Assembly: GCA_017614155.1 (NCBI GenBank)
Contig: JAGACK010000043.1
Location: forward strand, 1-62,352
Reading direction: 5' to 3'
From: Lachnospiraceae bacterium
Lineage (GTDB): Bacteria; Bacillota; Clostridia; Lachnospirales; Lachnospiraceae
Length of the DNA: 62,352 nucleotides
Below, piece by piece: positions 1-62,352 of the stretch. The stretch's first letter is position 1; every line of letters begins with the position of its first letter. Under the pieces are notes generated by a model. That model ran no database searches and was not told the origin of the DNA. It saw only the letters and a list, made by a program, of their open reading frames with translations. The translations under genes and the position numbers were made by a program.

Positions 1-428
1 AGTGCCATCACCATCATCATCACGATGACGATGATGACGACGATCATGATCATGAACATCATCACGATCACGACCACGAACATCATCATGACCACGATCA
101 TGAGGATCATGATCACGAGCATCACCACCATCATCATGATGCCGATGAAGTGTTCCAGAGCTGGGGTGTTGAAACACCGCTGAAATATGGAAAAGCAGGG
201 CTTGAGAAGATATTGAAGGAACTTGCAGATGAGAACGCTCTGAAGTATGGCATAGTCCTTCGCGCAAAGGGGATCGTGCCTGCAGATGACGGCAGCACAT
301 GGTATGAATTTGACCTGACTCCAGGAGAGTATGAGATCAGGGAGGGGTCTGCCGATTATACGGGAAGGCTCTGTGTGATCGGATCGGGACTTAACGAGCA
401 TAATATCAGCGGTTTGTTTGGAGTGTAA
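1..428 (+). CDS. CobW/P47K-family GTPase, C-terminal part (5' end outside window)
   Basis: The reading frame is open from base 3 and runs into the window, so the start is missing. Bases 3-143 encode an almost pure His/Asp/Glu tract with over 25 histidines. About 95 residues of the CobW C-terminal domain follow. CobW/COG0523 proteins are G3E GTPases that insert or traffic metals, mostly Zn2+, Co2+ or Ni2+, and a His-rich linker just before the C-terminal domain is typical of them. The first in-frame start-like codon inside the window is a GTG at 150, but the His-rich tract continues in frame upstream, so 150 is not the start. Only 3 bases separate the stop from the next gene, another CobW-like protein, which suggests a metal-homeostasis operon. 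The family call is firm; the metal is not known. Confidence 0.88.
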   Translation, partial: CHHHHHHDDDDDDDHDHEHHHDHDHEHHHDHDHEDHDHEHHHHHHDADEVFQSWGVETPLKYGKAGLEKILKELADENALKYGIVLRAKGIVPADDGSTWYEFDLTPGEYEIREGSADYTGRLCVIGSGLNEHNISGLFGV

Positions 429-431
429 GAT

Positions 432-1385
432 ATGCTGAAAAAAAGGAAAGAGATACCCGTATATCTTTTTACCGGATTTCTGGAAAGCGGGAAGACAAGT
501 TTCATAAAGGAGACCTTAAAGGATAACCAGTTTAAGGATGGTCTCAATACGGTCTATATCATCTGCGAAGAAGGGGAGGTCGAGCTTTCTGAAGCAGAGA
601 TAAAGGAGAACCGGTTTTTATTAAGAACTATCGAAGAAGAAGGGCAGGTCACTCCCGGGGAATTCATAAAGATTGATCAGGAGCTGAAACCGGACAGGGT
701 ACTCATCGAATATAACGGGACATGGGATGTCGACAGGGTGATCGAGGCGCTGCCGGAGCACTGGCTTATGGCAGAGGGAATCGCAACCGTTGATGCCTCT
801 ACCTACACGGATTATCTGAACAACATGAAGCAGATGATGACGAGGCAGTTCAAGTATGCGGATCTGGTCCTCTTTAACAGATGCAGGGATGATGATGATC
901 TTCCGGTATTCAAAAGGACGGTGAAGGCAATAAACAGGCCTGCGCAGGTCATCTTTGAGATGCCGGACGGCACGATAAATGCAAACGTAAAGGAAAAGCT
1001 CCCCTATGATCTGTCAGCATCTTCCATTGAGGTGGCGGATGATGATTTCGGGATATGGTATCTTGATGCATTTGAGAATCTGGACAGCTATGTGGGAAAG
1101 ACGGTCACCTTCAAAGGTCAGGTCCTGCACCCCAAAAAGGCGGATGCGGGGGTCTTTGTTCCGGGGAGGCTGTGCATGACATGCTGCGCAGCCGATATTC
1201 AGTTTGTGGGATTTCCCTGCAAATGGGAAGACGCAAAGAGCCTGAAGGAGAAAAGCTTTGTGACCGTGACGGCGACGATCAAAAGTCAGTTTGCAGCTGA
1301 ACTTGGGCAGAACGCACCGGTCCTTATCGCAAAGAGTGTTGAAGCGGCGCAGGCGCCTGCCGATGAGGTTGTTTATTTTCAGTGA
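432..1385 (+). CDS. CobW-like GTPase fused to a YcgQ/DUF1980-like C-terminal domain
   Basis: A 317-residue protein. The N-terminal half is a G3E GTPase domain with the P-loop GFLESGKTS at about residues 15-23 and a CEEGEVEL segment matching the family's switch region. The GCxCC metal-binding motif of typical CobW proteins is not visible. From about residue 205 the sequence changes to an OB-fold-like domain (VGKTVTFKGQVL, then GRLCMTCCAADIQFVGFPC). This resembles the C-terminal domain of YcgQ/TIGR03943 proteins, which pair with the YcgR permease and carry a conserved CC(S/A)AD motif. The fusion suggests a switch coupling GTP hydrolysis to metal binding by the Cys cluster. It lies 3 bases after the upstream CobW gene. 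GTPase call firm; C-terminal assignment by motif only. Confidence 0.8.
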   Translation: MLKKRKEIPVYLFTGFLESGKTSFIKETLKDNQFKDGLNTVYIICEEGEVELSEAEIKENRFLLRTIEEEGQVTPGEFIKIDQELKPDRVLIEYNGTWDVDRVIEALPEHWLMAEGIATVDASTYTDYLNNMKQMMTRQFKYADLVLFNRCRDDDDLPVFKRTVKAINRPAQVIFEMPDGTINANVKEKLPYDLSASSIEVADDDFGIWYLDAFENLDSYVGKTVTFKGQVLHPKKADAGVFVPGRLCMTCCAADIQFVGFPCKWEDAKSLKEKSFVTVTATIKSQFAAELGQNAPVLIAKSVEAAQAPADEVVYFQ

Positions 1386-1402
1386 TATAGGAGGGCTATG
1401 GT

Positions 1403-2161
1403 ATGAGTGCATCTTCAAAACAGATCATTGTTGCAATGTTTGACAAGTCCAAGTTTGCCACGGATATCGTGGGATCAGGCCTGGCGCCTGTGTACTGTGC
1501 TCCTGACCAGACATCCATATACGGGGTGAAGGACAAGTCGGATAATATCCTGCTGTACCTTTGTGATGAGACGGAGGAGGATGTAAAGAAGCTTTCCAAG
1601 TATCTGACGATCCTCTGCATAGATGAAGAAAAGAACCTCTTTATATACGGAAAGAAGAATCTGGTGGATATAGTAAAGAGCACGGTACCATCACTCTTTG
1701 TGATCTCGACCAGATATCTTTTCACAGAAAGCTTCGGCAAGGTGATAGAAGATCTGCAGGACTTCATAAAGAAAGAAGAAAAGAGGAAAAAACCCGCTAT
1801 CCTTTTCGTCGATACGGATGATGAATACATAAAAAAGATCAAGCCTCATCTGACCAGGAATTTTGATGTTTTTTCCTATATTTCAAGCAACGGCTATGAC
1901 ATTTCATCAAAGGTCAGGTTCTGCGATGTGGTCGTGCTTTCGACTTCGCTGGTGCTGCCGGTGGTTGCTTTCACGACGCTTTTTGTATCGCTTCTGAAAA
2001 AGAGGGCGAAGGATCCGAAATTTACCATGTATTTCATGGCTTCAAACAAGGATGAGCAGAGCGTGATGAATATCCTGGAGCAGAGTAAATTCATAGCCAT
2101 CTCAAAGGACAGGGATGTGGCAAAGACAGCGGAGTTTCTTATCAAGAGGGCCGGAAAATGA
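1403..2161 (+). CDS. Unknown protein with a degenerate receiver-like C-terminal domain
   Basis: A 252-residue soluble protein with a good ribosome binding site (GGAGGG at about 1390). I do not recognise the N-terminal 125 residues. Residues ~128-250 begin AILFVDTDDEYIKKI and follow the alternating pattern of a response-regulator receiver. At the place of the phospho-acceptor the sequence reads VVVLSTSLVLP, so the aspartate is absent and phosphorylation is unlikely. The stop overlaps the next start by 4 bases (ATGA), so it is translationally coupled to the GH32-like gene and probably shares a transcript with the CobW genes. Function unknown; a pseudo-receiver used for protein binding is one possibility. 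Confidence 0.6.
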   Translation: MSASSKQIIVAMFDKSKFATDIVGSGLAPVYCAPDQTSIYGVKDKSDNILLYLCDETEEDVKKLSKYLTILCIDEEKNLFIYGKKNLVDIVKSTVPSLFVISTRYLFTESFGKVIEDLQDFIKKEEKRKKPAILFVDTDDEYIKKIKPHLTRNFDVFSYISSNGYDISSKVRFCDVVVLSTSLVLPVVAFTTLFVSLLKKRAKDPKFTMYFMASNKDEQSVMNILEQSKFIAISKDRDVAKTAEFLIKRAGK

Positions 2162-3516
2162 CCAGGGTACTGACCTTACGATCCAGGTTTCTGGGTATCC
2201 CGGTCTGGAATATCCGGGATGAGGAAAATGAGAACAGGGAAAGGCTTTCAATATTAAAGGATGGCAAGACCATCTATGAGTTTCTTCTTCCCATCTCAAA
2301 GGACAGCATGGCCGTAACCCGGGAGCCGGATTTCTATGATTATCTGCAGATCATCGGAATGACGAGAAACCTTTTCTATCCGGATTATATGACGAAGGCG
2401 GATGACAACCTGAAGTCCGGGGATGAGATCATGATAACAGGAGATCTTCCGGACCGTTTTTTCGAGCTTGTGACCGAGGTGGATATACTCCCTTATTATG
2501 AGGAATGCCTTCTTCACTATCATGCTCCGTACGGCTTTGCTTCCGATCCCAACGGACTCATATATGATAATGGTGTCTGGCATGTATATCATCAGCACAA
2601 TCCCCTCGGCTGCGGCTGGGCAAATATGAGCTGGGGACATGCGGTCACAAAGGATTTCATACATTACAGCTTTGAAGGAGATGTGCTGTTTCCCGATGAG
2701 CTTGGCGTCATGTATTCGGGCTCGGCGATCAAAAATGACAAAGGATTCTTCGGACTGGCCCGTGACGCGATCCTGTATTTTTATACCTGCGCGGGAAATG
2801 CGCCTTACAAGGGAAAGAAGGAACCGCCGTTCAATTACAGGAGAGGGAAGAGCGTGCAGAGGATGGCCTATTCCCTTGACGGAGGAAAGACGCTTCTCAA
2901 GTATCCGGGCTTTGAGCTTGATCTGAAAGGGAGTGAGAACAGGGATCCGAAGGTCTTCTTTTTCAGGGAGAACGGCGTCTTCATCATGATCGTGTATCTG
3001 GAAAAGAATTCTTTTGCGATACTCAGATCGGAAAACCTGCGTGACTGGGAGAAAACGCAGGAGCTGGATCTGGTGCCCATGTGGGAGTGCCCGGATCTGG
3101 TTGAGATCTCTGACACAAGCGGCAACAGGAGATGGGCCCTGCTTTCTGCGGACGGTTATTATTATATGGGAAAGTTTGACGGGTTTAAGTTCCGTTTTGA
3201 GGGCGTCATGAGAGGACTGTATGATGACAGGACTCCCTATGCCGGTCAGACTTTTTCAAATGTGAAGGGCAGGACTGTTGCGATGTCATGGCTGCGGGTG
3301 CCGAATTCGGGTGAAAGATTTACGGGTTATCTTTCCCTTCCCAGGGAGCTTTCGCTTGACAGGGATGAGAACGGATATTATATACGGCAGTCGTTTGCGC
3401 GTGAGCTTGATAATTTCATCGAAGAGGATGATGACGGATGGCAGGTCATCCGCGACATCAATATAACCGAACGGATCGATCCCACAGGGAAGAGACTATC
3501 GGTGACTGTAAAATGA
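2158..3516 (+). CDS. Glycoside hydrolase family 32-like protein (fructan/sucrose-type beta-fructosidase fold)
   Basis: A 452-residue protein with the three GH32 signatures in order: the nucleophile block FASDPNGL (about residue 127), the RDPK block and the acid/base block ECPDLVE. The substrate tryptophan and glutamine region (YHQHNPLGCGW) is also present. The five-bladed propeller fills about residues 115-420. The C-terminal beta-sandwich of most invertases and levanases is missing, and an unrecognised ~110-residue module sits at the N-terminus instead. No signal peptide is visible, so it is probably cytoplasmic and would act on short fructosides if active. The start overlaps the upstream stop. 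A ROK kinase at 8908 could use the fructose released. Family call firm, substrate uncertain. Confidence 0.86.
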   Translation: MTRVLTLRSRFLGIPVWNIRDEENENRERLSILKDGKTIYEFLLPISKDSMAVTREPDFYDYLQIIGMTRNLFYPDYMTKADDNLKSGDEIMITGDLPDRFFELVTEVDILPYYEECLLHYHAPYGFASDPNGLIYDNGVWHVYHQHNPLGCGWANMSWGHAVTKDFIHYSFEGDVLFPDELGVMYSGSAIKNDKGFFGLARDAILYFYTCAGNAPYKGKKEPPFNYRRGKSVQRMAYSLDGGKTLLKYPGFELDLKGSENRDPKVFFFRENGVFIMIVYLEKNSFAILRSENLRDWEKTQELDLVPMWECPDLVEISDTSGNRRWALLSADGYYYMGKFDGFKFRFEGVMRGLYDDRTPYAGQTFSNVKGRTVAMSWLRVPNSGERFTGYLSLPRELSLDRDENGYYIRQSFARELDNFIEEDDDGWQVIRDINITERIDPTGKRLSVTVK

Positions 3517-3549
3517 GTCAGGGGACGGATCCCGACTCACGATTTAGTA

Positions 3550-3745
3550 CATAAAGACCGTGAGATATGTTTCCTAAGCAACCCGTTTAGGACTGACCAG
3601 ACAAGATAAACGATTACGAAAACTTGGCCTGCAGGTCATAAGCATGTGCGAAATGCGAATGACTTGCAGGCCAAAGTTGCAGTTATCGGTTAGCTTGGCG
3701 TCGTGTCAGTCCCCCGGGTTGCGTGGAACATATCGAACAGTTTTT
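3550..3745. repeat. Large imperfect foldback (inverted repeat, ~90 bp arms)
   Basis: The sequence from about 3560 to 3645 is an imperfect reverse complement of 3653 to 3735. Matching blocks, outside to inside, are GATATGTTTCC with GGAACATATC, GCAACCCG with CGGGTTGC, GGACTGAC with GTCAGTCC, and GGCCTGCAGGTCAT with ATGACTTGCAGGCC, with a short loop around 3646-3652. No T-run follows, so it is not a simple terminator. It fills the gap between the GH32-like gene and the GntR promoter. It could be a decayed MITE or a structured RNA. Confidence 0.7.
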
Positions 3746-3746
3746 G

Positions 3747-3775
3747 TTGACATGGCAGGGGGTTTGTATTATATT
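3747..3775 (+). promoter_or_regulatory. Sigma-A-type promoter of the GntR-ABC operon
   Basis: TTGACA at 3747-3752 and TATATT at 3770-3775 are separated by exactly 17 bases. The palindromic operator starts immediately after the -10 box. Confidence 0.8.
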
Positions 3776-3802
3776 AAGTGTACTAATAGCATTAGTACAC
3801 TT
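3776..3802. promoter_or_regulatory. Perfect palindromic operator, probably bound by the adjacent GntR/YtrA regulator
   Basis: AAGTGTACTAAT and ATTAGTACACTT are exact reverse complements separated by AGC. The site begins at the base after the -10 hexamer and ends 22 bases before the GntR start, so occupation would block initiation. The position is classic for YtrA-type autorepression. Binding by this regulator is inferred. Confidence 0.82.
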
Positions 3803-3824
3803 GTAACATGTGGAGGAAATATGG

Positions 3825-4187
3825 ATGGTAGAGATTGATTTCAGAGAAAAACGGCCGTTATATGAACAGATTTCCTCAAAGATAGAGGAGCAGATCATCA
3901 GGGGATTTATCGAGCCCGATGAGGCGCTCCCTTCGGTGAGGAATCTGGCGGTCGAGCTTTCGATCAACCCGAACACCGTGCAGAAGGCCTATGCGGACCT
4001 CGAGCAGAAGGGCCTGACCTATTCGGTGTCCGGAAGGGGAAGCTTTGTATCAAATGTGGAAAGCCTGCTCCCGGTTAAAAAGGAGGAGGTCCTGACAGAG
4101 CTTGACAGCGTGGTGACAAGGGCTCTGACACTGGGGATCGAAGGAAAGGTGATAGTGGACAGGGTTCAAAGGAGGATAGATAAATGA
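3825..4187 (+). CDS. GntR-family transcriptional regulator, YtrA subfamily
   Basis: A 120-residue protein consisting of a winged helix-turn-helix and a short tail. The HTH core LPSVRNLAVELSINPNTVQKAY is followed by the wing SVSGRGSFV. This is the short YtrA type, which lacks a large effector domain and controls a downstream ABC transporter. I chose ATG 3825 because GGAGG (3812-3816) sits 8 bases upstream; the GTG at 3810 lies before that site. The stop overlaps the ABC gene start by 4 bases. It probably represses its own operon through the palindrome at 3776-3802. The inducing signal cannot be read from the sequence; in relatives it is often a cell-wall-active peptide. Confidence 0.9.
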   Translation: MVEIDFREKRPLYEQISSKIEEQIIRGFIEPDEALPSVRNLAVELSINPNTVQKAYADLEQKGLTYSVSGRGSFVSNVESLLPVKKEEVLTELDSVVTRALTLGIEGKVIVDRVQRRIDK

Positions 4188-5086
4188 TAGAGGCAAAGAA
4201 TCTTTGCAAATCCTTCGGAAAGATAAAGGCGGTGGATAATGTATCGCTTTCCATCGAGGACGGAAGGGTTTTTGGCCTGATAGGGACCAACGGCGCGGGG
4301 AAGAGCACATTCCTGCGCATGGCAGCGGGTGTATTAAAGCCCGACAAAGGAAGCATAGAGATAAACGGAAGGGCGGTTTTTGAGGAGCCTGAGGTGAAGG
4401 AGGATTTCTTCTATATCAGCGATGAGATGTATTTTTTCCCGAACTCCACCCCGGATGCCATGTCTGCATTTTTTGAAAAGATGTATCCGAAATATGACAG
4501 GGCACGCTACAAAAAGCTCATGGATGACTTTTCGCTTTCAGGAAGGAGAAAGATCAACACCTTTTCAAAGGGAATGAAAAAGCAGCTTTCGATCATCCTC
4601 GGGCTTTCGGCCATGACGAAATATATGTACTGCGACGAGACCTTTGACGGACTCGATCCGGTCATGAGGCAGGGAGTAAAGAGCCTTTTCGCATCCGATA
4701 TGTCAGACAGGGGCTTCACGCCGGTGATCGCATCCCATAACTTAAGAGAGCTTGAGGACATATGTGACACGGTAGGACTGCTTCACCAGGGCGGCATCCT
4801 GCTTTCGGAAGATCTTGACGAGGTCAAGGCGGATATCCACAAGCTGCACTGCGTGCTGCCGAAGGAAACGGATATGGATGCGCTGAAAAAAGAGCTGAAC
4901 ATACTTGTCGAGGAAAGGAAGGGGTCGCTGTGCACATTTACGATCCGCGGAAGCGAAGATGAAATAATGAAGACCATCCAGAATTATGAGCCGCTCTTTG
5001 CGGAGATGCTGCCGCTTTCTCTGGAAGAGATATTTATTAGTGAAACGGGGGTTACGGGATATGACATCAAAAAATTCATTTCATGA
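4184..5086 (+). CDS. ABC transporter ATP-binding protein (YtrB-like)
   Basis: A 300-residue ATPase subunit. Walker A is GTNGAGKST, the signature is FSKGMKKQ (an LSGGQ variant common in this subfamily) and Walker B with D-loop is MYCDETFDGLDP. The H-loop histidine is in IASHNLREL. A ~90-residue C-terminal extension follows the ATPase core. It starts at the stop of the GntR gene (ATGA overlap), and its last 26 bases overlap the permease gene, so the three genes are translationally coupled. Family members export peptides or protect against cell-wall antibiotics; the substrate here is unknown. Confidence 0.9.
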   Translation: MIEAKNLCKSFGKIKAVDNVSLSIEDGRVFGLIGTNGAGKSTFLRMAAGVLKPDKGSIEINGRAVFEEPEVKEDFFYISDEMYFFPNSTPDAMSAFFEKMYPKYDRARYKKLMDDFSLSGRRKINTFSKGMKKQLSIILGLSAMTKYMYCDETFDGLDPVMRQGVKSLFASDMSDRGFTPVIASHNLRELEDICDTVGLLHQGGILLSEDLDEVKADIHKLHCVLPKETDMDALKKELNILVEERKGSLCTFTIRGSEDEIMKTIQNYEPLFAEMLPLSLEEIFISETGVTGYDIKKFIS

Positions 5087-7205
5087 CATTCTGAAAGAGG
5101 ACAGAAAGAGACGGCTCTGGAGCCTCGCTCTTTCGATCATAGCAAATTTCTTTGCACTGCCGGTTTTTGCGGCTCTGTGCATAAGCATCTATGACCAGAG
5201 GATGATAGAGGAACTCACGAACATCGCGGATGCGAGGGAAGCATTCCTTTATACGGTCACGGGTGGCGGAAATATCCCGGTGCTTCTTGTTGCCGGCGCG
5301 CTTGCGCTCATAAACGGGCTGAACGGCATGGTTTATCTTCACAGCCGTGAGAAGACGGATCTTTACTACGGACTGCCGGTGAAGAGGGGCGTGATCTTCA
5401 ACGCGGCATATCTGAACGGGATACTCAGCTTTGCGATACCCTATGTGATAATGATGGCTGTCGCTGCAGTATTCGGATATGCGAGGAGCTACTTCCTGCT
5501 TCCGTCGATACCTGTCATGCTCTTCGGTATGCTCTATGTGCTGGTCATGTATATCGCGATGTATACGCTGGTCGTGTTTGCGGCGGTGATATGCGGCAAC
5601 ACGGTGGTATCGATCTTCATGTCGGCGCTGATCATGTTCTACCTGCCGCTCTGGTATCTGGCGACGACCGGATACAGCATGACCTTCTTTACGAATTATT
5701 ATAATAAGGACAACGGATTCTGGAGATTCCTTTCGCCGGCTATGGCTTATATATGGTTCTGCATGGAGAAGATGAGCAATCATATGGTGGCGCCGAACAA
5801 AAACTTCGTTCCGATGGCTGTGTCTGCGATGGTGGTAATGGCTGTATCTGCTGTGATCGTATACCTGCTGTCATTCCTGCTTATCAGGAAAAGGCCGGCT
5901 GAAGCAGCGACAAAGGCCATAGCTTTCAGGTGGATGAAGCCTGTCATCAAGATCCTGCTTATGATAATAGGAACAATGCTGTTTGCTCTTATTATGGCTC
6001 AGGTATCCTCCGGGAAAAGGTTCGGATGGATCATCTTTGGATATGTTGCCGGCATCGTACTGATACAGGCGGTCTGCGAGATAGTTTTTGAATTTGATTT
6101 CAAGGCGTGCGTAAAGCATCCGGTAAGCTTTATCATAGGAGCTGCATTAACGGCAGGGGTCATGTCGGTCTTCATGTTCGATCTGTGCGGATATGACTCG
6201 TACATACCGGCTGAAAACGAGGTAAAAAGCGCGGCTGTCTGCTGCTACAATATTGATACGGGGGTAGAGTATATAGACAGGGATAGCGGTTATTATCTGT
6301 CAACCGATGATTACAGGCTGGAGAATATGTATCTGACGGACAATATCGGGGATGTGATCACTCTTGCACGGGATGGCGTTGAATTCTCGAAAAGAGTTCA
6401 TGGTGACCGGCTTGCCTATATCAACCGTGGAGGAAACGGTTCACCGGAGGCAGAAGAGTACGAGAACAAGATATACGCAAGCTTCGTCATTGCCTTCAGG
6501 CTGAAGAACGGATACACGGTCTACAGGAATTATTATATAGACCTGTCGCAGGACGAGCAGATGCAGGCTCTGGGAAAGATCATTGAGACAAAGGAATACA
6601 AAGAGGGAGTTTACGATGTGCTGAATATCGGGACAGAGGATATGACGCAGATGTTTATAACCTCGGGAATGGGTTACAGCGCACTGAAGCTGGATGAAGA
6701 AGAAAAGGAAAAATTCCTGGATTTTTACAGGATGGATCTGATGGATCAGGATTTTGATTCGATGAAGAATGAGATCCCCTGCTGCATGATCGTTGCCACA
6801 GACACAGAAAAAAGGCAGTGGATGTATGAGGGACATGAGTCGAAGTTTTATATCTGGCCGTCCTATAAAAGGTGCATGAAGCTGCTTGAAGAAAAGGATG
6901 CAAAGGTCGGAGTGGATACCTCGATGATCACGATGCTTTCGGTGAATAAATACACGGACGATGAATGGTTCGAGGCGGATTTTTCGGACCGTGACAGGAT
7001 AGATGAGCTCATGTCGATCTGTGTCCCGGACAGCTTTTATTATTTCGACAACGCCCTGCATGTCGGCAGGGATGAGGAGATCGTGGGACTGAATGTGAAT
7101 CTTTCCTGCGATGATAACGATATCGCTTCCTACATTGACACCTATGTATTTACGACTGACGACATCCCGGACTACGTGATGGCAAACATGAAGAAAATGC
7201 ACTAG
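5061..7205 (+). CDS. ABC transporter permease with large extracytoplasmic domain
   Basis: A 714-residue partner of the preceding ATPase. The N-terminal ~380 residues hold about eight to ten hydrophobic segments, for example LWSLALSIIANFFALPVFA and GMLYVLVMYIAMYTLVVF. The last, near VSFIIGAALTAGVMSVFMF, is followed by a hydrophilic region of ~330 residues predicted to face outside. I chose ATG 5061 (MTSKNSFHD); upstream in-frame starts would lie deep inside the ATPase gene. The large outer domain suggests ligand sensing or capture. The gene ends before a weak hairpin at 7233. Confidence 0.85.
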   Translation: MTSKNSFHDILKEDRKRRLWSLALSIIANFFALPVFAALCISIYDQRMIEELTNIADAREAFLYTVTGGGNIPVLLVAGALALINGLNGMVYLHSREKTDLYYGLPVKRGVIFNAAYLNGILSFAIPYVIMMAVAAVFGYARSYFLLPSIPVMLFGMLYVLVMYIAMYTLVVFAAVICGNTVVSIFMSALIMFYLPLWYLATTGYSMTFFTNYYNKDNGFWRFLSPAMAYIWFCMEKMSNHMVAPNKNFVPMAVSAMVVMAVSAVIVYLLSFLLIRKRPAEAATKAIAFRWMKPVIKILLMIIGTMLFALIMAQVSSGKRFGWIIFGYVAGIVLIQAVCEIVFEFDFKACVKHPVSFIIGAALTAGVMSVFMFDLCGYDSYIPAENEVKSAAVCCYNIDTGVEYIDRDSGYYLSTDDYRLENMYLTDNIGDVITLARDGVEFSKRVHGDRLAYINRGGNGSPEAEEYENKIYASFVIAFRLKNGYTVYRNYYIDLSQDEQMQALGKIIETKEYKEGVYDVLNIGTEDMTQMFITSGMGYSALKLDEEEKEKFLDFYRMDLMDQDFDSMKNEIPCCMIVATDTEKRQWMYEGHESKFYIWPSYKRCMKLLEEKDAKVGVDTSMITMLSVNKYTDDEWFEADFSDRDRIDELMSICVPDSFYYFDNALHVGRDEEIVGLNVNLSCDDNDIASYIDTYVFTTDDIPDYVMANMKKMH

Positions 7206-7232
7206 TCGGGGCCGGTCTGACCGGGGCAGGTG

Positions 7233-7271
7233 CATTACAATCCGGTACAGGCTGAATGCCGGATCGTAATG
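7233..7271 (+). terminator. Hairpin after the GntR-ABC operon
   Basis: CATTACAATCCGG (7233-7245) pairs with CCGGATCGTAATG (7259-7271) with one mismatch. Only a short TTT follows, so termination may be weak. Confidence 0.5.
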
Positions 7272-7307
7272 TTTGCATGAAGCCCGAAAGCGTAGTATGA
7301 TACGCTC

Positions 7308-8528
7308 ATGAAGACAGGGACTGCGTTAAAAATGATATTTGCCGGCACTGCGGTTTTGCTTTTATTATGCATATCCGCGGTGCCGGTGTGTGCTAAAGAG
7401 GGGTCAGAAAATTATCTTAGAAAGGACAAAGACGGTCATTTTCTTTTGTCATCGAGGAATGATTTTGAGGAATTCATCGGCGCCTGCAGGAGCGACGGTT
7501 CGCTTTCGGCAAGGCTTGAATGTGATATCGTCCTGAATGATGACGAGGCTTTTGACGGACAGCACAACCTGTCGACATTTGAATCTATATACGAGGGAGA
7601 ACTTGAGGACATGAAGGGCTTTTCGGGGGATTTTGACGGAAACGGCCATACCCTGACAGGCTATGTGTCAAACGAGAATCTCCCCGTCTTTTATATCATA
7701 GAAAAGGGCGGTTCGGTGCATGACCTGACGATCGCTTCTTCTGTTTTTTCGCCTACATATAATAAAAGAAAGGATGAAAAGTCCCAGTACGGCGCATCGA
7801 TAACCGAGGTGAATCACGGTACGATCAAAAATGTTACCGTGAAGGGATCGGTTGTCGGCAAGGGGCAGGCAGCGGGGATAGCCGGTGTCAATGAGACGAC
7901 GGGGCTGATCGAGGATACGGTCTTTTCGGGCAGGATCACAGGCGGCTACGGGCTGAACATAAAACCCGATCCCGGGATACAGTATGCGTTTGATCTGGTA
8001 GTGATCGATAACGGCCGGATAGTAAACAGCAGCGCAAAGGGCGCGATAAAGAGCGTGGGCGGAAAGTCCACGCCCTACAGGCTTTCAAAGAAGGATGCTG
8101 CTTCGTCGGGAAAGGCCGGGAGCGGAGATGATAGTGCTTTATCGGGAAAGGCCGGAAGCGGAAATGATAGTGCTTTATCAGGAAAGGCCGGAAGTGCGGA
8201 TGATACAGGAAAAACGGAGCAGGGTTCTTCTTCCGGAAAGGAAGGGACCGGCAGCGGTAAGGATGAAACGGTGTCAGGTGCGGATCCCGCTGAGGACAGG
8301 GATGATTTTACAGGACCTGAGAGGGATATCATAGTCAGGCTCGTAAAAGGAGATACTCTCTGGCATCTGTCGAGGGTTTATTACGGAAGAGGGATACTGT
8401 ACAAGAATATGAAGCTTCGTGACAGGAAAGGTGTTTTCGGGGACCTTGAGGGACATGTGCTCACGCGCCTTCCCATCGGGACAGAAGTGCTGATCCCGAG
8501 GCTTTCGAAGGACAAACTTGGGGAATGA
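7308..8528 (+). CDS. Secreted protein with GLUG-like repeats, Ser/Gly linker and C-terminal LysM-like domain
   Basis: A 406-residue protein. Residues 1-29 form a signal peptide with a probable cut after VCA. A ~230-residue region has short 'NNGxIxNxxxxG' type repeats (NHGTIKNVTVKGSV, NNGRIVNSSAKGAI), as in GLUG/beta-helix surface proteins. A low-complexity linker follows with three tandem SGKAGSG-type units (about 265-320). The last ~60 residues (VRLVKGDTLWHLSRVYYGRG ... VLIPRL) have the layout of a LysM peptidoglycan-binding domain. It is probably wall-attached. The linker repeats are also repeated at DNA level (8106-8200), a likely site of copy-number variation. Confidence 0.75.
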   Translation: MKTGTALKMIFAGTAVLLLLCISAVPVCAKEGSENYLRKDKDGHFLLSSRNDFEEFIGACRSDGSLSARLECDIVLNDDEAFDGQHNLSTFESIYEGELEDMKGFSGDFDGNGHTLTGYVSNENLPVFYIIEKGGSVHDLTIASSVFSPTYNKRKDEKSQYGASITEVNHGTIKNVTVKGSVVGKGQAAGIAGVNETTGLIEDTVFSGRITGGYGLNIKPDPGIQYAFDLVVIDNGRIVNSSAKGAIKSVGGKSTPYRLSKKDAASSGKAGSGDDSALSGKAGSGNDSALSGKAGSADDTGKTEQGSSSGKEGTGSGKDETVSGADPAEDRDDFTGPERDIIVRLVKGDTLWHLSRVYYGRGILYKNMKLRDRKGVFGDLEGHVLTRLPIGTEVLIPRLSKDKLGE

Positions 8529-8530
8529 GG

Positions 8531-8568
8531 GGAGACAGGGGAGACAGGGGGACGGTCCTATTGTCTCC
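8531..8568. repeat. REP-like palindromic repeat
   Basis: GGAGACAGGGGAGACAGGGG and GACGGTCC are followed by TATTGTCTCC. It forms a hairpin just after the preceding stop. It is the same family as the copies at 8797, 8844, 20103, 20952, 32565, 32635, 58611 and 58685. Confidence 0.85.
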
Positions 8569-8582
8569 TTCCGATTGTTATA

Positions 8583-8781
8583 CGATCGGTTATCTGAAAC
8601 ATATTTTGTTCACGGCTCGGACAGTTCTAAGCTCATCCGTCGTCTTATAAACAAAATTTCGTTCTGCGCCGTTCCGCGCCTGAAAAACGGCGCGGCCTTC
8701 GCACCCGCGAAATTTATAAGCCTCGGATTCGCTAAGAACTGCCGGCTGGGTGTTCACAAAACATGCTTCAGATAACCGATC
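8583..8781 (-). mobile_element. ~200 bp foldback element, copy 1 (MITE-like or structured RNA)
   Basis: The ends GATCGGTTATCTGAA (8583-8597) and TTCAGATAACCGATC (8767-8781) are exact reverse complements. Inside lies a conserved ~165 bp foldback core that matches 19163-19337 at about 94% identity in opposite orientation. The core can fold along its full length, with CAGTTCT opposite AGAACTG and a central GC-rich hairpin near 8673-8697. It encodes no transposase and sits between two REP-like repeats. Open reading frames across it are side effects of the repeat. Confidence 0.75.
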
Positions 8782-8796
8782 ATCGCAACATTTTAA

Positions 8797-8881
8797 GGAG
8801 ACAAACGGACCGTCCCCCTGTCTCCGTCCCCCTGTCTCCAAAAGGAGACAAAAGGACCGTCCCCCTGTCTCCCCTGTCTCC
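8797..8881. repeat. Two adjacent REP-like palindromes
   Basis: 8797-8839 and 8844-8881 each read GGAGACAAA, GGACCGTCC, then CCCTGTCTCC. They close the repeat block before the ROK kinase gene. Confidence 0.85.
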
Positions 8882-8907
8882 ACTGACTCATTTTTGGAGG
8901 AATGCTG

Positions 8908-9792
8908 ATGTTATACGGTGCTCTTGAAGCAGGCGGAACAAAGATGGTCTGCGCTGTGGGTGATGAAAACGGGAGGATAGCGGAAAGGGAGTCGATCCCT
9001 ACCGCTGATCCGGAAGAAACCCTGCGAAGGATCATCTCTTTTTTTGCAGACAAGGATATATGCGCACTCGGTGTGGCAAGCTTTGGTCCTATAGATCTTG
9101 ACAAAAGCTCGCCGACCTACGGGTATATCACATCGACGCCGAAGCTTGCGTGGAAGGATTTTGATATAGTCGGAAAACTGAAAAACGCTCTGCATGTCCC
9201 TGTCGGTTTTGATACGGATGTGAACGGGTCGCTGCTCGGTGAGATGACATGGGGAAAGTACAGGGGGCTGAGCGATGCGGTTTACATAACCATAGGAACG
9301 GGGATAGGAGCAGGTATCATGTCCGGAGGAAACCTGATCCATGGCATGCTCCATCCTGAGGCCGGACATATCATTATGGCCCCGCACATCAGCGACAGAT
9401 ATGCGGGGAAGTGTCCCTATCATAAAAACTGCTTTGAGGGAATGGCATCGGGTCCTGCGATAGAGGAAAGATGGGGAAAGCGCGGGGAGGAGCTGACGGA
9501 TGTGAAAGAAGTCTGGGAGCTTGAAGCATACTATATCGCGCAGGCTCTGACCGATCTTATCATGGTGCTCAGTCCCAAAAAGATCATCCTCTCGGGCGGG
9601 GTCATGAAACAGAGCCGGCTTTTTCCTCTCATCAGAAAGAAGGTTTCGGATAATATAAACGGGTATCTTCGCACAAAGGAACTTATCAACATGGAAAACT
9701 TCATTGTTCCCGCAAGCCTTGATGATGACCAGGGGATAATGGGATGCATAAGACTGGCAATGGACGCGAAGGAAAGGGAGAAGGCATCATAG
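8908..9792 (+). CDS. ROK-family sugar kinase, probable fructokinase
   Basis: A 294-residue protein. The ATP-binding loop EAGGTKMVCAV is at the N-terminus. The catalytic region GFDTDVNGSLLGE and the ROK signature ITIGTGIGAGIMSGG follow, then the zinc site with its histidine in HPEAGH and cysteines in CPYHKNCFEG. This layout matches bacterial fructokinases of the ScrK/GmuE type, which phosphorylate fructose with ATP in the cytoplasm. I chose ATG 8908 because GGAGG (8896-8900) is 7 bases upstream; ATG 8902 would be too close. It may work with the GH32-like enzyme at 2158, although they are not in one operon. Kinase class firm, substrate probable. Confidence 0.87.
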   Translation: MLYGALEAGGTKMVCAVGDENGRIAERESIPTADPEETLRRIISFFADKDICALGVASFGPIDLDKSSPTYGYITSTPKLAWKDFDIVGKLKNALHVPVGFDTDVNGSLLGEMTWGKYRGLSDAVYITIGTGIGAGIMSGGNLIHGMLHPEAGHIIMAPHISDRYAGKCPYHKNCFEGMASGPAIEERWGKRGEELTDVKEVWELEAYYIAQALTDLIMVLSPKKIILSGGVMKQSRLFPLIRKKVSDNINGYLRTKELINMENFIVPASLDDDQGIMGCIRLAMDAKEREKAS

Positions 9793-9857
9793 TGATGTTT
9801 CATGCAGGAGGTCATGTGACAAAAAAGAATTATCATGACCGAAAGCGATTTCCCTGC

Positions 9858-9886
9858 TTGAAAGAAAGAAGATTTTCAGGTATAAT
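9858..9886 (+). promoter_or_regulatory. Sigma-A-type promoter
   Basis: TTGAAA (9858-9863), 17 bases, TATAAT (9881-9886). It lies 85 bases before the secreted protein gene at 9972. Confidence 0.75.
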
Positions 9887-9971
9887 TTAGGTTACATAAT
9901 ATTGATGCCGGATCACGGATCAAGGATCGTTCCCGATACGGCGGGTTTTTATTACGAAAGGATCTCTTATT

Positions 9972-10820
9972 ATGAAGAAGATAAGTAAACTTATAGCTGC
10001 GCTTGCAGCGGGCATAATGATCTCGGCGCTTTCGTCTGTTGCCGTATTTGCGGGAAATGTAGTGGTTACCTATGTTCTTCCGGACAGGATAGTACCGATG
10101 GTCGTGCCGCAGGGGACCAACATGACCTATATGGGGCCTACCGACGTGAATTATAAGGGCTATGCTTTCTGCGGATGGAGCGTGCCGCTGGCAAATGTTC
10201 AGACGGATGTGATCGCGTATGCCGTTTACCTGCCGACAGGGACAGAAAGCCAGTCGGTGGATGTATGCAATGTTTATCACCATCTGCCCACAGGGGTCTT
10301 GAGCTATACCACGGCTACGCCGGTGACCATACCTGAAACTACGAGAAATCTGAAGACGCCGATGACTGTCATGCCTGTACCGGGAGTAACTCTTACGGCA
10401 GAGCAGACAATAAGGCTCAATCCCGTGGGTGATCCTTTCAGGACCTGTGTCGTGAAATGGTACAACGGCTCGACCGGGGAACTTTGGAAGGCGGATGTAG
10501 TTGCGTACGGAGGATCACTTCCCACACCTGCCACGCCCTGTATCGACGGGCTTGAATTTGTGGGCTGGGACGGAAGCTGGACAAACATAACATATGATCA
10601 CGATATCATCGCCTGCTATTACAAGGCTAAACATATACACTACAAGTGCGGAAAATGCGGAGACCTGTTTGATGAGAAATGGATACGCTCCACGGATTCC
10701 TACAGCGCTTCCACCGAGAGCATCTCTCTTTCCTCCCATAATCACAGCCCCAATTATCATTGGGAGTTCAAGGAGGAGGCTGACGGTGTGAATGTTACAG
10801 CCACAGTGATCTTTGAATAG
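9972..10820 (+). CDS. Secreted protein with an InlB-type B-repeat-like domain and CxxC motif
   Basis: A 282-residue protein with an N-terminal signal peptide (residues 1-27, likely cut after VFA). Residues ~160-215 resemble the Listeria-Bacteroides/InlB B-repeat (VKWYNGSTGELWKADVV followed by YGGSLPTPATP and FVGWDGSW), a ubiquitin-like beta-grasp module common in surface proteins. A related, less regular segment lies at residues ~29-75. Near the C-terminus YKCGKCGDLF could bind metal or form a disulfide. It has its own promoter and a clear terminator, so it is monocistronic. No sortase motif is visible, so it is likely secreted. Function unknown. Confidence 0.7.
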   Translation: MKKISKLIAALAAGIMISALSSVAVFAGNVVVTYVLPDRIVPMVVPQGTNMTYMGPTDVNYKGYAFCGWSVPLANVQTDVIAYAVYLPTGTESQSVDVCNVYHHLPTGVLSYTTATPVTIPETTRNLKTPMTVMPVPGVTLTAEQTIRLNPVGDPFRTCVVKWYNGSTGELWKADVVAYGGSLPTPATPCIDGLEFVGWDGSWTNITYDHDIIACYYKAKHIHYKCGKCGDLFDEKWIRSTDSYSASTESISLSSHNHSPNYHWEFKEEADGVNVTATVIFE

Positions 10821-10835
10821 AATAACGACCGTTTC

Positions 10836-10873
10836 GGGACAGCGGAAAGATCTGCTGTCCCTGCTTTTTATTT
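10836..10873 (+). terminator. Rho-independent terminator
   Basis: GGGACAGC (10836-10843) pairs with GCTGTCCC (10854-10861), followed by TGCTTTTTATTT. Confidence 0.85.
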
Positions 10874-10878
10874 ATCAA

Positions 10879-10905
10879 TTAGCACTCACTTCTTGACAGT
10901 GCTAA
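10879..10905. promoter_or_regulatory. CIRCE element (HrcA operator)
   Basis: TTAGCACTC, nine bases, CAGTGCTAA. This is the CIRCE consensus TTAGCACTC-N9-GAGTGCTAA with one mismatch. It overlaps the -35 box of the clpB promoter, so HrcA would repress clpB until heat stress. Confidence 0.9.
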
Positions 10906-10921
10906 CAATATGTGATACAAC
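10893..10921 (+). promoter_or_regulatory. clpB promoter
   Basis: TTGACA (10893-10898), 17 bases, TACAAC (10916-10921). The -35 hexamer lies inside the CIRCE element. Confidence 0.65.
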
Positions 10922-11024
10922 GATTAATAAAGAGAAAGTGACAGGTTTAGTTAACATAAAGTAGAGTCGGAGAAACATATCCGACCCGCCTTGATAATAA
11001 ATATACTTCGAAGGAGGTTTGATC

Positions 11025-13607
11025 ATGAATATAGACAGATTTACACAGAATTCCATAAAGGCTGTGAATGAATGTGAAAAATATGCGCTGGAATACGGCA
11101 ATCAGGAGATAGAGCAGGAGCATCTTTTGTACAGCCTTCTCATGATAGAGGATTCCCTTATTGCAAAACTTGTCGAAAAGATGGGGATAGATAAGGCTTC
11201 TTTTGTCGATAGGGCGGTGCAGGGAATAGAAAAAAGGACCAAGGTTCAGGGCTCGGGACAGCTATATGTGGGCAAGGATCTCAACAAGGTCCTGATTGGT
11301 GCCGAGGATGAGGCAAAGGCTATGGGCGATGCCTATGTTTCCGTAGAGCATCTTTTCCTGGCCCTCATCAAAAGCCCGAACAAAGAGATAAAGGAGATCT
11401 TCAGGGAATACGGGATCACCCGTGACAGGTTCCTGGTGGCTCTTTCTTCGGTACGGGGCAATCAGAGCGTGACCTCGGACAATCCGGAGGCAACCTATGA
11501 CACTCTTGAAAAATACGGGACGAATCTCGTGGAACGGGCAAGGGACCAGAAGCTGGATCCGGTCATAGGGCGGGACAGCGAGATCAGAAACGTGATCCGT
11601 ATACTGTCCAGAAAAACAAAGAACAACCCGGTCCTCATAGGAGAACCCGGAGTAGGAAAGACTGCAGCAGTCGAGGGACTGGCACAGAGGATAGTTGCAG
11701 GAGATGTCCCGGAGGGCTTAAAGGACAAGGAGATATTTGCCCTGGACATGGGAGCGCTCGTGGCGGGCGCAAAATACAGGGGTGAGTTTGAGGAGAGGCT
11801 GAAGGCCGTCCTCGAGGAGATCAGAAAATCCGAAGGACGCATCCTGCTTTTCATCGATGAGCTGCATACCATAGTCGGGGCGGGAAAGACCGAAGGCTCG
11901 ATGGATGCCGGAAATATGCTCAAACCCATGCTGGCCAGGGGCGAGCTTCACTGCATAGGCGCGACGACCCTTGACGAATACAGGAAATATATCGAGAAGG
12001 ATCCTGCTCTTGAAAGACGTTTCCAGCCTGTGATGGTCGACGAGCCGACGGTGGAGGATACGATATCGATCCTCCGCGGCCTGAAGGAAAGATACGAGGT
12101 CTTTCATGGCGTAAAGATCAACGATTCCGCGCTTGTCAGCGCCGCAACGCTCTCGCACAGATATATCTCAGACAGGTTCCTGCCGGACAAGGCGATAGAT
12201 CTGGTGGATGAGGCCTGCGCGCTGATCAAGACGGAGCTTGATTCCATGCCTGCCGAGCTTGACGAGATGAACCGCAGGCTCATGCAGCTGCAGATAGAAG
12301 AGGCTGCATTGAAAAAGGAGACTGACAGCGCATCAAAGGCACGGCTTGACGAACTCCAAAAGGATATCTCTGAGCTTAATGAAAGATTTGCGAATGAAAA
12401 AGCCAGATGGGACAATGAAAAGGAAAGCGTCGGAAAACTTTCGCAGATCAGGGAACAGATCGAGGAGACAAACAATGAGATCGCCATAGCGCAGAGGAAC
12501 GGGGATCTTGAAAAGGCAGCCGAGCTTTCATACGGGAAGCTGCCGGGACTGAAAAAACAGCTCGAATACGAGGAGCAGCAGCTGAGTAATAAGGACCTGA
12601 GCCTGGTCCATGAAGCCGTGAGCGAAAATGAGATAGCCAGGATCGTTTCCAGATGGACCGGTATACCGATCACGAAGCTTACCGAGGGAGAAAGGGAAAA
12701 GACCCTGCATCTTCCGGATATACTTCATGAAAAGGTAATAGGACAGGATGATGCGGTAGAAAGAGTCAGCGATGCGATAATCAGGAGCAGAGCAGGCATC
12801 AAAGATCCGGAAAGACCGATAGGCTCGTTTTTATTCCTCGGACCTACAGGCGTGGGCAAGACGGAGCTGGCAAAGGCGCTCGCGTCAAGTCTTTTTGATG
12901 ATGAATCAAACATGGTCAGGATAGATATGTCGGAGTATATGGAAAAGTTTTCAGTCTCGCGCCTGATCGGAGCTCCTCCCGGATATGTTGGCTATGACGA
13001 GGGAGGACAGCTGACGGAGGCAGTCAGGAGAAAACCATATTCCGTTGTGCTGTTTGATGAGGTGGAAAAAGCGCATCCGGATGTCTTCAATGTTCTGCTC
13101 CAGGTGCTCGATGACGGACGTATTACCGACAGCCAGGGAAGGACCGTGGATTTCAAGAATACGATCCTGATCATGACTTCAAATATCGGATCGCAGTATC
13201 TTCTTGACGGGATAGATGATGACGGAAGCATCAAAAAGGAGGCGGCGGACGCGGTCGAGGAGGAGCTTCGGGGGAGTTTTCGTCCGGAGTTCCTGAACAG
13301 GCTTGACGAGATCATTATGTTCAAGCCGCTGACAAAGAACGATCTCGGAGGCATCATCAACCTTCTCATAGCCGACACCAACGAAAGGCTTGCCGACAGA
13401 CAGATAAGAATAGAGCTCACGGATAAGGCAAAGGAATTTGTGGCAGAAGGCGGATATGATCCGGTTTACGGAGCGAGGCCTCTAAAGCGCTTCATGCAGA
13501 AAAACATCGAGACGCAGGCAGCGAGGCTCATACTCGAAAAGGGCGCCGCGGAGGGCAGCGTGATAAAGATAGATGCCGGGGAAAACGGGCTTATAGCTGA
13601 GATCTGA
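11025..13607 (+). CDS. clpB: ATP-dependent disaggregase ClpB
   Basis: An 860-residue Hsp100 chaperone that extracts polypeptides from aggregates with DnaK. In order: the double Clp N-terminal repeat (1-145), the first AAA+ module with GEPGVGKT and Walker [11 protein letters not shown], a coiled-coil middle domain (~390-520) typical of ClpB, and the second AAA+ module with GPTGVGKT and [13 protein letters not shown]. The C-terminal D2-small domain ends at RLILEKG. The middle domain and the full length favour ClpB over ClpC or ClpE. I chose ATG 11025 because AAGGAGG (11011-11017) is 7 bases upstream. Expression is predicted to be under HrcA through the CIRCE site at 10879. Confidence 0.97.
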
Positions 13608-13618
13608 TACCGGGATAT

Positions 13619-13653
13619 AATAAAGACATGGGGGCCGTCCCCATGTCTTTATT
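13619..13653. terminator. Bidirectional terminator hairpin between clpB and the convergent gene
   Basis: AATAAAGACATGGGG (13619-13633) and CCCCATGTCTTTATT (13639-13653) are exact reverse complements. The centre CCGTCCCC is like the REP-like repeats. The stop codon of the minus-strand gene lies inside the right arm. Confidence 0.85.
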
Positions 13654-14086
13654 GGTTCTTTTTGTTTACGGAATCGAGGAATCTCATCTTTGAAGGATCT
13701 TCGGTTTCGGGTTTTGTGACCAGCGTGCCCTTCATCGGCGTCTTTTCGACACGAGGTTTTACCTGGGCTGCAACCTCAGCCTTGCATTTATCACAGAAAC
13801 GACCCTTCAGGATCGGTTTTCCGCATACCATGCAGGTAAGGACATCTGCAACTGTCCCGTCGGCAAGGGAGAGCCTCTCCTCCCTGAGCCATTCCCTGAC
13901 ATCCTTTGGCGTCACGCCGCAGATCTCGGAGACCTCATCTATCGTGACTCCGGGGTGATCCCAAACGAAGCTTTTGACTCTTTTGAAATCCTCTTCGTCC
14001 TGATACGCGCACTGAGGGCACACGGAAGAAAAGCCGTAAAGGCTGTCAAATATTCTGTTGCACTTTCTGCAGACAATGGTACGCAT
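13649..14086 (-). CDS. Zinc-ribbon/HTH protein similar to flagellar-operon protein YvyF (TIGR03826)
   Basis: A 145-residue protein with three parts. An N-terminal zinc ribbon carries CRKC and CPQC. The middle segment DEVSEICGVTPKDVREWLREERL has the helix-turn-helix pattern of MerR/YvyF proteins. A second zinc ribbon carries CMVC and CDKC, and a charged tail of ~40 residues follows. The order ribbon-HTH-ribbon matches YvyF/TIGR03826, usually encoded near flgM and flagellar genes, where it is thought to regulate motility. No flagellar genes are nearby here, so a motility role is not supported by context. Confidence 0.7.
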   Translation of the reverse strand: MRTIVCRKCNRIFDSLYGFSSVCPQCAYQDEEDFKRVKSFVWDHPGVTIDEVSEICGVTPKDVREWLREERLSLADGTVADVLTCMVCGKPILKGRFCDKCKAEVAAQVKPRVEKTPMKGTLVTKPETEDPSKMRFLDSVNKKNQ

Positions 14087-14193
14087 TTCAACTCCTCCGT
14101 GTTTTTATTATAACATGTTTGCTCTTTTTAGAAAAACAAAAATGTGATAAAATAATCAGACATTTGAGCGGTTTTTGCAGGGAGTGTCAAAAT

Positions 14194-16623
14194 ATGACCT
14201 TTGGGGATAATTTCACACAGGGTACATATTATTTTTCTTTTGCGGCCATTTCTTTCATGGTCCTGTTTCTGGTCTTTTCATTTATCAACAGGATAAATTT
14301 CAGAAGGACCACCATGATGATGAGGATGACCGGCGCGCTGGCTCTAATCGGTTGCGTTTCCGAGCTGGTCTTCGTGATCGTTGCGGTAAATCCCGAAGCA
14401 TCGGAGATGTCAAAGAGGCTGCTGTCCCTTGTCAACAATTCCACTATGCTTCTGTGTTCCTTTTATTTCAACAGATACACGATGACGGTCATCATGAAGG
14501 ACGGACACAGGAAGTTCAGGAAGTACTTCGGGGTGTTCAATATCGTTTTTATTATACTGTTCCATCTGCTGCTCCTCGGCGACCTGAAATTCAAGTACGT
14601 TTATTCGTCGTTTGAAGGCGGAGTAGCAAAGGGCGGGAATCTGCTGATGTTTGTCGGCTACGGCTGTCCGGTGATGTACCTTCTTTTAGGGATCTTTTCC
14701 ATATTCCGGTTCAGAAAGGAAGAGACAAGGAGGGAGTTTCTGGCCCTTTTGACAACACATGTCCTTGTTATACTTGGAGCGGCGATACAGGCTGTTACAA
14801 GTGATATGATACTGATGGTCTCATTCGGGATCACCATGGGGCTTTACGTGATCTATTCATTCCTCGAGGCTCCTGACTACTACAGGCTTCTGGAATCGAA
14901 CCGCCTTCTTGCTGAAGCCGAAAAAACTGCAAAGGATGCAAGCAGGGCAAAGAGCGAATTTCTTTCATCCATGTCCCATGAGATCAGGACTCCCATGAAC
15001 GCTGTCCTCGGAATGAATGAACTGACAAGCATGGCGCTTGCGGATCCGACGATCCCCGATGATCAGAAGATAGAAAAAGCGGCAGCCTATTCGGAAAGCA
15101 TCAGGGAGTCGGGTGAGACGCTCATGTATTTGATAAACGACATCCTTGATATCTCGAAGATAGAATCGGGAAAGATGGAAATAATAGAAGCGCCCTATTT
15201 CATGAAAGACCTGCTCAATGAGGTATGCTCGGTCTTCCGGGTTCTGTCGGACAGGAAGGGCCTGGCTTTCATATCCGACATAGATGACTCGCTCCCGGGA
15301 TATGTGAACGGCGACAGGGTAAGGTTCAGGCAGGTCATTGTCAATATACTGAACAACGCGGTAAAATATACCGAAGAGGGAAAGATAACGCTGAAGGTCA
15401 CCGGTACCGTGGAAGGCGACACGGTGTATTACGATATGTCCGTGACGGATACCGGCATAGGTATCAGGGAAGAGAATATCGATCATATCTTTGATGCCTT
15501 TGACAGGGTGGATGATGAGAAGACACATTTCATCGAGGGCACGGGCCTGGGTCTTTCGATAGTAAAGAAGATTGTCGGCCTGATGGGCGGAAATGTCGGG
15601 GTGACCAGCGTATACGGAGAGGGCTCCGTCTTTTCATTCCGGATACCCCAGAAGATCCTGGGTGACCAGAAGATGTCCGACTTCATAGGAAAGACGGGAG
15701 CGGCCGGCGAGGTCAGAGAAAGAGGATTTGAGGGAACAAGGATCCTCGTGGTCGATGACAATATCACGAATATCGCCGTGGCCGGAAGCTTTCTTGAGAA
15801 GCTGAAGGTAACAACGGATTCGGCGACTTCAGGCGCTGAAGCGCTTTCAATGATAGCGGAAAACAGCTATGACCTGATATTCCTGGATCATATGATGCCG
15901 GTCATGAGCGGGGATATCGTGCTTGCCACCGTGAGAGGAGATCCTGAGAGGTATTCGCGTAATAAGGACACGCCGGTCATTGCGATGACCGCAAATGCCA
16001 TCAGCGGTCAAAAAGAGATATATATCAACGAATACGGTTTTGACGGCTACCTGGCAAAGCCTTTCAGATTCAGCGATCTGAAGGCGACGATAGAGGAATA
16101 CCTGAAGAAGGGAAGCCCGGTAAAAACGGATGATCACAGGGCGCCGCCGGGCATGGCAGCGGATGATACAAAGGGTTCGGAAACGGGAGGACTTCCGTCA
16201 GCGGAAGAATCACCGTCAGAAATAGAAAAAAATGAAGCGGATAGCGGAAAGGATGATAGTTTTATGGAAGAAAAAGCTCAGATTGACAAGGCGACAGGTT
16301 TGATGCTGTGTGAGAATCAGGATATATATGATGCCGTGATTCAGGCATATCTTTCAGAAGAGCAGATGAGCATTGATGCACTGAACGAGGCGTATGAAGC
16401 GGAAAACTGGGCGGAGTACAGGACGCAGGTCCACAAGCTGAAATCAGGATCAAAAACGGTCGGCGCAGTTGCGTTTTCGGATTTTTCCCTTCAGATGGAG
16501 ACTTGCGCAAAGGATATCATAGCAGATAACGAGAAGGAAAAAGCGCTTGATTTTATTAAGACAAACTACGCTGAGTACCTGGAAGTGTACAAAAAAGTTT
16601 GTGAAAATCTTAACAATATTTAA
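14194..16623 (+). CDS. Hybrid sensor histidine kinase with 6-7 TM segments, receiver and Hpt domains
   Basis: An 809-residue phosphorelay protein. The N-terminal ~225 residues contain six to seven hydrophobic helices. A HisKA domain follows with SHEIRTPMN (His262). The HATPase domain has the N-box NILNNAVKYT, DTGIGI and GTGLGLSIV. The receiver RILVVDDN has the acceptor Asp565 in IFLDHMMP. The C-terminal Hpt domain carries His747 in VHKLKSGS. All phosphotransfer residues are present, so an internal His-Asp-His relay is complete; no output regulator is next to it. I chose ATG 14194 because GGGAG lies ~10 bases upstream. The gene is flanked by a divergent gene and a terminator, so it is monocistronic. 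The ligand is unknown. Confidence 0.9.
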   Translation: MTFGDNFTQGTYYFSFAAISFMVLFLVFSFINRINFRRTTMMMRMTGALALIGCVSELVFVIVAVNPEASEMSKRLLSLVNNSTMLLCSFYFNRYTMTVIMKDGHRKFRKYFGVFNIVFIILFHLLLLGDLKFKYVYSSFEGGVAKGGNLLMFVGYGCPVMYLLLGIFSIFRFRKEETRREFLALLTTHVLVILGAAIQAVTSDMILMVSFGITMGLYVIYSFLEAPDYYRLLESNRLLAEAEKTAKDASRAKSEFLSSMSHEIRTPMNAVLGMNELTSMALADPTIPDDQKIEKAAAYSESIRESGETLMYLINDILDISKIESGKMEIIEAPYFMKDLLNEVCSVFRVLSDRKGLAFISDIDDSLPGYVNGDRVRFRQVIVNILNNAVKYTEEGKITLKVTGTVEGDTVYYDMSVTDTGIGIREENIDHIFDAFDRVDDEKTHFIEGTGLGLSIVKKIVGLMGGNVGVTSVYGEGSVFSFRIPQKILGDQKMSDFIGKTGAAGEVRERGFEGTRILVVDDNITNIAVAGSFLEKLKVTTDSATSGAEALSMIAENSYDLIFLDHMMPVMSGDIVLATVRGDPERYSRNKDTPVIAMTANAISGQKEIYINEYGFDGYLAKPFRFSDLKATIEEYLKKGSPVKTDDHRAPPGMAADDTKGSETGGLPSAEESPSEIEKNEADSGKDDSFMEEKAQIDKATGLMLCENQDIYDAVIQAYLSEEQMSIDALNEAYEAENWAEYRTQVHKLKSGSKTVGAVAFSDFSLQMETCAKDIIADNEKEKALDFIKTNYAEYLEVYKKVCENLNNI

Positions 16624-16676
16624 GGTTTGTTAACAGATTGTTCTTAATTTTAAACAATCAGATTTGAGTAACAGGA

Positions 16677-16725
16677 AGGCTGAAACCTGCATGAATACTG
16701 GGGGTTCAGCCTGTGTTATTTTTTT
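16677..16725 (+). terminator. Rho-independent terminator of the histidine kinase gene
   Basis: AGGCTGAA (16677-16684) pairs with TTCAGCCT (16705-16712), followed by GTGTTATTTTTTT. Confidence 0.85.
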
Positions 16726-16734
16726 AACAAAAAT

Positions 16735-16763
16735 TTGACAGAAGGGATTTGTTGTGATAGTTT
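16735..16763 (+). promoter_or_regulatory. Probable pflB promoter
   Basis: TTGACA (16735-16740), 17 bases, TAGTTT (16758-16763). The -35 is perfect and the -10 weak. A strong ribosome site (AAAAGGAGGAAA) precedes pflB. Confidence 0.55.
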
Positions 16764-16814
16764 AATAATTAACAATCTAAAGATTATTTCCCATTACAAA
16801 AGGAGGAAAAAAAC

Positions 16815-19079
16815 ATGAGAGACGAATGGAGAGGGTTTAAGGAAGGTCATTGGGTAGATGACGTCAATGTACGTGATTTTATCCAGCTGAACTACACCCA
16901 GTATGACGGAGACGAGTCATTCCTTGCAGGACCCACGGATGCAACAAACAAGCTGTGGGGAAAGCTTCAGGAGCTGCAGAAGGCAGAGCGTGACAAGGGC
17001 GGAGTGCTTGACTGCGAGACTGAGATCGTTTCAAGTCTTACTTCATACGGACCCGGATACATCGATGAGAGCATGAAGGATCTTGAGAAGGTAGTTGGAC
17101 TTCAGACAGACAAACCCCTGAAGAGAGCATTCATGCCTTACGGCGGAATCAAGATGGCTCAGGAAGCTGCAGGACAGTACGGCTACACGGTTAACGAAAA
17201 GTATACCCAGATTTTTAACGAGTATCACAAAACCCACAACCAGGCAGTGTTTGATGCTTATACAGATGAGATGAAGGCTGCCCGTCACACACATATAGTA
17301 ACAGGTCTTCCGGATACCTACGGAAGAGGACGTATCGTAGGCGACTACAGAAGAGTAGCTCTTTACGGTATCGATTACCTCATCGCAAAGAAGAAGGAAG
17401 ATTTCAAGAACTGCGGACACGGCGATATGACTGATGATGTCATCCGCCTCAGAGAAGAGATCACGATGCAGATCAGAGCCCTGAACGGCATGAAGGACAT
17501 GGCAAAGATCTACGGCTTCGATATCTCACAGCCTGCAAAGAATGCAAAGGAAGCTGTACAGTGGCTGTACTTCGGATATCTCGCAGCCATCAAGACACAG
17601 AACGGCGCTGCAATGTCAGTCGGACGTATCTCAACCTTCCTTGACATCTATATGGAAAGAGACCTGAAGGAAGGCACTCTTACCGAGTCCGAGGCTCAGG
17701 AGCTCATCGACCACATGACAATGAAGTTCAGGATGGTCAAGTTCGCTCGTATCGAGTCCTACAACCAGCTTTTCTCAGGCGATCCCGTATGGGCAACCCT
17801 TGAGATGGGCGGAATCGGAATGGACGGACGCCACATGGTAACAAAGAACGATTATCGTTTCCTTCATACACTTGAGAACATGGGTCCTTCACCTGAGCCC
17901 AACCTTACAGTTCTCTATACCGAGAACCTTCCCGAGAACTTCAGGAAGTATGCGGCATATATCTCGATCACGACTTCTTCGATTCAGTATGAGAACGACG
18001 ATGTCATGAAGCCTATCTGGGGCGATGATTACAGCATCTGCTGCTGCGTTTCCGCTACACAGACAGGAAAAGAGATCCAGTTCTTCGGAGCACGTGCAAA
18101 CCTTGCAAAGGCTCTCCTCTATGCTATCAACGGCGGCAAGGACGAGAAGCACAAGGACAAGGCCGGAAAGCCCATGCAGGTTGGACCGGAGCTTGCTCCC
18201 ATCACCTCGGAGTATCTTGATTATGATGAGGTTATGCACAAGTATGATATCATGCTTGACTGGCTGGCAGGACTGTATGTCAATATCCTGAACCTCATCC
18301 ACTACATGCATGACAAGTATTATTATGAGGCAGCTGAGATGGCTCTCATCGATACAGACCTGAGGAGAACATTTGCGACAGGTATCGCAGGATTCTCACA
18401 TGTTATCGATTCACTTTCAGCCATCAAGTATGCAAAGGTTAAGGTTCTCCGTGACGAGTTCGGTATCGCTACCGGATTTGAGACCACCGGAGAGTTCCCT
18501 AAATACGGAAATGATGATGACAGGGCTGACGAGATCGGTGTATGGCTGCTCAAGACCTTCATCACAAAGGTAAAGAAGTATCACACCTATCGTGATTCAG
18601 AGCCTACGACTTCCATCCTTACCATCACATCCAATGTGGTTTACGGCAAGGCTACAGGAGCTACTCCTGACGGAAGAGAAGCTTACAAGCCTTTCGCACC
18701 CGGAGCATCACCTTCCTACGGTGCAGAGCAGAGCGGACTTATCGCTTCACTCAACTCTGTTGCAAAGATACCTTATGAGTACTCTCTTGACGGTATCTCA
18801 AATACACAGACAATGAGCCCTGATGCGCTCGGACATGATGACAAGGAAAGAGTAAAGAATCTTGTAAGCGCTATGGACGGCTACTTCAAGAACGGTGCTC
18901 ATCACCTCAACGTCAATGTATTCGGAACAGAGAAGCTGCTCGATGCACAGGCTCATCCTGAGAAGCCCGAGTATGCAAACTTCACCATCCGTGTTTCCGG
19001 ATATGCTGTTAAGTTCATCAGCCTTACCAAGGAGCAGCAGGACGACGTTATCGCAAGGACCTGCCACAAGAAACTGTAA
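16815..19079 (+). CDS. pflB: Formate C-acetyltransferase (pyruvate formate-lyase)
   Basis: A 754-residue glycyl-radical enzyme that converts pyruvate and CoA into acetyl-CoA and formate in anaerobic fermentation. The active-site cysteine pair is in ICCCVSATQ, with Cys410-Cys411 matching the canonical CC-V-S. The glycyl radical site is Gly729 in RVSGYAVKF near the C-terminus. The length matches the family (~750-760), and the block [19 protein letters not shown] is diagnostic. Its activase is 292 bases downstream, separated by a terminator and a foldback element, so the two may be transcribed separately. Codon choice is visibly biased to C-ending codons compared with neighbours, consistent with high expression. 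Confidence 0.98.
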
Positions 19080-19099
19080 TTTATATTGACTTGAATTGG

Positions 19100-19132
19100 G
19101 GAGCCCGGCGTTTAACCGGGCTCCTTGTTTTT
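19100..19132 (+). terminator. Rho-independent terminator after pflB
   Basis: GGAGCCCGG (19100-19108) pairs exactly with CCGGGCTCC (19116-19124), followed by TTGTTTTT. Confidence 0.92.
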
Positions 19133-19153
19133 CAAAATGTAATTCAAATACTA

Positions 19154-19350
19154 GGTGGAATAATTCACATATGTTTTGTGAACACCCAGCCGGCAGTTCT
19201 TAGCGAATCCGAGGCTTATAAATTTCGCGGGTGCGAAGGCAGCACCGCTTTTCAGGTGCGGAACGGCGCAGAGCGAAATTTTGTATATAAGACGAAGGAT
19301 GAGCTTAGAACTGTCCGAGCCGTGAACAAAATATATGTGAATTATTCCTA
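19154..19350 (+). mobile_element. ~200 bp foldback element, copy 2
   Basis: The core matches copy 1 (8583-8781) at about 94% identity in inverse orientation. Its terminal stem GGAATAATTCACATAT / ATATGTGAATTATTCC is perfectly paired but unrelated in sequence to the terminal stem of copy 1. In the central hairpin a G-C pair of copy 1 (8691/8678) is an A-T pair here (19244/19257). The element separates pflB from pflA and ends about 22 bases before the pflA start, so it would lie in the pflA leader if transcription comes from upstream. Confidence 0.75.
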
Positions 19351-19371
19351 AGGAAAGAGAGGTGAATTTTT

Positions 19372-20100
19372 ATGAAGGGTGCTATTCATTCACTTGAGTC
19401 GTTCGGTTCCGTTGACGGACCGGGGATCAGATATCTGATTTTCCTGAAGGGATGCGACATGCGCTGTCAGTATTGTCACAATCCCGATACATGGGCAAAA
19501 GACACGGAACTTTTCATGGAGGCTGACGAGATCCTCGACAAGGCGGAAAGATGCAGATCATACTGGAAGGACGAGGGCGGCATCACGGTAAGCGGCGGCG
19601 AAGCCCTGCTTCAGATCGATTTTCTGACAGAACTTTTCAGGAAGGCTCATGAAAGAAATATCAATACCTGCCTGGATACTTCAGCGCAGCCCTATAGCGA
19701 AGAGGAGCCTTTCTTTTCAAAGTTTGAAGAACTCATGAAGTACACGGATCTGGTCATGCTTGATATCAAGCATATCGATCCGGAAGAACACAGGAAACTT
19801 ACCGGGCATACCAACGAGAATATCCTGGCATGCGCAAGGTACCTCTCAGACCATGACATACCGGTATGGATCAGGCATGTGCTCGTGCCCGGGATTACGG
19901 ATAATGATGAATACCTCAAAAAGACAGCCGATTTTATCAGGACGCTGAAAAATGTGAAGAAGATAGAGGTACTCCCGTATCATACGCTCGGCGAATACAA
20001 GTGGAAGGAGCTGGGACTTAAATACCAGCTTGAAGGTGTGGATCCGCCGACAGAGGAAAGAAAAAAGAATGCCGAGGATATATTGAACGGGAGAAAATGA
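19372..20100 (+). CDS. pflA: Pyruvate formate-lyase activating enzyme
   Basis: A 242-residue radical SAM enzyme that installs the glycyl radical on PflB using S-adenosylmethionine and a reduced [4Fe-4S] cluster. The cluster motif is CDMRCQYC (Cys28, Cys32, Cys35). The start block IHSLESFGSVDGPGIR and ITVSGGEALLQ are family signatures. Length matches PflA proper (~245), without the ferredoxin insert of glycerol-type activases. A GAAAGAGAGG ribosome site precedes ATG 19372. Adjacent to pflB, which is its substrate. Confidence 0.97.
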   Translation: MKGAIHSLESFGSVDGPGIRYLIFLKGCDMRCQYCHNPDTWAKDTELFMEADEILDKAERCRSYWKDEGGITVSGGEALLQIDFLTELFRKAHERNINTCLDTSAQPYSEEEPFFSKFEELMKYTDLVMLDIKHIDPEEHRKLTGHTNENILACARYLSDHDIPVWIRHVLVPGITDNDEYLKKTADFIRTLKNVKKIEVLPYHTLGEYKWKELGLKYQLEGVDPPTEERKKNAEDILNGRK

Positions 20101-20102
20101 TC

Positions 20103-20146
20103 AAAAAAAGGGAGACAAAAGGACCGTCCCCCTGTCTCCCTTTTTT
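20103..20146. terminator. REP-like repeat acting as bidirectional terminator
   Basis: AAAAAAGGGAGACA and TGTCTCCCTTTTTT are exact reverse complements around GGACCGTCC. It lies between the convergent pflA and AIM24-like genes, with A- and T-runs for both directions. Confidence 0.85.
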
Positions 20147-20151
20147 AAAAC

Positions 20152-20829
20152 TCAGCTCTTGACAGGCAGATAAGGAATCAGCGCAGAAGCAAGCTGAGGA
20201 ACCGGCATTGAATGCAGCCATATATGTCCGGGACCTGTGACAACAGTGTTGAACAGTCCCTCTCCGCCAAACAGGGCATTCTTGATGCCCGGAACGGTCT
20301 TGATGTCTATAGAACAGGAAGCATCCATAGCGGCAAGATAGCCGGTGTCGATCACCATGCTCTGTCCGGCAGCCAGGTCATATTCCTTGCAGTATCCGTC
20401 GAATTCAACAAATGCAATTCCCTGTCCGGAAAGCTTTTGCATTACAAAGCCCTCTCCTCCAAAGAATCCGCTCCCCAGTTTTTTCTGGAAGAAAACGGAA
20501 AGATCAACGCCTGATTCACACGCAAGAAATGCGTTTTTCTGGGCAACGATATCATGTCCTGGATTGATCTCAAACGCCCTTATTGATCCGGGAACATTTG
20601 AAGAAAAGGCGATCATTCCGGATCCGCCCTCAGCAGAATATTCATTGAGAAACAGACTTTCACCGGAAAACGCCCTGCCGAGCATCTTTCCTACTCCTCC
20701 GCCTTTCGTCTCCATCTTCATGTTTGGAGACATCCAGGCCATGGCCCCGCTCTCGCATTTGAGTTTCTCTCCGGCATCAACTTCACAGATAGCAACCGGT
20801 AACGGTTCTCCTTCAATAGAATAGCGCAT
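20152..20829 (-). CDS. AIM24/TIGR00266-family protein
   Basis: A 225-residue protein. The opening MRYSIEGEPLPVAICEVDAG, the segment ESGAMAWMSPNMKMET and the glycine-rich FGGEGFVMQKLSG region are typical of the TIGR00266 (AIM24-like) family, a beta-barrel fold of unclear role in bacteria. I chose the ATG at 20829 because GGAGG lies 5-9 bases upstream (AAAAGGAGGTTTTTT); longer in-frame starts would lie before it. No membrane segment. It stands alone between REP-like repeats. The family is clear, the function is not established. Confidence 0.85.
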   Translation of the reverse strand: MRYSIEGEPLPVAICEVDAGEKLKCESGAMAWMSPNMKMETKGGGVGKMLGRAFSGESLFLNEYSAEGGSGMIAFSSNVPGSIRAFEINPGHDIVAQKNAFLACESGVDLSVFFQKKLGSGFFGGEGFVMQKLSGQGIAFVEFDGYCKEYDLAAGQSMVIDTGYLAAMDASCSIDIKTVPGIKNALFGGEGLFNTVVTGPGHIWLHSMPVPQLASALIPYLPVKS

Positions 20830-20951
20830 AAAAAACCTCCTTTTATAATAAAATGATGGCAGAGTCAAAAGACCTTTTGACCCTGACCTCATTTTAGTAT
20901 CGGAAAGGGCGTTTTTCAATATTTTCATAATATTTCAAAAGGGGTAATGGA

Positions 20952-20982
20952 GGGAGACAGAAGGACCGTCCCCCTGTCTCCC
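20952..20982. repeat. REP-like palindromic repeat
   Basis: GGGAGACAG, GGACCGTCC, CCCTGTCTCCC. It lies just after the stop of the minus-strand gene at 20987. Confidence 0.85.
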
Positions 20983-20986
20983 TGAC

Positions 20987-21616
20987 TTACAGCTTCAGCT
21001 CGACTTTGATGCCATCATCCACGAGGTCCCGGAATCCTTCGCCGTCGCTTTCTTTGCCGACAAGGGTTCCGTAGTGGGTGGGGATGGCATATTCCGGACG
21101 GATCTCATTTATCAGTTTTGCTGCTTCTTTGAAGTTCATGGTATAAGTGCCGCCTATGGGGATCATGGCGATATCGCACCGGACCTTTTTTGCTTCTTTT
21201 GTGGCATCCGTATCCCCGGCAATGTAGATCCTCGTGCCGTCAATATCGAGGATGTATCCGACCCAGCCTGCTTTTTTCGGATGAAAGGGCTTTAACAGGT
21301 TGTAGGCAGGGACCGTTTCAAATGAAAAATCCTCTGTTTCGTATTTATTATCTGGCTTTACGGGAAGATTTCTCCCGGCATAAGTGTTTTTTCTGAGTTT
21401 GAGATCCATCGGCTCGGGTACGACAAACACTGTCTCGTACTGAAGCACTTTATTTATATCATCCAGGGAATAGTGGTCATAATGATCATGAGTCAGAAAA
21501 ATGTAATCGGCATCACCCGGCTCTCCCTCTATCTGAAAAGGGTCGATGTATATGATCTTTCCCATATCGATACGGATGCTGTTCTGCGCATTGACTGTAA
21601 TATTTGAAATATCCAT
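20987..21616 (-). CDS. Metallo-beta-lactamase-fold hydrolase, UlaG/UPF0173-like
   Basis: A 209-residue protein. The metal site THDHYDH is near residue 44, with further metal ligands in IYIAGDTDATKE and AIPTHYGT. This is the compact RomA/UlaG-type hydrolase layout that binds two metals. Substrates vary widely (lactonases, phospholipases, RNA-like esters), so no substrate can be assigned. I chose ATG 21616 because AAGGGAGTT is ~8 bases upstream. It is monocistronic on the minus strand. Confidence 0.85.
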   Translation of the reverse strand: MDISNITVNAQNSIRIDMGKIIYIDPFQIEGEPGDADYIFLTHDHYDHYSLDDINKVLQYETVFVVPEPMDLKLRKNTYAGRNLPVKPDNKYETEDFSFETVPAYNLLKPFHPKKAGWVGYILDIDGTRIYIAGDTDATKEAKKVRCDIAMIPIGGTYTMNFKEAAKLINEIRPEYAIPTHYGTLVGKESDGEGFRDLVDDGIKVELKL

Positions 21617-21714
21617 GATCAAACTCCCTTCTTCATATGGTTTTAAGTACAGTTCTGATTATAAGGTATGATGATGTTTTTTTCAAAAAATGCAGAGCAT
21701 CCGGAAAGTGTAAA

Positions 21715-21743
21715 ATGATACCGGAAGGGAAATATGCTATAAT
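21715..21743 (+). promoter_or_regulatory. Possible promoter of the DUF898 gene
   Basis: ATGATA (21715-21720), 17 bases, TATAAT (21738-21743). The -10 is perfect and the -35 matches 4 of 6. Confidence 0.5.
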
Positions 21744-21772
21744 CAGATGGTAAATTTCGGATAATAAAGTCA

Positions 21773-21803
21773 TGCGGGCATACCGACGGATACGCATGAT
21801 CAC
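21773..21803 (+). repeat. Leader element, copy 1 of 2 (second copy at 22459-22489)
   Basis: GGGCATACCGACGGATACGC then ATGATCAC resembles GGCATATCACCGGGTGCGTA then TGATCAC at 22459-22489. Both copies lie ~20-35 bases before a gene start (21839 and 22512). Possibly a shared regulatory element. Confidence 0.5.
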
Positions 21804-21838
21804 GGTCGGGAGAGTAGTTTGGAAAAAAGGAGGTTATG

Positions 21839-22450
21839 ATGAAGGAATCATATTTTGACGGCGGATTATTTCAGCTGATAGGCTACAGGATACTCGGAGG
21901 TCTTGTGACCACGATCACTTTAGGGATCTGCCTGCCGTGGGCATATACCATGATATACAGCTGGGAAGCAAAACATACTGTCATAAACGGAGAGAGGCTG
22001 CATTTTGACGGGACCGCCCTGGAACTGTTCGGAAACTGGATCAAATGGTTTTTATTATCAGTTATAACGCTGGGTATATACAGTTTCTGGCTGGGGATCA
22101 AGCTGAAGCAGTGGAGGATCTCGCATACCCACACTGAATCCGGAGCAGCTTTGGATTCACATTTTGACGGAGGATTGCTGCAGTACATCGGGTATTCGAT
22201 CCTGGGTTTTCTTATAACATTCATCACACTGGGTATCTGCCTGCCGTGGTCCTATACCATGCTGTATAACTGGGAAGAGAAGCATACCGTCATCAACGGA
22301 CGCCGCCTTAGGTTTGACGGAACTGCCGTGGGTCTGTTCGGAAACTGGATCAAGTGGTTTTTATTATCAGTCATAACGCTGGGGATATACAGTTTCTGGC
22401 TGGGGATCAAGCTGAGAAAATGGCGGGTTGCCCACACATATTTTGAATAA
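21839..22450 (+). CDS. DUF898-family membrane protein with internal duplication
   Basis: A 203-residue integral membrane protein made of two near-identical halves (about 1-98 and 107-203). Each carries FDGGL, TLGICLPW, HTVINGxRLxFDGTA and GNWIKWFLLSVITLGIYSFW. Each half has two hydrophobic segments, so four membrane helices in total. The pattern matches DUF898/YjgN proteins, of unknown function. The DNA of the halves is also alike, so the duplication is fairly recent. ATG 21839 sits 5 bases after GGAGG; ATG 21836 is too close. A small unknown gene and a flavodoxin follow. Confidence 0.85.
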   Translation: MKESYFDGGLFQLIGYRILGGLVTTITLGICLPWAYTMIYSWEAKHTVINGERLHFDGTALELFGNWIKWFLLSVITLGIYSFWLGIKLKQWRISHTHTESGAALDSHFDGGLLQYIGYSILGFLITFITLGICLPWSYTMLYNWEEKHTVINGRRLRFDGTAVGLFGNWIKWFLLSVITLGIYSFWLGIKLRKWRVAHTYFE

Positions 22451-22511
22451 TAAAAACGGACAGGCATATCACCGGGTGCGTATGATCACATTTTCGTAAG
22501 AGGGGAGAAAC

Positions 22512-22757
22512 ATGAGTCTGATAACGGAAGAAATGGCTTTGGAATACCACAGATGCAGGATATATAAAGATTACATTGAACAGCTTCAGATAAGCGAAAA
22601 GAATGAAAAAGATGAGTTCATGAATTCTCTGAGATGCTCAACCGTATATGTGCCCACACCGGCTGAGGTTACGGAAAAATACAGGAAAGAAGCGATGGAG
22701 CAGGGGATTGACAGGGAGTGGATTGACAGGTTTATGCCGGAGATCAAAGGTCAGTAA
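22512..22757 (+). CDS. Small hypothetical protein
   Basis: An 81-residue acidic, helix-rich protein without cysteine clusters or membrane segments. It has a good ribosome site (AAGAGGGGAG, 22498-22507) and lies 22 bases before the flavodoxin start, so it is probably co-transcribed with it. I do not recognise the family. A second copy of a leader element from in front of the DUF898 gene precedes it. Confidence 0.6.
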   Translation: MSLITEEMALEYHRCRIYKDYIEQLQISEKNEKDEFMNSLRCSTVYVPTPAEVTEKYRKEAMEQGIDREWIDRFMPEIKGQ

Positions 22758-22779
22758 GACTGTACGGAGGAAAAGATAT

Positions 22780-23253
22780 ATGAAAAGACTGGTTGTTTAT
22801 TATTCACTGTCGGGAAATACGCAGGCTGCAGCAGAGAAGATAGCAAAGGAGCTTGGCGCGGATCTGATGAGGCTGGATACCGCAAAACCCATGCCGAAGA
22901 GTTTTGCTGCGCAGATCTTTGTCGGAGGCGGACAGGTTGCATTCAATCATATCCCAAAGCTAAAGCCGTTTGAGTTAGATCCCGGCGCATATGACGAGAT
23001 AATCCTGGGCTCGCCCATCTGGAACGGCAAGGGGGTGCCTGCCGTGAACGCATTTCTGAAGGATGAAAAAGCTGCAGCAAAAGTTACTTCACTGTTTTTC
23101 CTGAGTGCGGGAGGCGAAGTATCAAAGGGACTGGAGGCGATAACAAAACACCTGCCAAACCTGAAGAATTCGGTTTCGCTTCTTGACAGAAAAAATGAGG
23201 ATTCAAAGGATAACGACGCAAAGATCGCGCAGTTTATCGAAAAGATCAGATAA
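22780..23253 (+). CDS. Flavodoxin-like protein
   Basis: A 157-residue flavodoxin-fold protein. The start KRLVVYYSLSGNTQAAAEKIA is the FMN phosphate-binding loop; DEIILGSPIWNGKGVPAVNAF matches the isoalloxazine-binding loop. Length is typical of short-chain flavodoxins, which carry electrons or act as FMN-dependent reductases. I chose ATG 22780 because CGGAGG ends 9 bases upstream; a longer frame upstream overlaps the preceding gene. Its partner is not evident. Confidence 0.88.
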   Translation: MKRLVVYYSLSGNTQAAAEKIAKELGADLMRLDTAKPMPKSFAAQIFVGGGQVAFNHIPKLKPFELDPGAYDEIILGSPIWNGKGVPAVNAFLKDEKAAAKVTSLFFLSAGGEVSKGLEAITKHLPNLKNSVSLLDRKNEDSKDNDAKIAQFIEKIR

Positions 23254-23259
23254 GACTTT

Positions 23260-23475
23260 TCAATACTCGGTTTTTATCTCATCAAGACCATAGGCTTTTT
23301 TGAAAGCGTCAATATCGGCATCTGATTTTATTAGCAGTACATCGGTAAAATGTCCGTCGGCTTTGTTTTTGAAGCCGGCGACTTTTTCGCCATTGCAGAT
23401 CGACGCCCTGATAACTGGATACTGCGTGTCAGGATCGTATTCGGCTGTGAAGAGCGGTTTTTTTCGGAACATCAT
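23260..23475 (-). CDS. Small hypothetical protein (family sometimes labelled aspartate dehydrogenase)
   Basis: A 71-residue protein starting MMFRKKPLF and containing YPVIRASICNGEKVAGFK. Short proteins of this type are common in Lachnospiraceae and are sometimes named aspartate dehydrogenase, but no nucleotide-binding motif fits in 71 residues and I regard that name as unsupported. It ends 6 bases after the convergent flavodoxin stop. The ribosome site is weak, so the exact start is uncertain. Confidence 0.55.
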   Translation of the reverse strand: MMFRKKPLFTAEYDPDTQYPVIRASICNGEKVAGFKNKADGHFTDVLLIKSDADIDAFKKAYGLDEIKTEY

Positions 23476-23499
23476 TTTGCAACACACATCAGCTATATC

Positions 23500-23733
23500 T
23501 CATGCCTGTAGTGTCGTGGATACGCCTGCAACACGCTCGGCGTAATCAAAGTAATTATCCTGATCGATCATGTATCGGATAATGTCAGATGACAATGCAT
23601 CGGGATTGTTTTCGATAAAAGAGATCATGGTATTCAGGTTTGCTTCGCTTCTCTTTGCATAGTTTGATACACCGATAACGAAATCAAAATATGTATCGCT
23701 GACATTGTTCAAAAGAGAGATCAGTCTGTCCAT
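23500..23733 (-). CDS. Small hypothetical protein
   Basis: A 77-residue helical protein, MDRLISLLNNVSDTYFDF and so on, without known motifs. ATG 23733 follows GAGGAGG at a good distance. It lies 11 bases downstream of another small gene on the same strand, so the two are probably one operon. Not recognised. Confidence 0.55.
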   Translation of the reverse strand: MDRLISLLNNVSDTYFDFVIGVSNYAKRSEANLNTMISFIENNPDALSSDIIRYMIDQDNYFDYAERVAGVSTTLQA

Positions 23734-23744
23734 ATAGCTCCTCC

Positions 23745-23936
23745 TCATAATACTACCCTGTCTTTTGCAATTATGTAATAATCGTTGAAACCGCTATTTT
23801 CAAAGGTGTATACATACAATTTGCCATCTGTTCCGTGTGAGATATGCTGACAGGTAAGTTTTCCCCTGTATTTAAAGTAATTTGTATTGATCTCGCTTAC
23901 TATTTTAGCATACTCCGTGGGATCTAGGTATATCAT
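23745..23936 (-). CDS. Small hypothetical protein
   Basis: A 63-residue protein (MIYLDPTEYAKIVSEINTNY ... YVYTFENSGFNDY) rich in aromatic residues. The pattern looks like a small alpha/beta protein that I have seen repeatedly in Clostridia but cannot assign. A promoter-proximal copy of the ~100 bp repeat lies upstream at 23975. The ribosome site AGAGGTAG is moderate. Confidence 0.5.
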   Translation of the reverse strand: MIYLDPTEYAKIVSEINTNYFKYRGKLTCQHISHGTDGKLYVYTFENSGFNDYYIIAKDRVVL

Positions 23937-23974
23937 TTTTCTACCTCTTGGGTGTCAGATTTAGAAAAACAGAC

Positions 23975-24084
23975 ATAATCCCGGTCAAAACCGAGGTCCG
24001 TATAATAAAAGAAATTTGGGGTCGTCGCCCGGAAGAACTCCGGACGAATGCCTGGATAAACCAGAACGAATATATTTCATGCCT
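23975..24084 (-). repeat. ~100 bp cassette-spacer repeat, copy A
   Basis: Shares with copies B (24699) and C (25484) the order: CCGGT..ACCG small hairpin, TATAATAAAA, TTTGGG, GCCCGGAAGAACTCCG, GAATGCCTG, AGAACGAATATAT. It lies upstream of the small gene at 23745 on the minus strand. The rest of the 303-base gap (24085-24204) holds no gene that I can support. Confidence 0.8.
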
Positions 24085-24204
24085 TTGAGGCGAGGATATG
24101 CCGGCAACATTCTCAGCAATATAAATGGCGCAGCCCCCGCGCTCTGTTGGCCGCCGGTCTACGCCTTGTGGCTTAATGATACGATTGTTATAAGGTAAAG
24201 TCAA

Positions 24205-24232
24205 GGAGACAGGAGACCGGTCCTGTTGTCTC
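24205..24232. repeat. REP-like palindrome, divergent copy
   Basis: GGAGACAGGAGACCGGTCCT then GTTGTCTC. It lies just after the stop of the HicB-like gene on the minus strand. Confidence 0.7.
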
Positions 24233-24239
24233 ACTTCAT

Positions 24240-24629
24240 TTAGATATTAAATTTCGCCATCAGCCCTTCCTGTAACACCTGAGAGCAGTTGATTCCAAGC
24301 CTGTCAGCCATTTGCGCCATCCATGCAGGAAGGGAGACGTTTTTTCTGACAGATCGGTTGTCGGTTTTTGCCCTATAGGAAACGGTGTCAATGTATATCA
24401 GAGAGTAGGAAAGCTTTTCGTTTGTGATCAGCTTGTATTGCGGTGTGGCATCCGGAATATCAAGACCTTCATCTTCAGCGACAACAAGCCATCCGCTTGC
24501 TGCATCGGATATCTGATTTATCGCATCTTCGTAGTTTTTTCCGGTTGTGATGCAACCCTTCAGATCCGGGATGCGAGCATATACTTTTCCGCCCTTTTCT
24601 CTGAAGGTGGCTGTATACATGTATTTCAT
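24240..24629 (-). CDS. HicB-family antitoxin-like protein (no HicA found)
   Basis: A 129-residue protein. The N-terminal half (MKYMYTATFREKGGKVYARI ... KGCITTGKNYEDAINQI) is the HicB partial RNase-H-like fold. The C-terminal half (RKNVSLPAWMAQMADRLGIN) is a ribbon-helix-helix DNA-binding domain. HicB normally neutralises the HicA RNase encoded next to it, but no HicA-like frame lies on either side. It may be an orphan regulator or protect against HicA made elsewhere. ATG 24629 is preceded by GAGGAGG. A palindrome at the promoter fits autorepression. Confidence 0.8.
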   Translation of the reverse strand: MKYMYTATFREKGGKVYARIPDLKGCITTGKNYEDAINQISDAASGWLVVAEDEGLDIPDATPQYKLITNEKLSYSLIYIDTVSYRAKTDNRSVRKNVSLPAWMAQMADRLGINCSQVLQEGLMAKFNI

Positions 24630-24650
24630 GGCAGAGCCTCCTCTTCTATA

Positions 24651-24668
24651 ATACACAAAATTGTGTAT
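24651..24668. promoter_or_regulatory. Palindromic operator of the HicB-like gene
   Basis: ATACACAA-AA-TTGTGTAT, arms of 8 bases. It overlaps the -10 end of the predicted promoter and lies 22 bases upstream of the start codon; the ribbon-helix-helix protein is the likely ligand. Confidence 0.65.
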
Positions 24669-24694
24669 CATATCAACATGGTTTTTTTAGTCAA
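24667..24694 (-). promoter_or_regulatory. Promoter of the HicB-like gene
   Basis: On the minus strand: TTGACT (24694-24689), 16 bases, TATGAT (24672-24667). The same TTGACT-N16 arrangement lies before brnT. Confidence 0.6.
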
Positions 24695-24698
24695 CAAA

Positions 24699-24800
24699 AT
24701 AATCCGGTTACAAACCGGTGAACATATAATAAAAACAATTTGGGATCATCGCCCGGAAGAACTCCGAACGAATGCCTGAATTAAACAGAACGAATATATC
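24699..24800 (-). repeat. ~100 bp cassette-spacer repeat, copy B
   Basis: CCGGTTACAAACCGG hairpin, TATAATAAAAACA, TTTGGGAT, GCCCGGAAGAACTCCGAACG, AATGCCTGAA, CAGAACGAATATAT. It fills the gap between the HicB-like promoter and the BrnA stop. Confidence 0.85.
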
Positions 24801-24845
24801 TAATAACTGCCGGTATGGCGGGAGGGGAAGAACTGTCTTGTGGGT

Positions 24846-25151
24846 TTATTTTATAATTATCCCCATCTCTTGCGCACCTCTCCAAAGAGCCTCATTAATC
24901 CTTGTCTGATAGCCCTTTCCCGTTGATCTGAAAGCATCAATAAGTACAGCATCAAGACGCAGCGATATAAGCTCCTTTACCGGGCGGAAGTATTTGGGAT
25001 TTGCTGGACGGAATTCAGACAGTTCTTTCTCTGAGAGCCTGGGAGCATCATCCGTGAAATGTATTGATCTTTCAGAAGCGGCCTGTATTTCCTTAAGCTG
25101 TTTTTTGTCAGGCCGGTCCCCAGGGTTCAATATCATCGTTTTTGTTGCCAT
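24846..25151 (-). CDS. brnA: BrnA-family antitoxin
   Basis: A 101-residue protein. The C-terminal block FRPVKELISLRLDAVLIDAF ... STGKGYQTRINEALWRGAQE is the ribbon-helix-helix typical of BrnA antitoxins, which bind BrnT and repress the operon. The start overlaps the end of brnT by 44 bases, the usual toxin-first order of this system. Both genes are complete, so the pair may be functional. Confidence 0.88.
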   Translation of the reverse strand: MATKTMILNPGDRPDKKQLKEIQAASERSIHFTDDAPRLSEKELSEFRPANPKYFRPVKELISLRLDAVLIDAFRSTGKGYQTRINEALWRGAQEMGIIIK

Positions 25152-25416
25152 TATATATTCTCCTTTCCTGTGCCGTGGCGAGTCTGGCAGAGATTAAATG
25201 GATTTCATCTCCGAGTCTTTCCTCATAAGCAACAAACAGAATGTTTTTTACCCTTCCTATAGTCTGCCACCGGTTTTCAAGGGTATTGTTATTTGCAGAT
25301 CGGTCCGGTCGTTCGATTCTATAAGGATCATTAAAAATATAAACTGCTGTACTGAGGTGTATACCGTGATCCTCATAATTCTTAATATCTTTTTCTTCTT
25401 CCCAGGAAAAAATCAT
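25108..25416 (-). CDS. brnT: BrnT-family toxin (DUF497, RelE-like RNase)
   Basis: A 102-residue protein with the family opening FSWEEEKDIKNYEDHGIHLS and the core LFVAYEERLGDEIHLISARLATAQER, whose Arg and His/Glu residues form the RelE-like active site. BrnT cleaves mRNA and stops growth under stress until BrnA is restored. Upstream on the minus strand lie a TTGACT-N16-TATAAT promoter (25472-25445) and repeat copy C. Confidence 0.9.
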   Translation of the reverse strand: MIFSWEEEKDIKNYEDHGIHLSTAVYIFNDPYRIERPDRSANNNTLENRWQTIGRVKNILFVAYEERLGDEIHLISARLATAQERRIYNGNKNDDIEPWGPA

Positions 25417-25444
25417 TGTGTATTACCAATCTGTAGCTACAATT

Positions 25445-25472
25445 ATTATATCATCACATGAATATAAGTCAA
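25445..25472 (-). promoter_or_regulatory. Promoter of brnTA
   Basis: On the minus strand TTGACT (25472-25467), 16 bases, TATAAT (25450-25445), 29 bases before the brnT start. Confidence 0.65.
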
Positions 25473-25483
25473 CATTGTACGCA

Positions 25484-25577
25484 TAACATTCCGGTCACAA
25501 ACCGGTGTACGTATAATAAAAACATTTTGGGATTTTGCCCGAAAGAACTCCGAACACTTAATTGATCAAATCGAAGG
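25484..25577 (-). repeat. ~100 bp cassette-spacer repeat, copy C
   Basis: CCGGTCACAAACCGG hairpin, TATAATAAAAACATTTTGGG, GCCCGAAAGAACTCCGAAC. Homologous to copies A and B but diverging after about 25555. It lies between brnT and the Xre-like gene. Confidence 0.8.
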
Positions 25578-25617
25578 TACTATAACAGATATTTGTCGGA
25601 ATGACAAGAGGGGAAGA

Positions 25618-26061
25618 TCAGTACTTCCCTTTTTCTTTTCGCTTAAACTTGGCAAAACTGATCACTTCATCCTGCTGTGCCGGACTGAGTTTTGAAAAAT
25701 GAAACAGAAGACGGGATTCTTTTTCAGACAGCGGTTTTTCATTCCTGTCGCCATGATATGAAAGAAAATCAGCCTCCTCCATAACAACCTGTGTTGGCCC
25801 GGGAGCATCATAATAGATATTCTCATCAAGGTGAATACTCAGTTTCATCAGATCATCCACCGACATCCCGTAGAAGTTTGCAAGACGGTAAAGAACCATA
25901 GTACCGGGAGTGCGTTTCCCGTTTTCGTAATTGCTGTAGGTTGCCTGTTTGATATCTATCGCACCGGCAATGTCAGCCTGCTTGTATCCGTGTGCAAGCC
26001 TCATTTCCTTCAGCTTCTGTGCAAGTAAGATTTTGTCCTGTTCGCTCAATGCTTTACTCAC
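25618..26061 (-). CDS. Xre-family helix-turn-helix regulator
   Basis: A 147-residue protein. The HTH covers about residues 15-70 (LKEMRLAHGYKQADIAGAID ... YSNYENGKRTPG ... LYRLANFYGMSVDDL). The C-terminal part (LSEKESRLLFHFSKLSPAQQ) is a short helical region found in phage-type and accessory regulators. The start is probably GTG 26061, just after AGGAG; the longer in-frame start lacks a ribosome site. No partner toxin is adjacent. The 271 bases upstream (26062-26332) are very A/T-rich, and I see no gene there. Confidence 0.8.
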   Translation of the reverse strand: MSKALSEQDKILLAQKLKEMRLAHGYKQADIAGAIDIKQATYSNYENGKRTPGTMVLYRLANFYGMSVDDLMKLSIHLDENIYYDAPGPTQVVMEEADFLSYHGDRNEKPLSEKESRLLFHFSKLSPAQQDEVISFAKFKRKEKGKY

Positions 26062-26332
26062 TGTCAGATCTCCTATTATTGAAAAACACTGTTTTGTGAC
26101 AATGTCTATTTCGGGAGTTTCCGGGGGCAATGGAGATGCTTCCTAAAGACTAAATGTACGGAATTAAAGACTTGTTAGCATAACAACGGACATATATAAT
26201 ATAACATATGACATATTATGATTATAAATATATACGGAGAAAAGCTGGATCTTAGATCTGGTCTGTTTGTTTAGCATCAACCAACTTGTAGAGACGATTG
26301 TATTGATAGGCATTTAGTCCGTGGGCATTAAA

Positions 26333-26752
26333 ATGAGACAAGAAGGATTACATACATTTTATAAGCGGGAAAAGAACCCTGTTATGACAAGGGGGGATCT
26401 AATATGGATCACCTTGATGAAACTGGGTCATATTTATGGTTGTCATCAGATCCCGGAAAGAAGTTTTACTGTCAGCAATCGGCAATTCCCGGTCTGTGCA
26501 AGGTGTACAGGCATATTGGTTGGACAGATTGCAGGCTTAATCATGTTTGTTATGCGCATCAATCTGCCGTGGTATTTAGTCGTGTTGTTCTTTTGTATTA
26601 TGTTGATAGACTGGTCGCTTCAGTTTTTTAAGGTTCTGATGTCAACGAATATAAGACGATTTATAAGTGGAACACTGTGTGGCATCGGTCTGATCAGCAC
26701 ATATGTATGGGTAGTTAAGTCGGTAATAACATTAATTGGGAAAATACTATGA
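26333..26752 (+). CDS. DUF2085-family membrane protein
   Basis: A 139-residue protein with the DUF2085 signature GCHQIPERSFTVSNRQFPVC followed by ARCTGILVG. The conserved His/Cys residues may bind metal or form disulfides. Three hydrophobic segments follow. Its function is unknown. The start is uncertain: ATG 26333 has a poor ribosome site, and GTG 26321 or ATG 26381 are alternatives. The stop overlaps the next start (ATGA), so it is coupled to the zinc-ribbon paralogue cluster. Confidence 0.75.
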   Translation: MRQEGLHTFYKREKNPVMTRGDLIWITLMKLGHIYGCHQIPERSFTVSNRQFPVCARCTGILVGQIAGLIMFVMRINLPWYLVVLFFCIMLIDWSLQFFKVLMSTNIRRFISGTLCGIGLISTYVWVVKSVITLIGKIL

Positions 26753-27675
26753 GCATAATTGAAACTATCTGTCCCAACTGTAATCAAGTTTTTAGATACC
26801 GCGACTTTGACGCGGTCATTTCCTGTACTCATTGCGGATATCAATATAACAATAGGAATTACAAAACAAAAAAGAATTATGAGGGGCTTGAACTTGCAAA
26901 GGCTCTTTCTAATCTGATTGAACCATTAAGGAAAAAACAGGAACTTGAGGAAAGAATTGAGAGATATGAAAAACAACTGGAGGTTGCAAAAAAGCACATA
27001 AAAACAGACAGGAGCTATGCAAAGCTTTCTTTGGATATTCAGGGATTGTTTATTGCAGGGTTCGTGATAATTATGCTGTTTTTTTATAATCCTATTGTTT
27101 TGTTTATTGAAGAACCAACACCTGAATCGTTATCTGAGATGATTGGTTTTATTATAGTATTGTTTTCACCTCTGGTTTTCTTTTTTTCATATAGACCGGC
27201 TCGAATTAAGCATGAGGAAATACTTGAATACTATCCGGAACTGTTAGAAAAAACCACAGAAGAATTGTCAGAGACAGAAAAAATATTATATTCCCTGGGG
27301 TATGAGAGCTTGCCGGAAGGATATAACGATGAAGACGCTATCATTTTTTTAATAGATGCATTATCTGATAGGAGAGCGAATACCCTATCGGATGCGCTTA
27401 AGCTCTGCAGTATCAGCAGGAATCTTAATCTGAATAAGAGTCTTTCTTCTGGACATAATAGTAAATCTCCAGGCTGCCCGAAATGTGGGAGTAGGAATAT
27501 CTCTATCATAAGCGAACAAACAACATCCGGTTCAGATTATAATGTGGGATCCGGCATATGTGGAACAATATGCCTTGGTCCGATCGGTGTATTGTGCGGA
27601 ATGTCCGGTGGTAAGAAGATCATAAATACACATTATTACATTTGCAACAATTGCAAGTACAAGTGGAGAGTATGA
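26749..27675 (+). CDS. Membrane protein with two zinc ribbons, the C-terminal one LITAF-like (paralogue 1)
   Basis: A 308-residue protein. The N-terminal zinc ribbon has CPNC (8-11) and CTHC (26-29). A coiled coil (~40-95) and two membrane helices (~98-118, ~134-152) follow. A cytoplasmic helical part (YSLGYESLPEGYNDEDAIIF) comes next. At the end is a second ribbon, CPKC ... CNNC, whose two halves are separated by a Gly/hydrophobic stretch containing GSGICGTICLGPIGVLCG. A ribbon with a hydrophobic insert recalls the LITAF/SIMPLE fold, which dips into one membrane leaflet. Two paralogues follow at 27720 and 30300. I do not recognise a function. The region is clearly more A/T-rich than the core genes around it, suggesting transfer. 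Confidence 0.7.
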   Translation: MSIIETICPNCNQVFRYRDFDAVISCTHCGYQYNNRNYKTKKNYEGLELAKALSNLIEPLRKKQELEERIERYEKQLEVAKKHIKTDRSYAKLSLDIQGLFIAGFVIIMLFFYNPIVLFIEEPTPESLSEMIGFIIVLFSPLVFFFSYRPARIKHEEILEYYPELLEKTTEELSETEKILYSLGYESLPEGYNDEDAIIFLIDALSDRRANTLSDALKLCSISRNLNLNKSLSSGHNSKSPGCPKCGSRNISIISEQTTSGSDYNVGSGICGTICLGPIGVLCGMSGGKKIINTHYYICNNCKYKWRV

Positions 27676-27719
27676 TTAACAAGAGTATCTGAATATACAT
27701 CACTGGAGGGAAATAAAAG

Positions 27720-28691
27720 ATGAGTATAATCGAGACAGCATGTCCAAACTGTAATAGGATTTTTCAATATGACGATTGTAACGATATAATATCCTGCAGT
27801 CATTGTGGCTATCAGTTTTGGAATAGAACAACATCTTCTGAAAAGTGCTACGAAGGACTTGAACTTGCTGAGGCTCTTTCCAAGTTGATAGAGCCGGTAA
27901 AGAAAAAGAAACAGCTGGAAAAAGATAGGAAAAAACTGGAAACAGAATTAATCAAGGCCAAAAAGGAGATTAAAACAGATCGAACACTTGTCACGGTAGC
28001 GTTGGTTGTATTTGCAGTATTTTTGGTTCTTGCAATTATAGGTGCTGTTATCGTAGTAGTGTTCAAGCCCTTCACACTGAACTCAGACACCATATATACG
28101 ATTATGGCACTGCTGATATTTACATTTACTCCCCTTGCCTTTTTCTTTTCCTTCAGACCTTCTCTTGTAAAGAATGAGAGGATATTAAGGAATAATCCTG
28201 TTTTTATCAAGACTACGGATGAGGATTTAAAAAATACAAATGACATATTATATTCATTGGGTTATGAAAGCATCCCTGAAGAGTATAAAAGCGAAGAAGC
28301 ATTATTGTACTTCTGTGATGTGTTATCAAACCGACAGGCCAATACACTTTCAGAAGCCATAAAGCTTTATAATATCAGCAAAAATCTCAAAAAACCTGTT
28401 ACCGGTAATATGAGAGAGCAGGTGTCTTATCCTTCAAGCCAGAGTTTGAACCCGGTCCAACATACCGGGAGCATACAAAAATCTCATAATTGCCCGAAAT
28501 GTGGAAACAGCAGTATCTCTATCATATGTGAACAAACAACATCTGGTTCAGGTTATAATGTGGGATCCGGCATATGTGGAACGATATGCCTTGGTCCGAT
28601 CGGTGTATTGTGCGGAATGTCCGGTGGGAAGAAGATCATAAATACACAGTACTATATCTGTAACAGCTGTAAATATAAGTGGAGAGTTTGA
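27720..28691 (+). CDS. Membrane protein with two zinc ribbons (paralogue 2)
   Basis: A 323-residue paralogue of the preceding protein with the same plan: CPNC/CSHC ribbon, coiled coil, two membrane helices, the conserved YSLGYESIPEEY segment and the C-terminal CPKC ... CNSC ribbon around GSGICGTICLGPIGVLCGM. The DNA of the last ~150 bases is nearly identical to paralogue 1, pointing to recent duplication or gene conversion, whereas the membrane part has diverged. A linker of ~20 residues before the last ribbon is unique to this copy. Good ribosome site (GGAGGG). Confidence 0.72.
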   Translation: MSIIETACPNCNRIFQYDDCNDIISCSHCGYQFWNRTTSSEKCYEGLELAEALSKLIEPVKKKKQLEKDRKKLETELIKAKKEIKTDRTLVTVALVVFAVFLVLAIIGAVIVVVFKPFTLNSDTIYTIMALLIFTFTPLAFFFSFRPSLVKNERILRNNPVFIKTTDEDLKNTNDILYSLGYESIPEEYKSEEALLYFCDVLSNRQANTLSEAIKLYNISKNLKKPVTGNMREQVSYPSSQSLNPVQHTGSIQKSHNCPKCGNSSISIICEQTTSGSGYNVGSGICGTICLGPIGVLCGMSGGKKIINTQYYICNSCKYKWRV

Positions 28692-28748
28692 ATACTGTAA
28701 TAAAGGCATAATAATTGACATGATATACCACAGGAGGATGTAATTACG

Positions 28749-30278
28749 ATGGCTCTAATCAGCTGCCCGTATTGTGGAAATGGTGTATGGGACAAGGCTC
28801 CCTCTTGCCCTAAATGCAATGCAGATTTATCAAAACTTATCACCTGTCCTAACTGCGGAGCAAAAACATTTCCCAAAACAAAAATCTGTCCGGAATGCGG
28901 GTTTAAAATAGTCGAACTGGGTTATAAGGAAGATAATACCGAGAACTTCTCTTTTGAATCAAAACCGGAATCAACTATTCCTAACTTTCAGGCTGTAAGG
29001 AGTCCTGATAGTAGTCCACATGCGCAAAAACAAACGAGTATACCAAATTTTCAAGCTGTAAGACCTAAGGGGGAGGCTTCGATCGATCCGGAGGTGTCAG
29101 GTTATGCTTTGTTATCAAAAAACGCAGAGCAGGAAGATAACACTTTTGACCTTAAAAAGGATAGGAATGCTGATTATCATGTTGAAAGGAATTTTGATAA
29201 CGTTTCTTTTGATCTCACGGAAAACAACAACCAGCATATCCCAAACGACTCATGTATTGAAGCTGATTCAATCGAACCCACAAGGGACAAGGATTCGTCA
29301 TATCAGGTAGAAAAGCAATTGGATAGGGGTTCTTATGAGAAGAAAGAGAACGAGATTCCTCGTGTGAAGGTCAAAAGAAATAATAGTGTTCTTACAGGTA
29401 TCATCATCATTCTTATTTTTTTGATTGTAGGTGTTGTAATAGCATTTTATATAACAGAAAAATATTCTGCTGAAGATAACAGCCATAAAAATGCGTCTGC
29501 AACAAACAAAGCTAATTCCACAAAAAATGAGGCGGTCGATAATAATGTGAGCACAGTCCCGGCGAAGACAACAACCACAAATAATCATACTATAACAAAT
29601 TATGATATGCCGGAATTGTTTCGTGATCCGTCAAGATTCATCGGTTATAGTATCACTACATATGGCTTTATTCTGAATGTGGATACCAATCTTGAAACTG
29701 GAAAATCTTATTTAATAGTTCAGAAAGATCCGTTTCATGAGGATTATTTTTCAGTAGAGTATGATCAATCCGGTGCTCAGCCGCTTGTGAATTACACTTT
29801 GTATGTCTTTGATGGAAAAATCGCTAATGCACAGTATCTAACAATCGACGGAAAAGAAATAATTGCTCCGCTTATTAAGCCTTCCAGAATAGAATGTCAA
29901 AATGCTATGGAGGGAAGAAGAGGGGGGACAGGAAAGTATTACGATGATACTCTGGGACTTTCATTTGCAGTAAATCAGCTTGATTTTGGAGAGTATAACA
30001 TGTATGCCTTTGTAGAAATAGAAAATACATCAGATAAAACATATGTGCTGGCTGATTTTATGGAGGGATTGTCTATCGATACATATCATAACCTTTATTC
30101 ACTTTCTCCATCATCAAGATTGCCACATAAGATAGAGCCCGATACAGATTATTGCGGATTATATGTGTTCAGTTCTATAAATGATTCTATTCAAGACAGG
30201 GATATTGAATTATCTATTGAAGGGATAAAAGATGAAGCAGGATTTGTCCATGCTTTTGTGATTACTACTGAGCCATAA
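28749..30278 (+). CDS. Zinc-ribbon, single-pass membrane protein with extracytoplasmic OB-like and Ig-like parts
   Basis: A 509-residue protein. The first 50 residues hold two zinc ribbons (CPYC, CPKC, CPNC, CPEC). A disordered cytoplasmic stretch follows with two copies of IPNFQAVR. One membrane helix (VLTGIIIILIFLIVGVVIAF, about 215-235) and an extracytoplasmic Asn/Thr-rich linker come next. The outer part begins LFRDPSRFIGYSITTYGFI, resembling OB-fold tRNA_anti-like domains, and ends in a beta-rich segment. This inside-ribbon, outside-sensor layout is common in Clostridial zinc_ribbon proteins of unknown role. It sits inside the paralogue cluster and shares its A/T-rich composition. Confidence 0.68.
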   Translation: MALISCPYCGNGVWDKAPSCPKCNADLSKLITCPNCGAKTFPKTKICPECGFKIVELGYKEDNTENFSFESKPESTIPNFQAVRSPDSSPHAQKQTSIPNFQAVRPKGEASIDPEVSGYALLSKNAEQEDNTFDLKKDRNADYHVERNFDNVSFDLTENNNQHIPNDSCIEADSIEPTRDKDSSYQVEKQLDRGSYEKKENEIPRVKVKRNNSVLTGIIIILIFLIVGVVIAFYITEKYSAEDNSHKNASATNKANSTKNEAVDNNVSTVPAKTTTTNNHTITNYDMPELFRDPSRFIGYSITTYGFILNVDTNLETGKSYLIVQKDPFHEDYFSVEYDQSGAQPLVNYTLYVFDGKIANAQYLTIDGKEIIAPLIKPSRIECQNAMEGRRGGTGKYYDDTLGLSFAVNQLDFGEYNMYAFVEIENTSDKTYVLADFMEGLSIDTYHNLYSLSPSSRLPHKIEPDTDYCGLYVFSSINDSIQDRDIELSIEGIKDEAGFVHAFVITTEP

Positions 30279-30299
30279 CAGAGAATAGGAAAGACTGGT

Positions 30300-31238
30300 A
30301 TGAATTTGATAGAGATTGTTTGTCCGAATTGTAATCGGACATTGCAAGTCAATGATACTTTGAAAATAATATCCTGCAATTACTGCGGATTTCAGTTCCA
30401 AAATGAACAGGATCATAATAAAGACCATAACGAAAAGATTTATGAGGGGCTTGAATTGGCGGAAGCTCTTTCTAAACTAACAGATCCATTAATAAAGAGA
30501 AGCCAGCTTGAAAATGAAAACTATGAATTAAACCAACAACTGGAAAAATCTCAAACTGACATTGGAGCAGATCGTATACTATGCGCCATTCCTTTAAGTA
30601 TTGCGGGATTTTTATTAATAGGGCTGCTTTTTCACATTGTTACTGAAGGGTTTTATTATGATGATCCGGAAAGCTGGGGAAGTGTATTAGCCATATTCTT
30701 AGCAAATGTACCCCTAGCTCTTTTGTTTTATAGATTTCGAATTACTTATTTGGAAGACAAAAGAAAAATAGAGCATAATCCGGCCCAGATTGAAAATAAT
30801 AAAAATGAAATACTGAGAATAAATAGAATGCTTCATTCTTTGGGATATGAAAGTATACCAAATGGTTATAATGATGTGGATGCTATACAGTTTTTTTGTA
30901 ATGCCTTGTTTTGTAAACAGGTAGATAACCTTCCGGAGGCTATAAAGCTTTATGATTTCAGCAGAAATATGAATAATAATATCATGTCAAATAATCCCGG
31001 ATTCGAAAACACGAATCAAAAACAGGATTCTTCAGGTTGCCCTAAATGCGGTTGCACCAATGTATCTATTATAAACGAGTATACGACAGAGGGATCGGAT
31101 TACAGCGTTGGTTCGGGTATTTGCGGAACTATATGTTTTGGACCGATAGGGGTGTTATGTGGATTGACAGGAGGCAGAAAACAGATTAATACTCATTACT
31201 ATATCTGCAATGATTGCGGTTATAAATGGAGAGTATGA
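30300..31238 (+). CDS. Membrane protein with two zinc ribbons (paralogue 3)
   Basis: A 312-residue third paralogue: N-terminal ribbon CPNC/CNYC, coiled coil, two membrane helices (near LSIAGFLLIGLLFHIV and VLAIFLANVPLALLFY), the HSLGYESIPNGYND segment and the terminal CPKC ... CNDC ribbon with GSGICGTICFGPIGVLCGL. It is more diverged from copies 1 and 2 than they are from each other, so the first triplication event is older. It lies 21 bases after the larger zinc-ribbon gene, so the cluster is likely a single operon. Confidence 0.72.
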   Translation: MNLIEIVCPNCNRTLQVNDTLKIISCNYCGFQFQNEQDHNKDHNEKIYEGLELAEALSKLTDPLIKRSQLENENYELNQQLEKSQTDIGADRILCAIPLSIAGFLLIGLLFHIVTEGFYYDDPESWGSVLAIFLANVPLALLFYRFRITYLEDKRKIEHNPAQIENNKNEILRINRMLHSLGYESIPNGYNDVDAIQFFCNALFCKQVDNLPEAIKLYDFSRNMNNNIMSNNPGFENTNQKQDSSGCPKCGCTNVSIINEYTTEGSDYSVGSGICGTICFGPIGVLCGLTGGRKQINTHYYICNDCGYKWRV

Positions 31239-31322
31239 TGGATTTCCGCCGTTGATTCATTCTTGTTTTTCTAATCTGAATATACCATAATAAAACCCAA
31301 ACCGGCTTGAAAGGAGAAGGCT

Positions 31323-31811
31323 ATGAAACAATTCAAATCTGTTATTATCAAAATGATGATCGTCATACTGGCGGTTGGGGGACTGGCAGCGGCAAAGGCT
31401 GATACCACGGTTACGGCTGCATCGCTGACTACAAAAGGAACTGTATGGGTCAACGGCAGCAATGTTAATGTCAGGGAAAAGCCGGATACGAAAAGCAAGA
31501 GCCTTGGCAAAGTGAATACCGGCACGGAACTTGGCCTCTATGAAAAACGAAGTGACGGCTGGAGCTGTGTTGATTATAAAGGCTCTACTGCATATATCAA
31601 GACTCAGTTTCTGAGTGATAAAAAGGTGGCTGCTGCGGCACCGGCTCAGCCCGCATGTACATATATTCTCAACAAAAACACAAAGAAATTTCACTATTCC
31701 GGGTGCAGCAGTGTCAGTGAAATGAGCGAGAAGAACAAAGTAGCATTTAACGGTACCAGGGATGAGGCGATAGCACAGGGATATGTTCCGTGCAAAAGGT
31801 GTAATCCGTAA
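31323..31811 (+). CDS. Secreted protein with bacterial SH3 domain and C-terminal Cys motif
   Basis: A 162-residue protein. Residues 1-33 form a signal peptide. An SH3b domain spans ~40-100 (VWVNGSNVNVREKPDTKSKS). The last ~50 residues (YILNKNTKKFHYSGCSSV ... GYVPCKRCNP) match the short Ada-like Cys motif often placed at the end of secreted Clostridial proteins and nucleases. SH3b domains usually bind the cell wall. Good AAGGAGAAGG ribosome site. It marks the return to normal base composition after the island. Confidence 0.8.
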   Translation: MKQFKSVIIKMMIVILAVGGLAAAKADTTVTAASLTTKGTVWVNGSNVNVREKPDTKSKSLGKVNTGTELGLYEKRSDGWSCVDYKGSTAYIKTQFLSDKKVAAAAPAQPACTYILNKNTKKFHYSGCSSVSEMSEKNKVAFNGTRDEAIAQGYVPCKRCNP

Positions 31812-31812
31812 A

Positions 31813-31842
31813 AGAAGACAATAGAACCGTCCCCATGTCTCC
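31813..31842. repeat. REP-like palindrome, variant
   Basis: AGAAGACAATAGAACCGTCC then CCATGTCTCC. It lies just after the preceding stop. Confidence 0.7.
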
Positions 31843-31872
31843 ACAAACAGAAAAAGTACAGGAAAAAATGTT

Positions 31873-32562
31873 ATGAAAAAATCTGATCTGATGACAGTTT
31901 ATGACAGGCTTGCAGCCTGTGCCGATGAAAAATACAGAGAGTTTCAGAGTAAGCTCGTTCCAAATATTGCGAAGGAGATGATACTGGGTGTACGGACTCC
32001 CGACATGCGAAAGATCGCAAAGGAGATCAGGGGGACAAAGGAGGCGGAGGATTTCCTGGCTGTATTACCGCACAGGTACTACGAGGAAAACCTGGTGCAT
32101 TTTTTCCTGATCGCGATGATAAAAGATTTTGTCGAATGCGTGAAGGCGGTGGAAATCTTCCTGCCTTTTGTGGACTGCTGGCCGGTCTGCGATCAGGCAA
32201 GCCCGAAGACTTTCACGAAAAATCACGATAAGCTTCTTCCTTATATAAAAAAATGGATCGGCTCAGAACATGTATATACCGTCAGATTTGGAATAAGGAT
32301 GCTGATGAACGAATTCCTCGGCGAGGATTTTAAGCCGGAGTACCTTAAGTGGGTTTCAGACGTAAAGGGTGAAGACTATTATATTAAAATGATGGTCGCA
32401 TGGTATTTTGCAACCGCGCTGGCCAAGAGATATGAGGAGAGCGTCGTGTATATCGAGGAGCGCAGGCTTGATCCATGGACGCACAAAAAAGCCATACAAA
32501 AGGCGGTCGAGAGCTTCCGTGTGTCTGAAGAGCACAAGGATTATCTGAAGACGCTTCGGTGA
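31873..32562 (+). CDS. DNA alkylation repair protein, AlkD-like
   Basis: A 229-residue all-helical HEAT-like protein. The opening region KYREFQSKLVPNIAKEMILG followed by VRTPDMRKIAKEI, the VDCWPVCDQASPKTF block and the VRFGIRMLMNEFL block are typical of COG4912/AlkD. AlkD removes bulky alkylated bases without flipping them. The aromatic and Asp residues near the DNA-facing concave side (WPVCD) are present. It has REP-like repeats on both sides and stands alone. Confidence 0.9.
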   Translation: MKKSDLMTVYDRLAACADEKYREFQSKLVPNIAKEMILGVRTPDMRKIAKEIRGTKEAEDFLAVLPHRYYEENLVHFFLIAMIKDFVECVKAVEIFLPFVDCWPVCDQASPKTFTKNHDKLLPYIKKWIGSEHVYTVRFGIRMLMNEFLGEDFKPEYLKWVSDVKGEDYYIKMMVAWYFATALAKRYEESVVYIEERRLDPWTHKKAIQKAVESFRVSEEHKDYLKTLR

Positions 32563-32564
32563 AA

Positions 32565-32594
32565 AGGAGACAGGGGGACGGTCCTATTGTCTCC
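32565..32594. repeat. REP-like palindrome
   Basis: GGAGACAGGGGGACGGTCCT followed by ATTGTCTCC, starting 2 bases after the alkD-like stop. Confidence 0.85.
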
Positions 32595-32634
32595 TTCTTT
32601 TAATCACCTGAGCCAGTGATTCGTTTGGATCGGA

Positions 32635-32674
32635 AGGAGACAAAAGGACCGTCCCCCTGTCTCCCCCTGTCTCC
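32635..32674. repeat. REP-like palindrome
   Basis: GGAGACAAAAGGACCGTCCC followed by CCTGTCTCC twice. With the copy at 32565 it forms a convergent pair between the alkD-like gene and ktrA. Confidence 0.85.
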
Positions 32675-32675
32675 T

Positions 32676-33329
32676 TTATCTCCACTTATCCATATCTTCT
32701 TTTTTAACAACGAGCATCAGCAGGTCTTCTTCTTTGAGTTTCCGGGCAGGATCGATGTGATCCCATTTTCCGTGCGCTTTTTTGATGGCGACCACATTTA
32801 CATTGTGCATCTTTCGAAGATTCAGTTCCACGAGATCATGATCGAGCCAGGACTTCTCAGGCTGATACTCAACAAAACAGAGCTTGCCGTCTATCTCGAA
32901 GAAATCACGGATATGTTCGGATGCGAGGATCCTCGCGTTGCGGATCCCGACCTCTTTTTCGGGATTTATGATCTTGTCTGCGCCGATCCTGCCAAGGATC
33001 TTTTCCATCCTGGGAGACGACGCTTTCGCGATCACTGTTTTGACACCCTTTTCTTTGGCGATCGACACGGACAGAATGCTGGCAGCATTGTTGCCGCCCA
33101 TGCAGACATAAACAACATCCATATTCTGAAGCCCCAAAGCTTCGATCTCATCTTCAACACTCAGATCCGCGCAGACAGCGGATGTTACTTTGCCGGAGAT
33201 ATCCCGGATCAGTTTTTCGTTTATATCCGCGACGAGCACATCCTCTCCCATATCGTAAAGAGTCTCCGCAAGGCTCTGTCCGTATTTTCCGAGTCCCAGT
33301 ACAGCTATCGATTTTTTCTCTTTTTTCAT
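32676..33329 (-). CDS. ktrA: KtrA/TrkA-type potassium channel regulatory subunit
   Basis: A 217-residue cytoplasmic RCK protein. The N-terminal Rossmann domain has GLGKYGQSLAETLYDMGEDV and the acidic end VADIN, binding NAD(H) or ATP/ADP. The C-terminal RCK_C domain occupies ~140-217. It gates the KtrB membrane channel and couples K+ uptake to nucleotide state and c-di-AMP in Firmicutes. It follows ktrB by 25 bases on the same strand. AAGGGGT serves as ribosome site. Confidence 0.93.
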   Translation of the reverse strand: MKKEKKSIAVLGLGKYGQSLAETLYDMGEDVLVADINEKLIRDISGKVTSAVCADLSVEDEIEALGLQNMDVVYVCMGGNNAASILSVSIAKEKGVKTVIAKASSPRMEKILGRIGADKIINPEKEVGIRNARILASEHIRDFFEIDGKLCFVEYQPEKSWLDHDLVELNLRKMHNVNVVAIKKAHGKWDHIDPARKLKEEDLLMLVVKKEDMDKWR

Positions 33330-33354
33330 TTTTTTACCCCTTTATCCAACATAT

Positions 33355-34746
33355 TTATCCAACATAGAAATTGCCTTCTGAATATCTGATACTGTCCGAT
33401 CTCCGGCTGTTTTTTGTAAACAGCGCTACCAGGGAGATCGGGCCGATCCTTCCAAGGTACATGGCAGTTATTATCGTAAGCCTCCCGGGGATGCTAAGAG
33501 ATGAGGTGAGTCCTCTTGAAAGTCCCACGGTACCGCAGGCGCTGACCACTTCAAACAGAGCATCCTCCAGATGAACGGGATTCACAGCTGACAGAACCCC
33601 GGTCAGGAACAGAACCGCAAGTCCGCTTATAAACGCTATGGCTGAAGCCTTTCTCATGGAGCCTTCCGAGATGCTCCGGCCAAAGAACACCCTCTCATCC
33701 TGATTTCTCAGATATGATCTTACATTCAGTATCAAAAGAAAAAATGTTGTTGTCTTGATGCCCCCCGCTGTTCCGATCGGAGATCCGCCGATAAACATCA
33801 GGATATAGGCGGCTACGCAGGAGCCCAGCGTCAGGTTTTCCTGCGGGAAAGTCGAAAACCCGGCTGTTCGCAGAGTCACCGATTCAAAAAAACTGTTGGC
33901 GATCTTTTCTCCAAAGCCAAGACCTCCTATGGTACCGGGATTGTCATATTCCAATAATAAAAAAATCAGCGTACCGCCCAGGAGCAGCATCAGCGTAAAG
34001 CCCAGCGCCAGCTTTGAATGCTCCGAAAGCCTTTTTGCGACCGTTGCCGGAGAAAACCGTTTTTTCAGCCCTTCTTTTGCCCGTTCGGCAACATCAAACC
34101 AGACAACAAAACCGATACCGCCAAGTATTATCAGGATGCTTGTGACCGAAAGGACCAGGGGATCACCCTGATAGTTTTCAAGACTGTTGCTGCCGAGCAC
34201 ATCCATGCCCGCGTTGCAGAAAGCGGAAACGGAATTGAACACTGCGCTCCACAGCCCCTTTGCCATGCCATATCTGGGAATAAAAACAAAAGAATAAAGC
34301 ACGGCTCCGACGGCTTCGACAGCAAATGTCCCTTTGATCACCTTTACCAGAAATCCGAGAAGCTTATTGCTTGTATTCAGGTTGAACGCATCCCGAAGCA
34401 GGATCCTGTCCGTGAGCGAAAACTTCCTGCGCGTCAGGAGCATTATGGTCGAAGCTATGGCGATCATGCCGAGCCCTCCGATCTGGATGAGGAGCGCTAT
34501 CACCACCTGTCCGAACAAACTCCAGTATGAATATGTATCAACCACGACCAGCCCGGTAACGCATATGGAAGTAGTTGCGGTAAACAAAGCCGTCACCGGA
34601 TCCGTGCTTCTTCCCGCAGATGATGAAACGGGAAGCATGAGCAGGAGCGTTCCTGCAAGGATGGCGATCAGAAAGCTGGCCGGTATGACCTGCACTGGCG
34701 ACAGCCTTATGTCTTTTGTATTTTTTTCTTTAGATATCAGACTCAT
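33355..34746 (-). CDS. ktrB: KtrB-type potassium transporter membrane subunit
   Basis: A 463-residue protein with eight or more membrane helices arranged as four MPM repeats. The selectivity-filter region TATTSICVTGL is visible, with later filter-like glycines in SAFCNAGMD, TLRTAGFST and VSACGTVGLS. The combination with ktrA downstream makes the pair a complete Na+-dependent K+ uptake system. The start at ATG 34746 has a weak ribosome site. The gene is divergent from the peptide cluster beginning at 34855. Confidence 0.93.
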   Translation of the reverse strand: MSLISKEKNTKDIRLSPVQVIPASFLIAILAGTLLLMLPVSSSAGRSTDPVTALFTATTSICVTGLVVVDTYSYWSLFGQVVIALLIQIGGLGMIAIASTIMLLTRRKFSLTDRILLRDAFNLNTSNKLLGFLVKVIKGTFAVEAVGAVLYSFVFIPRYGMAKGLWSAVFNSVSAFCNAGMDVLGSNSLENYQGDPLVLSVTSILIILGGIGFVVWFDVAERAKEGLKKRFSPATVAKRLSEHSKLALGFTLMLLLGGTLIFLLLEYDNPGTIGGLGFGEKIANSFFESVTLRTAGFSTFPQENLTLGSCVAAYILMFIGGSPIGTAGGIKTTTFFLLILNVRSYLRNQDERVFFGRSISEGSMRKASAIAFISGLAVLFLTGVLSAVNPVHLEDALFEVVSACGTVGLSRGLTSSLSIPGRLTIITAMYLGRIGPISLVALFTKNSRRSDSIRYSEGNFYVG

Positions 34747-34811
34747 ATTGTATTTTTTCCGAAAACGGATCTACATATCAATAACCGATTATAGCACATA
34801 TCAGGGCGGCA

Positions 34812-34844
34812 GGAAGACAAAAGAACCGGTCTCCTTGTCTTTCC
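34812..34844. repeat. REP-like palindrome, divergent copy
   Basis: GGAAGACAAAAGAACCGGTC followed by TCCTTGTCTTTCC. It lies between divergent ktrB and the peptide cluster, the only copy that I see at gene starts. Confidence 0.65.
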
Positions 34845-34854
34845 CTTTCGGATA

Positions 34855-34883
34855 ATGACACTCACTATCAGATGTGCTATAGT
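34855..34883 (+). promoter_or_regulatory. Promoter of the peptide cluster
   Basis: ATGACA (34855-34860), 17 bases, TATAGT (34878-34883), 41 bases before the first precursor gene. Confidence 0.65.
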
Positions 34884-34924
34884 TTTAAATGGCGGTTTGC
34901 ACCAGGAAAGGAAGGTGGGAAAAT

Positions 34925-35164
34925 ATGAAGACGATCGAGGAACTTTACAATGAGATCAATGGATCTGACGAATTAAAGAAGGCTGTATCACAGCTCAGCG
35001 GTGAGACCGAATTGGCTGATTTCCTCAAACAGCATGGCTGTGAAGCAACAGTGAAAGAGGTTGCGGAATTCATGAAATCGAATTTCGAGGGAGAGGTCGG
35101 GGATGATGTTGCGGCCTCAGCTGCAGGGGGATGGCCGGACTGGGCTAATCCGTGTATGTGGTAA
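34925..35164 (+). CDS. Nif11-like precursor peptide 1 with Trp-rich 10-residue core
   Basis: A 79-residue precursor. Residues 1-66 form a Nif11/NHLP-type leader (MKTIEELYNEINGSDELKKA ... FLKQHGCEATVKEVAEFM) and end in SAAGG. The predicted core is WPDWANPCMW. I chose ATG 34925 because AGGAAGGTGGG lies just upstream and the leader then aligns with peptide 2; ATG 34889 would add 12 unrelated residues. The C39-domain exporter at 35820 should cut after Gly-Gly. The core shares W-x-N-P-C-x-W with the peptide at 42173, which sits beside the radical SAM gene. Precursor status is well supported; the modification is inferred. Confidence 0.85.
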   Translation: MKTIEELYNEINGSDELKKAVSQLSGETELADFLKQHGCEATVKEVAEFMKSNFEGEVGDDVAASAAGGWPDWANPCMW

Positions 35165-35226
35165 AAAATGAACATATCCTGCTGGTTTAGAGAGCGCTGA
35201 AACGGGATTGCAGAGGAGCAGACATT

Positions 35227-35448
35227 ATGAACGGTATTTTCAGGCAAAAAAGTATCGACAGGGTTTCTTCTCCGGAAAAACTGGATGACTACATCAGGGT
35301 AACAACGCCGGGCGTGTGGATCACGCTTGCGGCGCTTGTTATCCTGCTTGCGGGCACTATTGTGTGGGGGATCTTCGGGGAACTTACGATACATAATTCT
35401 GACGGAACGACACAGACGGCCGCTCCGATCACATTTATAATTAATTAG
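35227..35448 (+). CDS. Truncated NHLM-type secretion (HlyD-like) protein, N-terminal part only
   Basis: A 73-residue protein. MNGIFRQKSIDRVSSPEKLD, DYIRVTTPG and the helix VWITLAALVILLAGTIVWGIFG match the N-terminal anchor of NHLM bacteriocin secretion proteins (TIGR03794 type), which normally continue for ~200 more residues as a membrane-fusion arm. Here the frame stops after ~20 unrelated residues. There is a good ribosome site (GAGGAG), so the stub is probably translated. It is either a degraded gene or a reduced single-helix subunit of the exporter. Confidence 0.7.
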   Translation: MNGIFRQKSIDRVSSPEKLDDYIRVTTPGVWITLAALVILLAGTIVWGIFGELTIHNSDGTTQTAAPITFIIN

Positions 35449-35475
35449 TAATTGAAAGAATGGAAGGTTATTATT

Positions 35476-35781
35476 ATGAAGACTGTCGAAGAACTTTACA
35501 ACGAGATCAGCGCATCTGAGGAGCTGCAGAAGGCTGTTTCTAAGATCAGCGATCAGACTGCATTTATTGATTTTCTTAAGGAGCATGGCTGCGAAGCAAC
35601 AGTTGAAGAGTTTGCGGATTTTGTAAGATCGCAGGGAGAGGGAGAGATCGGAGATGATGCTGCTGCGGAAACTGCAGGAGGTCTTCCTATTGGTATGAGG
35701 GGAGTGAAGATCTGGCCTATACCGGGTTCCGATCCAGGCCCGAGCCCAAGCCCAAGCCGGGAACCGATTGTGCGTTTCTGA
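35476..35781 (+). CDS. Nif11-like precursor peptide 2 with long Pro/Ser-rich core
   Basis: A 101-residue precursor. The leader (MKTVEELYNEISASEELQKA ... FLKEHGCEATVEEFADFV) is close to that of peptide 1 and ends in TAGG at residue 69. The core of ~32 residues starts LPIGMRGVKIWPIPG and ends in Pro/Ser repeats and Arg-rich residues. It contains no cysteine, unlike all other precursors in the cluster. ATG 35476 follows GGAAGG at 8 bases. The next gene is the C39 exporter. The mature product may be a linear Pro-rich peptide. Confidence 0.8.
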   Translation: MKTVEELYNEISASEELQKAVSKISDQTAFIDFLKEHGCEATVEEFADFVRSQGEGEIGDDAAAETAGGLPIGMRGVKIWPIPGSDPGPSPSPSREPIVRF

Positions 35782-35819
35782 GGAGAACAGGGCAGGGTGA
35801 AAAGGAACAGGGGTTTATT

Positions 35820-38000
35820 ATGGCGGAGAACAAAGTAAAACAGCCCGTCACAAAGGGCGTGGTCAAGGTTCCCGTGGTGATGCAGATGGAGGCACTTGAG
35901 TGCGGAGCCGCATCACTGACCATGGTCCTTGCTTATTTCGGCAAATGGATACCACTCGAGCAGATCCGCGAGGATTGCGGAGTGTCCCGTGACGGTTCGA
36001 ATGCAAAAAACATACTGGTAGCGGCAAGAAGCTACGGCCTCGGCGCAAAGGCATACCGCTATAATCCTGACAGACTTAGGGAAGTGGGCAGATTTCCGAT
36101 GATCGTTCATTGGGAATTTAATCATTTTATAGTGCTGAAAGGGTTTAAGGGCGACAGGGTCTATGTCAATGACCCCGGCCGAGGAAGCGTCGTGATGACC
36201 TTTGAGCAGTTTGACGTGGGCTATACGGGCATCTGTCTGATGTTTGAGCCGACAGAGAGCTTTGAGCCTTCGGGCAGGCCAAAGAGTATGATCAAATTTG
36301 CAAAGAGCAGGCTTAAGGGCGCATCCGCAGCCGTGGCATTTGTTGCAGTTACCACTCTCATCGGATCAGTCTGCACGATCATACGGACGGGCTTTTCCCG
36401 TGTATTCCTGGACAGAATCCTGACAGGTTTTGATGCGGGATGGCTGATGCCCTTTGTCGTCGGCCTGTCGGCTCTTGCGATTGTGCAGGTCATGGCAGCG
36501 TGGATAAAGGCAATCTATTCCTTTAAGATCGACGGTAAGATGGCGATAGTCGGCAACATGAACTATATGTGGAAGGTACTGCGGCTTCCGATGAAGTTCT
36601 TCTCACAGCGCATGGCAGGAGATATACAGTTAAGACAGATGTCAAATGCCGGTATAGCGGGCACTCTGGTCAATACCCTGTCTCCTCTTGTACTGGAGAC
36701 GCTGATGCTGGTCTTTTATCTGTTTGTTATGATCAGGTACTCACCGCTTTTAACGCTGGTGGGCGTGGTTTCAGTGCTCGGGCAGATATGGGTGTCACGC
36801 ATCATATCGGATAAGAGGATCAACATCACCCGTGTCATGATGAGAGATTCAGGCAAGCTGGCCGCTGCGACCGTGTCCGGTATCGAGATGATCGAGACGA
36901 TCAAGGCAAGCGGTGCGGAAAACGGATATTTCGAGAAGTGGTCAGGCTATCAGGCAAGCGTGAACACACAGAATGTAAGGTTTACGAGGATCAACAGCTA
37001 TCTCGGGCTGCTCCCTCCGATCCTTACGGCGCTTGCAAATAACATTGTTCTGATCCTCGGCGTATATCTTTGCATAACAGGAAAGTTCACGGTCGGCATG
37101 GTTATGGCCTTCCAGGGCTTCCTTGCCTCCTTCATGCAGCCTGCCCAGAAACTGATCGATGCGGGTCAGTCGATACAGGAGCTTCGTACCGAGATGGAGC
37201 GTGTCGAGGATGTTATGAAATATCCGACGGATGTGGATTTCAATGATGAAGAAATTGATGAGGATGCGGATTATGACAAACTGTCAGGTACAGTGGAGCT
37301 GAAAAATGTGACTTTTGGCTATTCGAGGCTGGCACCGCCCCTTATAGAAAACTTCAGCATGAAGCTGGAGATTGGCAGCCGCGTGGCTTTTGTCGGGTCA
37401 TCAGGCTGCGGAAAATCCACTCTTGCCAAGCTGATATCCGGACTGTATCAGCCCTGGGAGGGCGAGATCCTGTTTGACGGAAAGCATATCGACGAGATCA
37501 ACAGAAGCGTGTTTACAGGCTCCGTTGCCGTTGTTGATCAGGATATAACACTTTTTGAGGATACGATAGAGAACAATATCAAGATGTGGGATACCACCAT
37601 TGAGGATTATGAGATGATGATGGCAGCCCGGGATGCACAGATCCATGATGACATCATGATGCGAGAAGGGGGATACAGATACAGGCTTTCAGAAGGAGGA
37701 CGCGACTTCTCCGGAGGACAGAGACAGCGTATCGAGATAGCCAGAGTTCTTGCACAGGATCCGACGATCATTGTCATGGATGAAGCGACAAGCGCCCTGG
37801 ATGCAAAGACGGAATATGAGGTGGTCAATGCGGTAAAGGCACGCGAGATCACCTGCATAGTTATCGCCCACAGGCTTTCTACGATCCGTGACTGCGACGA
37901 GATAATAGTCTTTGATCACGGCAAGGTGGTGGAGCGCGGAACGCACGATGAACTGATGGAGCTGGGCGGAGCATATACGGAACTGGTGACAAGCGAATGA
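35820..38000 (+). CDS. Peptidase-containing ABC exporter (C39, NHLM/PCAT type)
   Basis: A 726-residue protein that cleaves double-glycine leaders and exports the core peptide. The C39 peptidase has the oxyanion Gln22, catalytic Cys28 (ALECGAAS), His102 (FNHFIVL) and Asp118 (NDPGRG). Five to six membrane helices follow (~170-440). The ATPase has GSSGCGKST, the signature FSGGQRQR and Walker B IIVMDEATSALD, with His in IAHRLST, so all motifs are intact. The stop overlaps the next gene (ATGA). The two are a pair known from Nif11/NHLM bacteriocin clusters. Likely substrates are the Gly-Gly peptides of this cluster. Confidence 0.95.
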   Translation: MAENKVKQPVTKGVVKVPVVMQMEALECGAASLTMVLAYFGKWIPLEQIREDCGVSRDGSNAKNILVAARSYGLGAKAYRYNPDRLREVGRFPMIVHWEFNHFIVLKGFKGDRVYVNDPGRGSVVMTFEQFDVGYTGICLMFEPTESFEPSGRPKSMIKFAKSRLKGASAAVAFVAVTTLIGSVCTIIRTGFSRVFLDRILTGFDAGWLMPFVVGLSALAIVQVMAAWIKAIYSFKIDGKMAIVGNMNYMWKVLRLPMKFFSQRMAGDIQLRQMSNAGIAGTLVNTLSPLVLETLMLVFYLFVMIRYSPLLTLVGVVSVLGQIWVSRIISDKRINITRVMMRDSGKLAAATVSGIEMIETIKASGAENGYFEKWSGYQASVNTQNVRFTRINSYLGLLPPILTALANNIVLILGVYLCITGKFTVGMVMAFQGFLASFMQPAQKLIDAGQSIQELRTEMERVEDVMKYPTDVDFNDEEIDEDADYDKLSGTVELKNVTFGYSRLAPPLIENFSMKLEIGSRVAFVGSSGCGKSTLAKLISGLYQPWEGEILFDGKHIDEINRSVFTGSVAVVDQDITLFEDTIENNIKMWDTTIEDYEMMMAARDAQIHDDIMMREGGYRYRLSEGGRDFSGGQRQRIEIARVLAQDPTIIVMDEATSALDAKTEYEVVNAVKAREITCIVIAHRLSTIRDCDEIIVFDHGKVVERGTHDELMELGGAYTELVTSE

Positions 38001-40180
38001 GCTGGTTTGATGAACAGATAAGAGATCGTATGAAAGCCGATAATGAGGCTTTTGAGGATTCCTTTGTGAGAGCTGCGGGCATCATCATGGGAAGCCGTCT
38101 TTCTGCTGCCATGAACGACCAGCGCCAGGCTGCGACCGATGCGATCGGCGAGATCCTGAAGGCTTACCATATACGCCCCACAGAGGTTCCGGACAGCATC
38201 ACGGATATGAATGATACCCTGGAATACCTGATGCGCCCTCACGGGATAATGCGCCGGAATGTATCTCTTGAAAAGGGATGGTATAAGGATGCTTCCGGTC
38301 CGATGATCGGAACCTTAAAGGACGGGGGCGGTATCATTGCGCTGATACCTGCCGGCATGTCGGGATATCTGATCATCGATCCCAAGACCGGCAGCCGGAT
38401 GAAAGCGGGAAAAAAGAATGAAGACCTGCTTGACAATGAGGCGATCGCCTTCTATAAGCCTTTTCCGTCAAAAAAGATCGGGATTGCGGGACTCCTGAGA
38501 TATATTTTGCAGAACATCACCCCGGCGGATATCACAATGATCGTGGCAGCGACCCTTGCCGTGACACTGGTCGGTTTTCTTACACCGAAAATGAATGAGC
38601 TCCTTTTTTCCGATGTCATAGTATCCGGGAGTATGCGCTCACTCGGAGCCATAGGCGTTTTTATTATATGTATATCCATAAGTTCCCTGATGCTCACTAC
38701 GGTAAAGGAAATGCTTGTATCGCGTCTTACATCGCGGGTCTCTCTTACAGTGCAGGCGGCATCCATGATGAGGATCCTTTCGCTTCCCGCTGATTTCTTC
38801 AAGGAATACGGGTCCGGTGAACTTGCCAACCGTGCCAGATACATCGACCTTCTTGTGGAGAGGCTTCTTCAGGTCATCTTCACTACGGGACTGACATCCC
38901 TGTTTTCACTTGCCTATATCTCACAGATCTTTGTTTACGCGCCGGCGCTTGTGACACCGGCCATGTTCGTTATCCTTACCACGCTGGCAATATCTGTCCT
39001 GTCAGCTGTCGTGCAGGTACGGGTATCAAGAGAGCAGATGAAACTTGCCTCCAGGGAAAGCGGCATGAGCTATGCGCTGATCTCGGGCATACAGAAGATC
39101 AAACTGTCCGGCGCCGAGAAAAGAGCCTTTGCACGATGGAGCAGGGCGTACAGTGACAGTGCAAGGCTTCTGTATGATCCTCCGACATTTTTGAAGGTCA
39201 ACACGGTCCTTACTCTGGCTGTTACCCTTGCCGGCACGATAGTGATCTATTATACAGCTGCAAAAAGCGGCGTGTCGGTTTCCGAATACTATGCGTTCAA
39301 TGCTGCTTACGGGATGATAAGCGGGGCGTTTACAATGCTTGCGGGGATAGCTCTTTCCGCTGCGCAGATCGGGCCGATACTTGAGATGGCATCTCCGATC
39401 CTTGCCACACAGCCCGAAGTTGCCGAAGAAAAACAGGTAGTGGAAAAGCTTATGGGCGGCATTGAACTGAATAATGTGACCTTTACCTATAATGAAAACA
39501 TGCCCAATGTCCTTGAAAACCTGTCCTTAAAGATCAGTCCGGGTCAGTATGTGGCAATCGTAGGAAAGACGGGCTGCGGCAAGTCGACACTGATGCGCAT
39601 CCTGCTTGGCTTTGAGAAACCGCAGCGAGGAGGCGTGTTTTATGACGGAAGGGACATCGAAAGGATGGATCTCAAGTCCCTTCGCAGAAACATCGGTTCC
39701 GTCATGCAGAACGGCAAGCTCTTTACCGGGGACATGTATTCAAACATAGTGATCAACAATCCAAGGCTTACGCTTGATGAAGCCTGGGAGGCTGCGGAAA
39801 TGTCCGGGCTTGCGGATGATATAAGGAGCATGCCCATGGGTATGTTCACGCTGATATCTGAGGGAATGGGAGGAATATCCGGCGGGCAGAGACAGAGACT
39901 TCTGATCGCGAGAGCCATTGCACCGAAGCCAAGGATCCTCATGTTTGATGAGGCTACATCGGCGCTTGACAATATCACGCAGAAGACTGTTTCGGAGTCG
40001 CTGGAGAAGCTCAAATGTACCCGTATCGTGATCGCGCACCGTCTGTCCACGATCAGGCAGTGCGACAGGATCATAGTGCTGGATAAGGGACATATCATAG
40101 AAGACGGAAGCTATGACGAGCTGATCGCAAAGAACGGATTCTTTGCGGAACTTGTTGAAAGACAGCGTGTTGATGCATAG
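37997..40180 (+). CDS. NHLM-type second ABC transporter protein
   Basis: A 727-residue ABC exporter half without a C39 active site. Its N-terminal ~160 residues form an extra cytoplasmic domain typical of the NHLM micro-ABC2 family (TIGR03797). About five to six membrane helices follow, then an ATPase with GKTGCGKST, ISGGQRQR, LMFDEATSALD and IAHRLST. It is coupled to the C39 exporter and probably forms a heteromer with it or an associated complex. Intact motifs mean that it can hydrolyse ATP. Confidence 0.92.
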   Translation: MSWFDEQIRDRMKADNEAFEDSFVRAAGIIMGSRLSAAMNDQRQAATDAIGEILKAYHIRPTEVPDSITDMNDTLEYLMRPHGIMRRNVSLEKGWYKDASGPMIGTLKDGGGIIALIPAGMSGYLIIDPKTGSRMKAGKKNEDLLDNEAIAFYKPFPSKKIGIAGLLRYILQNITPADITMIVAATLAVTLVGFLTPKMNELLFSDVIVSGSMRSLGAIGVFIICISISSLMLTTVKEMLVSRLTSRVSLTVQAASMMRILSLPADFFKEYGSGELANRARYIDLLVERLLQVIFTTGLTSLFSLAYISQIFVYAPALVTPAMFVILTTLAISVLSAVVQVRVSREQMKLASRESGMSYALISGIQKIKLSGAEKRAFARWSRAYSDSARLLYDPPTFLKVNTVLTLAVTLAGTIVIYYTAAKSGVSVSEYYAFNAAYGMISGAFTMLAGIALSAAQIGPILEMASPILATQPEVAEEKQVVEKLMGGIELNNVTFTYNENMPNVLENLSLKISPGQYVAIVGKTGCGKSTLMRILLGFEKPQRGGVFYDGRDIERMDLKSLRRNIGSVMQNGKLFTGDMYSNIVINNPRLTLDEAWEAAEMSGLADDIRSMPMGMFTLISEGMGGISGGQRQRLLIARAIAPKPRILMFDEATSALDNITQKTVSESLEKLKCTRIVIAHRLSTIRQCDRIIVLDKGHIIEDGSYDELIAKNGFFAELVERQRVDA

Positions 40181-40212
40181 AGTTCACAAAATTAATACAA
40201 GGAGGCAGGGTG

Positions 40213-40515
40213 ATGACTGTAACAACAGATATCGAGGGAACCAGACTGACCGTGGCAGCGGAGGGAAAGCTTGGGACAACCTCGGCGCCGGAACTTGAAA
40301 AAGCATTAAAGAACAATATTGACGGCATGACGGAGCTAGTATTTGATTTTGAAAAACTTGAATACATGGCATCTGCGGGACTCCGTGTGCTTTTATCCGC
40401 GCAAAAGGTCATGAAAAAGCAGGGCAGCATGAAGATAATCAATGTCACTCCTCCGGTCATGGAAGTGTTTACATTTACCGGCATGGCTGATGCGATGGAT
40501 ATAGAGGCTCTCTGA
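40213..40515 (+). CDS. STAS-domain anti-anti-sigma factor-like protein (first)
   Basis: A 100-residue SpoIIAA/RsbV-like protein. The phospho-acceptor serine is in EYMASAGLRVLLSAQ, and the fold fits the family length. Such proteins, when dephosphorylated, bind an anti-sigma kinase and release its target. ATG 40213 follows GGAGG at 7 bases. A membrane SpoIIE-type phosphatase follows by 10 bases; a matching anti-sigma kinase is missing in the window. Its presence in a peptide cluster is uncommon. Confidence 0.9.
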   Translation: MTVTTDIEGTRLTVAAEGKLGTTSAPELEKALKNNIDGMTELVFDFEKLEYMASAGLRVLLSAQKVMKKQGSMKIINVTPPVMEVFTFTGMADAMDIEAL

Positions 40516-40525
40516 TGGTATAAAT

Positions 40526-42100
40526 ATGGATACTGTAAAAGATATTCTTTTAATGATCGATGCCAATAAGGACAGTATTTTTTTGGTGTTCTGTATTATT
40601 TTCCATTATCTTTCCATAAAAAAATGCTTCTGGAAAGCGGGAAAAAACAGGGTCGGGCTTTTTTTCCTGGCTCTGCTGTGCTTCCCGTATACGGTCTATC
40701 TGATATCATTCTGTGCCGTATCGTTTCCATTAAAGATAATAAGGACATCCGGACTCATAGGCAGGACAGGGTTTATTATGATCTCAGCGCCGGTAAGTAC
40801 TGTTCTGTATATTGTGCTTATCTTTCTGCTTTCGGATCTGGCCGGAAAGTGGCTTAAGGTACCTGACCGGAGACTTGTGACATTCGTTTCGCTGATGTAC
40901 AGTGTTGTCATTTCCAGCTTTTTTAAAAACCCGCTTGATACAGGCGGTGATGACTGGGCTTTTGCGGTTACGGTAAACATCTGCGGATGGTTTCTGGCCT
41001 TATGTATTGCGGTTGTTCTTTTGTACTGCTTTGTCATAAAAGCGCTTTCCAGGATGACAGTCAGGGAACAGGCAGTTAATTCAAAACTTTTTACGGTTCC
41101 GCTGGGGATCTTTACATTTCTGTATAATCAGTTTTCACTGATAATCTTATATTATTCTGATGATAAGCCGTTCGGAAATGTCGAAGCCTTTTTTTTCATA
41201 ATCTTTTCCGACATTATCCTGTTTTTCTTTATCTGGGCTTTCTATGTTATCATTAAGAACATCAATGCAACGAATGAAGCGCTGGAGGCAAAGGATCTGG
41301 CAGCGGAAATGGCAGCAGAGGAAGCAAGGATCGAGGCGGACCTTTCCATCGCAAAATCAATACAGTTATCCGCCCTTCCGAATATATTTCCTCCTTTTCC
41401 CGAAAGAAAAGACTTTGAGCTCTTTGCCAGCATGAACGCTGCAAGGGAAGTGGGCGGGGATTTTTACGATTTCTACATGCTGGACCGGGATAAGCTGGGC
41501 TTTCTGATCGCAGATGTGTCCGGAAAGGGCATTCCTGCCGCAATGTTTATGATGAAGGGAAAGACGATCATCAAAGGCCTGGCGGAGAACGGACAGTCCC
41601 CGGGAGAGGTTTTTACCACGGCAAATGAGAAACTTTGCGAGGGGAATGACGCGGAGCTTTTTGTAACGGCATGGATGGGATTTCTTGACCTGAAGACCGG
41701 CCTGGTACATGTGGCCAATGCGGGACATAATCCCCCTGTTCTTATCCGTGACGGCAGGGCTGAATATGTCGTGTTCAAACCCGGTCTCATGCTTGCCGGC
41801 ATGGAGGGGATGATCTATAAGGATCAGACCATGCAGCTTCAGAAGGGTGATATCCTTTATCTTTACACTGACGGTGTGACGGAGGCGATGGATGAAGATG
41901 AGGATCAGTACGGGGAGGACAGACTCATAAAACTGCTTTCATTCGGGGAAAACTATCCGGCCCCGTCGGGTGACAACGGTGTCGCCGGAGCGGTATGCAC
42001 TCTTGTAAAAGCGGATGTCGACAGTTTTGTAAAGGATGCAGAGCAGTCGGATGATATCACAATGCTCTGTGTGAGGTTTTTGGGAGATTCGCAGAGATAA
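40526..42100 (+). CDS. Membrane SpoIIE-family PP2C phosphatase (first)
   Basis: A 524-residue protein. Six to seven hydrophobic helices (~15-245) precede a short coiled coil (LEAKDLAAEMAAEEARIEAD). The PP2C domain starts at SIAKSIQLSALP, with the metal motif REVGGDFYDFY, the DVSGKGIPAAMFM block, NAGHNPP and the final SDDITML. All metal-binding aspartates are visible. The expected target is the phosphoserine of the STAS protein encoded just upstream. The membrane part may sense the peptide or envelope state; this is inference. Confidence 0.9.
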   Translation: MDTVKDILLMIDANKDSIFLVFCIIFHYLSIKKCFWKAGKNRVGLFFLALLCFPYTVYLISFCAVSFPLKIIRTSGLIGRTGFIMISAPVSTVLYIVLIFLLSDLAGKWLKVPDRRLVTFVSLMYSVVISSFFKNPLDTGGDDWAFAVTVNICGWFLALCIAVVLLYCFVIKALSRMTVREQAVNSKLFTVPLGIFTFLYNQFSLIILYYSDDKPFGNVEAFFFIIFSDIILFFFIWAFYVIIKNINATNEALEAKDLAAEMAAEEARIEADLSIAKSIQLSALPNIFPPFPERKDFELFASMNAAREVGGDFYDFYMLDRDKLGFLIADVSGKGIPAAMFMMKGKTIIKGLAENGQSPGEVFTTANEKLCEGNDAELFVTAWMGFLDLKTGLVHVANAGHNPPVLIRDGRAEYVVFKPGLMLAGMEGMIYKDQTMQLQKGDILYLYTDGVTEAMDEDEDQYGEDRLIKLLSFGENYPAPSGDNGVAGAVCTLVKADVDSFVKDAEQSDDITMLCVRFLGDSQR

Positions 42101-42113
42101 TTATCCATTTTTA

Positions 42114-42142
42114 TTGGAATTGTCTAAAAACAAATGTACAAT
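42114..42142 (+). promoter_or_regulatory. Promoter-like element before precursor 3
   Basis: TTGGAA (42114-42119), 17 bases, TACAAT (42137-42142). A closely similar block (TGGAATTGTC ... AAAC..ATGTA.AATA) occurs at 43816-43845 before precursor 4, so it is likely a duplicated promoter. Confidence 0.55.
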
Positions 42143-42172
42143 ATAAAAAACCATGAAAAGGAGGATATGGTA

Positions 42173-42370
42173 ATGGATGAGAAAATGAAGGACGCATTAA
42201 AGGGAGTACTTGAAGAACTGACGGATGAGCAAAAAGAAAAAGTGAAGGCCTGCAAGAATGCTGATGAAGTTATGAATCTTTTAGGCGAGTGGGGTGTTGA
42301 ACTGCCGGATGAGCTGGTTGGCAATGTCGCAGGCGGAGAATGGTGGAACCCATGTAGTTGGTGGGATTGA
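42173..42370 (+). CDS. Precursor peptide 3 with Trp-rich 10-residue core
   Basis: A 65-residue precursor. The acidic/lysine-rich leader (MDEKMKDALKGVLEELTDEQ ... MNLLGEWGVELPDELVGNV) ends in AGG at 53-55; DELVGNVAGG is a typical double-glycine end. The predicted core EWWNPCSWWD has four Trp and one Cys and shares W-x-N-P-C-x-W with precursor 1. ATG 42173 follows AAGGAGG at 8 bases; ATG 42167 is too close. The radical SAM gene begins 36 bases downstream, so this is its most likely substrate. Confidence 0.85.
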   Translation: MDEKMKDALKGVLEELTDEQKEKVKACKNADEVMNLLGEWGVELPDELVGNVAGGEWWNPCSWWD

Positions 42371-42406
42371 GAGCGGAAAATGCTCATAGGATAGAGAAGG
42401 AGCTTT

Positions 42407-43813
42407 ATGTATTATCGGGTAAATGAAAACTACGCCCTGCGGGCGTGGAAATATGTAAATAATGTAGTATATAACCGTTATTTACCGAATCCGATACGGG
42501 TGGATGATGACACCTTTGAATTGCTGAAATGCTGCGATGGTGATCATGACCTGCCTGAAAGCGAGGTACTTAAGAACCTGATGCGGCAGGGCATTATTTC
42601 GCCCTGCCGTCAGGGCGGGCAGCCGTCTGGATGGTCAAAGTATCGAAAGTATGATCACCGCTTCATGCCGGGGATCAATCTCATGGTCACGGGGAAGTGC
42701 AATTATAACTGCCGCCACTGCTTCAATTCTTCGGATAACGCCGACCGTATGCAGGAATGGGATTATGATGCTCTCCTTGATCTCCTCGATCAGGCATCGG
42801 ACTGCGGCGTCCACACCATTACTCTGACAGGCGGCGAACCCATGCTGCACCCGAGATTTAACGATATTGTCCGTGCAATCTATGACCGGAACATGGTATT
42901 GGTGCGTTTATTGACCAATGGGCATTTTCTTAATGAGGATACGATTTCACTTTTTAAGGAGCTTAAAGCCTCGCCGCAGATCATAGTATCCTTCGACGGA
43001 GTAGGACACCATGACTGGATGAGGAGATATCCGGGGGCAGAGGAGGATGCTCTGCGCGTGTTTAAGCTGTGCGCTTCAAGCGGCTTTCAGACGAGGGCTC
43101 AGACGCAGGTACACCGCAGGAATATCGATTCTATGAAGGCTACCCTTAGCCTTTTGGAAAGCATCGGGGTGAGAATTACCCGTATTATTCCGACAGTTCC
43201 GTTTCCCAGGTGGGAGAAGAACGCACCGGGAGCCTCACTTTCCGTGGAAGAGTATTTTGACAGGATGCTCGATCTTGCCGAGTGGTATTTAAAGGACGGG
43301 CACACGATGAAGGCCGTTATGTGGCACTATCTTGCATTATATCCTTCGGAAGGCAGATACATTATGATCAATGACCGCATACCGGACGGAAAGTATCATC
43401 CGACTGCGCCTGTCTGTTATCACAACCGGACTAAGATGGAGATCACCTGTGAGGGAAAAGCGGTGCCGTGCATACAGATAAGTGATTATGCTGCAAGTCT
43501 CGGTCAGACCTATGACAGTCTCAAGGATCGCCGGCTTGCCGACATCCTTAACGATGGAGAATGGAAAAATGCCGTATGCATGAACCTTCATCATCTGCGG
43601 AAGGATAATAAGGAATGTGATGCCTGTGAGTGGTTTAATCATTGCTGCGGCGGTTGCCGGGCACTTGCTATTGTCCATGCCGGGAAGCAGAGCGGAAAAT
43701 ATGACTACACCGCCCCCGATCCGATCGCCTGCCATTTCTTCAAGGGCGGCTGGTATGACAAGGTGAAGGAGCGGCTGAGTGATTTTGTGATTCAGGGGGA
43801 CAGTTCTCTGTAG
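42407..43813 (+). CDS. Radical SAM/SPASM peptide-modifying enzyme
   Basis: A 468-residue enzyme. Residues ~1-90 look like a PqqD-type leader-binding domain (VDDDTFELLKCCDGDHDLPE). The radical SAM cluster motif CNYNCRHC has Cys98, Cys102 and Cys105, followed by TLTGGEPMLHP. The C-terminal SPASM region has many cysteines (VCYHN, ITCEG, VPCIQ, CDACEWFNHCCGGC), enough for two auxiliary Fe-S clusters. This layout is shared with enzymes making thioether, cyclophane or epimerised RiPPs. Direct neighbours are Cys/Trp-rich precursors, so a carbon-carbon or carbon-sulfur crosslink in the NPC core is the most likely product. Fold firm, chemistry inferred. Confidence 0.92.
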   Translation: MYYRVNENYALRAWKYVNNVVYNRYLPNPIRVDDDTFELLKCCDGDHDLPESEVLKNLMRQGIISPCRQGGQPSGWSKYRKYDHRFMPGINLMVTGKCNYNCRHCFNSSDNADRMQEWDYDALLDLLDQASDCGVHTITLTGGEPMLHPRFNDIVRAIYDRNMVLVRLLTNGHFLNEDTISLFKELKASPQIIVSFDGVGHHDWMRRYPGAEEDALRVFKLCASSGFQTRAQTQVHRRNIDSMKATLSLLESIGVRITRIIPTVPFPRWEKNAPGASLSVEEYFDRMLDLAEWYLKDGHTMKAVMWHYLALYPSEGRYIMINDRIPDGKYHPTAPVCYHNRTKMEITCEGKAVPCIQISDYAASLGQTYDSLKDRRLADILNDGEWKNAVCMNLHHLRKDNKECDACEWFNHCCGGCRALAIVHAGKQSGKYDYTAPDPIACHFFKGGWYDKVKERLSDFVIQGDSSL

Positions 43814-43815
43814 CA

Positions 43816-43845
43816 CTGGAATTGTCCATGAAACATATGTAAAAT
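43816..43845 (+). promoter_or_regulatory. Promoter-like element before precursor 4
   Basis: CTGGAA (43816-43821), 18 bases, TAAAAT (43840-43845). Similar in sequence to 42114-42142. Confidence 0.5.
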
Positions 43846-43868
43846 AAAAAACAAAAAAGGAGGAGACA

Positions 43869-44066
43869 ATGGATGAGGAAATGAGAAATGAAATGAACAT
43901 GGAAGCGGAAGGAGAAGTACCTGACAGTGAAGCAGAAACTGCTTCCGGAGGTATTTTCATAGACCTAGATAAACGTCCCAGGATAGCCTGTGAAAGATGC
44001 GGAGCTTTGACGAGAAAATCGGAGCTGAACCATGGTTTATGCCCGCACTGCTACGGCTACGCATAG
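43869..44066 (+). CDS. Precursor peptide 4 with four-Cys zinc-ribbon-like core
   Basis: A 65-residue peptide. A short acidic leader (MDEEMRNEMNMEAEGEVPDS) ends in TASGG at residue 28. The core of 37 residues contains CERC and CPHC about 20 residues apart, the spacing of a small zinc ribbon. It differs from peptides 5-7, which end in CxxC..CxC, but uses the same leader logic. AAGGAGG precedes ATG 43869. Whether it is exported is not proven. Alternatively it could be a cytoplasmic zinc-binding cofactor of the cluster, but the ASGG site argues for cleavage. Confidence 0.7.
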   Translation: MDEEMRNEMNMEAEGEVPDSEAETASGGIFIDLDKRPRIACERCGALTRKSELNHGLCPHCYGYA

Positions 44067-44093
44067 GAGCTTAAAAATAAAGAGGAGAAAAAT

Positions 44094-44399
44094 ATGTTAA
44101 GTATTGATTATACGGAAAACGGCGCTGACGCAAAGCTTGCGCTTGAGGGCAGGCTTGATGCCAATACTTCAAAGGATCTGAAGACAAAGGTCGGCGAGAT
44201 CCCGGAGAGCATCCTGAATATTGATATGGATATCTCCAAACTGGAGTATACATCTTCAGCAGGACTGAGGGTGGTGCTGCAGCTTCACAACCAGCTCAAT
44301 CAGCGCGGAGGGAAGCTTGTGATCTCCCATCCGAATGAAGTCATATCTGAGGTGTTTGAGGATACCGGACTTTCGGACTGCCTGAATATCGTCAGATGA
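44094..44399 (+). CDS. STAS-domain anti-anti-sigma factor-like protein (second)
   Basis: A 101-residue SpoIIAA/RsbV-like protein. The serine in LEYTSSAGLRVVLQLHNQ is the expected phosphorylation site. It is related to but clearly different from the copy at 40213. It overlaps the next phosphatase gene by 4 bases, so the two proteins are made together. The cluster thus has two STAS-phosphatase pairs. Confidence 0.9.
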   Translation: MLSIDYTENGADAKLALEGRLDANTSKDLKTKVGEIPESILNIDMDISKLEYTSSAGLRVVLQLHNQLNQRGGKLVISHPNEVISEVFEDTGLSDCLNIVR

Positions 44400-46258
44400 A
44401 ATATCAGAGAAAAAAAATAAGAAAAATAGGCGACCTGATAAGGATATGCCTCTTGCAGGTCATCATCCTGGGATGTGTCATATCACATATCTGTGTGCTG
44501 GCAGTCCATATCAGCAATGAGAACCGGTATTCGTATGGCCTTATCGGTGAATTTGTGGATGATGTCGGGCGGGATGTCAACGAGAGCGTTGATGAATGGA
44601 TGAAGGATGCGACTTCCAGATTTGCGGAATATCTTGAAAAACTGGAACATCTGAACAATGAATATGTTGAGGATATCGTGAGGGTCAATCCGGATTTATT
44701 GTCCGAGATGAACATCGTGGATTCAAACGGTATCATCAAGTATTCTTCCGTCCCCGAATATGTCGGCTTTGATATGGCTTCCGGAGAACAGTCCGCAGAA
44801 TTCATGTGTCTTCTGAACGGAGAAGATTATTACCAGCAGGATATCAGGGGAAATTCCTATGATGAAAGCATCAGGATGCTGTATGCGGGCAAGGCTTTTT
44901 CTGACGGCAGCGGGTTCGTTGAAATAGGGATAACCGAGGAGAAGTTTTTTGAAGGCATGTCGGAGATCCTTTCTTCTGTCGTAAAAAACAGAAGGATAGG
45001 ACTGACGGGCTGTCTGATGATAGTTGACGGAAATATGGATATCATCGGAAGCTCCGGAGAGATGTACAATGGCAGGAAATTTGATGCTCCGGGGATACTC
45101 CCGGATGACGATGGTGCGGATAAACAGTCAAAAACAAAGCTGTTCGGTCAGAAATGTTATATCGTTGCGACGAAGAGCAGTGAATTTTACATAGTGGGAT
45201 GCTATCCGGTATCGGAAGCGCGCAGGAATTATCTCATAGACAGGCTGCTCATATTCCTGATGAATGCCGCGATCTTCAGCGCTGTTTTCCTGGTCCTAAG
45301 TTTCGTGCTGAAACGGCATGTGGTACATGGGATAGAAAACATCAACGCATCGCTGTCAAGGATCACGGAGGGCGATCTGGAGGAAAAGGCGGATGTCCGT
45401 ACGTCACTGGAGTTTGGAGAACTGTCGGACGGGATCAATGATACGGTTGACAGGCTCAAGACCCTTATCGCCGAAGCGGAATCCAGGATCGACGAAGAAC
45501 TTGAGACTGCAAAAAGCATCCAGCGGGATTCGCTGCCGAAGGTGGGGGACGCCTTCAGGAAACGGACGGATTTCGGTCTGTATGCATCCATGGATACCGC
45601 AAAGCTTGTCGGCGGAGATTTCTATGATTTTTATTTCCTGCCCGGGGATATCCTTGCCGTTACCATAGCGGATGTATCGGACAAGGGAATACCGGCTGCG
45701 ATGTTCATGATGCGCGCAAAGTCGATCTTAAAGGGGCTAGCTGAGGAAGGACTTTCGATCGACAGACTGGTCACGGAGGCTAATAAAAGCCTGTGGGAGA
45801 ACAATGAGGGTGATATGTTCGTGACCGTATGGATGGGCTTTATCGAGCTTGAGACGGGAAAGGTCAGATATGTTCACGCGGGACATACCTGTCCGGTCAG
45901 GTTTAATAAAGACGGCGCAGAGCTTGTCAAACAGAAGAGGGAGCTGCTCGTGGGAGGTATGCCGGATGCAGCCTATCACGAGCAGGAGATGACCCTGAAA
46001 CCGGGAGATACGTTGCTGCTGTATACTGACGGGGTCACTGAAGCTGTTGACAGGAATAAAGAGGAATTCGGTTACGACCGTCTGCTTGAGCTGCTTTCCG
46101 GCATGCCCGACAGGGATGAGGATACGGATCCGAGCGGATACTGTCAGATGGTATGCGAAAGAGTGCATGAGGAAGTGATGAGTTTTGCCGAAGGTGAACC
46201 GCAGGCAGATGATATAACGATGCTTTGTGTAAGATACGAAGGAAAAAGAGGGAGGTAA
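44396..46258 (+). CDS. Membrane SpoIIE-family PP2C phosphatase with extracytoplasmic sensor and HAMP (second)
   Basis: A 620-residue protein. One membrane helix (~17-38) is followed by an outer domain of ~240 residues, the second helix (LLIFLMNAAIFSAVFLVLSF), a HAMP linker (INASLSRITEGDLEEKADV) and a coiled coil. The PP2C domain has AKLVGGDFYDFYF, DVSDKGIPAAMFM, HAGHTCPV and QADDITML. The outer domain has the pattern of Cache-type sensors (NEYVEDIVRVNPDLLSEMNI, DSNGIIKYSS). It is therefore better suited than the first phosphatase to detect a small external ligand. Its target is likely the STAS protein encoded just before it. Confidence 0.9.
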   Translation: MKYQRKKIRKIGDLIRICLLQVIILGCVISHICVLAVHISNENRYSYGLIGEFVDDVGRDVNESVDEWMKDATSRFAEYLEKLEHLNNEYVEDIVRVNPDLLSEMNIVDSNGIIKYSSVPEYVGFDMASGEQSAEFMCLLNGEDYYQQDIRGNSYDESIRMLYAGKAFSDGSGFVEIGITEEKFFEGMSEILSSVVKNRRIGLTGCLMIVDGNMDIIGSSGEMYNGRKFDAPGILPDDDGADKQSKTKLFGQKCYIVATKSSEFYIVGCYPVSEARRNYLIDRLLIFLMNAAIFSAVFLVLSFVLKRHVVHGIENINASLSRITEGDLEEKADVRTSLEFGELSDGINDTVDRLKTLIAEAESRIDEELETAKSIQRDSLPKVGDAFRKRTDFGLYASMDTAKLVGGDFYDFYFLPGDILAVTIADVSDKGIPAAMFMMRAKSILKGLAEEGLSIDRLVTEANKSLWENNEGDMFVTVWMGFIELETGKVRYVHAGHTCPVRFNKDGAELVKQKRELLVGGMPDAAYHEQEMTLKPGDTLLLYTDGVTEAVDRNKEEFGYDRLLELLSGMPDRDEDTDPSGYCQMVCERVHEEVMSFAEGEPQADDITMLCVRYEGKRGR

Positions 46259-46261
46259 AAA

Positions 46262-48004
46262 GTGGAACTGAAGCGTGAAGATATCATGAATTATGCCGGA
46301 AAGGCAAAGGAATTTGTGATGAACGAAGCCATACTGAAGATCCTAATCTTCAGGGGCAGAAAAGCGATGAAGGATCTGGATAATAACAGCAGAAGAGCCG
46401 TGGCGCTCTCCGAAGAGACCCTGCTGAAGCTTCTGGATGCCAATAAGGACACGGAGTACGGAAAAAAATACGGCTTTGCGGACATTCACAGTGTTGATGA
46501 ATACAGGAAAAAGGTGCCGCTTTCCACTTATGATGATTATGAGCCGTATGTCAGACGCATGGTGGACAACAATGAACAGGGGCTGATAAGCTGCGAAGCA
46601 CCTGAGCATTATGCCTTAAGCTCCGGCAGCATAGGGGTTCCCAAGCATATACCGGTAGTAAAAGCCGAGCTTGATAAATACGGAAAATACGGTACGGCCA
46701 TGTGCTTTGGTGTAATGGACGAATACTACAGGAATACCACGGGAAGATCCTTTAAGTCCGGCTTCGGAGTGAACTGCGTCGAACTGAAATTTCAGGAAAC
46801 AAAATACGGAGTGCCCAAGGGAGCTATATCCGGCAATACCATGAAACAGGTAAAGGATATGACAAAATACTTTATGGAGCCGCCGTGGGATGTGATAAAT
46901 CCGCAGGCCAATATGGACCTGAAGTATCTCCGTGCCAGATATGCTCTTGAAAGGAAGGATATCGTCTTTATGGATGCCGCGTTCATGACGGCTTTGGTCG
47001 ATCTCATCGATTACATGAGGGCTAACTGGGAGATGCTGGTAAAGGATATCTATCACGGCAGGATCAATAAGGAGGTGGATATCCCGCAGGAATGGCGCGA
47101 GAAATTTGAAGCCGGCATGAAGCCGAACCCGAAGAGAGCAAAAGAACTTGCGCGCGAGTTTAAGAAGGGCTCGGACCGGCTGATCCCCAGGATCTGGCCC
47201 GATATACAGTTCATCGGCAGCATAGGCACGGGAGGATTCTTTACCTACAGCAAAAAGATGAGAAGATATACCGGCAGGAATGTTCCTTTTAACAATCTTT
47301 CCTATGCAGCATCCGAGGGTCTGTTCGCCACTGCAAGGCATGCCGGGGATACATCCTATGTGCTGATACCTGACGGGGGATTCTACGAATTTATACCGGC
47401 AAAGAATGATGATGATTCACAGATCCTTACGATCGACCAGCTCGAAGAGGGCGAGGATTACGAGATCATAATCACAAACCTTTCCGGATTTTACCGCTAC
47501 CGCATAAAGGATGTCATAAGGGTCACGGGATTCTATAACGAGTCGCCCATGGTCCAGTTCGTATACCGCAAGAGCCAGATGCTCTCCATCGCCGGTGAAA
47601 AGACCAACGAAGAGGCTGTGCGCTGGTCGATCGAACAGTTTATGAAAGATACCGGACTTGTGGTTAACGATTACAGTGTTTTCGCAAATACGGATACCCA
47701 GCCGGGACACTATACCTTCTACATGGAGCCTGACAGGGTCGTGCCGAAGGAGGATCTGAAAAAATACAGGGATGCCATCGAGGAAAGGATGATGCAGGCA
47801 AATCCGTCCTACGGCAACAAGATCAGGACGGGAGTGCTATCACCCATGGAACTGAAATTTGTTCAGCTTGAATCCTACCAGCTTTACCGTGACATGATGA
47901 TCACAAAGGGTACTTCAGCAAATCAGCTGAAACCCGTGAGGGTCATCGACACGCCGGTCAAGCTCCGCTTCTTTAACAGGGTTGTAGAGGAGTACGAGGA
48001 TTAA
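46262..48004 (+). CDS. GH3-family acyl-adenylating protein (first)
   Basis: A 580-residue protein of the GH3 auxin-responsive-promoter family, an ANL-like adenylase that in plants conjugates carboxylic acids to amino acids. Visible motifs are LSSGSIGVPKHIPV (ATP phosphate loop), the YAASEGLFA region and YRYRIKDVIRVTGF, followed by a C-terminal domain with GEKTNEEAV. The start is GTG 46262, preceded by GGGAGG. It has no carrier-protein domain. Bacterial members are poorly known; here it may acylate or amidate a peptide or make a small acyl-amino acid. It lies in one run of genes with the phosphatase upstream. Confidence 0.88.
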   Translation: MELKREDIMNYAGKAKEFVMNEAILKILIFRGRKAMKDLDNNSRRAVALSEETLLKLLDANKDTEYGKKYGFADIHSVDEYRKKVPLSTYDDYEPYVRRMVDNNEQGLISCEAPEHYALSSGSIGVPKHIPVVKAELDKYGKYGTAMCFGVMDEYYRNTTGRSFKSGFGVNCVELKFQETKYGVPKGAISGNTMKQVKDMTKYFMEPPWDVINPQANMDLKYLRARYALERKDIVFMDAAFMTALVDLIDYMRANWEMLVKDIYHGRINKEVDIPQEWREKFEAGMKPNPKRAKELAREFKKGSDRLIPRIWPDIQFIGSIGTGGFFTYSKKMRRYTGRNVPFNNLSYAASEGLFATARHAGDTSYVLIPDGGFYEFIPAKNDDDSQILTIDQLEEGEDYEIIITNLSGFYRYRIKDVIRVTGFYNESPMVQFVYRKSQMLSIAGEKTNEEAVRWSIEQFMKDTGLVVNDYSVFANTDTQPGHYTFYMEPDRVVPKEDLKKYRDAIEERMMQANPSYGNKIRTGVLSPMELKFVQLESYQLYRDMMITKGTSANQLKPVRVIDTPVKLRFFNRVVEEYED

Positions 48005-48018
48005 TAAGGAGGATCACA

Positions 48019-49758
48019 ATGGGAGATTTTAAAGACAAACTCATAGCGAGCGCCCCGGTAAACAATGCCCTTAAGCTTGCGCTGAAGGCACCGTTCCCTA
48101 AAAGGAAGCTTCATGAGCTGTTTGAGGAAGCAGGAAAGGAACAGCTGTCTGCTTTGATGCTGAAACTGAACTATTATGATTTCATCAGGGCAGAGAGGGC
48201 TCTTTATGAGCATCCCGGGATCACCCAGAAAAAGGTGCTCCAGGAGATGTTGAGGGCTTCAAGGGACACCGTTATAGGAAAAAAATATGATTTCAAAAAC
48301 ATCAGATCGGTGGATGAGTTCAGGGAAAAGGTTCCTCTCAGCACCTGGGAGGATTATGAGGAGTATTCGAACCGTCTGGCAAAGGGTGAAAGCGATATCC
48401 TCTTTCCCGGAAAGGCTACCTTCTTTTACAGGACTTCGGGAACTACGGCAAATTTTAAGTTCATACCGGAAAGCGAAAGAGAGGGACTGGCCAGAAAAGC
48501 CCTTACTCAGGCAAGGAATGCAGAGAGAGTGGTCGTATCCTCGCTGGGAGCGATACACAGGGTATTTGCTTTCTTTAACAGATCGGATATCGATATGACT
48601 GAAGGCGGGATCCCCCGCGGGACTGCATCCGGCAGGACACCACAGCTTCAGGATGCAAAGCTCTTAAAAAGGCTGGCTTATTCTCCGCAGATAGTAGAGG
48701 AATTTGAGGCTGAGGAGCTTCATTATATGATGATGCGCTGCACGCTGGTCTATGACGATGTGACTGCCATCCTCGGCAACAACGCAAAAATGATGACCGG
48801 ACTTATTTATTTTGCAAAGGAACATGCGGAAGAGATCATTGAGGACATACGCAAAGGAACCAGCAAATATCCGATGTCGGATGTTCTTAAAGAACAGGAA
48901 AAGGATGCGCTTAAACCCAATCCCGAAAGGGCGGAGCAGCTGCAGAAGCTTTTAAGAGAGGATAAGTTCACGCCCAGGTATTACTGGCCGAATCTTCTGA
49001 GCATCGGATTCTGGCTGGGCGGAAGCGTGGGAGTCCATGTCGATGAGATCAGGAAACTGCTGCCGGAAAAGGCAAAATATGTGGATGTAGGATACGGATC
49101 GAGTGAGGCAAAGATCAATATACCCATGGCCGAGGATACCCCGGCCGGCCCTCTTTCGATATTCTCGAGCTTTTACGAGTTTATCCCGGAAGAAGGAGGA
49201 GATCCTCTCCTTGCACATGAGCTTGAGGACGGAAAGAATTATGAGATCGTCCTTACAACCTACGGAGGACTTTACCGTTACCGTCTCAGGGATATGATCC
49301 ATGTAGAAGGCTTTACCGGAAAAACGCCGAATATCTATTTCCTTACAAAGACTTCCGATGTGGCAAATCTCGGACAGGAAAAGATACCGGGAGTACTGCT
49401 TATGGAAGCGATACAGAAGACTGTGGAACGATCGGGCTTCGGCTTCAGGACGGCGCAGGTATTTACCGACCCGGATACGATGTCATATGTCATATGCATA
49501 GAGACGGATAAAAAACCGGAAGACCTTCAGGCCTTCAATGAGACAATGGAAGAGAGTCTTCAGTCCGAGCTTGACCAGTACAGGAATTATCGCACCAGGG
49601 TTCTGAACAGGTGCGATCTGGCGATCATGAAGGATGGATGGCTGGAAAGTCTGATGAAAAAGCATGCGAAGGGCAACGCAACGGCGGCGCAGGTGAAGAT
49701 ACCGGTGGTGATCAGCAGCATGCCTGACGCAGAGTGGATACAGGAGTGCACCAGATGA
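48019..49758 (+). CDS. GH3-family acyl-adenylating protein (second)
   Basis: A 579-residue paralogue-like protein of the same family. Motifs are YRTSGTTANFKFIPES (phosphate loop), DVGYGSSEAKINIP and YRYRLRDMIHVEGFTGKTPN, with LGQEKIPGVLLMEAI in the C-terminal part. The first GH3 protein matches it in length and motif order but is clearly diverged from it, so the two may act on different acids or in sequence. AAGGAGG precedes ATG 48019. The stop overlaps the CapA-like gene start. Confidence 0.88.
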   Translation: MGDFKDKLIASAPVNNALKLALKAPFPKRKLHELFEEAGKEQLSALMLKLNYYDFIRAERALYEHPGITQKKVLQEMLRASRDTVIGKKYDFKNIRSVDEFREKVPLSTWEDYEEYSNRLAKGESDILFPGKATFFYRTSGTTANFKFIPESEREGLARKALTQARNAERVVVSSLGAIHRVFAFFNRSDIDMTEGGIPRGTASGRTPQLQDAKLLKRLAYSPQIVEEFEAEELHYMMMRCTLVYDDVTAILGNNAKMMTGLIYFAKEHAEEIIEDIRKGTSKYPMSDVLKEQEKDALKPNPERAEQLQKLLREDKFTPRYYWPNLLSIGFWLGGSVGVHVDEIRKLLPEKAKYVDVGYGSSEAKINIPMAEDTPAGPLSIFSSFYEFIPEEGGDPLLAHELEDGKNYEIVLTTYGGLYRYRLRDMIHVEGFTGKTPNIYFLTKTSDVANLGQEKIPGVLLMEAIQKTVERSGFGFRTAQVFTDPDTMSYVICIETDKKPEDLQAFNETMEESLQSELDQYRNYRTRVLNRCDLAIMKDGWLESLMKKHAKGNATAAQVKIPVVISSMPDAEWIQECTR

Positions 49759-50888
49759 GCAGGATAGTATTGCGTGCGGTAGGAGACAATCTGCTGCATA
49801 AACAGGTATACAGATCGGCAAAAAAGGAAGATGGTTCCTATTGCTTTGACGGATTGTTCGAGCATGTCCTGCCTCTTATCAGGGAAGCGGACATCTCAGT
49901 CATAAACCAGGAAACGATCTATGTAAATAACAGGGACAGGATCAGCGCATTTCCGTTTTTCGGAAGTCCGACGGAAGCAGGGGATGCCATAAAAAAAGCG
50001 GGCTTTTCGGCAGTGACCCACGCATCGAATCATGCGCTTGACAAGGGATTTTCTGCCATAAAGGATACCGTGGACTTTTGGGAAAAGAGCGATGACAGCA
50101 TCGTTTTTGCCGGTGTGCATACGGATAAAAAGGACGCCGACAGGATCCGTGTGATCGACAGAAACGGGATCAGAGTCGCCATCTTAAATTACACCGGTCC
50201 ATTGAATTACCATATCATACCTCCGCTGCATCCTTATTGCGTGGATGTGATGAAGCCCTGGTCCAAAGGAAGGATAACGCGGCAGATAAGACAGGCAGGG
50301 GAAATGGCTGATGTGGTCGCTGTATTTCCGCACTGGGGCTGCGAATACCTGTATGAGCCGATCCCGGCCCAGAAGGAATGGGCGCGTTTTTTTGCGGATG
50401 CGGGCGCGGATATCATCATAGGTACACACCCGCATGTACTGCAGTACAGGGAGACTATCGTGTCGGCTGACGGAAGGGAAGTGCCCTGTCTGTATTCGCT
50501 GGGTAATTTTGTCTCGTGCCAGATTAATCAGGGAACCATGCTGGGCGGGATGGCGGATGTGTCTGTTGTGAAGGAAAACGGAAAGATCACAGTGGAAAAG
50601 GCGGATATCATTCCCCTTGTTACCCATACAGATGAGAATTATTCGTTTTTCACGACCTATCCCTTAAGCGAGTACAACGATGAACTTGCTTCCAAAAACA
50701 AGATCTTTGCCATGATGAAAAAAAACAACGGATGGGATGTGAACATGGAATATCTGACAAAGCTCTTTGAAGACATCATGGAAAAGAGGGCGATGGAGAC
50801 CAGTATCTACAAATCACCAAAGGATATCAGAAAACATAACAGACGCGCCGTGATAAATGCGATAACCGGCAGGAACAGCAAAGGATAA
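49755..50888 (+). CDS. CapA/PgsA-family metallophosphatase-like protein
   Basis: A 377-residue protein. The family blocks GDNLLH, INQETIY, ASNHALDKG, FPHWGCEY, GTHPHVLQ and SLGNFVSCQ are all present, with their metal-ligand residues. CapA relatives take part in poly-glutamate capsule synthesis or export, and others have unknown roles. No signal peptide is seen at the chosen start, ATG 49755, which overlaps the GH3 stop (ATGA). A long upstream start is inside the previous gene and was rejected. Its role beside GH3 proteins and peptide genes is unknown. Confidence 0.88.
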   Translation: MSRIVLRAVGDNLLHKQVYRSAKKEDGSYCFDGLFEHVLPLIREADISVINQETIYVNNRDRISAFPFFGSPTEAGDAIKKAGFSAVTHASNHALDKGFSAIKDTVDFWEKSDDSIVFAGVHTDKKDADRIRVIDRNGIRVAILNYTGPLNYHIIPPLHPYCVDVMKPWSKGRITRQIRQAGEMADVVAVFPHWGCEYLYEPIPAQKEWARFFADAGADIIIGTHPHVLQYRETIVSADGREVPCLYSLGNFVSCQINQGTMLGGMADVSVVKENGKITVEKADIIPLVTHTDENYSFFTTYPLSEYNDELASKNKIFAMMKKNNGWDVNMEYLTKLFEDIMEKRAMETSIYKSPKDIRKHNRRAVINAITGRNSKG

Positions 50889-50893
50889 AGGAA

Positions 50894-52633
50894 ATGGTCA
50901 AGTTTTATTGGAGATACCTGAAAGAGAAGAAAAGCATTCTCTTTCTGAATATTTTTTTCGTGGCGCTGCAGATAGTGATACAGACTGTGTTTTTGATGAG
51001 GGAGATGAAGAACATCATCGAAAACGGCGTCGGAAGACAGGACATGGCATATATATACCAGTCGGGTTTACGTATGCTGATTTACACTCTCCTGGTCGGT
51101 CTATGCACAGTGGCCGCATCATACTTCAGTGCGAAGATAGTGGCCTATGTTACATGCCGTGTAAGGGAAGACTGCTATGACAAGGTGCTGAGGCTTTCGC
51201 CCCAGGAGATGTCAAAGTTCGGAGAGTCTACCCTGCAGATGAGGACGATCACCGATGCCACTCAGATACAGATCCTGCTCATCAATATGATGAGGACCAG
51301 CCTCATGGTGCCCATCATCATCATCTGCATGCTGATCCTGATCTTTGCGATGAACAGGGTCATCTTTCTCATCCTTCTTGCATTTTTTGCGCTGACGGTC
51401 TTTGTCCTTGTTTATCTGGGGATCCGTTCAAAGCCTCTTTTTGAGCTGCTCCAGGTAAAGACTGACAGGTTCAATATGCTGATGCGTGAAAAGATCACGG
51501 GCGTCAGGCCGATCCGTGCTTTTGTCAACGAAGATCTCGAGGCGGAAAGGACGGGAGAGGCAAATGAGGAGATATTTGATACTGCGATAAAGGCAAACGA
51601 CAGGATCAATTTTCTGTCACCGCTTTCACTGATCCTCATGAACTGGGCGGTCGTGATCATCTATCTGGCAGCTTCTTCACAGCTTCGGGCAGGGATGGCG
51701 AAGATAAGCGATCTGCTGCTCGTGTTCCAGTATCTGGGCTATTTTATTACAAGTCTCGGAGTGGTGCCGGTGCTGGTCAATCTGATCCCGAAGGTATCTG
51801 TCGGATGCCGGCGAATAGACGAGCTGCTAAGCGCCGATGCTGCGGCTGAGAATGTGAAGCCCGATGTTGTAAAGGGATTTCATACCGATGCCGGGGAGAT
51901 AGTGTTTGAAAATGTCATCTTCGGATATGCCGGCGCGGTTGAAGTCATCGCAAATGTATCCTTTACGGCAAAGGCCGGAAAAACGACTGCCTTTATCGGG
52001 ACTACCGGAAGCGGCAAGACGACGATCATGAACCTCATCATGGGCTTGTACACTCCGACCTTTGGAGATATCAGGGTGGACGGAGTATCTTTAAGGGATA
52101 TGGATCTGAAGGACTACAGGAAGAATCTGTCCTATGCGACCCAGAAGGCGTCCGTTTTCCAGGATACGGCAAGGAATAATATAACCATGTACGACCGGGG
52201 CATGAGCGAAGAAAGGATAATGGAAGCCTGCAGGGCGGCCTGCTTTGACGAGGTGCTCGAAAAGATGCCTGACGGAATAGATACGGTAATGGCCCAGGGC
52301 GGCACGAACATCTCCGGCGGTCAGAGGCAGAGGCTTTCGCTTGCAAGGACGGTTGCAAGGGATGCCGGCATCTATATCTTTGACGACACCTTCTCGGCGC
52401 TGGATGCGGCTACCGAAAAGAAGGCAAGGGAGAGCATCAACAGGATGCTTGAAGGTAAAACCGTTCTGATGGTGGCGCAGAAGGTCTCAACTATCATGGA
52501 TGCCGATCAGATCATTGTGCTTGACAGGGGAAAGATAGCCGGCATGGGAAGACATGAGGAACTCCTGAAATCCTGCAGCGAATACAGGGAGATATACGAA
52601 ACCCAGAATTATGCTGCATCACACGATGCATAA
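50894..52633 (+). CDS. ABC exporter half, degenerate catalytic site (heterodimer subunit 1)
   Basis: A 579-residue half-transporter with six membrane helices and an ATPase domain. Walker A is GTTGSGKTT and the signature ISGGQRQRLS. Walker B reads IYIFDDTFSALD, with Asp where the catalytic Glu normally lies, and the switch His is replaced by Gln (MVAQKVST). This is the degenerate site of a heterodimeric exporter such as TM287/288 or BmrCD. The next gene supplies the intact partner, 30 bases downstream. It may export or detoxify the product of the cluster. Confidence 0.9.
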   Translation: MVKFYWRYLKEKKSILFLNIFFVALQIVIQTVFLMREMKNIIENGVGRQDMAYIYQSGLRMLIYTLLVGLCTVAASYFSAKIVAYVTCRVREDCYDKVLRLSPQEMSKFGESTLQMRTITDATQIQILLINMMRTSLMVPIIIICMLILIFAMNRVIFLILLAFFALTVFVLVYLGIRSKPLFELLQVKTDRFNMLMREKITGVRPIRAFVNEDLEAERTGEANEEIFDTAIKANDRINFLSPLSLILMNWAVVIIYLAASSQLRAGMAKISDLLLVFQYLGYFITSLGVVPVLVNLIPKVSVGCRRIDELLSADAAAENVKPDVVKGFHTDAGEIVFENVIFGYAGAVEVIANVSFTAKAGKTTAFIGTTGSGKTTIMNLIMGLYTPTFGDIRVDGVSLRDMDLKDYRKNLSYATQKASVFQDTARNNITMYDRGMSEERIMEACRAACFDEVLEKMPDGIDTVMAQGGTNISGGQRQRLSLARTVARDAGIYIFDDTFSALDAATEKKARESINRMLEGKTVLMVAQKVSTIMDADQIIVLDRGKIAGMGRHEELLKSCSEYREIYETQNYAASHDA

Positions 52634-52663
52634 AGTATTTTATTAAGATATAAGAGGGTTGAG

Positions 52664-54430
52664 ATGGCAAAAAACACGAAGAAAAAAGGCGTGATCCGCC
52701 GTATAGCATCTGATGTGACAGGACGCGACAGGGCAGTGTTTGCCGGCCTGATAGTGATCATAGGCATCGCAAAGCTGTGTCTGTCCATAGCGCCGCGTCT
52801 TTCCGGACGCATAACCGATGCGCTCGCAGCTTCGGCCGAAACCGGAGATTTCGATACGGGCTACATAGCTTCAAGGTGTGTGCTCCTCGCGTTTTTGTTC
52901 CTGATCGGATACGGTGTGGACGGTGTCGTAAACCGCAGTATGGTCAGGATATCCCAGAAACTTGCAAAGAAACTCAGAAACCGGGCACAGCAGAAGCTGA
53001 ACCATGTTACCATGGGTTTCCTTGACACGCATCCGGTCGGAGATACGCTTTCAAGGGTCACCAACGACATGGTATCCATGTCAAATTCGCTTGAATCCAC
53101 GGCCTCGAACCTGATAGGACAGCTCATACTGGTAGTCGGTCTTATTATAATGATGCTGGTGACCAACTATAAGCTGGCGCTCATCTACCTGATCGTGCTT
53201 CCTCTGGGTTTTTCGCTTACGGCGCTTGTGGTAAAGACTACAAATAAGCTTTTCAGGCAGCAGAATCAGACCATGGGCGACCTGAACGCGCTGGTCAGCG
53301 ATTCCTATTCCAACCATATGCTCATCAAGGCTTACGGGTGTGAGGAGGAAAAGACCGGCGATTTTAAGTCAAAGAACAAACGCTTTTATGATACCTATGT
53401 GAAGAGCCGTTTCCTGTCGGGGTTTGTGATCCCGCTTTCGGTCATGGTCAATAATGTGGCCTATGTGTGCCTGTGCATCATCGGAGGCATCATGCTGCTT
53501 AATAAAAAGCTGACGCTTGGCGAATTCCAGGCCTTCATCTTCTTTGGCAACATGATCGGTTCGCCGCTCTCTTCGCTGTCTTCATCGATGAACAACATAC
53601 AGACAGGGCTTACGGCGGCTGAGAGGGTTTATGAGCTGATTGATGAGGAAGAAGAACCTGCCGAGAACCCTTCGCAGAAGATTGTGCCGGAAAATGTAAA
53701 GGGAGAGGTCACTTTCTCTCATGTGAAATTCGGCTATCTTGCAGACAAGCAGCTCATGAACGATGTTTCCTTTACGGCTTCGCCGGGACAGACAATGGCG
53801 ATCGTAGGCCCGTCGGGCGCCGGAAAGACCACGCTGATAAACCTGCTGATGCGTTTCTATGAGATATGGGACGGAAAGATACTCGTTGACGGCATCCCGG
53901 CCGATGAAGTCCTCAAATCCGAGCTTCGGAGCACCTTCGGCATGGTGCTTCAGGATACCTGGATATTTGACGGGACAGTAGCGGACAATATCGGCTACGG
54001 CAAAAAGGGCGCCACCAGGGAGGAGATAATAAAAGCGGCCAGGATGGTGCAGTGCGATTCTTTCATAGAAAAGCTCCCGGACGGATATGATACCAGGATA
54101 AGTGAAGAAAACTCCGCGCTGTCTGCGGGTGAAAAGCAGCTTATAGCCATAGCAAGGGCAGTGATCTCGGATCCGAAGATACTGATCCTTGATGAAGCTA
54201 CTTCGCAGGTTGATACAAAGACCGAAGCACTGATCACGCAGGCCATGGAAAGGATGATGGAGGGCCGCACGAGCTTTATCATAGCCCACAGGCTCTATAC
54301 CATCAGAAACGCCGACAAGATAATCTTCATGGTGGACGGGGACATAAAGGAAGTCGGAAGCCACGAGGAACTTCTGGCAAAACGCGGCCTCTATGCGGCA
54401 ATGTACAACAGCGGAACATCGATGGGGTGA
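52664..54430 (+). CDS. ABC exporter half, intact catalytic site (heterodimer subunit 2)
   Basis: A 588-residue half-transporter. Six membrane helices are followed by an ATPase with GPSGAGKTT, signature LSAGEKQLIA, Walker B ILILDEATSQVD and switch His in IIAHRLYT. With the preceding gene it makes an asymmetric exporter in which one ATP site is competent. It lacks a C39 domain, so it does not cut leaders. GAGG lies 7-10 bases before ATG 52664. Confidence 0.9.
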   Translation: MAKNTKKKGVIRRIASDVTGRDRAVFAGLIVIIGIAKLCLSIAPRLSGRITDALAASAETGDFDTGYIASRCVLLAFLFLIGYGVDGVVNRSMVRISQKLAKKLRNRAQQKLNHVTMGFLDTHPVGDTLSRVTNDMVSMSNSLESTASNLIGQLILVVGLIIMMLVTNYKLALIYLIVLPLGFSLTALVVKTTNKLFRQQNQTMGDLNALVSDSYSNHMLIKAYGCEEEKTGDFKSKNKRFYDTYVKSRFLSGFVIPLSVMVNNVAYVCLCIIGGIMLLNKKLTLGEFQAFIFFGNMIGSPLSSLSSSMNNIQTGLTAAERVYELIDEEEEPAENPSQKIVPENVKGEVTFSHVKFGYLADKQLMNDVSFTASPGQTMAIVGPSGAGKTTLINLLMRFYEIWDGKILVDGIPADEVLKSELRSTFGMVLQDTWIFDGTVADNIGYGKKGATREEIIKAARMVQCDSFIEKLPDGYDTRISEENSALSAGEKQLIAIARAVISDPKILILDEATSQVDTKTEALITQAMERMMEGRTSFIIAHRLYTIRNADKIIFMVDGDIKEVGSHEELLAKRGLYAAMYNSGTSMG

Positions 54431-54515
54431 TGTTTAGCCCTTTTCCGATTGGCATCGTATAATAAGATATCAGGGTCATGATACTATATCGGGATGAACA
54501 GGAAGGAGAACAGTT

Positions 54516-54683
54516 ATGGATGATACGAAAAAAATGAATGAACCGGAGATTAATGAGGAAAACATGGAGCTTACAGAAGAAAATCTGAATGAGGCTGCCG
54601 GCGGAATTAATAAGAGTTCTTTCTGCCCCAGATGCGAAAGATTGCTTGCTTATTGCACATGTTACCGTTCTCGGCCGCTGTAA
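54516..54683 (+). CDS. Precursor peptide 5, CxxC..CxC core (55 residues)
   Basis: A 55-residue peptide. The leader carries EINEENMELTEENLNEAAGG and ends at residue 30. The core starts INKSSFCPRCERLLAYCTC, giving CxxC, six residues, CxC. AAGGAG (54503-54508) lies 7 bases before ATG 54516. Leader and Cys pattern are shared with the next two genes, confirming that it is real despite its length. Not associated with a lanthionine synthetase, so the cysteines may bind metal or be crosslinked by the radical SAM enzyme. Confidence 0.82.
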   Translation: MDDTKKMNEPEINEENMELTEENLNEAAGGINKSSFCPRCERLLAYCTCYRSRPL

Positions 54684-54715
54684 GACCATAAAGACGATAA
54701 GGAGAAAATACGAAT

Positions 54716-54922
54716 ATGAATGCTGAAAAAAATGTGAATGAACCGGAGATTAATGAGGAAAACATGGAGCTTACAGAAGAAAATCTGAATGAGGCAGCCG
54801 GCGGGTTTAATCCGGATTTTGTTTTTCACGGCAGCTCAGGCTCCGGCCCCAGTGGCAGCTCCACCTGCCCCAAATGCGGGAAAATGTATGCTTTTTGCAA
54901 ATGTCCGAAGCCTTATGCGTAG
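54716..54922 (+). CDS. Precursor peptide 6, CxxC..CxC core
   Basis: A 68-residue peptide. The leader is nearly identical to peptide 5 (about 70 bases of DNA almost unchanged), ending in AAGG. The core has a Ser/Gly-rich stretch and then TCPKCGKMYAFCKCPKPYA. ATAAGGAGAAAA precedes the start. The duplication is recent in the leader but the core has diverged, as seen in peptide families under diversifying use. Confidence 0.82.
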   Translation: MNAEKNVNEPEINEENMELTEENLNEAAGGFNPDFVFHGSSGSGPSGSSTCPKCGKMYAFCKCPKPYA

Positions 54923-54992
54923 GAGCCAGTATTTATCAGCATCAGATTTGCTGAAACATGACATATAAGCACAATAAGGAGAAAACACGTTT

Positions 54993-55196
54993 ATGTATGA
55001 TGAAGAAAAAATGAATGATACCGGGATCGACGAAGAGAACATGGAACTGACCGAGGAAAATCTGGAACTTAACGAAGAAAACCTGCATGAGGCTTCCGGA
55101 GGATTCTCTTCGGGAAGCCCCGTGTACAGGAAATTCTGCCCGCGCTGCGGAAGACTGCTTGCCACATGTACCTGTCCCAGCAGGGATCTGGCATAG
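54993..55196 (+). CDS. Precursor peptide 7, CxxC..CxC core with extended leader
   Basis: A 67-residue peptide. The leader has an internal repeat (ENMELTEENLELNEENL) before HEASGG. The core ends FCPRCGRLLATCTCPSRDLA. The first 12 residues differ from peptides 5 and 6. ATAAGGAGAAAA precedes ATG 54993. It is the last gene of the cluster. The next gene is convergent, 6 bases away, with no terminator between them. Confidence 0.82.
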   Translation: MYDEEKMNDTGIDEENMELTEENLELNEENLHEASGGFSSGSPVYRKFCPRCGRLLATCTCPSRDLA

Positions 55197-55202
55197 GGCC
55201 GG

Positions 55203-55757
55203 TCAGTATCCGATATAATCGCTTATGACTGAAAGAATGCCATCCAGGATCGAAAGATCGGCTGCAAGATCGCCGGTCTCGAGAGAGTGGTTGGCATTTT
55301 CTATTATATGCAGAGGGATGTTCCGTTTGGCGCAGACATCATTCAGGACATTCGTATCCGCCCAGGGGTCGCTCGTTCCGTGGAAGGCAATGCCTGTTCC
55401 GGGCTTTGCAAGTGACAGAGACTTGTCTAAAGGAGTATACCAGATGTGCCGTACGTCTATGTTGTGCTTTGAAGCATAGACTGCGGCTACTGCCGTCCCG
55501 AGGCTTTTTGAGATGAAGATCACATCGGCATATCCGGAGAAGTCGATCTGTGACAGGGCCTGTCCTGCCTGATCCAGGGAAAGCTCAAAGCAGCGCATGA
55601 TCTTTTTTTCGTCGTTGAACACGCCGTCCGGGAGATCCTTAAACTCCAGCTTCTTTACCTCATAGCCCTTGTGGCGTGCAACATAGGCGCTGTAGTACAG
55701 CAGCGGCCTGTCATTCGTATATCCGATCCCGGGAAACAAAACAGCGAGCTTGTCCAA
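55203..55757 (-). CDS. Alpha/beta-hydrolase-like protein
   Basis: A 184-residue protein with a small alpha/beta hydrolase pattern: GIGYTNDRPLLYY at the N-terminus, the nucleophile elbow ISKSLGTAVA with Ser in a G-less SxSxG, FHGTSDPWAD around the acid, and NANHSLE with the probable catalytic His. The start is TTG 55757 after AAGGAGAAGG, an unusual start codon. It is convergent with the last precursor gene. The substrate is unknown. Confidence 0.78.
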   Translation of the reverse strand: MDKLAVLFPGIGYTNDRPLLYYSAYVARHKGYEVKKLEFKDLPDGVFNDEKKIMRCFELSLDQAGQALSQIDFSGYADVIFISKSLGTAVAAVYASKHNIDVRHIWYTPLDKSLSLAKPGTGIAFHGTSDPWADTNVLNDVCAKRNIPLHIIENANHSLETGDLAADLSILDGILSVISDYIGY

Positions 55758-55786
55758 AATCCTTCTCCTTTTATGTGTATTATCAC

Positions 55787-55997
55787 GACTCAGTCAGCTT
55801 TTTGCGACGTTCTTTTTCACGCCGTCCTGATACTTAGAAAGTGCTTAAAAAACAGGGACACGCGTACACGGATGTACGCGTGAGGTCGAGATAAGCACGG
55901 ATGCGATTGGAGACCGGTCCCGTGACTTATCAGTAAATCTGCGCACTTTCTTAGTATCATAGGCGGGAAAAATCAACGAGCAAAAACTGACTGAGTC
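55787..55997. repeat. 211 bp imperfect foldback element
   Basis: GACTCAGTCAG (55787-55797) and CTGACTGAGTC (55987-55997) are exact reverse complements. Pairing continues inward through GATACTTAGAAAGTGC and GCACTTTCTTAGTATC with a few mismatches. A second inner hairpin is CACGCGTAC / GTACGCGTG. It also contains GGAGACCGGTCCC, like the REP-like centre. With its flanks it fills the 417-base gap before minC; no gene is visible there. Confidence 0.75.
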
Positions 55998-56174
55998 TAT
56001 ATAAATCATATATGAAAGTATACAATAATAACAATTGATATGCAATCGAAGTGAGCATACGGATTTATACAATATATTCAAAAGAATAACATCCGTTTCA
56101 CGCTTGACATAACATAGGAAAAAGTGGCATAATTCATAGGTGTTTTTATGTTTGCTTATACAGAGAGGACACAG

Positions 56175-57404
56175 ATGAATCAGGCTGTCAGTTTAAAGGG
56201 AGTCAAATCCGGGATCATCCTCAAGCTTTCCGATGAGGGAGATTTCGAAAAACTCCTGCCGGATATTGAAAAAAAGTTCAAAGAGAGCGCTTCATTTTTC
56301 GGGAACAAGCACATGATCCTTTCCATCGAGGGAAGGGATGTCGACGATTATGAGGCCGGACAGATACTTGAGCTTCTGGTAAATAATACAAGACTCAAGG
56401 TCGATACCATCATGGTCCAGGACAGGGTGCTCGAGGATAAATTCCAGGAAATATTGGGGGATGATCCCAGGCACGAGATAGAGATCGCAAGGCTTCGAAA
56501 GGACAATGCGGTTCTTTTGAAGGCGATAGGCCAGCTCACGGCCGCGCTTGATCCCATGAACATCCAGGTTCACAAAGGGACGCTTAGGGGCGGCAATGAT
56601 ATAGAGGCGCTGGGCAGCGTGATGATCCTTGGTGATGTCAAGCCGGGAGCCACTGTCACTGCAGGCGGATCCATTTTCGTGATGGGATCGCTTCAGGGGA
56701 CTGCGGATGCCGGAGCTTACGGAGATGCGGAGGCTTTTATTATGGCCTTTAACATGGATCCCATGCAGGTCAGGATCAGCGATGCCATCGCAATCTCGCA
56801 GGAAAAGACCGGAAAAAAGCGAAGAGGCTTCATGAGGCCGAAGGATGAGGTGATACCCGAGGTCGCATCCATCGTTGACGGACATATAGTCATACAGGAT
56901 TTTGACAGCACATTCATCAAGGCATCGACATTTTTCAGCAAGGCAAAAAAAGTGACAGGCCCCCTGATGGAAGAGGATACGGCCGGAATACTCGCAGCCA
57001 TGGAACAGAGCGCAGCGATGGATACGATTCTTTCCGATGAGGATCCGGAGCCTGAGATAGATTTCACGGGCCAGGGCGATTACGATACCGAGGATATCCC
57101 GGTACAGGCTGAGGCAGCAGAACAAAAGAGTTCACAGCAGGATGGCGTGCAGCAGGAAGAGGCAGATAAGGCGCCGGCGGAAAAACCCGTAAAAGAGGAA
57201 CCGGCAAAGAAGGCTCCGGAAAAAGAAGTCGCAAAGGAAAAGACGGCAGAGAAAGCAGCAAAGGAGACACCTGCAAAGGAAGCTGAGGGAAAGGTACCGG
57301 CAAAGAAAGCGCCGGTGCAGGAAGAGTCCGAGGCTGAAAGAAAGAAAAGGGTAAAGGCTGAAAAGAAGGCCAGGAGCAGGAAGAAACCCGGACTTACCAG
57401 ATGA
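56175..57404 (+). CDS. minC: Septum-site determining protein MinC with unusual C-terminal tail
   Basis: A 409-residue protein, versus ~220-250 for usual MinC. The N-terminal part (AVSLKGVKSGIILKLSDEGD) is the FtsZ-inhibiting domain, and the beta-helix part (GTLRGGNDIEALGSVMILGD) binds MinD. The last ~120 residues are rich in Glu, Lys, Ala and Pro, with repeats like KAPAEKPVKEEPAKKAPEKE. MinC blocks FtsZ ring assembly away from mid-cell with MinD. ATG 56175 follows GAGAGGA; GTG/ATG starts near 56148 lie before the ribosome site. Operon with minD and minE. Confidence 0.93.
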   Translation: MNQAVSLKGVKSGIILKLSDEGDFEKLLPDIEKKFKESASFFGNKHMILSIEGRDVDDYEAGQILELLVNNTRLKVDTIMVQDRVLEDKFQEILGDDPRHEIEIARLRKDNAVLLKAIGQLTAALDPMNIQVHKGTLRGGNDIEALGSVMILGDVKPGATVTAGGSIFVMGSLQGTADAGAYGDAEAFIMAFNMDPMQVRISDAIAISQEKTGKKRRGFMRPKDEVIPEVASIVDGHIVIQDFDSTFIKASTFFSKAKKVTGPLMEEDTAGILAAMEQSAAMDTILSDEDPEPEIDFTGQGDYDTEDIPVQAEAAEQKSSQQDGVQQEEADKAPAEKPVKEEPAKKAPEKEVAKEKTAEKAAKETPAKEAEGKVPAKKAPVQEESEAERKKRVKAEKKARSRKKPGLTR

Positions 57405-57522
57405 CCGGTATCAGCGTCATAAAGTCATAACGCGTTCAGTCCTGCTTTGGGAAATAATATAGAACGATCATGCGGAACCTAAAAGAGCATACGCCGCATG
57501 ATGTGTAACGGAGGTTAAATTA

Positions 57523-58299
57523 ATGGGAGAAGTAATAGTCATCACATCCGGAAAGGGCGGAGTGGGAAAGACCACGACTACCGCCAATATCGGGACCGGT
57601 CTTGCAAAGCTCGGCAAGAAGGTCGTTTTAGTGGATACGGATATAGGTCTCAGGAATCTGGATGTAGTCCTTGGACTTGAGAACAGGATAGTCTACAACC
57701 TGGTTGATGTTGTAGAGGAAAACTGCAAGCCCAAGCAGGCGCTGATAAAGAGCAAGAAGACAGAGGGACTTTACCTGCTTCCGGCAGCACAGACAAGGGA
57801 CAAGACCAGCGTGACTCCGGATCAGATGAAGGAGCTGGCTAAAGAACTCAAAAAAGATTTTGATTATGTCTTCATGGATTGCCCGGCAGGCATAGAGCAG
57901 GGCTTCAAGAATGCCATAGCAGGCGCCGACAGGGCTCTCATAGTGACAACTCCTGAAGTTTCGGCCGTAAGGGATGCCGACAGGATCATAGGACTGCTTG
58001 AGGCAAACGAGATGTCTGATACGAAGCTCATCGTGAACCGCTTAAGGCAGGATATGGTCAAGCAGGGAAACATGATGTCGGCTGATGATGTAGTCGAGGT
58101 CCTCGAGATCGGACTCATCGGCATAGTTCCCGATGATGAGAACATAGTCATAGCGACCAATAACGGCGAGCCGCTGGCGGGTGATGACTCGCTTGCAGGT
58201 CAGGCTTACATGAACATTTGTCACAGGATAATGGGTGAGGATGTAAGCTTCCTTGATCTCAACAAGAAGGGCTTTTTCGCAAGGCTCTTTGGTAAATAG
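57523..58299 (+). CDS. minD: Septum-site determining ATPase MinD
   Basis: A 258-residue ParA/MinD ATPase. The deviant Walker A GKGGVGKTT with Lys is at residues ~10-18, DTDIGLRNLD and DCPAGIEQGF follow. The C-terminal amphipathic membrane-targeting helix is LNKKGFFARLFGK. It binds the membrane as an ATP dimer and carries MinC. GGAGG precedes the ATG. Confidence 0.98.
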   Translation: MGEVIVITSGKGGVGKTTTTANIGTGLAKLGKKVVLVDTDIGLRNLDVVLGLENRIVYNLVDVVEENCKPKQALIKSKKTEGLYLLPAAQTRDKTSVTPDQMKELAKELKKDFDYVFMDCPAGIEQGFKNAIAGADRALIVTTPEVSAVRDADRIIGLLEANEMSDTKLIVNRLRQDMVKQGNMMSADDVVEVLEIGLIGIVPDDENIVIATNNGEPLAGDDSLAGQAYMNICHRIMGEDVSFLDLNKKGFFARLFGK

Positions 58300-58310
58300 G
58301 AGGTGGGAAG

Positions 58311-58595
58311 ATGAAGTTTTCGGATCTGTTTAAGAAAAAGGGCTCATCGGATGTGGCAAAGGACAGGCTCAAGCTGGTACTTGTATCCGACAGGTCATCA
58401 TGCTCGCCTGAGATCATGGAAAAGATCAAGAATGATATCATAGAGGTCCTCTCAAAGTATGTTGAGATCGACAAGGAAGGCCTGGATATCAGGATCACGC
58501 AGGTGGAAAATGAAGAAGGAGCGGACAAATCCTCGCCTGCGCTGTGCGCGAACATACCCATCAAGAACATGAAGGGACAGAGCAAAGTAAAGTAA
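58311..58595 (+). CDS. minE: Cell division topological specificity factor MinE
   Basis: A 94-residue protein, close to typical MinE length. The N-terminal MinD-stimulating part (SSDVAKDRLKLVLVSDRSSC) and the C-terminal dimerisation domain (LSKYVEIDKEGLDIRITQ) are both present. It drives the Min oscillation by activating MinD ATPase. It follows minD by 11 bases. Presence of MinE rather than DivIVA-only control supports a Clostridial system. Confidence 0.96.
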   Translation: MKFSDLFKKKGSSDVAKDRLKLVLVSDRSSCSPEIMEKIKNDIIEVLSKYVEIDKEGLDIRITQVENEEGADKSSPALCANIPIKNMKGQSKVK

Positions 58596-58610
58596 ATTTA
58601 AATGGAACAG

Positions 58611-58723
58611 GGAGACAGGGGAGACAGGGGGACGGTCCTTTTGTCTCCTTTTTCACTGTTTGATCGGTTATCTGAAACATTTTAAGGAGACAAAAGGACC
58701 GTCCCCCTGTCTCCCTGTCTCCC
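58611..58723. repeat. Pair of REP-like palindromes flanking a 36 bp linker
   Basis: 58611-58648 and 58685-58723 are inverted relative to each other. The linker contains TTTGATCGGTTATCTGAAAC, then ATTTTAAGGAGAC, which also appear beside foldback copy 1 (8583-8597 and about 8785-8800), but the foldback core is absent here. Filled and empty versions of one repeat unit. Confidence 0.8.
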
Positions 58724-58739
58724 ATTTTCTTTTTTTATT

Positions 58740-60068
58740 ATGGATCTTTTTGAATACATGAAGGAAAACAAACTGAAGACGGAGGCTCCGCTGGCCGCAA
58801 GGCTGAGACCCGAGACGCTGGATGAGATCGTGGGGCAGGAGCATATCGTGGGAAAGGACACGCTTTTGTACCGCGCCATCAGGGCGGACAAGCTGTCCTC
58901 GATCATTCTCTACGGCCCGCCCGGTACCGGCAAGACCACTATCGCAAAGGTCATCGCAAAGACCACGAAAGCGGATTTTGTCCAGCTGAACGCCACCATT
59001 GCGGGAAAGAAGGACATGGAGGAGGTGGTAAAGAAGGCCGGAGAAAATCTCGGTATGTATGGGAAAAAGACCATCCTCTTTATCGATGAGATACACCGAT
59101 TCAACAAAGGACAGCAGGATTATCTGCTTCCTTTTGTGGAGGACGGCACGGTGATCCTCATAGGAGCGACTACCGAAAATCCTTATTTTGAGGTGAACGG
59201 GGCTCTGATCTCGAGGTCCCGCATCTTCGAGCTGCGCCCTCTGACACCCGCTGATATCAAGAAGCTCATAATAAGAGCGGTCACCGACAGGGAAAAAGGC
59301 CTGGGCGCCTACGATGCGGTGATAGATGATGAAGCGGCCGATTTCCTTGCCGATATCTGTGACGGCGATGCGAGAGCGGCCCTGAATGCCGTGGAGCTTG
59401 GCGTGATGACGACCGAACGCGGCGAAGACGGAAAGATAAGGATCACGACAGAGGTCGCACAGCAGTGCATTCAGAAAAGAGTCGTAAAATATGACAAAGA
59501 CGGGGATAATCACTACGATACTATCTCCGCTTTTATTAAATCGATGAGAGGCTCGGATCCTGACGCGGCTGTGTTCTATCTTGCGAAGATGCTGAACGCG
59601 GGCGAGGATATCAAGTTCATAGCGCGAAGGATGGTGATCTGCGCATCCGAGGATGTCGGCAATGCCGATCCCCAGGCACTTCAGGTGGCGGTTTCGGCCT
59701 TTCTTGCGGTTGAGCGCATAGGCATGCCCGAGTCCCAGATCATACTGTCACAGGCAGCGGCCTATATAGCTACGGCGCCCAAGAGCAATTCGGCAGTCGA
59801 GGCCATATTTGAGGCGAACCGCGCGGTACAGGAGACGCCGAACATTACCATCCCCACGCATCTTCAGGATGCGCATTACAAAAGCGCGGCAAAGCTCGGC
59901 CACGGAGCCGGCTACAAGTATTCGCACGACTATAAGAATAATTATGTCAACCAACAGTATCTTCCCTATGAGCTTTCGGGAAGGGAGTTTTATCATATCT
60001 CCGACAACGGCTATGAAAAGAAGATAAAGGAACATATGAAGAGGATCAAAGCGGAGGCAGAGGAGTGA
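58740..60068 (+). CDS. rarA: Replication-associated recombination protein RarA (MgsA)
   Basis: A 442-residue AAA+ clamp-loader-like ATPase acting at stalled forks. Motifs: APLAARLRPETLDEIVGQEH, Walker A GPPGTGKTT, Walker B ILFIDEIHRF, sensor VILIGATTENPYFEV. The C-terminal tetramerisation domain ends VNQQYLPYELSGREFYHISD. No ribosome binding site is visible before ATG 58740; the leader is TTTTCTTTTTTTATT, directly after a REP-like palindrome, so translation may be leaderless or weak. Length and motifs are otherwise standard. Confidence 0.95.
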   Translation: MDLFEYMKENKLKTEAPLAARLRPETLDEIVGQEHIVGKDTLLYRAIRADKLSSIILYGPPGTGKTTIAKVIAKTTKADFVQLNATIAGKKDMEEVVKKAGENLGMYGKKTILFIDEIHRFNKGQQDYLLPFVEDGTVILIGATTENPYFEVNGALISRSRIFELRPLTPADIKKLIIRAVTDREKGLGAYDAVIDDEAADFLADICDGDARAALNAVELGVMTTERGEDGKIRITTEVAQQCIQKRVVKYDKDGDNHYDTISAFIKSMRGSDPDAAVFYLAKMLNAGEDIKFIARRMVICASEDVGNADPQALQVAVSAFLAVERIGMPESQIILSQAAAYIATAPKSNSAVEAIFEANRAVQETPNITIPTHLQDAHYKSAAKLGHGAGYKYSHDYKNNYVNQQYLPYELSGREFYHISDNGYEKKIKEHMKRIKAEAEE

Positions 60069-60173
60069 GGAAAGCGCTTCCTTCGGCCTTTCTTGAAAGA
60101 CAGGGCGTTTTGTGTTACTCTTTTCATGGTAGGTTTTTATTTATCTTTGCCGGAACCCGGCAGGTGTGATGAC

Positions 60174-60854
60174 ATGAAGAAGAATCTTTTTCTCAAGAGT
60201 ATATTGTTAGCGGTAGCGGTCTTTGCCGTGGCCGCTGTTTTTATTATACAAAAGAGCGACACTGCTTTTGCGGCGGAAAACACCACGGCCATCAGACCGT
60301 ACACGCCGTATGTGAGTACTTATTCCCATTGGAAATACATAAAAAAACAGGGCGATTCGGCGGTTGAGGCAAGAGACGCGACTACGGGCAAGGCAGGAGT
60401 GCCCTACAGGGTAGGGAAGTTTACAAAGCCGGAGCTCAACACCATGAACGCCCAGTATGTGCTGGAGCTGCTTACGGGTGATTTCGGAGTGTATGACAAC
60501 AGGGGGAATTACCTTGGGACATCAAAGGCGGTCTTCAACGGGGTCTGGGGTGATCTGAATCCCGCAAAGGCGCTGCAGATCGAAGGCGGTGATAACAGCG
60601 GCGGCTACAAAATGGGCACGCCGGATGTCAGTAAATTTGATCCGAATGTCAAAAAGGAGACAACGGAAAAACTCTATATCCCGCCGGAGGCTGTTTATTG
60701 CAGGCTTCAGAATATCAAGACAACAGGAAAGAAATATACGCTGCTGTCAGAACTGACGATCCCGATGTGGAACGAGGTGGCGCAGTATTCGGAGGTTTTT
60801 GACAAGGACTTCAAGCCGGTCAAGTTTACGCGAAAGAACGGAAAGACATATTGA
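60174..60854 (+). CDS. Secreted protein of unknown function
   Basis: A 226-residue protein with a signal peptide MKKNLFLKSILLAVAVFAVA followed by a cut site near FAAEN. The rest is soluble, with few cysteines and no recognised domain; NTTAIRPYTPYVSTYSHW, VPYRVGKFTKPELNTMNAQY and the GVWGDLNPA segment are notable. I chose ATG 60174 because the longer frame upstream puts the signal peptide in the middle. The ribosome site is weak (CAGGTG). It lies between rarA and guaA without clear link. Confidence 0.6.
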   Translation: MKKNLFLKSILLAVAVFAVAAVFIIQKSDTAFAAENTTAIRPYTPYVSTYSHWKYIKKQGDSAVEARDATTGKAGVPYRVGKFTKPELNTMNAQYVLELLTGDFGVYDNRGNYLGTSKAVFNGVWGDLNPAKALQIEGGDNSGGYKMGTPDVSKFDPNVKKETTEKLYIPPEAVYCRLQNIKTTGKKYTLLSELTIPMWNEVAQYSEVFDKDFKPVKFTRKNGKTY

Positions 60855-60899
60855 TCCGGATATGCCGGGTCGGATAATAAAAAAGGAGGATGATTTAAA

Positions 60900-61910
60900 G
60901 TGTCGGATCTGAAAGAAAAATACATGGTGACAGGGGATGTCCGTCCCGACGATATGCCGAGGATCGAAACAAAAGAGCAGGCAGAGGCCTTTATCGAGGC
61001 GCAGGTAGAGCTTGCCAAAAAGCAGATAGGGGACGGAAATGTGCTCCTGGCGCTTTCGGGCGGAGTCGATTCGTCGGTCGTGGCTGCCCTTCTGATAAAG
61101 GCAGTGGGATCGCAGCTTACCTGTATCCATGTAAATCACGGACTGATGAGAAAGGGAGAGAGCGAGCAGGTCATCGAGGTGTTCAGGGAGCAGCTGAAGG
61201 CGAACCTGATCTATGTGGATGCCGTTGACAGATTTCTCGACAAGCTTGAAGGCGTTTCGGATCCCGAGACAAAGAGAAAGATAATAGGAGCAGAGTTCAT
61301 TGAGGTATTTGACGAGGAAGCAGCGCGTCTTGCGGACATGAGGTTTCTGGGTCAGGGAACAATCTACCCGGATATCCTTGAGAGCAAGGACGGGATAAAG
61401 GCTCACCACAATGTCGGAGGCCTTCCCGAAAGGATGAATATGGAGCTGGTTGAGCCGGTGAAGCTCCTTTTCAAGGATGAGGTCAGGGTAGTCGGTACAG
61501 CGCTCGGACTTCCCGATTCGATGGTGAACCGTCAGCCGTTCCCGGGACCGGGACTCGGTGTCAGATGTCTCGGCGCCATCACAAGGGACAGGCTCGAGGC
61601 GCTCCGTGAGTCAGATGCGATCCTGCGCGAGGAGTTTGAAAAGGCCGGGCTTTCAAAGAAGGTATGGCAGTATTTCACGATAGTGCCGGATCTGAAGGTC
61701 ACGGGAGTGAAGGATGGAAAGAGGGCATACGAGTGGACCTGCATAATAAGAGCGGTCAACACAAAGGATGCCATGACTGCCACGATCGAAAGGCTTGACT
61801 GGGAGTTCCTTGAAAGGATCTCCGCAAGGATCACAAAAGAAGTGAACGGCATCACCAGGGTTCTCTATGATGTCACATCAAAGCCCATGGGAACGATCGA
61901 GATGGAATAA
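60900..61910 (+). CDS. guaA: GMP synthase, ATP-pyrophosphatase subunit/domain only
   Basis: A 336-residue protein that corresponds only to the synthetase and dimerisation domains of GuaA. The pyrophosphatase loop LALSGGVDSSVVAALL, IHVNHGLMRKGESEQVIEVF, QPFPGPGLGVRCLGAITRDR and the final ITRVLYDVTSKPMGTIEME are intact. The ~200-residue N-terminal glutamine amidotransferase domain is missing, and the start (GTG 60900, after AAAAGGAGG) is clear, so this is not a sequence error. It may pair with a separate glutaminase, as in archaea, or use free ammonia. No glutaminase is visible nearby. Confidence 0.93.
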   Translation: MSDLKEKYMVTGDVRPDDMPRIETKEQAEAFIEAQVELAKKQIGDGNVLLALSGGVDSSVVAALLIKAVGSQLTCIHVNHGLMRKGESEQVIEVFREQLKANLIYVDAVDRFLDKLEGVSDPETKRKIIGAEFIEVFDEEAARLADMRFLGQGTIYPDILESKDGIKAHHNVGGLPERMNMELVEPVKLLFKDEVRVVGTALGLPDSMVNRQPFPGPGLGVRCLGAITRDRLEALRESDAILREEFEKAGLSKKVWQYFTIVPDLKVTGVKDGKRAYEWTCIIRAVNTKDAMTATIERLDWEFLERISARITKEVNGITRVLYDVTSKPMGTIEME

Positions 61911-61960
61911 TGTACATATTCTTGGAAATGCTGTATTTATGCGGAACTGAGAACAGTACA

Positions 61961-62018
61961 ATTCTTCCGTGACAATAAAATGACAATATAGACCTGAAAA
62001 AAGTCATTTTGGAAGAAT
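61961..62018 (+). other. Inverted repeat downstream of guaA
   Basis: ATTCTTCC (61961) pairs with GGAAGAAT (62011-62018) and AAAATGAC with GTCATTTT inside. It may be a structured 3' region. The rest of the 442-base stretch after guaA holds a terminator and a promoter, but no gene that I can support. Confidence 0.5.
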
Positions 62019-62048
62019 AATTCAGAGGTTATATACGGTGAATAAATT

Positions 62049-62091
62049 GAGCCGTAGTGAATGTATTTATTACATTTGCTACGGCTCTTTT
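62049..62091 (+). terminator. Rho-independent terminator after guaA
   Basis: GAGCCGTAG (62049-62057) pairs exactly with CTACGGCTC (62079-62087). The inner GAATGTA / TACATT also pairs, followed by TTTTGTCGTTT. Confidence 0.8.
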
Positions 62092-62278
62092 GTCGTTTCC
62101 TTATTTGCTTTTGGGCTTACATTTACGTTTCGTCTTCGGAGATGTTTCCGAATGGGCATCTGCCACAGGAGTTTTGCCGGGCTTTGGAGTTTTCTTTGTA
62201 AGATTACAAAAAACAAAGAGTTAGAAAAACATAAGAAACATGAGATGGAACTATAGAATGATGCACTATAAAACCATC

Positions 62279-62329
62279 TTGACTCACGACTGTCTCACGA
62301 CTAAAATTAAGTCGTGAGTTCCTCGTGAG
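62279..62329 (+). promoter_or_regulatory. Promoter with double inverted operator for a gene beyond the window
   Basis: TTGACT (62279-62284), 17 bases, TAAAAT (62302-62307). ACTCACGAC (62282) and CTCACGAC (62294) face GTCGTGAG (62311) and TCGTGAG (62323), giving two nested inverted pairs across the -35 and -10. An ATG at 62338 may start the next gene. Confidence 0.7.
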
Positions 62330-62352
62330 TTATATTTATGAAAGAGGTGAAA

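Follow-up and report, generated by a model that had tools for sequence, protein, structure and literature searches.

Peptide, GH3 ligase and partner-switch genes in a 20 kb run of a Lachnospiraceae genome: two modules joined head to tail?

Gene content of the run

The genes described here form a run of about 20 kb in the genome of a Lachnospiraceae bacterium (GCA_017614155.1, contig JAGACK010000043.1), a gut bacterium of the rumen type, and lie within a window of 62,352 nt, by which we mean the whole stretch of DNA that was analysed. All genes of the run share one strand (+). An initial annotation had listed seven genes with Gly-Gly leaders, an NHLM exporter pair, a radical SAM enzyme, two STAS-SpoIIE pairs, two GH3 ligases, a CapA protein and a second ABC exporter, and this gene content was confirmed. 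The tight spacing was likewise borne out, with gaps of at most 70 bases and a sole exception of 85 bases (54430 to 54516), as were the ATGA overlaps, of which there are three (at 37997, 44396 and 49755). Two details had to be corrected: the run, which had been placed from 34855 onwards, has its first likely start at 34925, and a 73-aa gene (35227..35448) codes for a short NHLM HlyD-like membrane protein and not for a leader peptide. A promoter-like site is present at 34855-34883, upstream of the first gene. Across the scan, promoter-like sites occur at chance level (25 seen versus 27.0 in shuffles), and the listed terminator-like sites (24 versus 15.0 in shuffles, sd 4.4) fall inside genes; therefore, no transcript boundaries were drawn.

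The run opens with a Nif11-like precursor peptide (34925..35164), which has the leader end AAGG and the predicted core WPDWANPCMW. The HlyD-like protein that follows scores 38.7 bits against TIGR03794 (cut-off 156.2) and matches only positions 1-44 of the 421 positions of this model, which leaves it outside the family. We considered whether it is a broken gene and rejected this, because HlyD-like copies of similar length (74-78 aa) precede NHLM1 in four other loci (L205, L206, L214 and L243); the gene is probably intact. A second Nif11-like precursor (35476..35781, leader end TAGG) scores 21.1 bits against PF07862 (cut-off 23.8) and 22.6 bits against TIGR03798 (cut-off 32.3), a model that gives the first precursor 15.6 bits; judged by these scores, both leaders are Nif11-like and are not filed as members of the family. 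The NHLM exporter consists of subunit 1 (35820..38000), with a C39 peptidase, a permease and an ATPase, and subunit 2 (37997..40180), with a permease and an ATPase, and both exceed the cut-offs of the NHLM bacteriocin export models (TIGR03796, 919.2 bits, cut-off 853.3; TIGR03797, 734.6 bits, cut-off 709.4). Behind the first STAS-SpoIIE pair lies a precursor peptide (42167..42370, leader end VAGG, core EWWNPCSWWD), whose tryptophan-rich core has the sequence WxNPCxW in common with that of the 34925..35164 peptide. It is followed by the radical SAM enzyme (42407..43813; PF04055, 67.5 bits, E 2e-18), which has a SPASM match of 21.0 bits, slightly below the cut-off of 21.5, and reaches no named maturase equivalog, the best NCBIfam match scoring 95.9 bits (cut-off 400). 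Several relatives of this enzyme adjoin leader peptides, from which we infer that it is a probable peptide maturase. In another locus (L276), relatives of the 42167 peptide (55%) and of the radical SAM enzyme (58%) directly follow each other in this order, and the 14 kb examined there contain neither GH3 nor NHLM genes. A short leader peptide (43869..44066, leader end ASGG) has a four-cysteine zinc-ribbon-like core, for which all zinc-ribbon matches are under their cut-offs.

The peptide genes, the NHLM exporter and the radical SAM enzyme resemble an NHLM/Nif11-like RiPP unit, a view that is supported. In the parts of two published accounts considered here (Haft et al. 2010, PMC2887384; PMC4289311), NHLM/Nif11 systems have the same C39 and non-C39 NHLM ABC subunits, which score over the cut-offs in our run, the same Gly-Gly leaders with variable cores, and a radical SAM enzyme. 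Our run differs in its HlyD part of just 73 aa, in leaders that stay under the Nif11 cut-offs and in the STAS-SpoIIE genes within it; the words phosphatase and anti-sigma are absent from the main text of PMC2887384, as are SpoIIE and sigma from that of PMC4289311. The gene order peptide-radical SAM-SpoIIE-STAS-sigma-HATPase-HlyD-NHLM is found in locus L228.

The part of the run from 44094 to 54430 starts with the second STAS-SpoIIE pair and continues with GH3a, an acyl-acid amido synthetase (46262..48004; PF03321, 237 bits), and GH3b, a second GH3 ligase (48019..49758; PF03321, 188 bits). The N-terminal, central and C-terminal Pfam domains of both proteins are over their cut-offs, placing them in the GH3 family, and GH3 motifs were recognised by eye; their nearest matches among solved structures are plant GH3s with auxin, jasmonate or benzoates as substrates. 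Next comes a PGA_cap/CapA-family protein (49755..50888; PF09587, 206 bits), at a position where related cassettes have a RimK ATP-grasp ligase. The best PDB matches of its AlphaFold model are structures of the lasso peptide epimerase MslH (Foldseek; E 3.7e-15, TM 0.55), yet the two share 17% identity across the aligned part and CapA scores 54.6 bits against the MslH family model NF038314 (cut-off 700). A function as lasso peptide epimerase was rejected: the fold fits, but the curated cut-off is far off. No lasso peptide maturase is found among the Pfam/NCBIfam matches of the window genes scanned. The two halves of the second ABC exporter, ABCa (50894..52633) and ABCb (52664..54430), contain PF00664 and PF00005 and have MsbA as their best NCBIfam match, under its cut-off. 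Three tandem leader peptides follow, encoded at 54516..54683 (leader end EAAGG, core with CPRC and CTC), 54716..54922 (EAAGG, CPKC and CKC) and 54993..55196 (EASGG, CPRC and CTC). For these zinc-knuckle peptides, no close relatives turned up in the genus: matches come from two of 48 genomes, a strong one from the own genome and one of 21 bits, with an internal stop, from the other.

Recurrence of the GH3 cassette and co-occurrence with NHLM genes

Among 80 named loci around GH3a relatives, 19 contain ABCa within 8 kb, and ABCb is present too in 15 of the 19. CapA is found in six of these 19 loci, RimK in another six, neither in seven and both in none, and nine have STAS/SpoIIE genes. The recurrent cassette is made up of one or two GH3s, CapA or a RimK ATP-grasp ligase, ABCa-ABCb and sometimes STAS/SpoIIE, and is spread over Lachnospiraceae, Actinomycetota and archaea. 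The other 61 loci have no ABCa within 8 kb, partly due to contig ends. STAS, SpoIIE or HATPase genes occur within 10 kb in 25 of the 80 loci, with SpoIIE upheld by a second model in 17; no partner-switch gene lies within 10 kb in 55, again partly due to contig ends, and a switch gene is present in only 8 of the 25 loci that extend 8 kb to both sides. These final counts use all frames of at least 80 aa, with genes labelled by their best blastp match among the proteins of the window and its relatives and not by curated models, and 22 of the 63 listed places, weak GH3 matches with E >1e-9, were excluded from the neighbourhood work.

The closest CapA/ABC/GH3b set (L098, 68-87% identity) lies on a contig of 10.5 kb that shows no leader peptide. 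In L040, RimK is fused to GH3b, and Bifidobacterium pongonis 64T4 (L153) has a frame matching SpoIIE and HATPase, a STAS gene, two GH3s and ABC genes. In a comparison of 14 rows, the window and 13 GH3-ABC loci hand-picked from those known by then, the identities of GH3a correlate with those of ABCa (r 0.61, matched by 1 of 5000 shuffles) and ABCb (r 0.57, matched by none of 5000), and no significant correlation was seen between GH3a and GH3b (r 0.35, p 0.10, 11 loci). GH3a is present in 18 of 138 genomes of one methanogen family, which makes misbinning an unlikely origin of the archaeal loci; in one of these (L299), the order is RimK-GH3b-RimK-ABCa-ABCb-STAS-GH3a.

The association of GH3 with NHLM exporter genes that the initial annotation had put up for a search of genome collections was not found to recur: the NHLM peptidase subunit lies within 10 kb in one of the 80 GH3a loci and in none of the 19 with ABCa. 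By the refuting condition that this annotation had set, the outcome counts against a single pathway. Conversely, a true GH3 is found in none of 47 NHLM loci of the genus, a sample of the 40 best-scoring places listed besides the window plus seven hand-picked from the next 20. A GH3 blast label in L208 was discarded, as it belongs to a 424-aa frame (26%, 39.7 bits) that resembles PurD on inspection by eye. Exceptions are L058, where a GH3 (26% identity) and an NHLM set are consecutive on one strand, L037/L166 (one genome), where GH3 and NHLM are divergent neighbours, and L199, where CapA (36%) lies downstream of the NHLM pair.

Partner-switch genes and kinase fusions

STAS1 (40213..40515; PF01740, 46 bits) is of the anti-sigma-antagonist type (TIGR00377, 68.5 bits, cut-off 53.45) and precedes SpoIIE1 (40526..42100; PF07228, 162.7 bits), a SpoIIE-type PP2C phosphatase with a hydrophobic N-terminal half. 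The second pair consists of STAS2 (44094..44399; PF01740, 47.9 bits) and SpoIIE2 (44396..46258), a sensor-type phosphatase with an N-terminal part, a HAMP domain (31.5 bits) and a PP2C domain (PF07228, 163.9 bits). The combination of a SpoIIE/RsbU-type phosphatase with a STAS antagonist, as expected for partner switching, is thereby present. Neither an RsbW-type HATPase_c_2 kinase (custom model) nor an ECF-like sigma gene (custom model built from three sequences only) was found in the window, and both switches are therefore incomplete there. Elsewhere in the own genome, on other contigs, two matches pass the Pfam cut-off for HATPase_c_2, and a further nine matches in the genome are weaker; the kinase must be encoded outside the window in this genome; in some relatives, an RsbW-type kinase is present beside GH3. 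Two of the three SpoIIE genes (E up to 1e-10) and two of the four STAS genes (E up to 0.01) of the whole 2.64 Mb genome fall within the run, which argues that their presence is not due to chance.

In the phylogenetic trees, STAS2 is sister to the STAS of the GH3 cassette L112 (support 99/97) and SpoIIE2 to the SpoIIE of the GH3 cassettes L040 and L112 (100/99). The nearest neighbour of SpoIIE1 sits in an NHLM locus (L189, 99/93); this sister is a mere 188-aa frame, the wider clade consists mostly of GH3 loci, and STAS1 leans to GH3 loci with a placement that is not firm. The sequences thus hint only faintly that pair 1 (40213-42100) might belong to the peptide module. GH3-locus and NHLM-locus labels are intermixed (9 and 8 changes) in the SpoIIE tree, whose 42 rows include L191_9 and L194_16 (very long branch), neither confirmed as SpoIIE by the custom model. 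SpoIIE genes lie near NHLM in 9 of 47 genus loci by blastp labels, and in 8 after confirmation with the custom model, which upheld 8 of 10 genes where 1.27 were expected (P about 6e-5 on confirmed genes and 8e-6 before this check, values that are too small as L211 and L217 are near copies); among the genus GH3 loci, 5 of 19 have SpoIIE (7 genes versus 0.50 expected), all five upheld by the custom model, and throughout the expectations rest on Pfam matches, for the NHLM loci with rounded genome sizes, whereas the observed counts rest on blastp labels.

Three methanogen loci (L297, L298 and L300) encode 711-aa fusions of GH3 with HATPase_c_2, the RsbW-type kinase domain, near STAS, MATE-HATPase and SpoIIE. 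Elsewhere, the kinase domain is fused to the adjoining MATE exporter; MATE-HATPase fusions were verified by Pfam only in L033 and L298. To our knowledge, archaea have no sigma-70, and we therefore think it probable that the ligase or the exporter is itself the target of the partner switch. Fusions of the kinase domain to GH3 or MATE, found in archaea as well, make control at the protein level most likely. The SigB/SpoIIAA systems, in the parts of PMC8256260 considered here, have the same pairing of a SpoIIE-type phosphatase with a single-domain STAS protein, along with the RsbW-type kinase that our relatives encode in some cases; kinase fusions to GH3 or MATE, a cassette in which no sigma gene was found and the occurrence in methanogens set the present systems apart. 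A bacterial STAS protein with an unknown target, SypA, is already known from the same source.

Two modules and the alternatives

We propose, at a probability of roughly 0.62, that the stretch consists of two modules joined head to tail and that the GH3 cassette is an undescribed switch-controlled amide-metabolite system; no description of the cassette as a set was found in the literature searched. In module 1 (34925 to about 44066), the radical SAM enzyme would probably modify the shared WxNPCxW cores, and the C39 exporter would cut the leaders at Gly-Gly and then export the peptides. In module 2 (44094-54430), GH3a and GH3b may activate acids with ATP and couple them to amines, the CapA-type enzyme, or RimK ATP-grasp ligase in sister cassettes, would perform a further step, and ABCa-ABCb would export the product. 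The three tandem peptides behind 54430 are placed in neither module. SpoIIE2 and STAS2 would form the partner switch of this module: an RsbW-type kinase would add a phosphate to STAS, SpoIIE2 as the membrane sensor would remove it again, and STAS in its free form would bind to the kinase domain. Given the kinase fusions, the most likely target of this switch, acting at the protein level, would be the ligase or exporter and not a sigma factor. With a little less than even confidence, we speculate that there is a family of metabolite systems in gut microbes and methanogens, shared by bacteria and archaea, in which a partner switch acts directly on GH3 and the exporter instead of a sigma factor, and in which GH3 and RimK/CapA make a secreted amide, an acyl-amino-acid or a small peptide-like signal.

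The initial annotation had proposed one system that makes and secretes peptides, which is supported for the RiPP-like unit of peptides, NHLM exporter and radical SAM enzyme, and not for GH3, CapA and the second exporter. Were these part of one integrated pathway, the GH3 ligases and CapA would modify the exported peptides, for example by adding an amino acid as a C-terminal cap or by epimerising a terminal Trp. The continuous gene order up to 54430 would fit, as would the likeness of CapA to MslH (NCBIfam name C-terminal Trp epimerase) next to one core that ends in Trp, and the GH3 and CapA genes adjoining NHLM in L058 and L199; the absence of NHLM1 near the 19 ABCa-bearing GH3 loci, of GH3 from the 47 genus NHLM loci and of a leader peptide from the 10.5 kb contig of L098 nevertheless mostly rejects this reading, which we regard as quite improbable. 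Possible, though unlikely, is the synthesis of membrane aminolipids as by OlsH, with GH3 coupling a fatty acid and an amino acid and an MsbA-like ABC pair flipping the lipid. The OlsH pathway, in the parts of PMC12493201 considered here, uses the same GH3 family, ATP-dependent amide formation and three nucleotide-binding motifs, GH3a and GH3b give weak matches to the OlsH model NF052613 (117.8 and 72.9 bits), MsbA is the best if sub-threshold match of both ABC halves, and three more distant GH3 loci have MBOAT-like proteins in their vicinity. However, the cut-off of the OlsH model is 620 bits, and OlsH membership was rejected on this ground. Their closest solved structures are the plant enzymes, and the OlsH pathway leaves the alternation of CapA and RimK unexplained. 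Our cassette also has two GH3s, CapA or RimK and an ABC exporter and, unlike the OlsH system, neither an alpha/beta-hydrolase nor a methyltransferase among the window's cassette genes (Pfam); almost 90% of the OlsH hits in the same source are from Bacteroidota, followed mainly by Pseudomonadota and planctomycetes.

It is also conceivable, if rather improbable, that the partner-switch genes act on transcription via a sigma factor encoded elsewhere and that the adjacency to GH3 reflects co-regulation only. Canonical partner switches end in sigma factors, and an ECF-like sigma gene is present in 10 of 55 NHLM loci, among them L228, where it separates STAS from the kinase; against this, the three-sequence model finds it in just one of 125 GH3 loci (a set that contains copies of one locus under two ids), namely L058, which is also an NHLM locus, and GH3 and MATE have the kinase domain as a fusion partner, in archaea too. 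That common gene families with nothing shared became neighbours by chance is very improbable. Some adjacency is expected with NHLM1 in 42 and SpoIIE genes in 46 of 48 genus genomes, but two of three SpoIIE genes of the genome lie in these 20 kb and GH3/ABC/STAS sets recur in distant phyla. Chance is already contradicted for module 2, whereas the joining of modules 1 and 2 could be fortuitous.

GH3 enzymes are best known for coupling plant hormones to amino acids. Under the two-module reading, the GH3 pairs of gut bacteria and methanogens, accompanied by an exporter and a phosphatase switch, would indicate small amides of a class not yet studied, which are probably secreted and may act between microbes or on the host; Bifidobacterium pongonis 64T4 could provide a bench entry to the cassette. 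The GH3-kinase and MATE-kinase fusions make it directly testable whether a metabolic enzyme or a transporter can come under protein-level control by partner switching, and what role STAS/SpoIIE/RsbW sets may play in archaea, where sigma-70 is, as far as we know, absent.

The gene run

All genes between 34925 and 55196 lie on the + strand, with intergenic gaps of no more than 70 bases, the sole exception being 85 (54430 to 54516), and with three ATGA overlaps. The run starts with genes for a Nif11-like peptide, a 73-aa HlyD-like protein, a further Nif11-like peptide, the exporter subunits NHLM1 and NHLM2, STAS1 and the phosphatase SpoIIE1, followed by a peptide, a radical SAM enzyme, a zinc-ribbon-like peptide, STAS2 and SpoIIE2, and ends with the GH3 synthetases GH3a and GH3b, CapA, the ABC exporter halves ABCa and ABCb and three tandem peptides. 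A TrkH-like gene (labelled by eye) on the opposite strand precedes it and a MinC gene at 56148 follows. The clustering described in the initial annotation is confirmed in order, strand, families, gaps and overlaps, and all seven of its Gly-Gly genes were borne out, including one at 54516. As two of the three SpoIIE and two of the four STAS genes of this 2.64 Mb genome fall inside the run, the gathering is not due to chance. At 26000-32000, the G+C content drops to 37-38%, compared with 43-51% elsewhere in the window; of the frames scanned there, two have no Pfam match and one codes for a double-zinc-ribbon protein.

The GH3 cassette

All three GH3 domains are present in both GH3a and GH3b. An excerpt of PMC12493201 names three nucleotide-binding motifs of GH3 enzymes, and by eye these motifs read SSGS/TSGT, YAASE/YGSSE and GFYRYRIKD/GLYRYRLRD in GH3a/GH3b. 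Neighbourhoods of GH3 genes were compared in three sets: 36 family regions (49 of 397 genomes matching; these cover the places with E < 1e-20 apart from the window, or, counting the window's two, 41 of the 63 places listed), 17 fetched genus regions (22 of 48 genomes matching) and the best 80 of 146 relatives found by scanning with a GH3a alignment, for which every frame of at least 80 aa lying no more than 10 kb from the GH3a match was counted. Among these best 80 of 146 loci, 17 had a second GH3, 19 ABCa, 15 ABCb, 24 STAS, 17 SpoIIE, seven the RsbW-type kinase domain HATPase_c_2, four a MATE exporter, seven CapA, nine the ATP-grasp ligase RimK and one NHLM1. In the 19 of these loci with ABCa within 8 kb of GH3a, ABCb was present in 15, a partner-switch gene in nine, CapA in six, RimK in six, both in none, neither in seven, and NHLM1 in none. 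NHLM1 was found near GH3 in two of the 36 family regions (L037, L058; L-numbers denote fetched neighbourhoods), and a true GH3 in none of 47 genus NHLM loci. A GH3 label in NHLM locus L208 was set aside as a weak match (39.7 bits). Since NHLM1 is rare near GH3 and GH3 is absent from the 47 genus NHLM loci, the GH3 set forms a separate cassette, which abuts an NHLM set in this genome, and the single peptide pathway proposed initially is unsupported beyond adjacency. An acidic frame of 51 aa whose end resembles an AG leader lies directly before a GH3 gene (39%; L169:2072) and is a possible exception to the absence of peptides near GH3. By title or abstract start, no open-access paper among the matches listed joined GH3 with STAS/SpoIIE/RsbW, NHLM or RimK/CapA; eight papers contained two of the terms NHLM, Nif11, SpoIIE, STAS domain and GH3, and those with GH3 were a review on plants and a paper on Cas9 in fungi.

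The cassette varies in layout: GH3a-CapA-ABCa-ABCb-GH3b-STAS-SpoIIE (L115), GH3a-RimK-ABCa-ABCb-RimK:GH3b-SpoIIE (L113; in L040, the same place, GH3b is an 848-aa RimK-GH3 fusion), GH3a-GH3b-CapA-ABCa-ABCb (L117), SpoIIE-STAS-GH3b-CapA-ABCa-ABCb-GH3a (L150), GH3a-GH3-ABCa-ABCb-STAS-CapA (L149, Coriobacteriia) and, in Bifidobacterium pongonis (L153), a frame matching SpoIIE and HATPase followed by STAS, GH3a, GH3b, ABCa and ABCb. Over 13 loci and the window, GH3a identities correlate with those of ABCa (r 0.61, 1 of 5000 shuffles as high) and ABCb (r 0.57, 0 of 5000); tracking with GH3b is weak (r 0.35, p 0.10, 11 loci). The nearest relatives of GH3a and SpoIIE2 are in RimK-type cassettes or L111, those of the ABC pair in CapA-type cassettes (L098, 86-87%), and the cassette therefore has a mosaic look, its exporter going together with CapA or RimK. 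A protein of 2518 aa carrying an ABC1 atypical kinase domain (L040:11818-19371) directly precedes a GH3-RimK-ABC cassette. A same-genus genome encodes a 770-aa glycosyltransferase family 2-GH3 fusion (L056:8146-10455); three more genus genomes have GH3 frames, 738-752 aa long, that may resemble it.

The predicted CapA model (pLDDT 82.7, built from six rows) best matches MslH structures (E 3.7e-15, TM 0.55, with 17% identity where the two align), followed by metallophosphoesterases. Asp11, invariant in the six-row alignment, agrees by residue number with the Asp11 mutated according to one MslH entry title. It is plausible that CapA performs a metal-dependent step on the end of an amide or peptide.

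The peptide module

Two precursor peptides share the core motif WxNPCxW (WANPCMW, WWNPCSW) despite unlike leaders, which suggests that a single maturase could act on both. The Trp-x-Asn of the cores would fit three-residue cyclophane chemistry. Relatives of the radical SAM enzyme occur in 13 of 397 family genomes (E < 1e-40) and seven of 48 genus genomes (E < 1e-30), own genome counted in both. L276 has a 58% relative immediately after a 55% relative of the peptide, and the 14 kb fetched there contain neither GH3 nor NHLM. The 49% relatives in L277 and L278 come after a 628-aa protein and a leader peptide, NHLP-like by eye (truncated by the contig edge in L278), and in L230, a 36% relative precedes four Gly-Gly-leader zinc-ribbon-like peptides. 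A leader peptide does not accompany all of the relatives: among the frames listed for L226, L227 and L234, none beside the radical SAM relative is such a peptide.

Small Gly-Gly-leader peptides with zinc-ribbon-like cores (two CxxC-type pairs) lie at 43869-44066 and 54516-55196 and recur in L044 (a GH3 locus), L209, L222, L224, L230 (a radical SAM locus), L243 and L245, mostly NHLM loci; they are putative exported zinc-binding or disulfide peptides. A short NHLM HlyD version of 73-78 aa is found shortly before NHLM1 in the window (35227-35448) and at L205:8685-8909, L206:2483-2713, L214:6998-7222 and L243:11124-11360, with one peptide gene in between in the window. It may serve these bacteria, which have a single membrane, as an anchor or an accessory subunit.

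The partner switch

In a SpoIIE tree of 42 rows, two of which failed a later check, SpoIIE2 is sister to SpoIIE of GH3 cassettes (support 100/99), and in the STAS tree, STAS2 is sister to STAS of a GH3 cassette (99/97). SpoIIE1 has its sister in NHLM locus L189 (99/93), a frame of only 188 aa; both window SpoIIEs fall within one 8-row clade with five rows from GH3 loci, and the STAS tree gives STAS1 no settled place. Due to these groupings, STAS2/SpoIIE2 is assigned to the GH3 cassette, and the assignment of STAS1/SpoIIE1 is uncertain. SpoIIE is also enriched at NHLM loci, lying near nine of 47 in the genus by labels and eight after checking, against 1.27 genes expected (229 genes in about 128 Mb). 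In L228 (1652-10917), a complete SigB-like switch forms part of a peptide cluster, in the order peptide, radical SAM, SpoIIE, STAS, ECF-like sigma, HATPase (RsbW-type kinase), HlyD, NHLM1, NHLM2. With purpose-built models, ECF-sigma matched in one of 125 GH3 loci (L058, which is an NHLM locus too) as opposed to 10 of 55 NHLM loci, and a HATPase_c_2-like domain was found near GH3 stand-alone (L093, L112, L128, L181), in MATE-cluster proteins (e.g. L033/L110, L036, L041, L183) and fused to SpoIIE (e.g. L033, L049, L090), with Pfam backing for L033, L298 and L181. The window's own genome holds two candidate kinases for its STAS proteins, an orphan HATPase (G000:C44, L246) and a MATE-like protein that ends in HATPase_c_2 and lies some 3.4 kb beyond a STAS-APH fusion (G000:C48; L247, L257).

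In an archaeal methanogen family, GH3a is present in 18 of 138 genomes, five of which have GH3 open frames of 687-720 aa. Among five neighbourhoods compared (L296-L300), L297, L298 and L300 encode a GH3-HATPase_c_2 fusion of 711 aa, its HATPase domain scoring 53-57 bits against a cut-off of 27.4, near STAS, MATE-HATPase and SpoIIE; L299 reads RimK-GH3b-RimK-ABCa-ABCb-STAS-GH3a and L296, by our own labels, GH3a-GH3b-MATE-HATPase-HATPase-SpoIIE. As Archaea are known to lack sigma-70, the output of the switch there cannot be a sigma factor, and the fusions indicate the ligase and exporter instead. Within this stretch, the greater novelty lies in the GH3 cassette and its switch.
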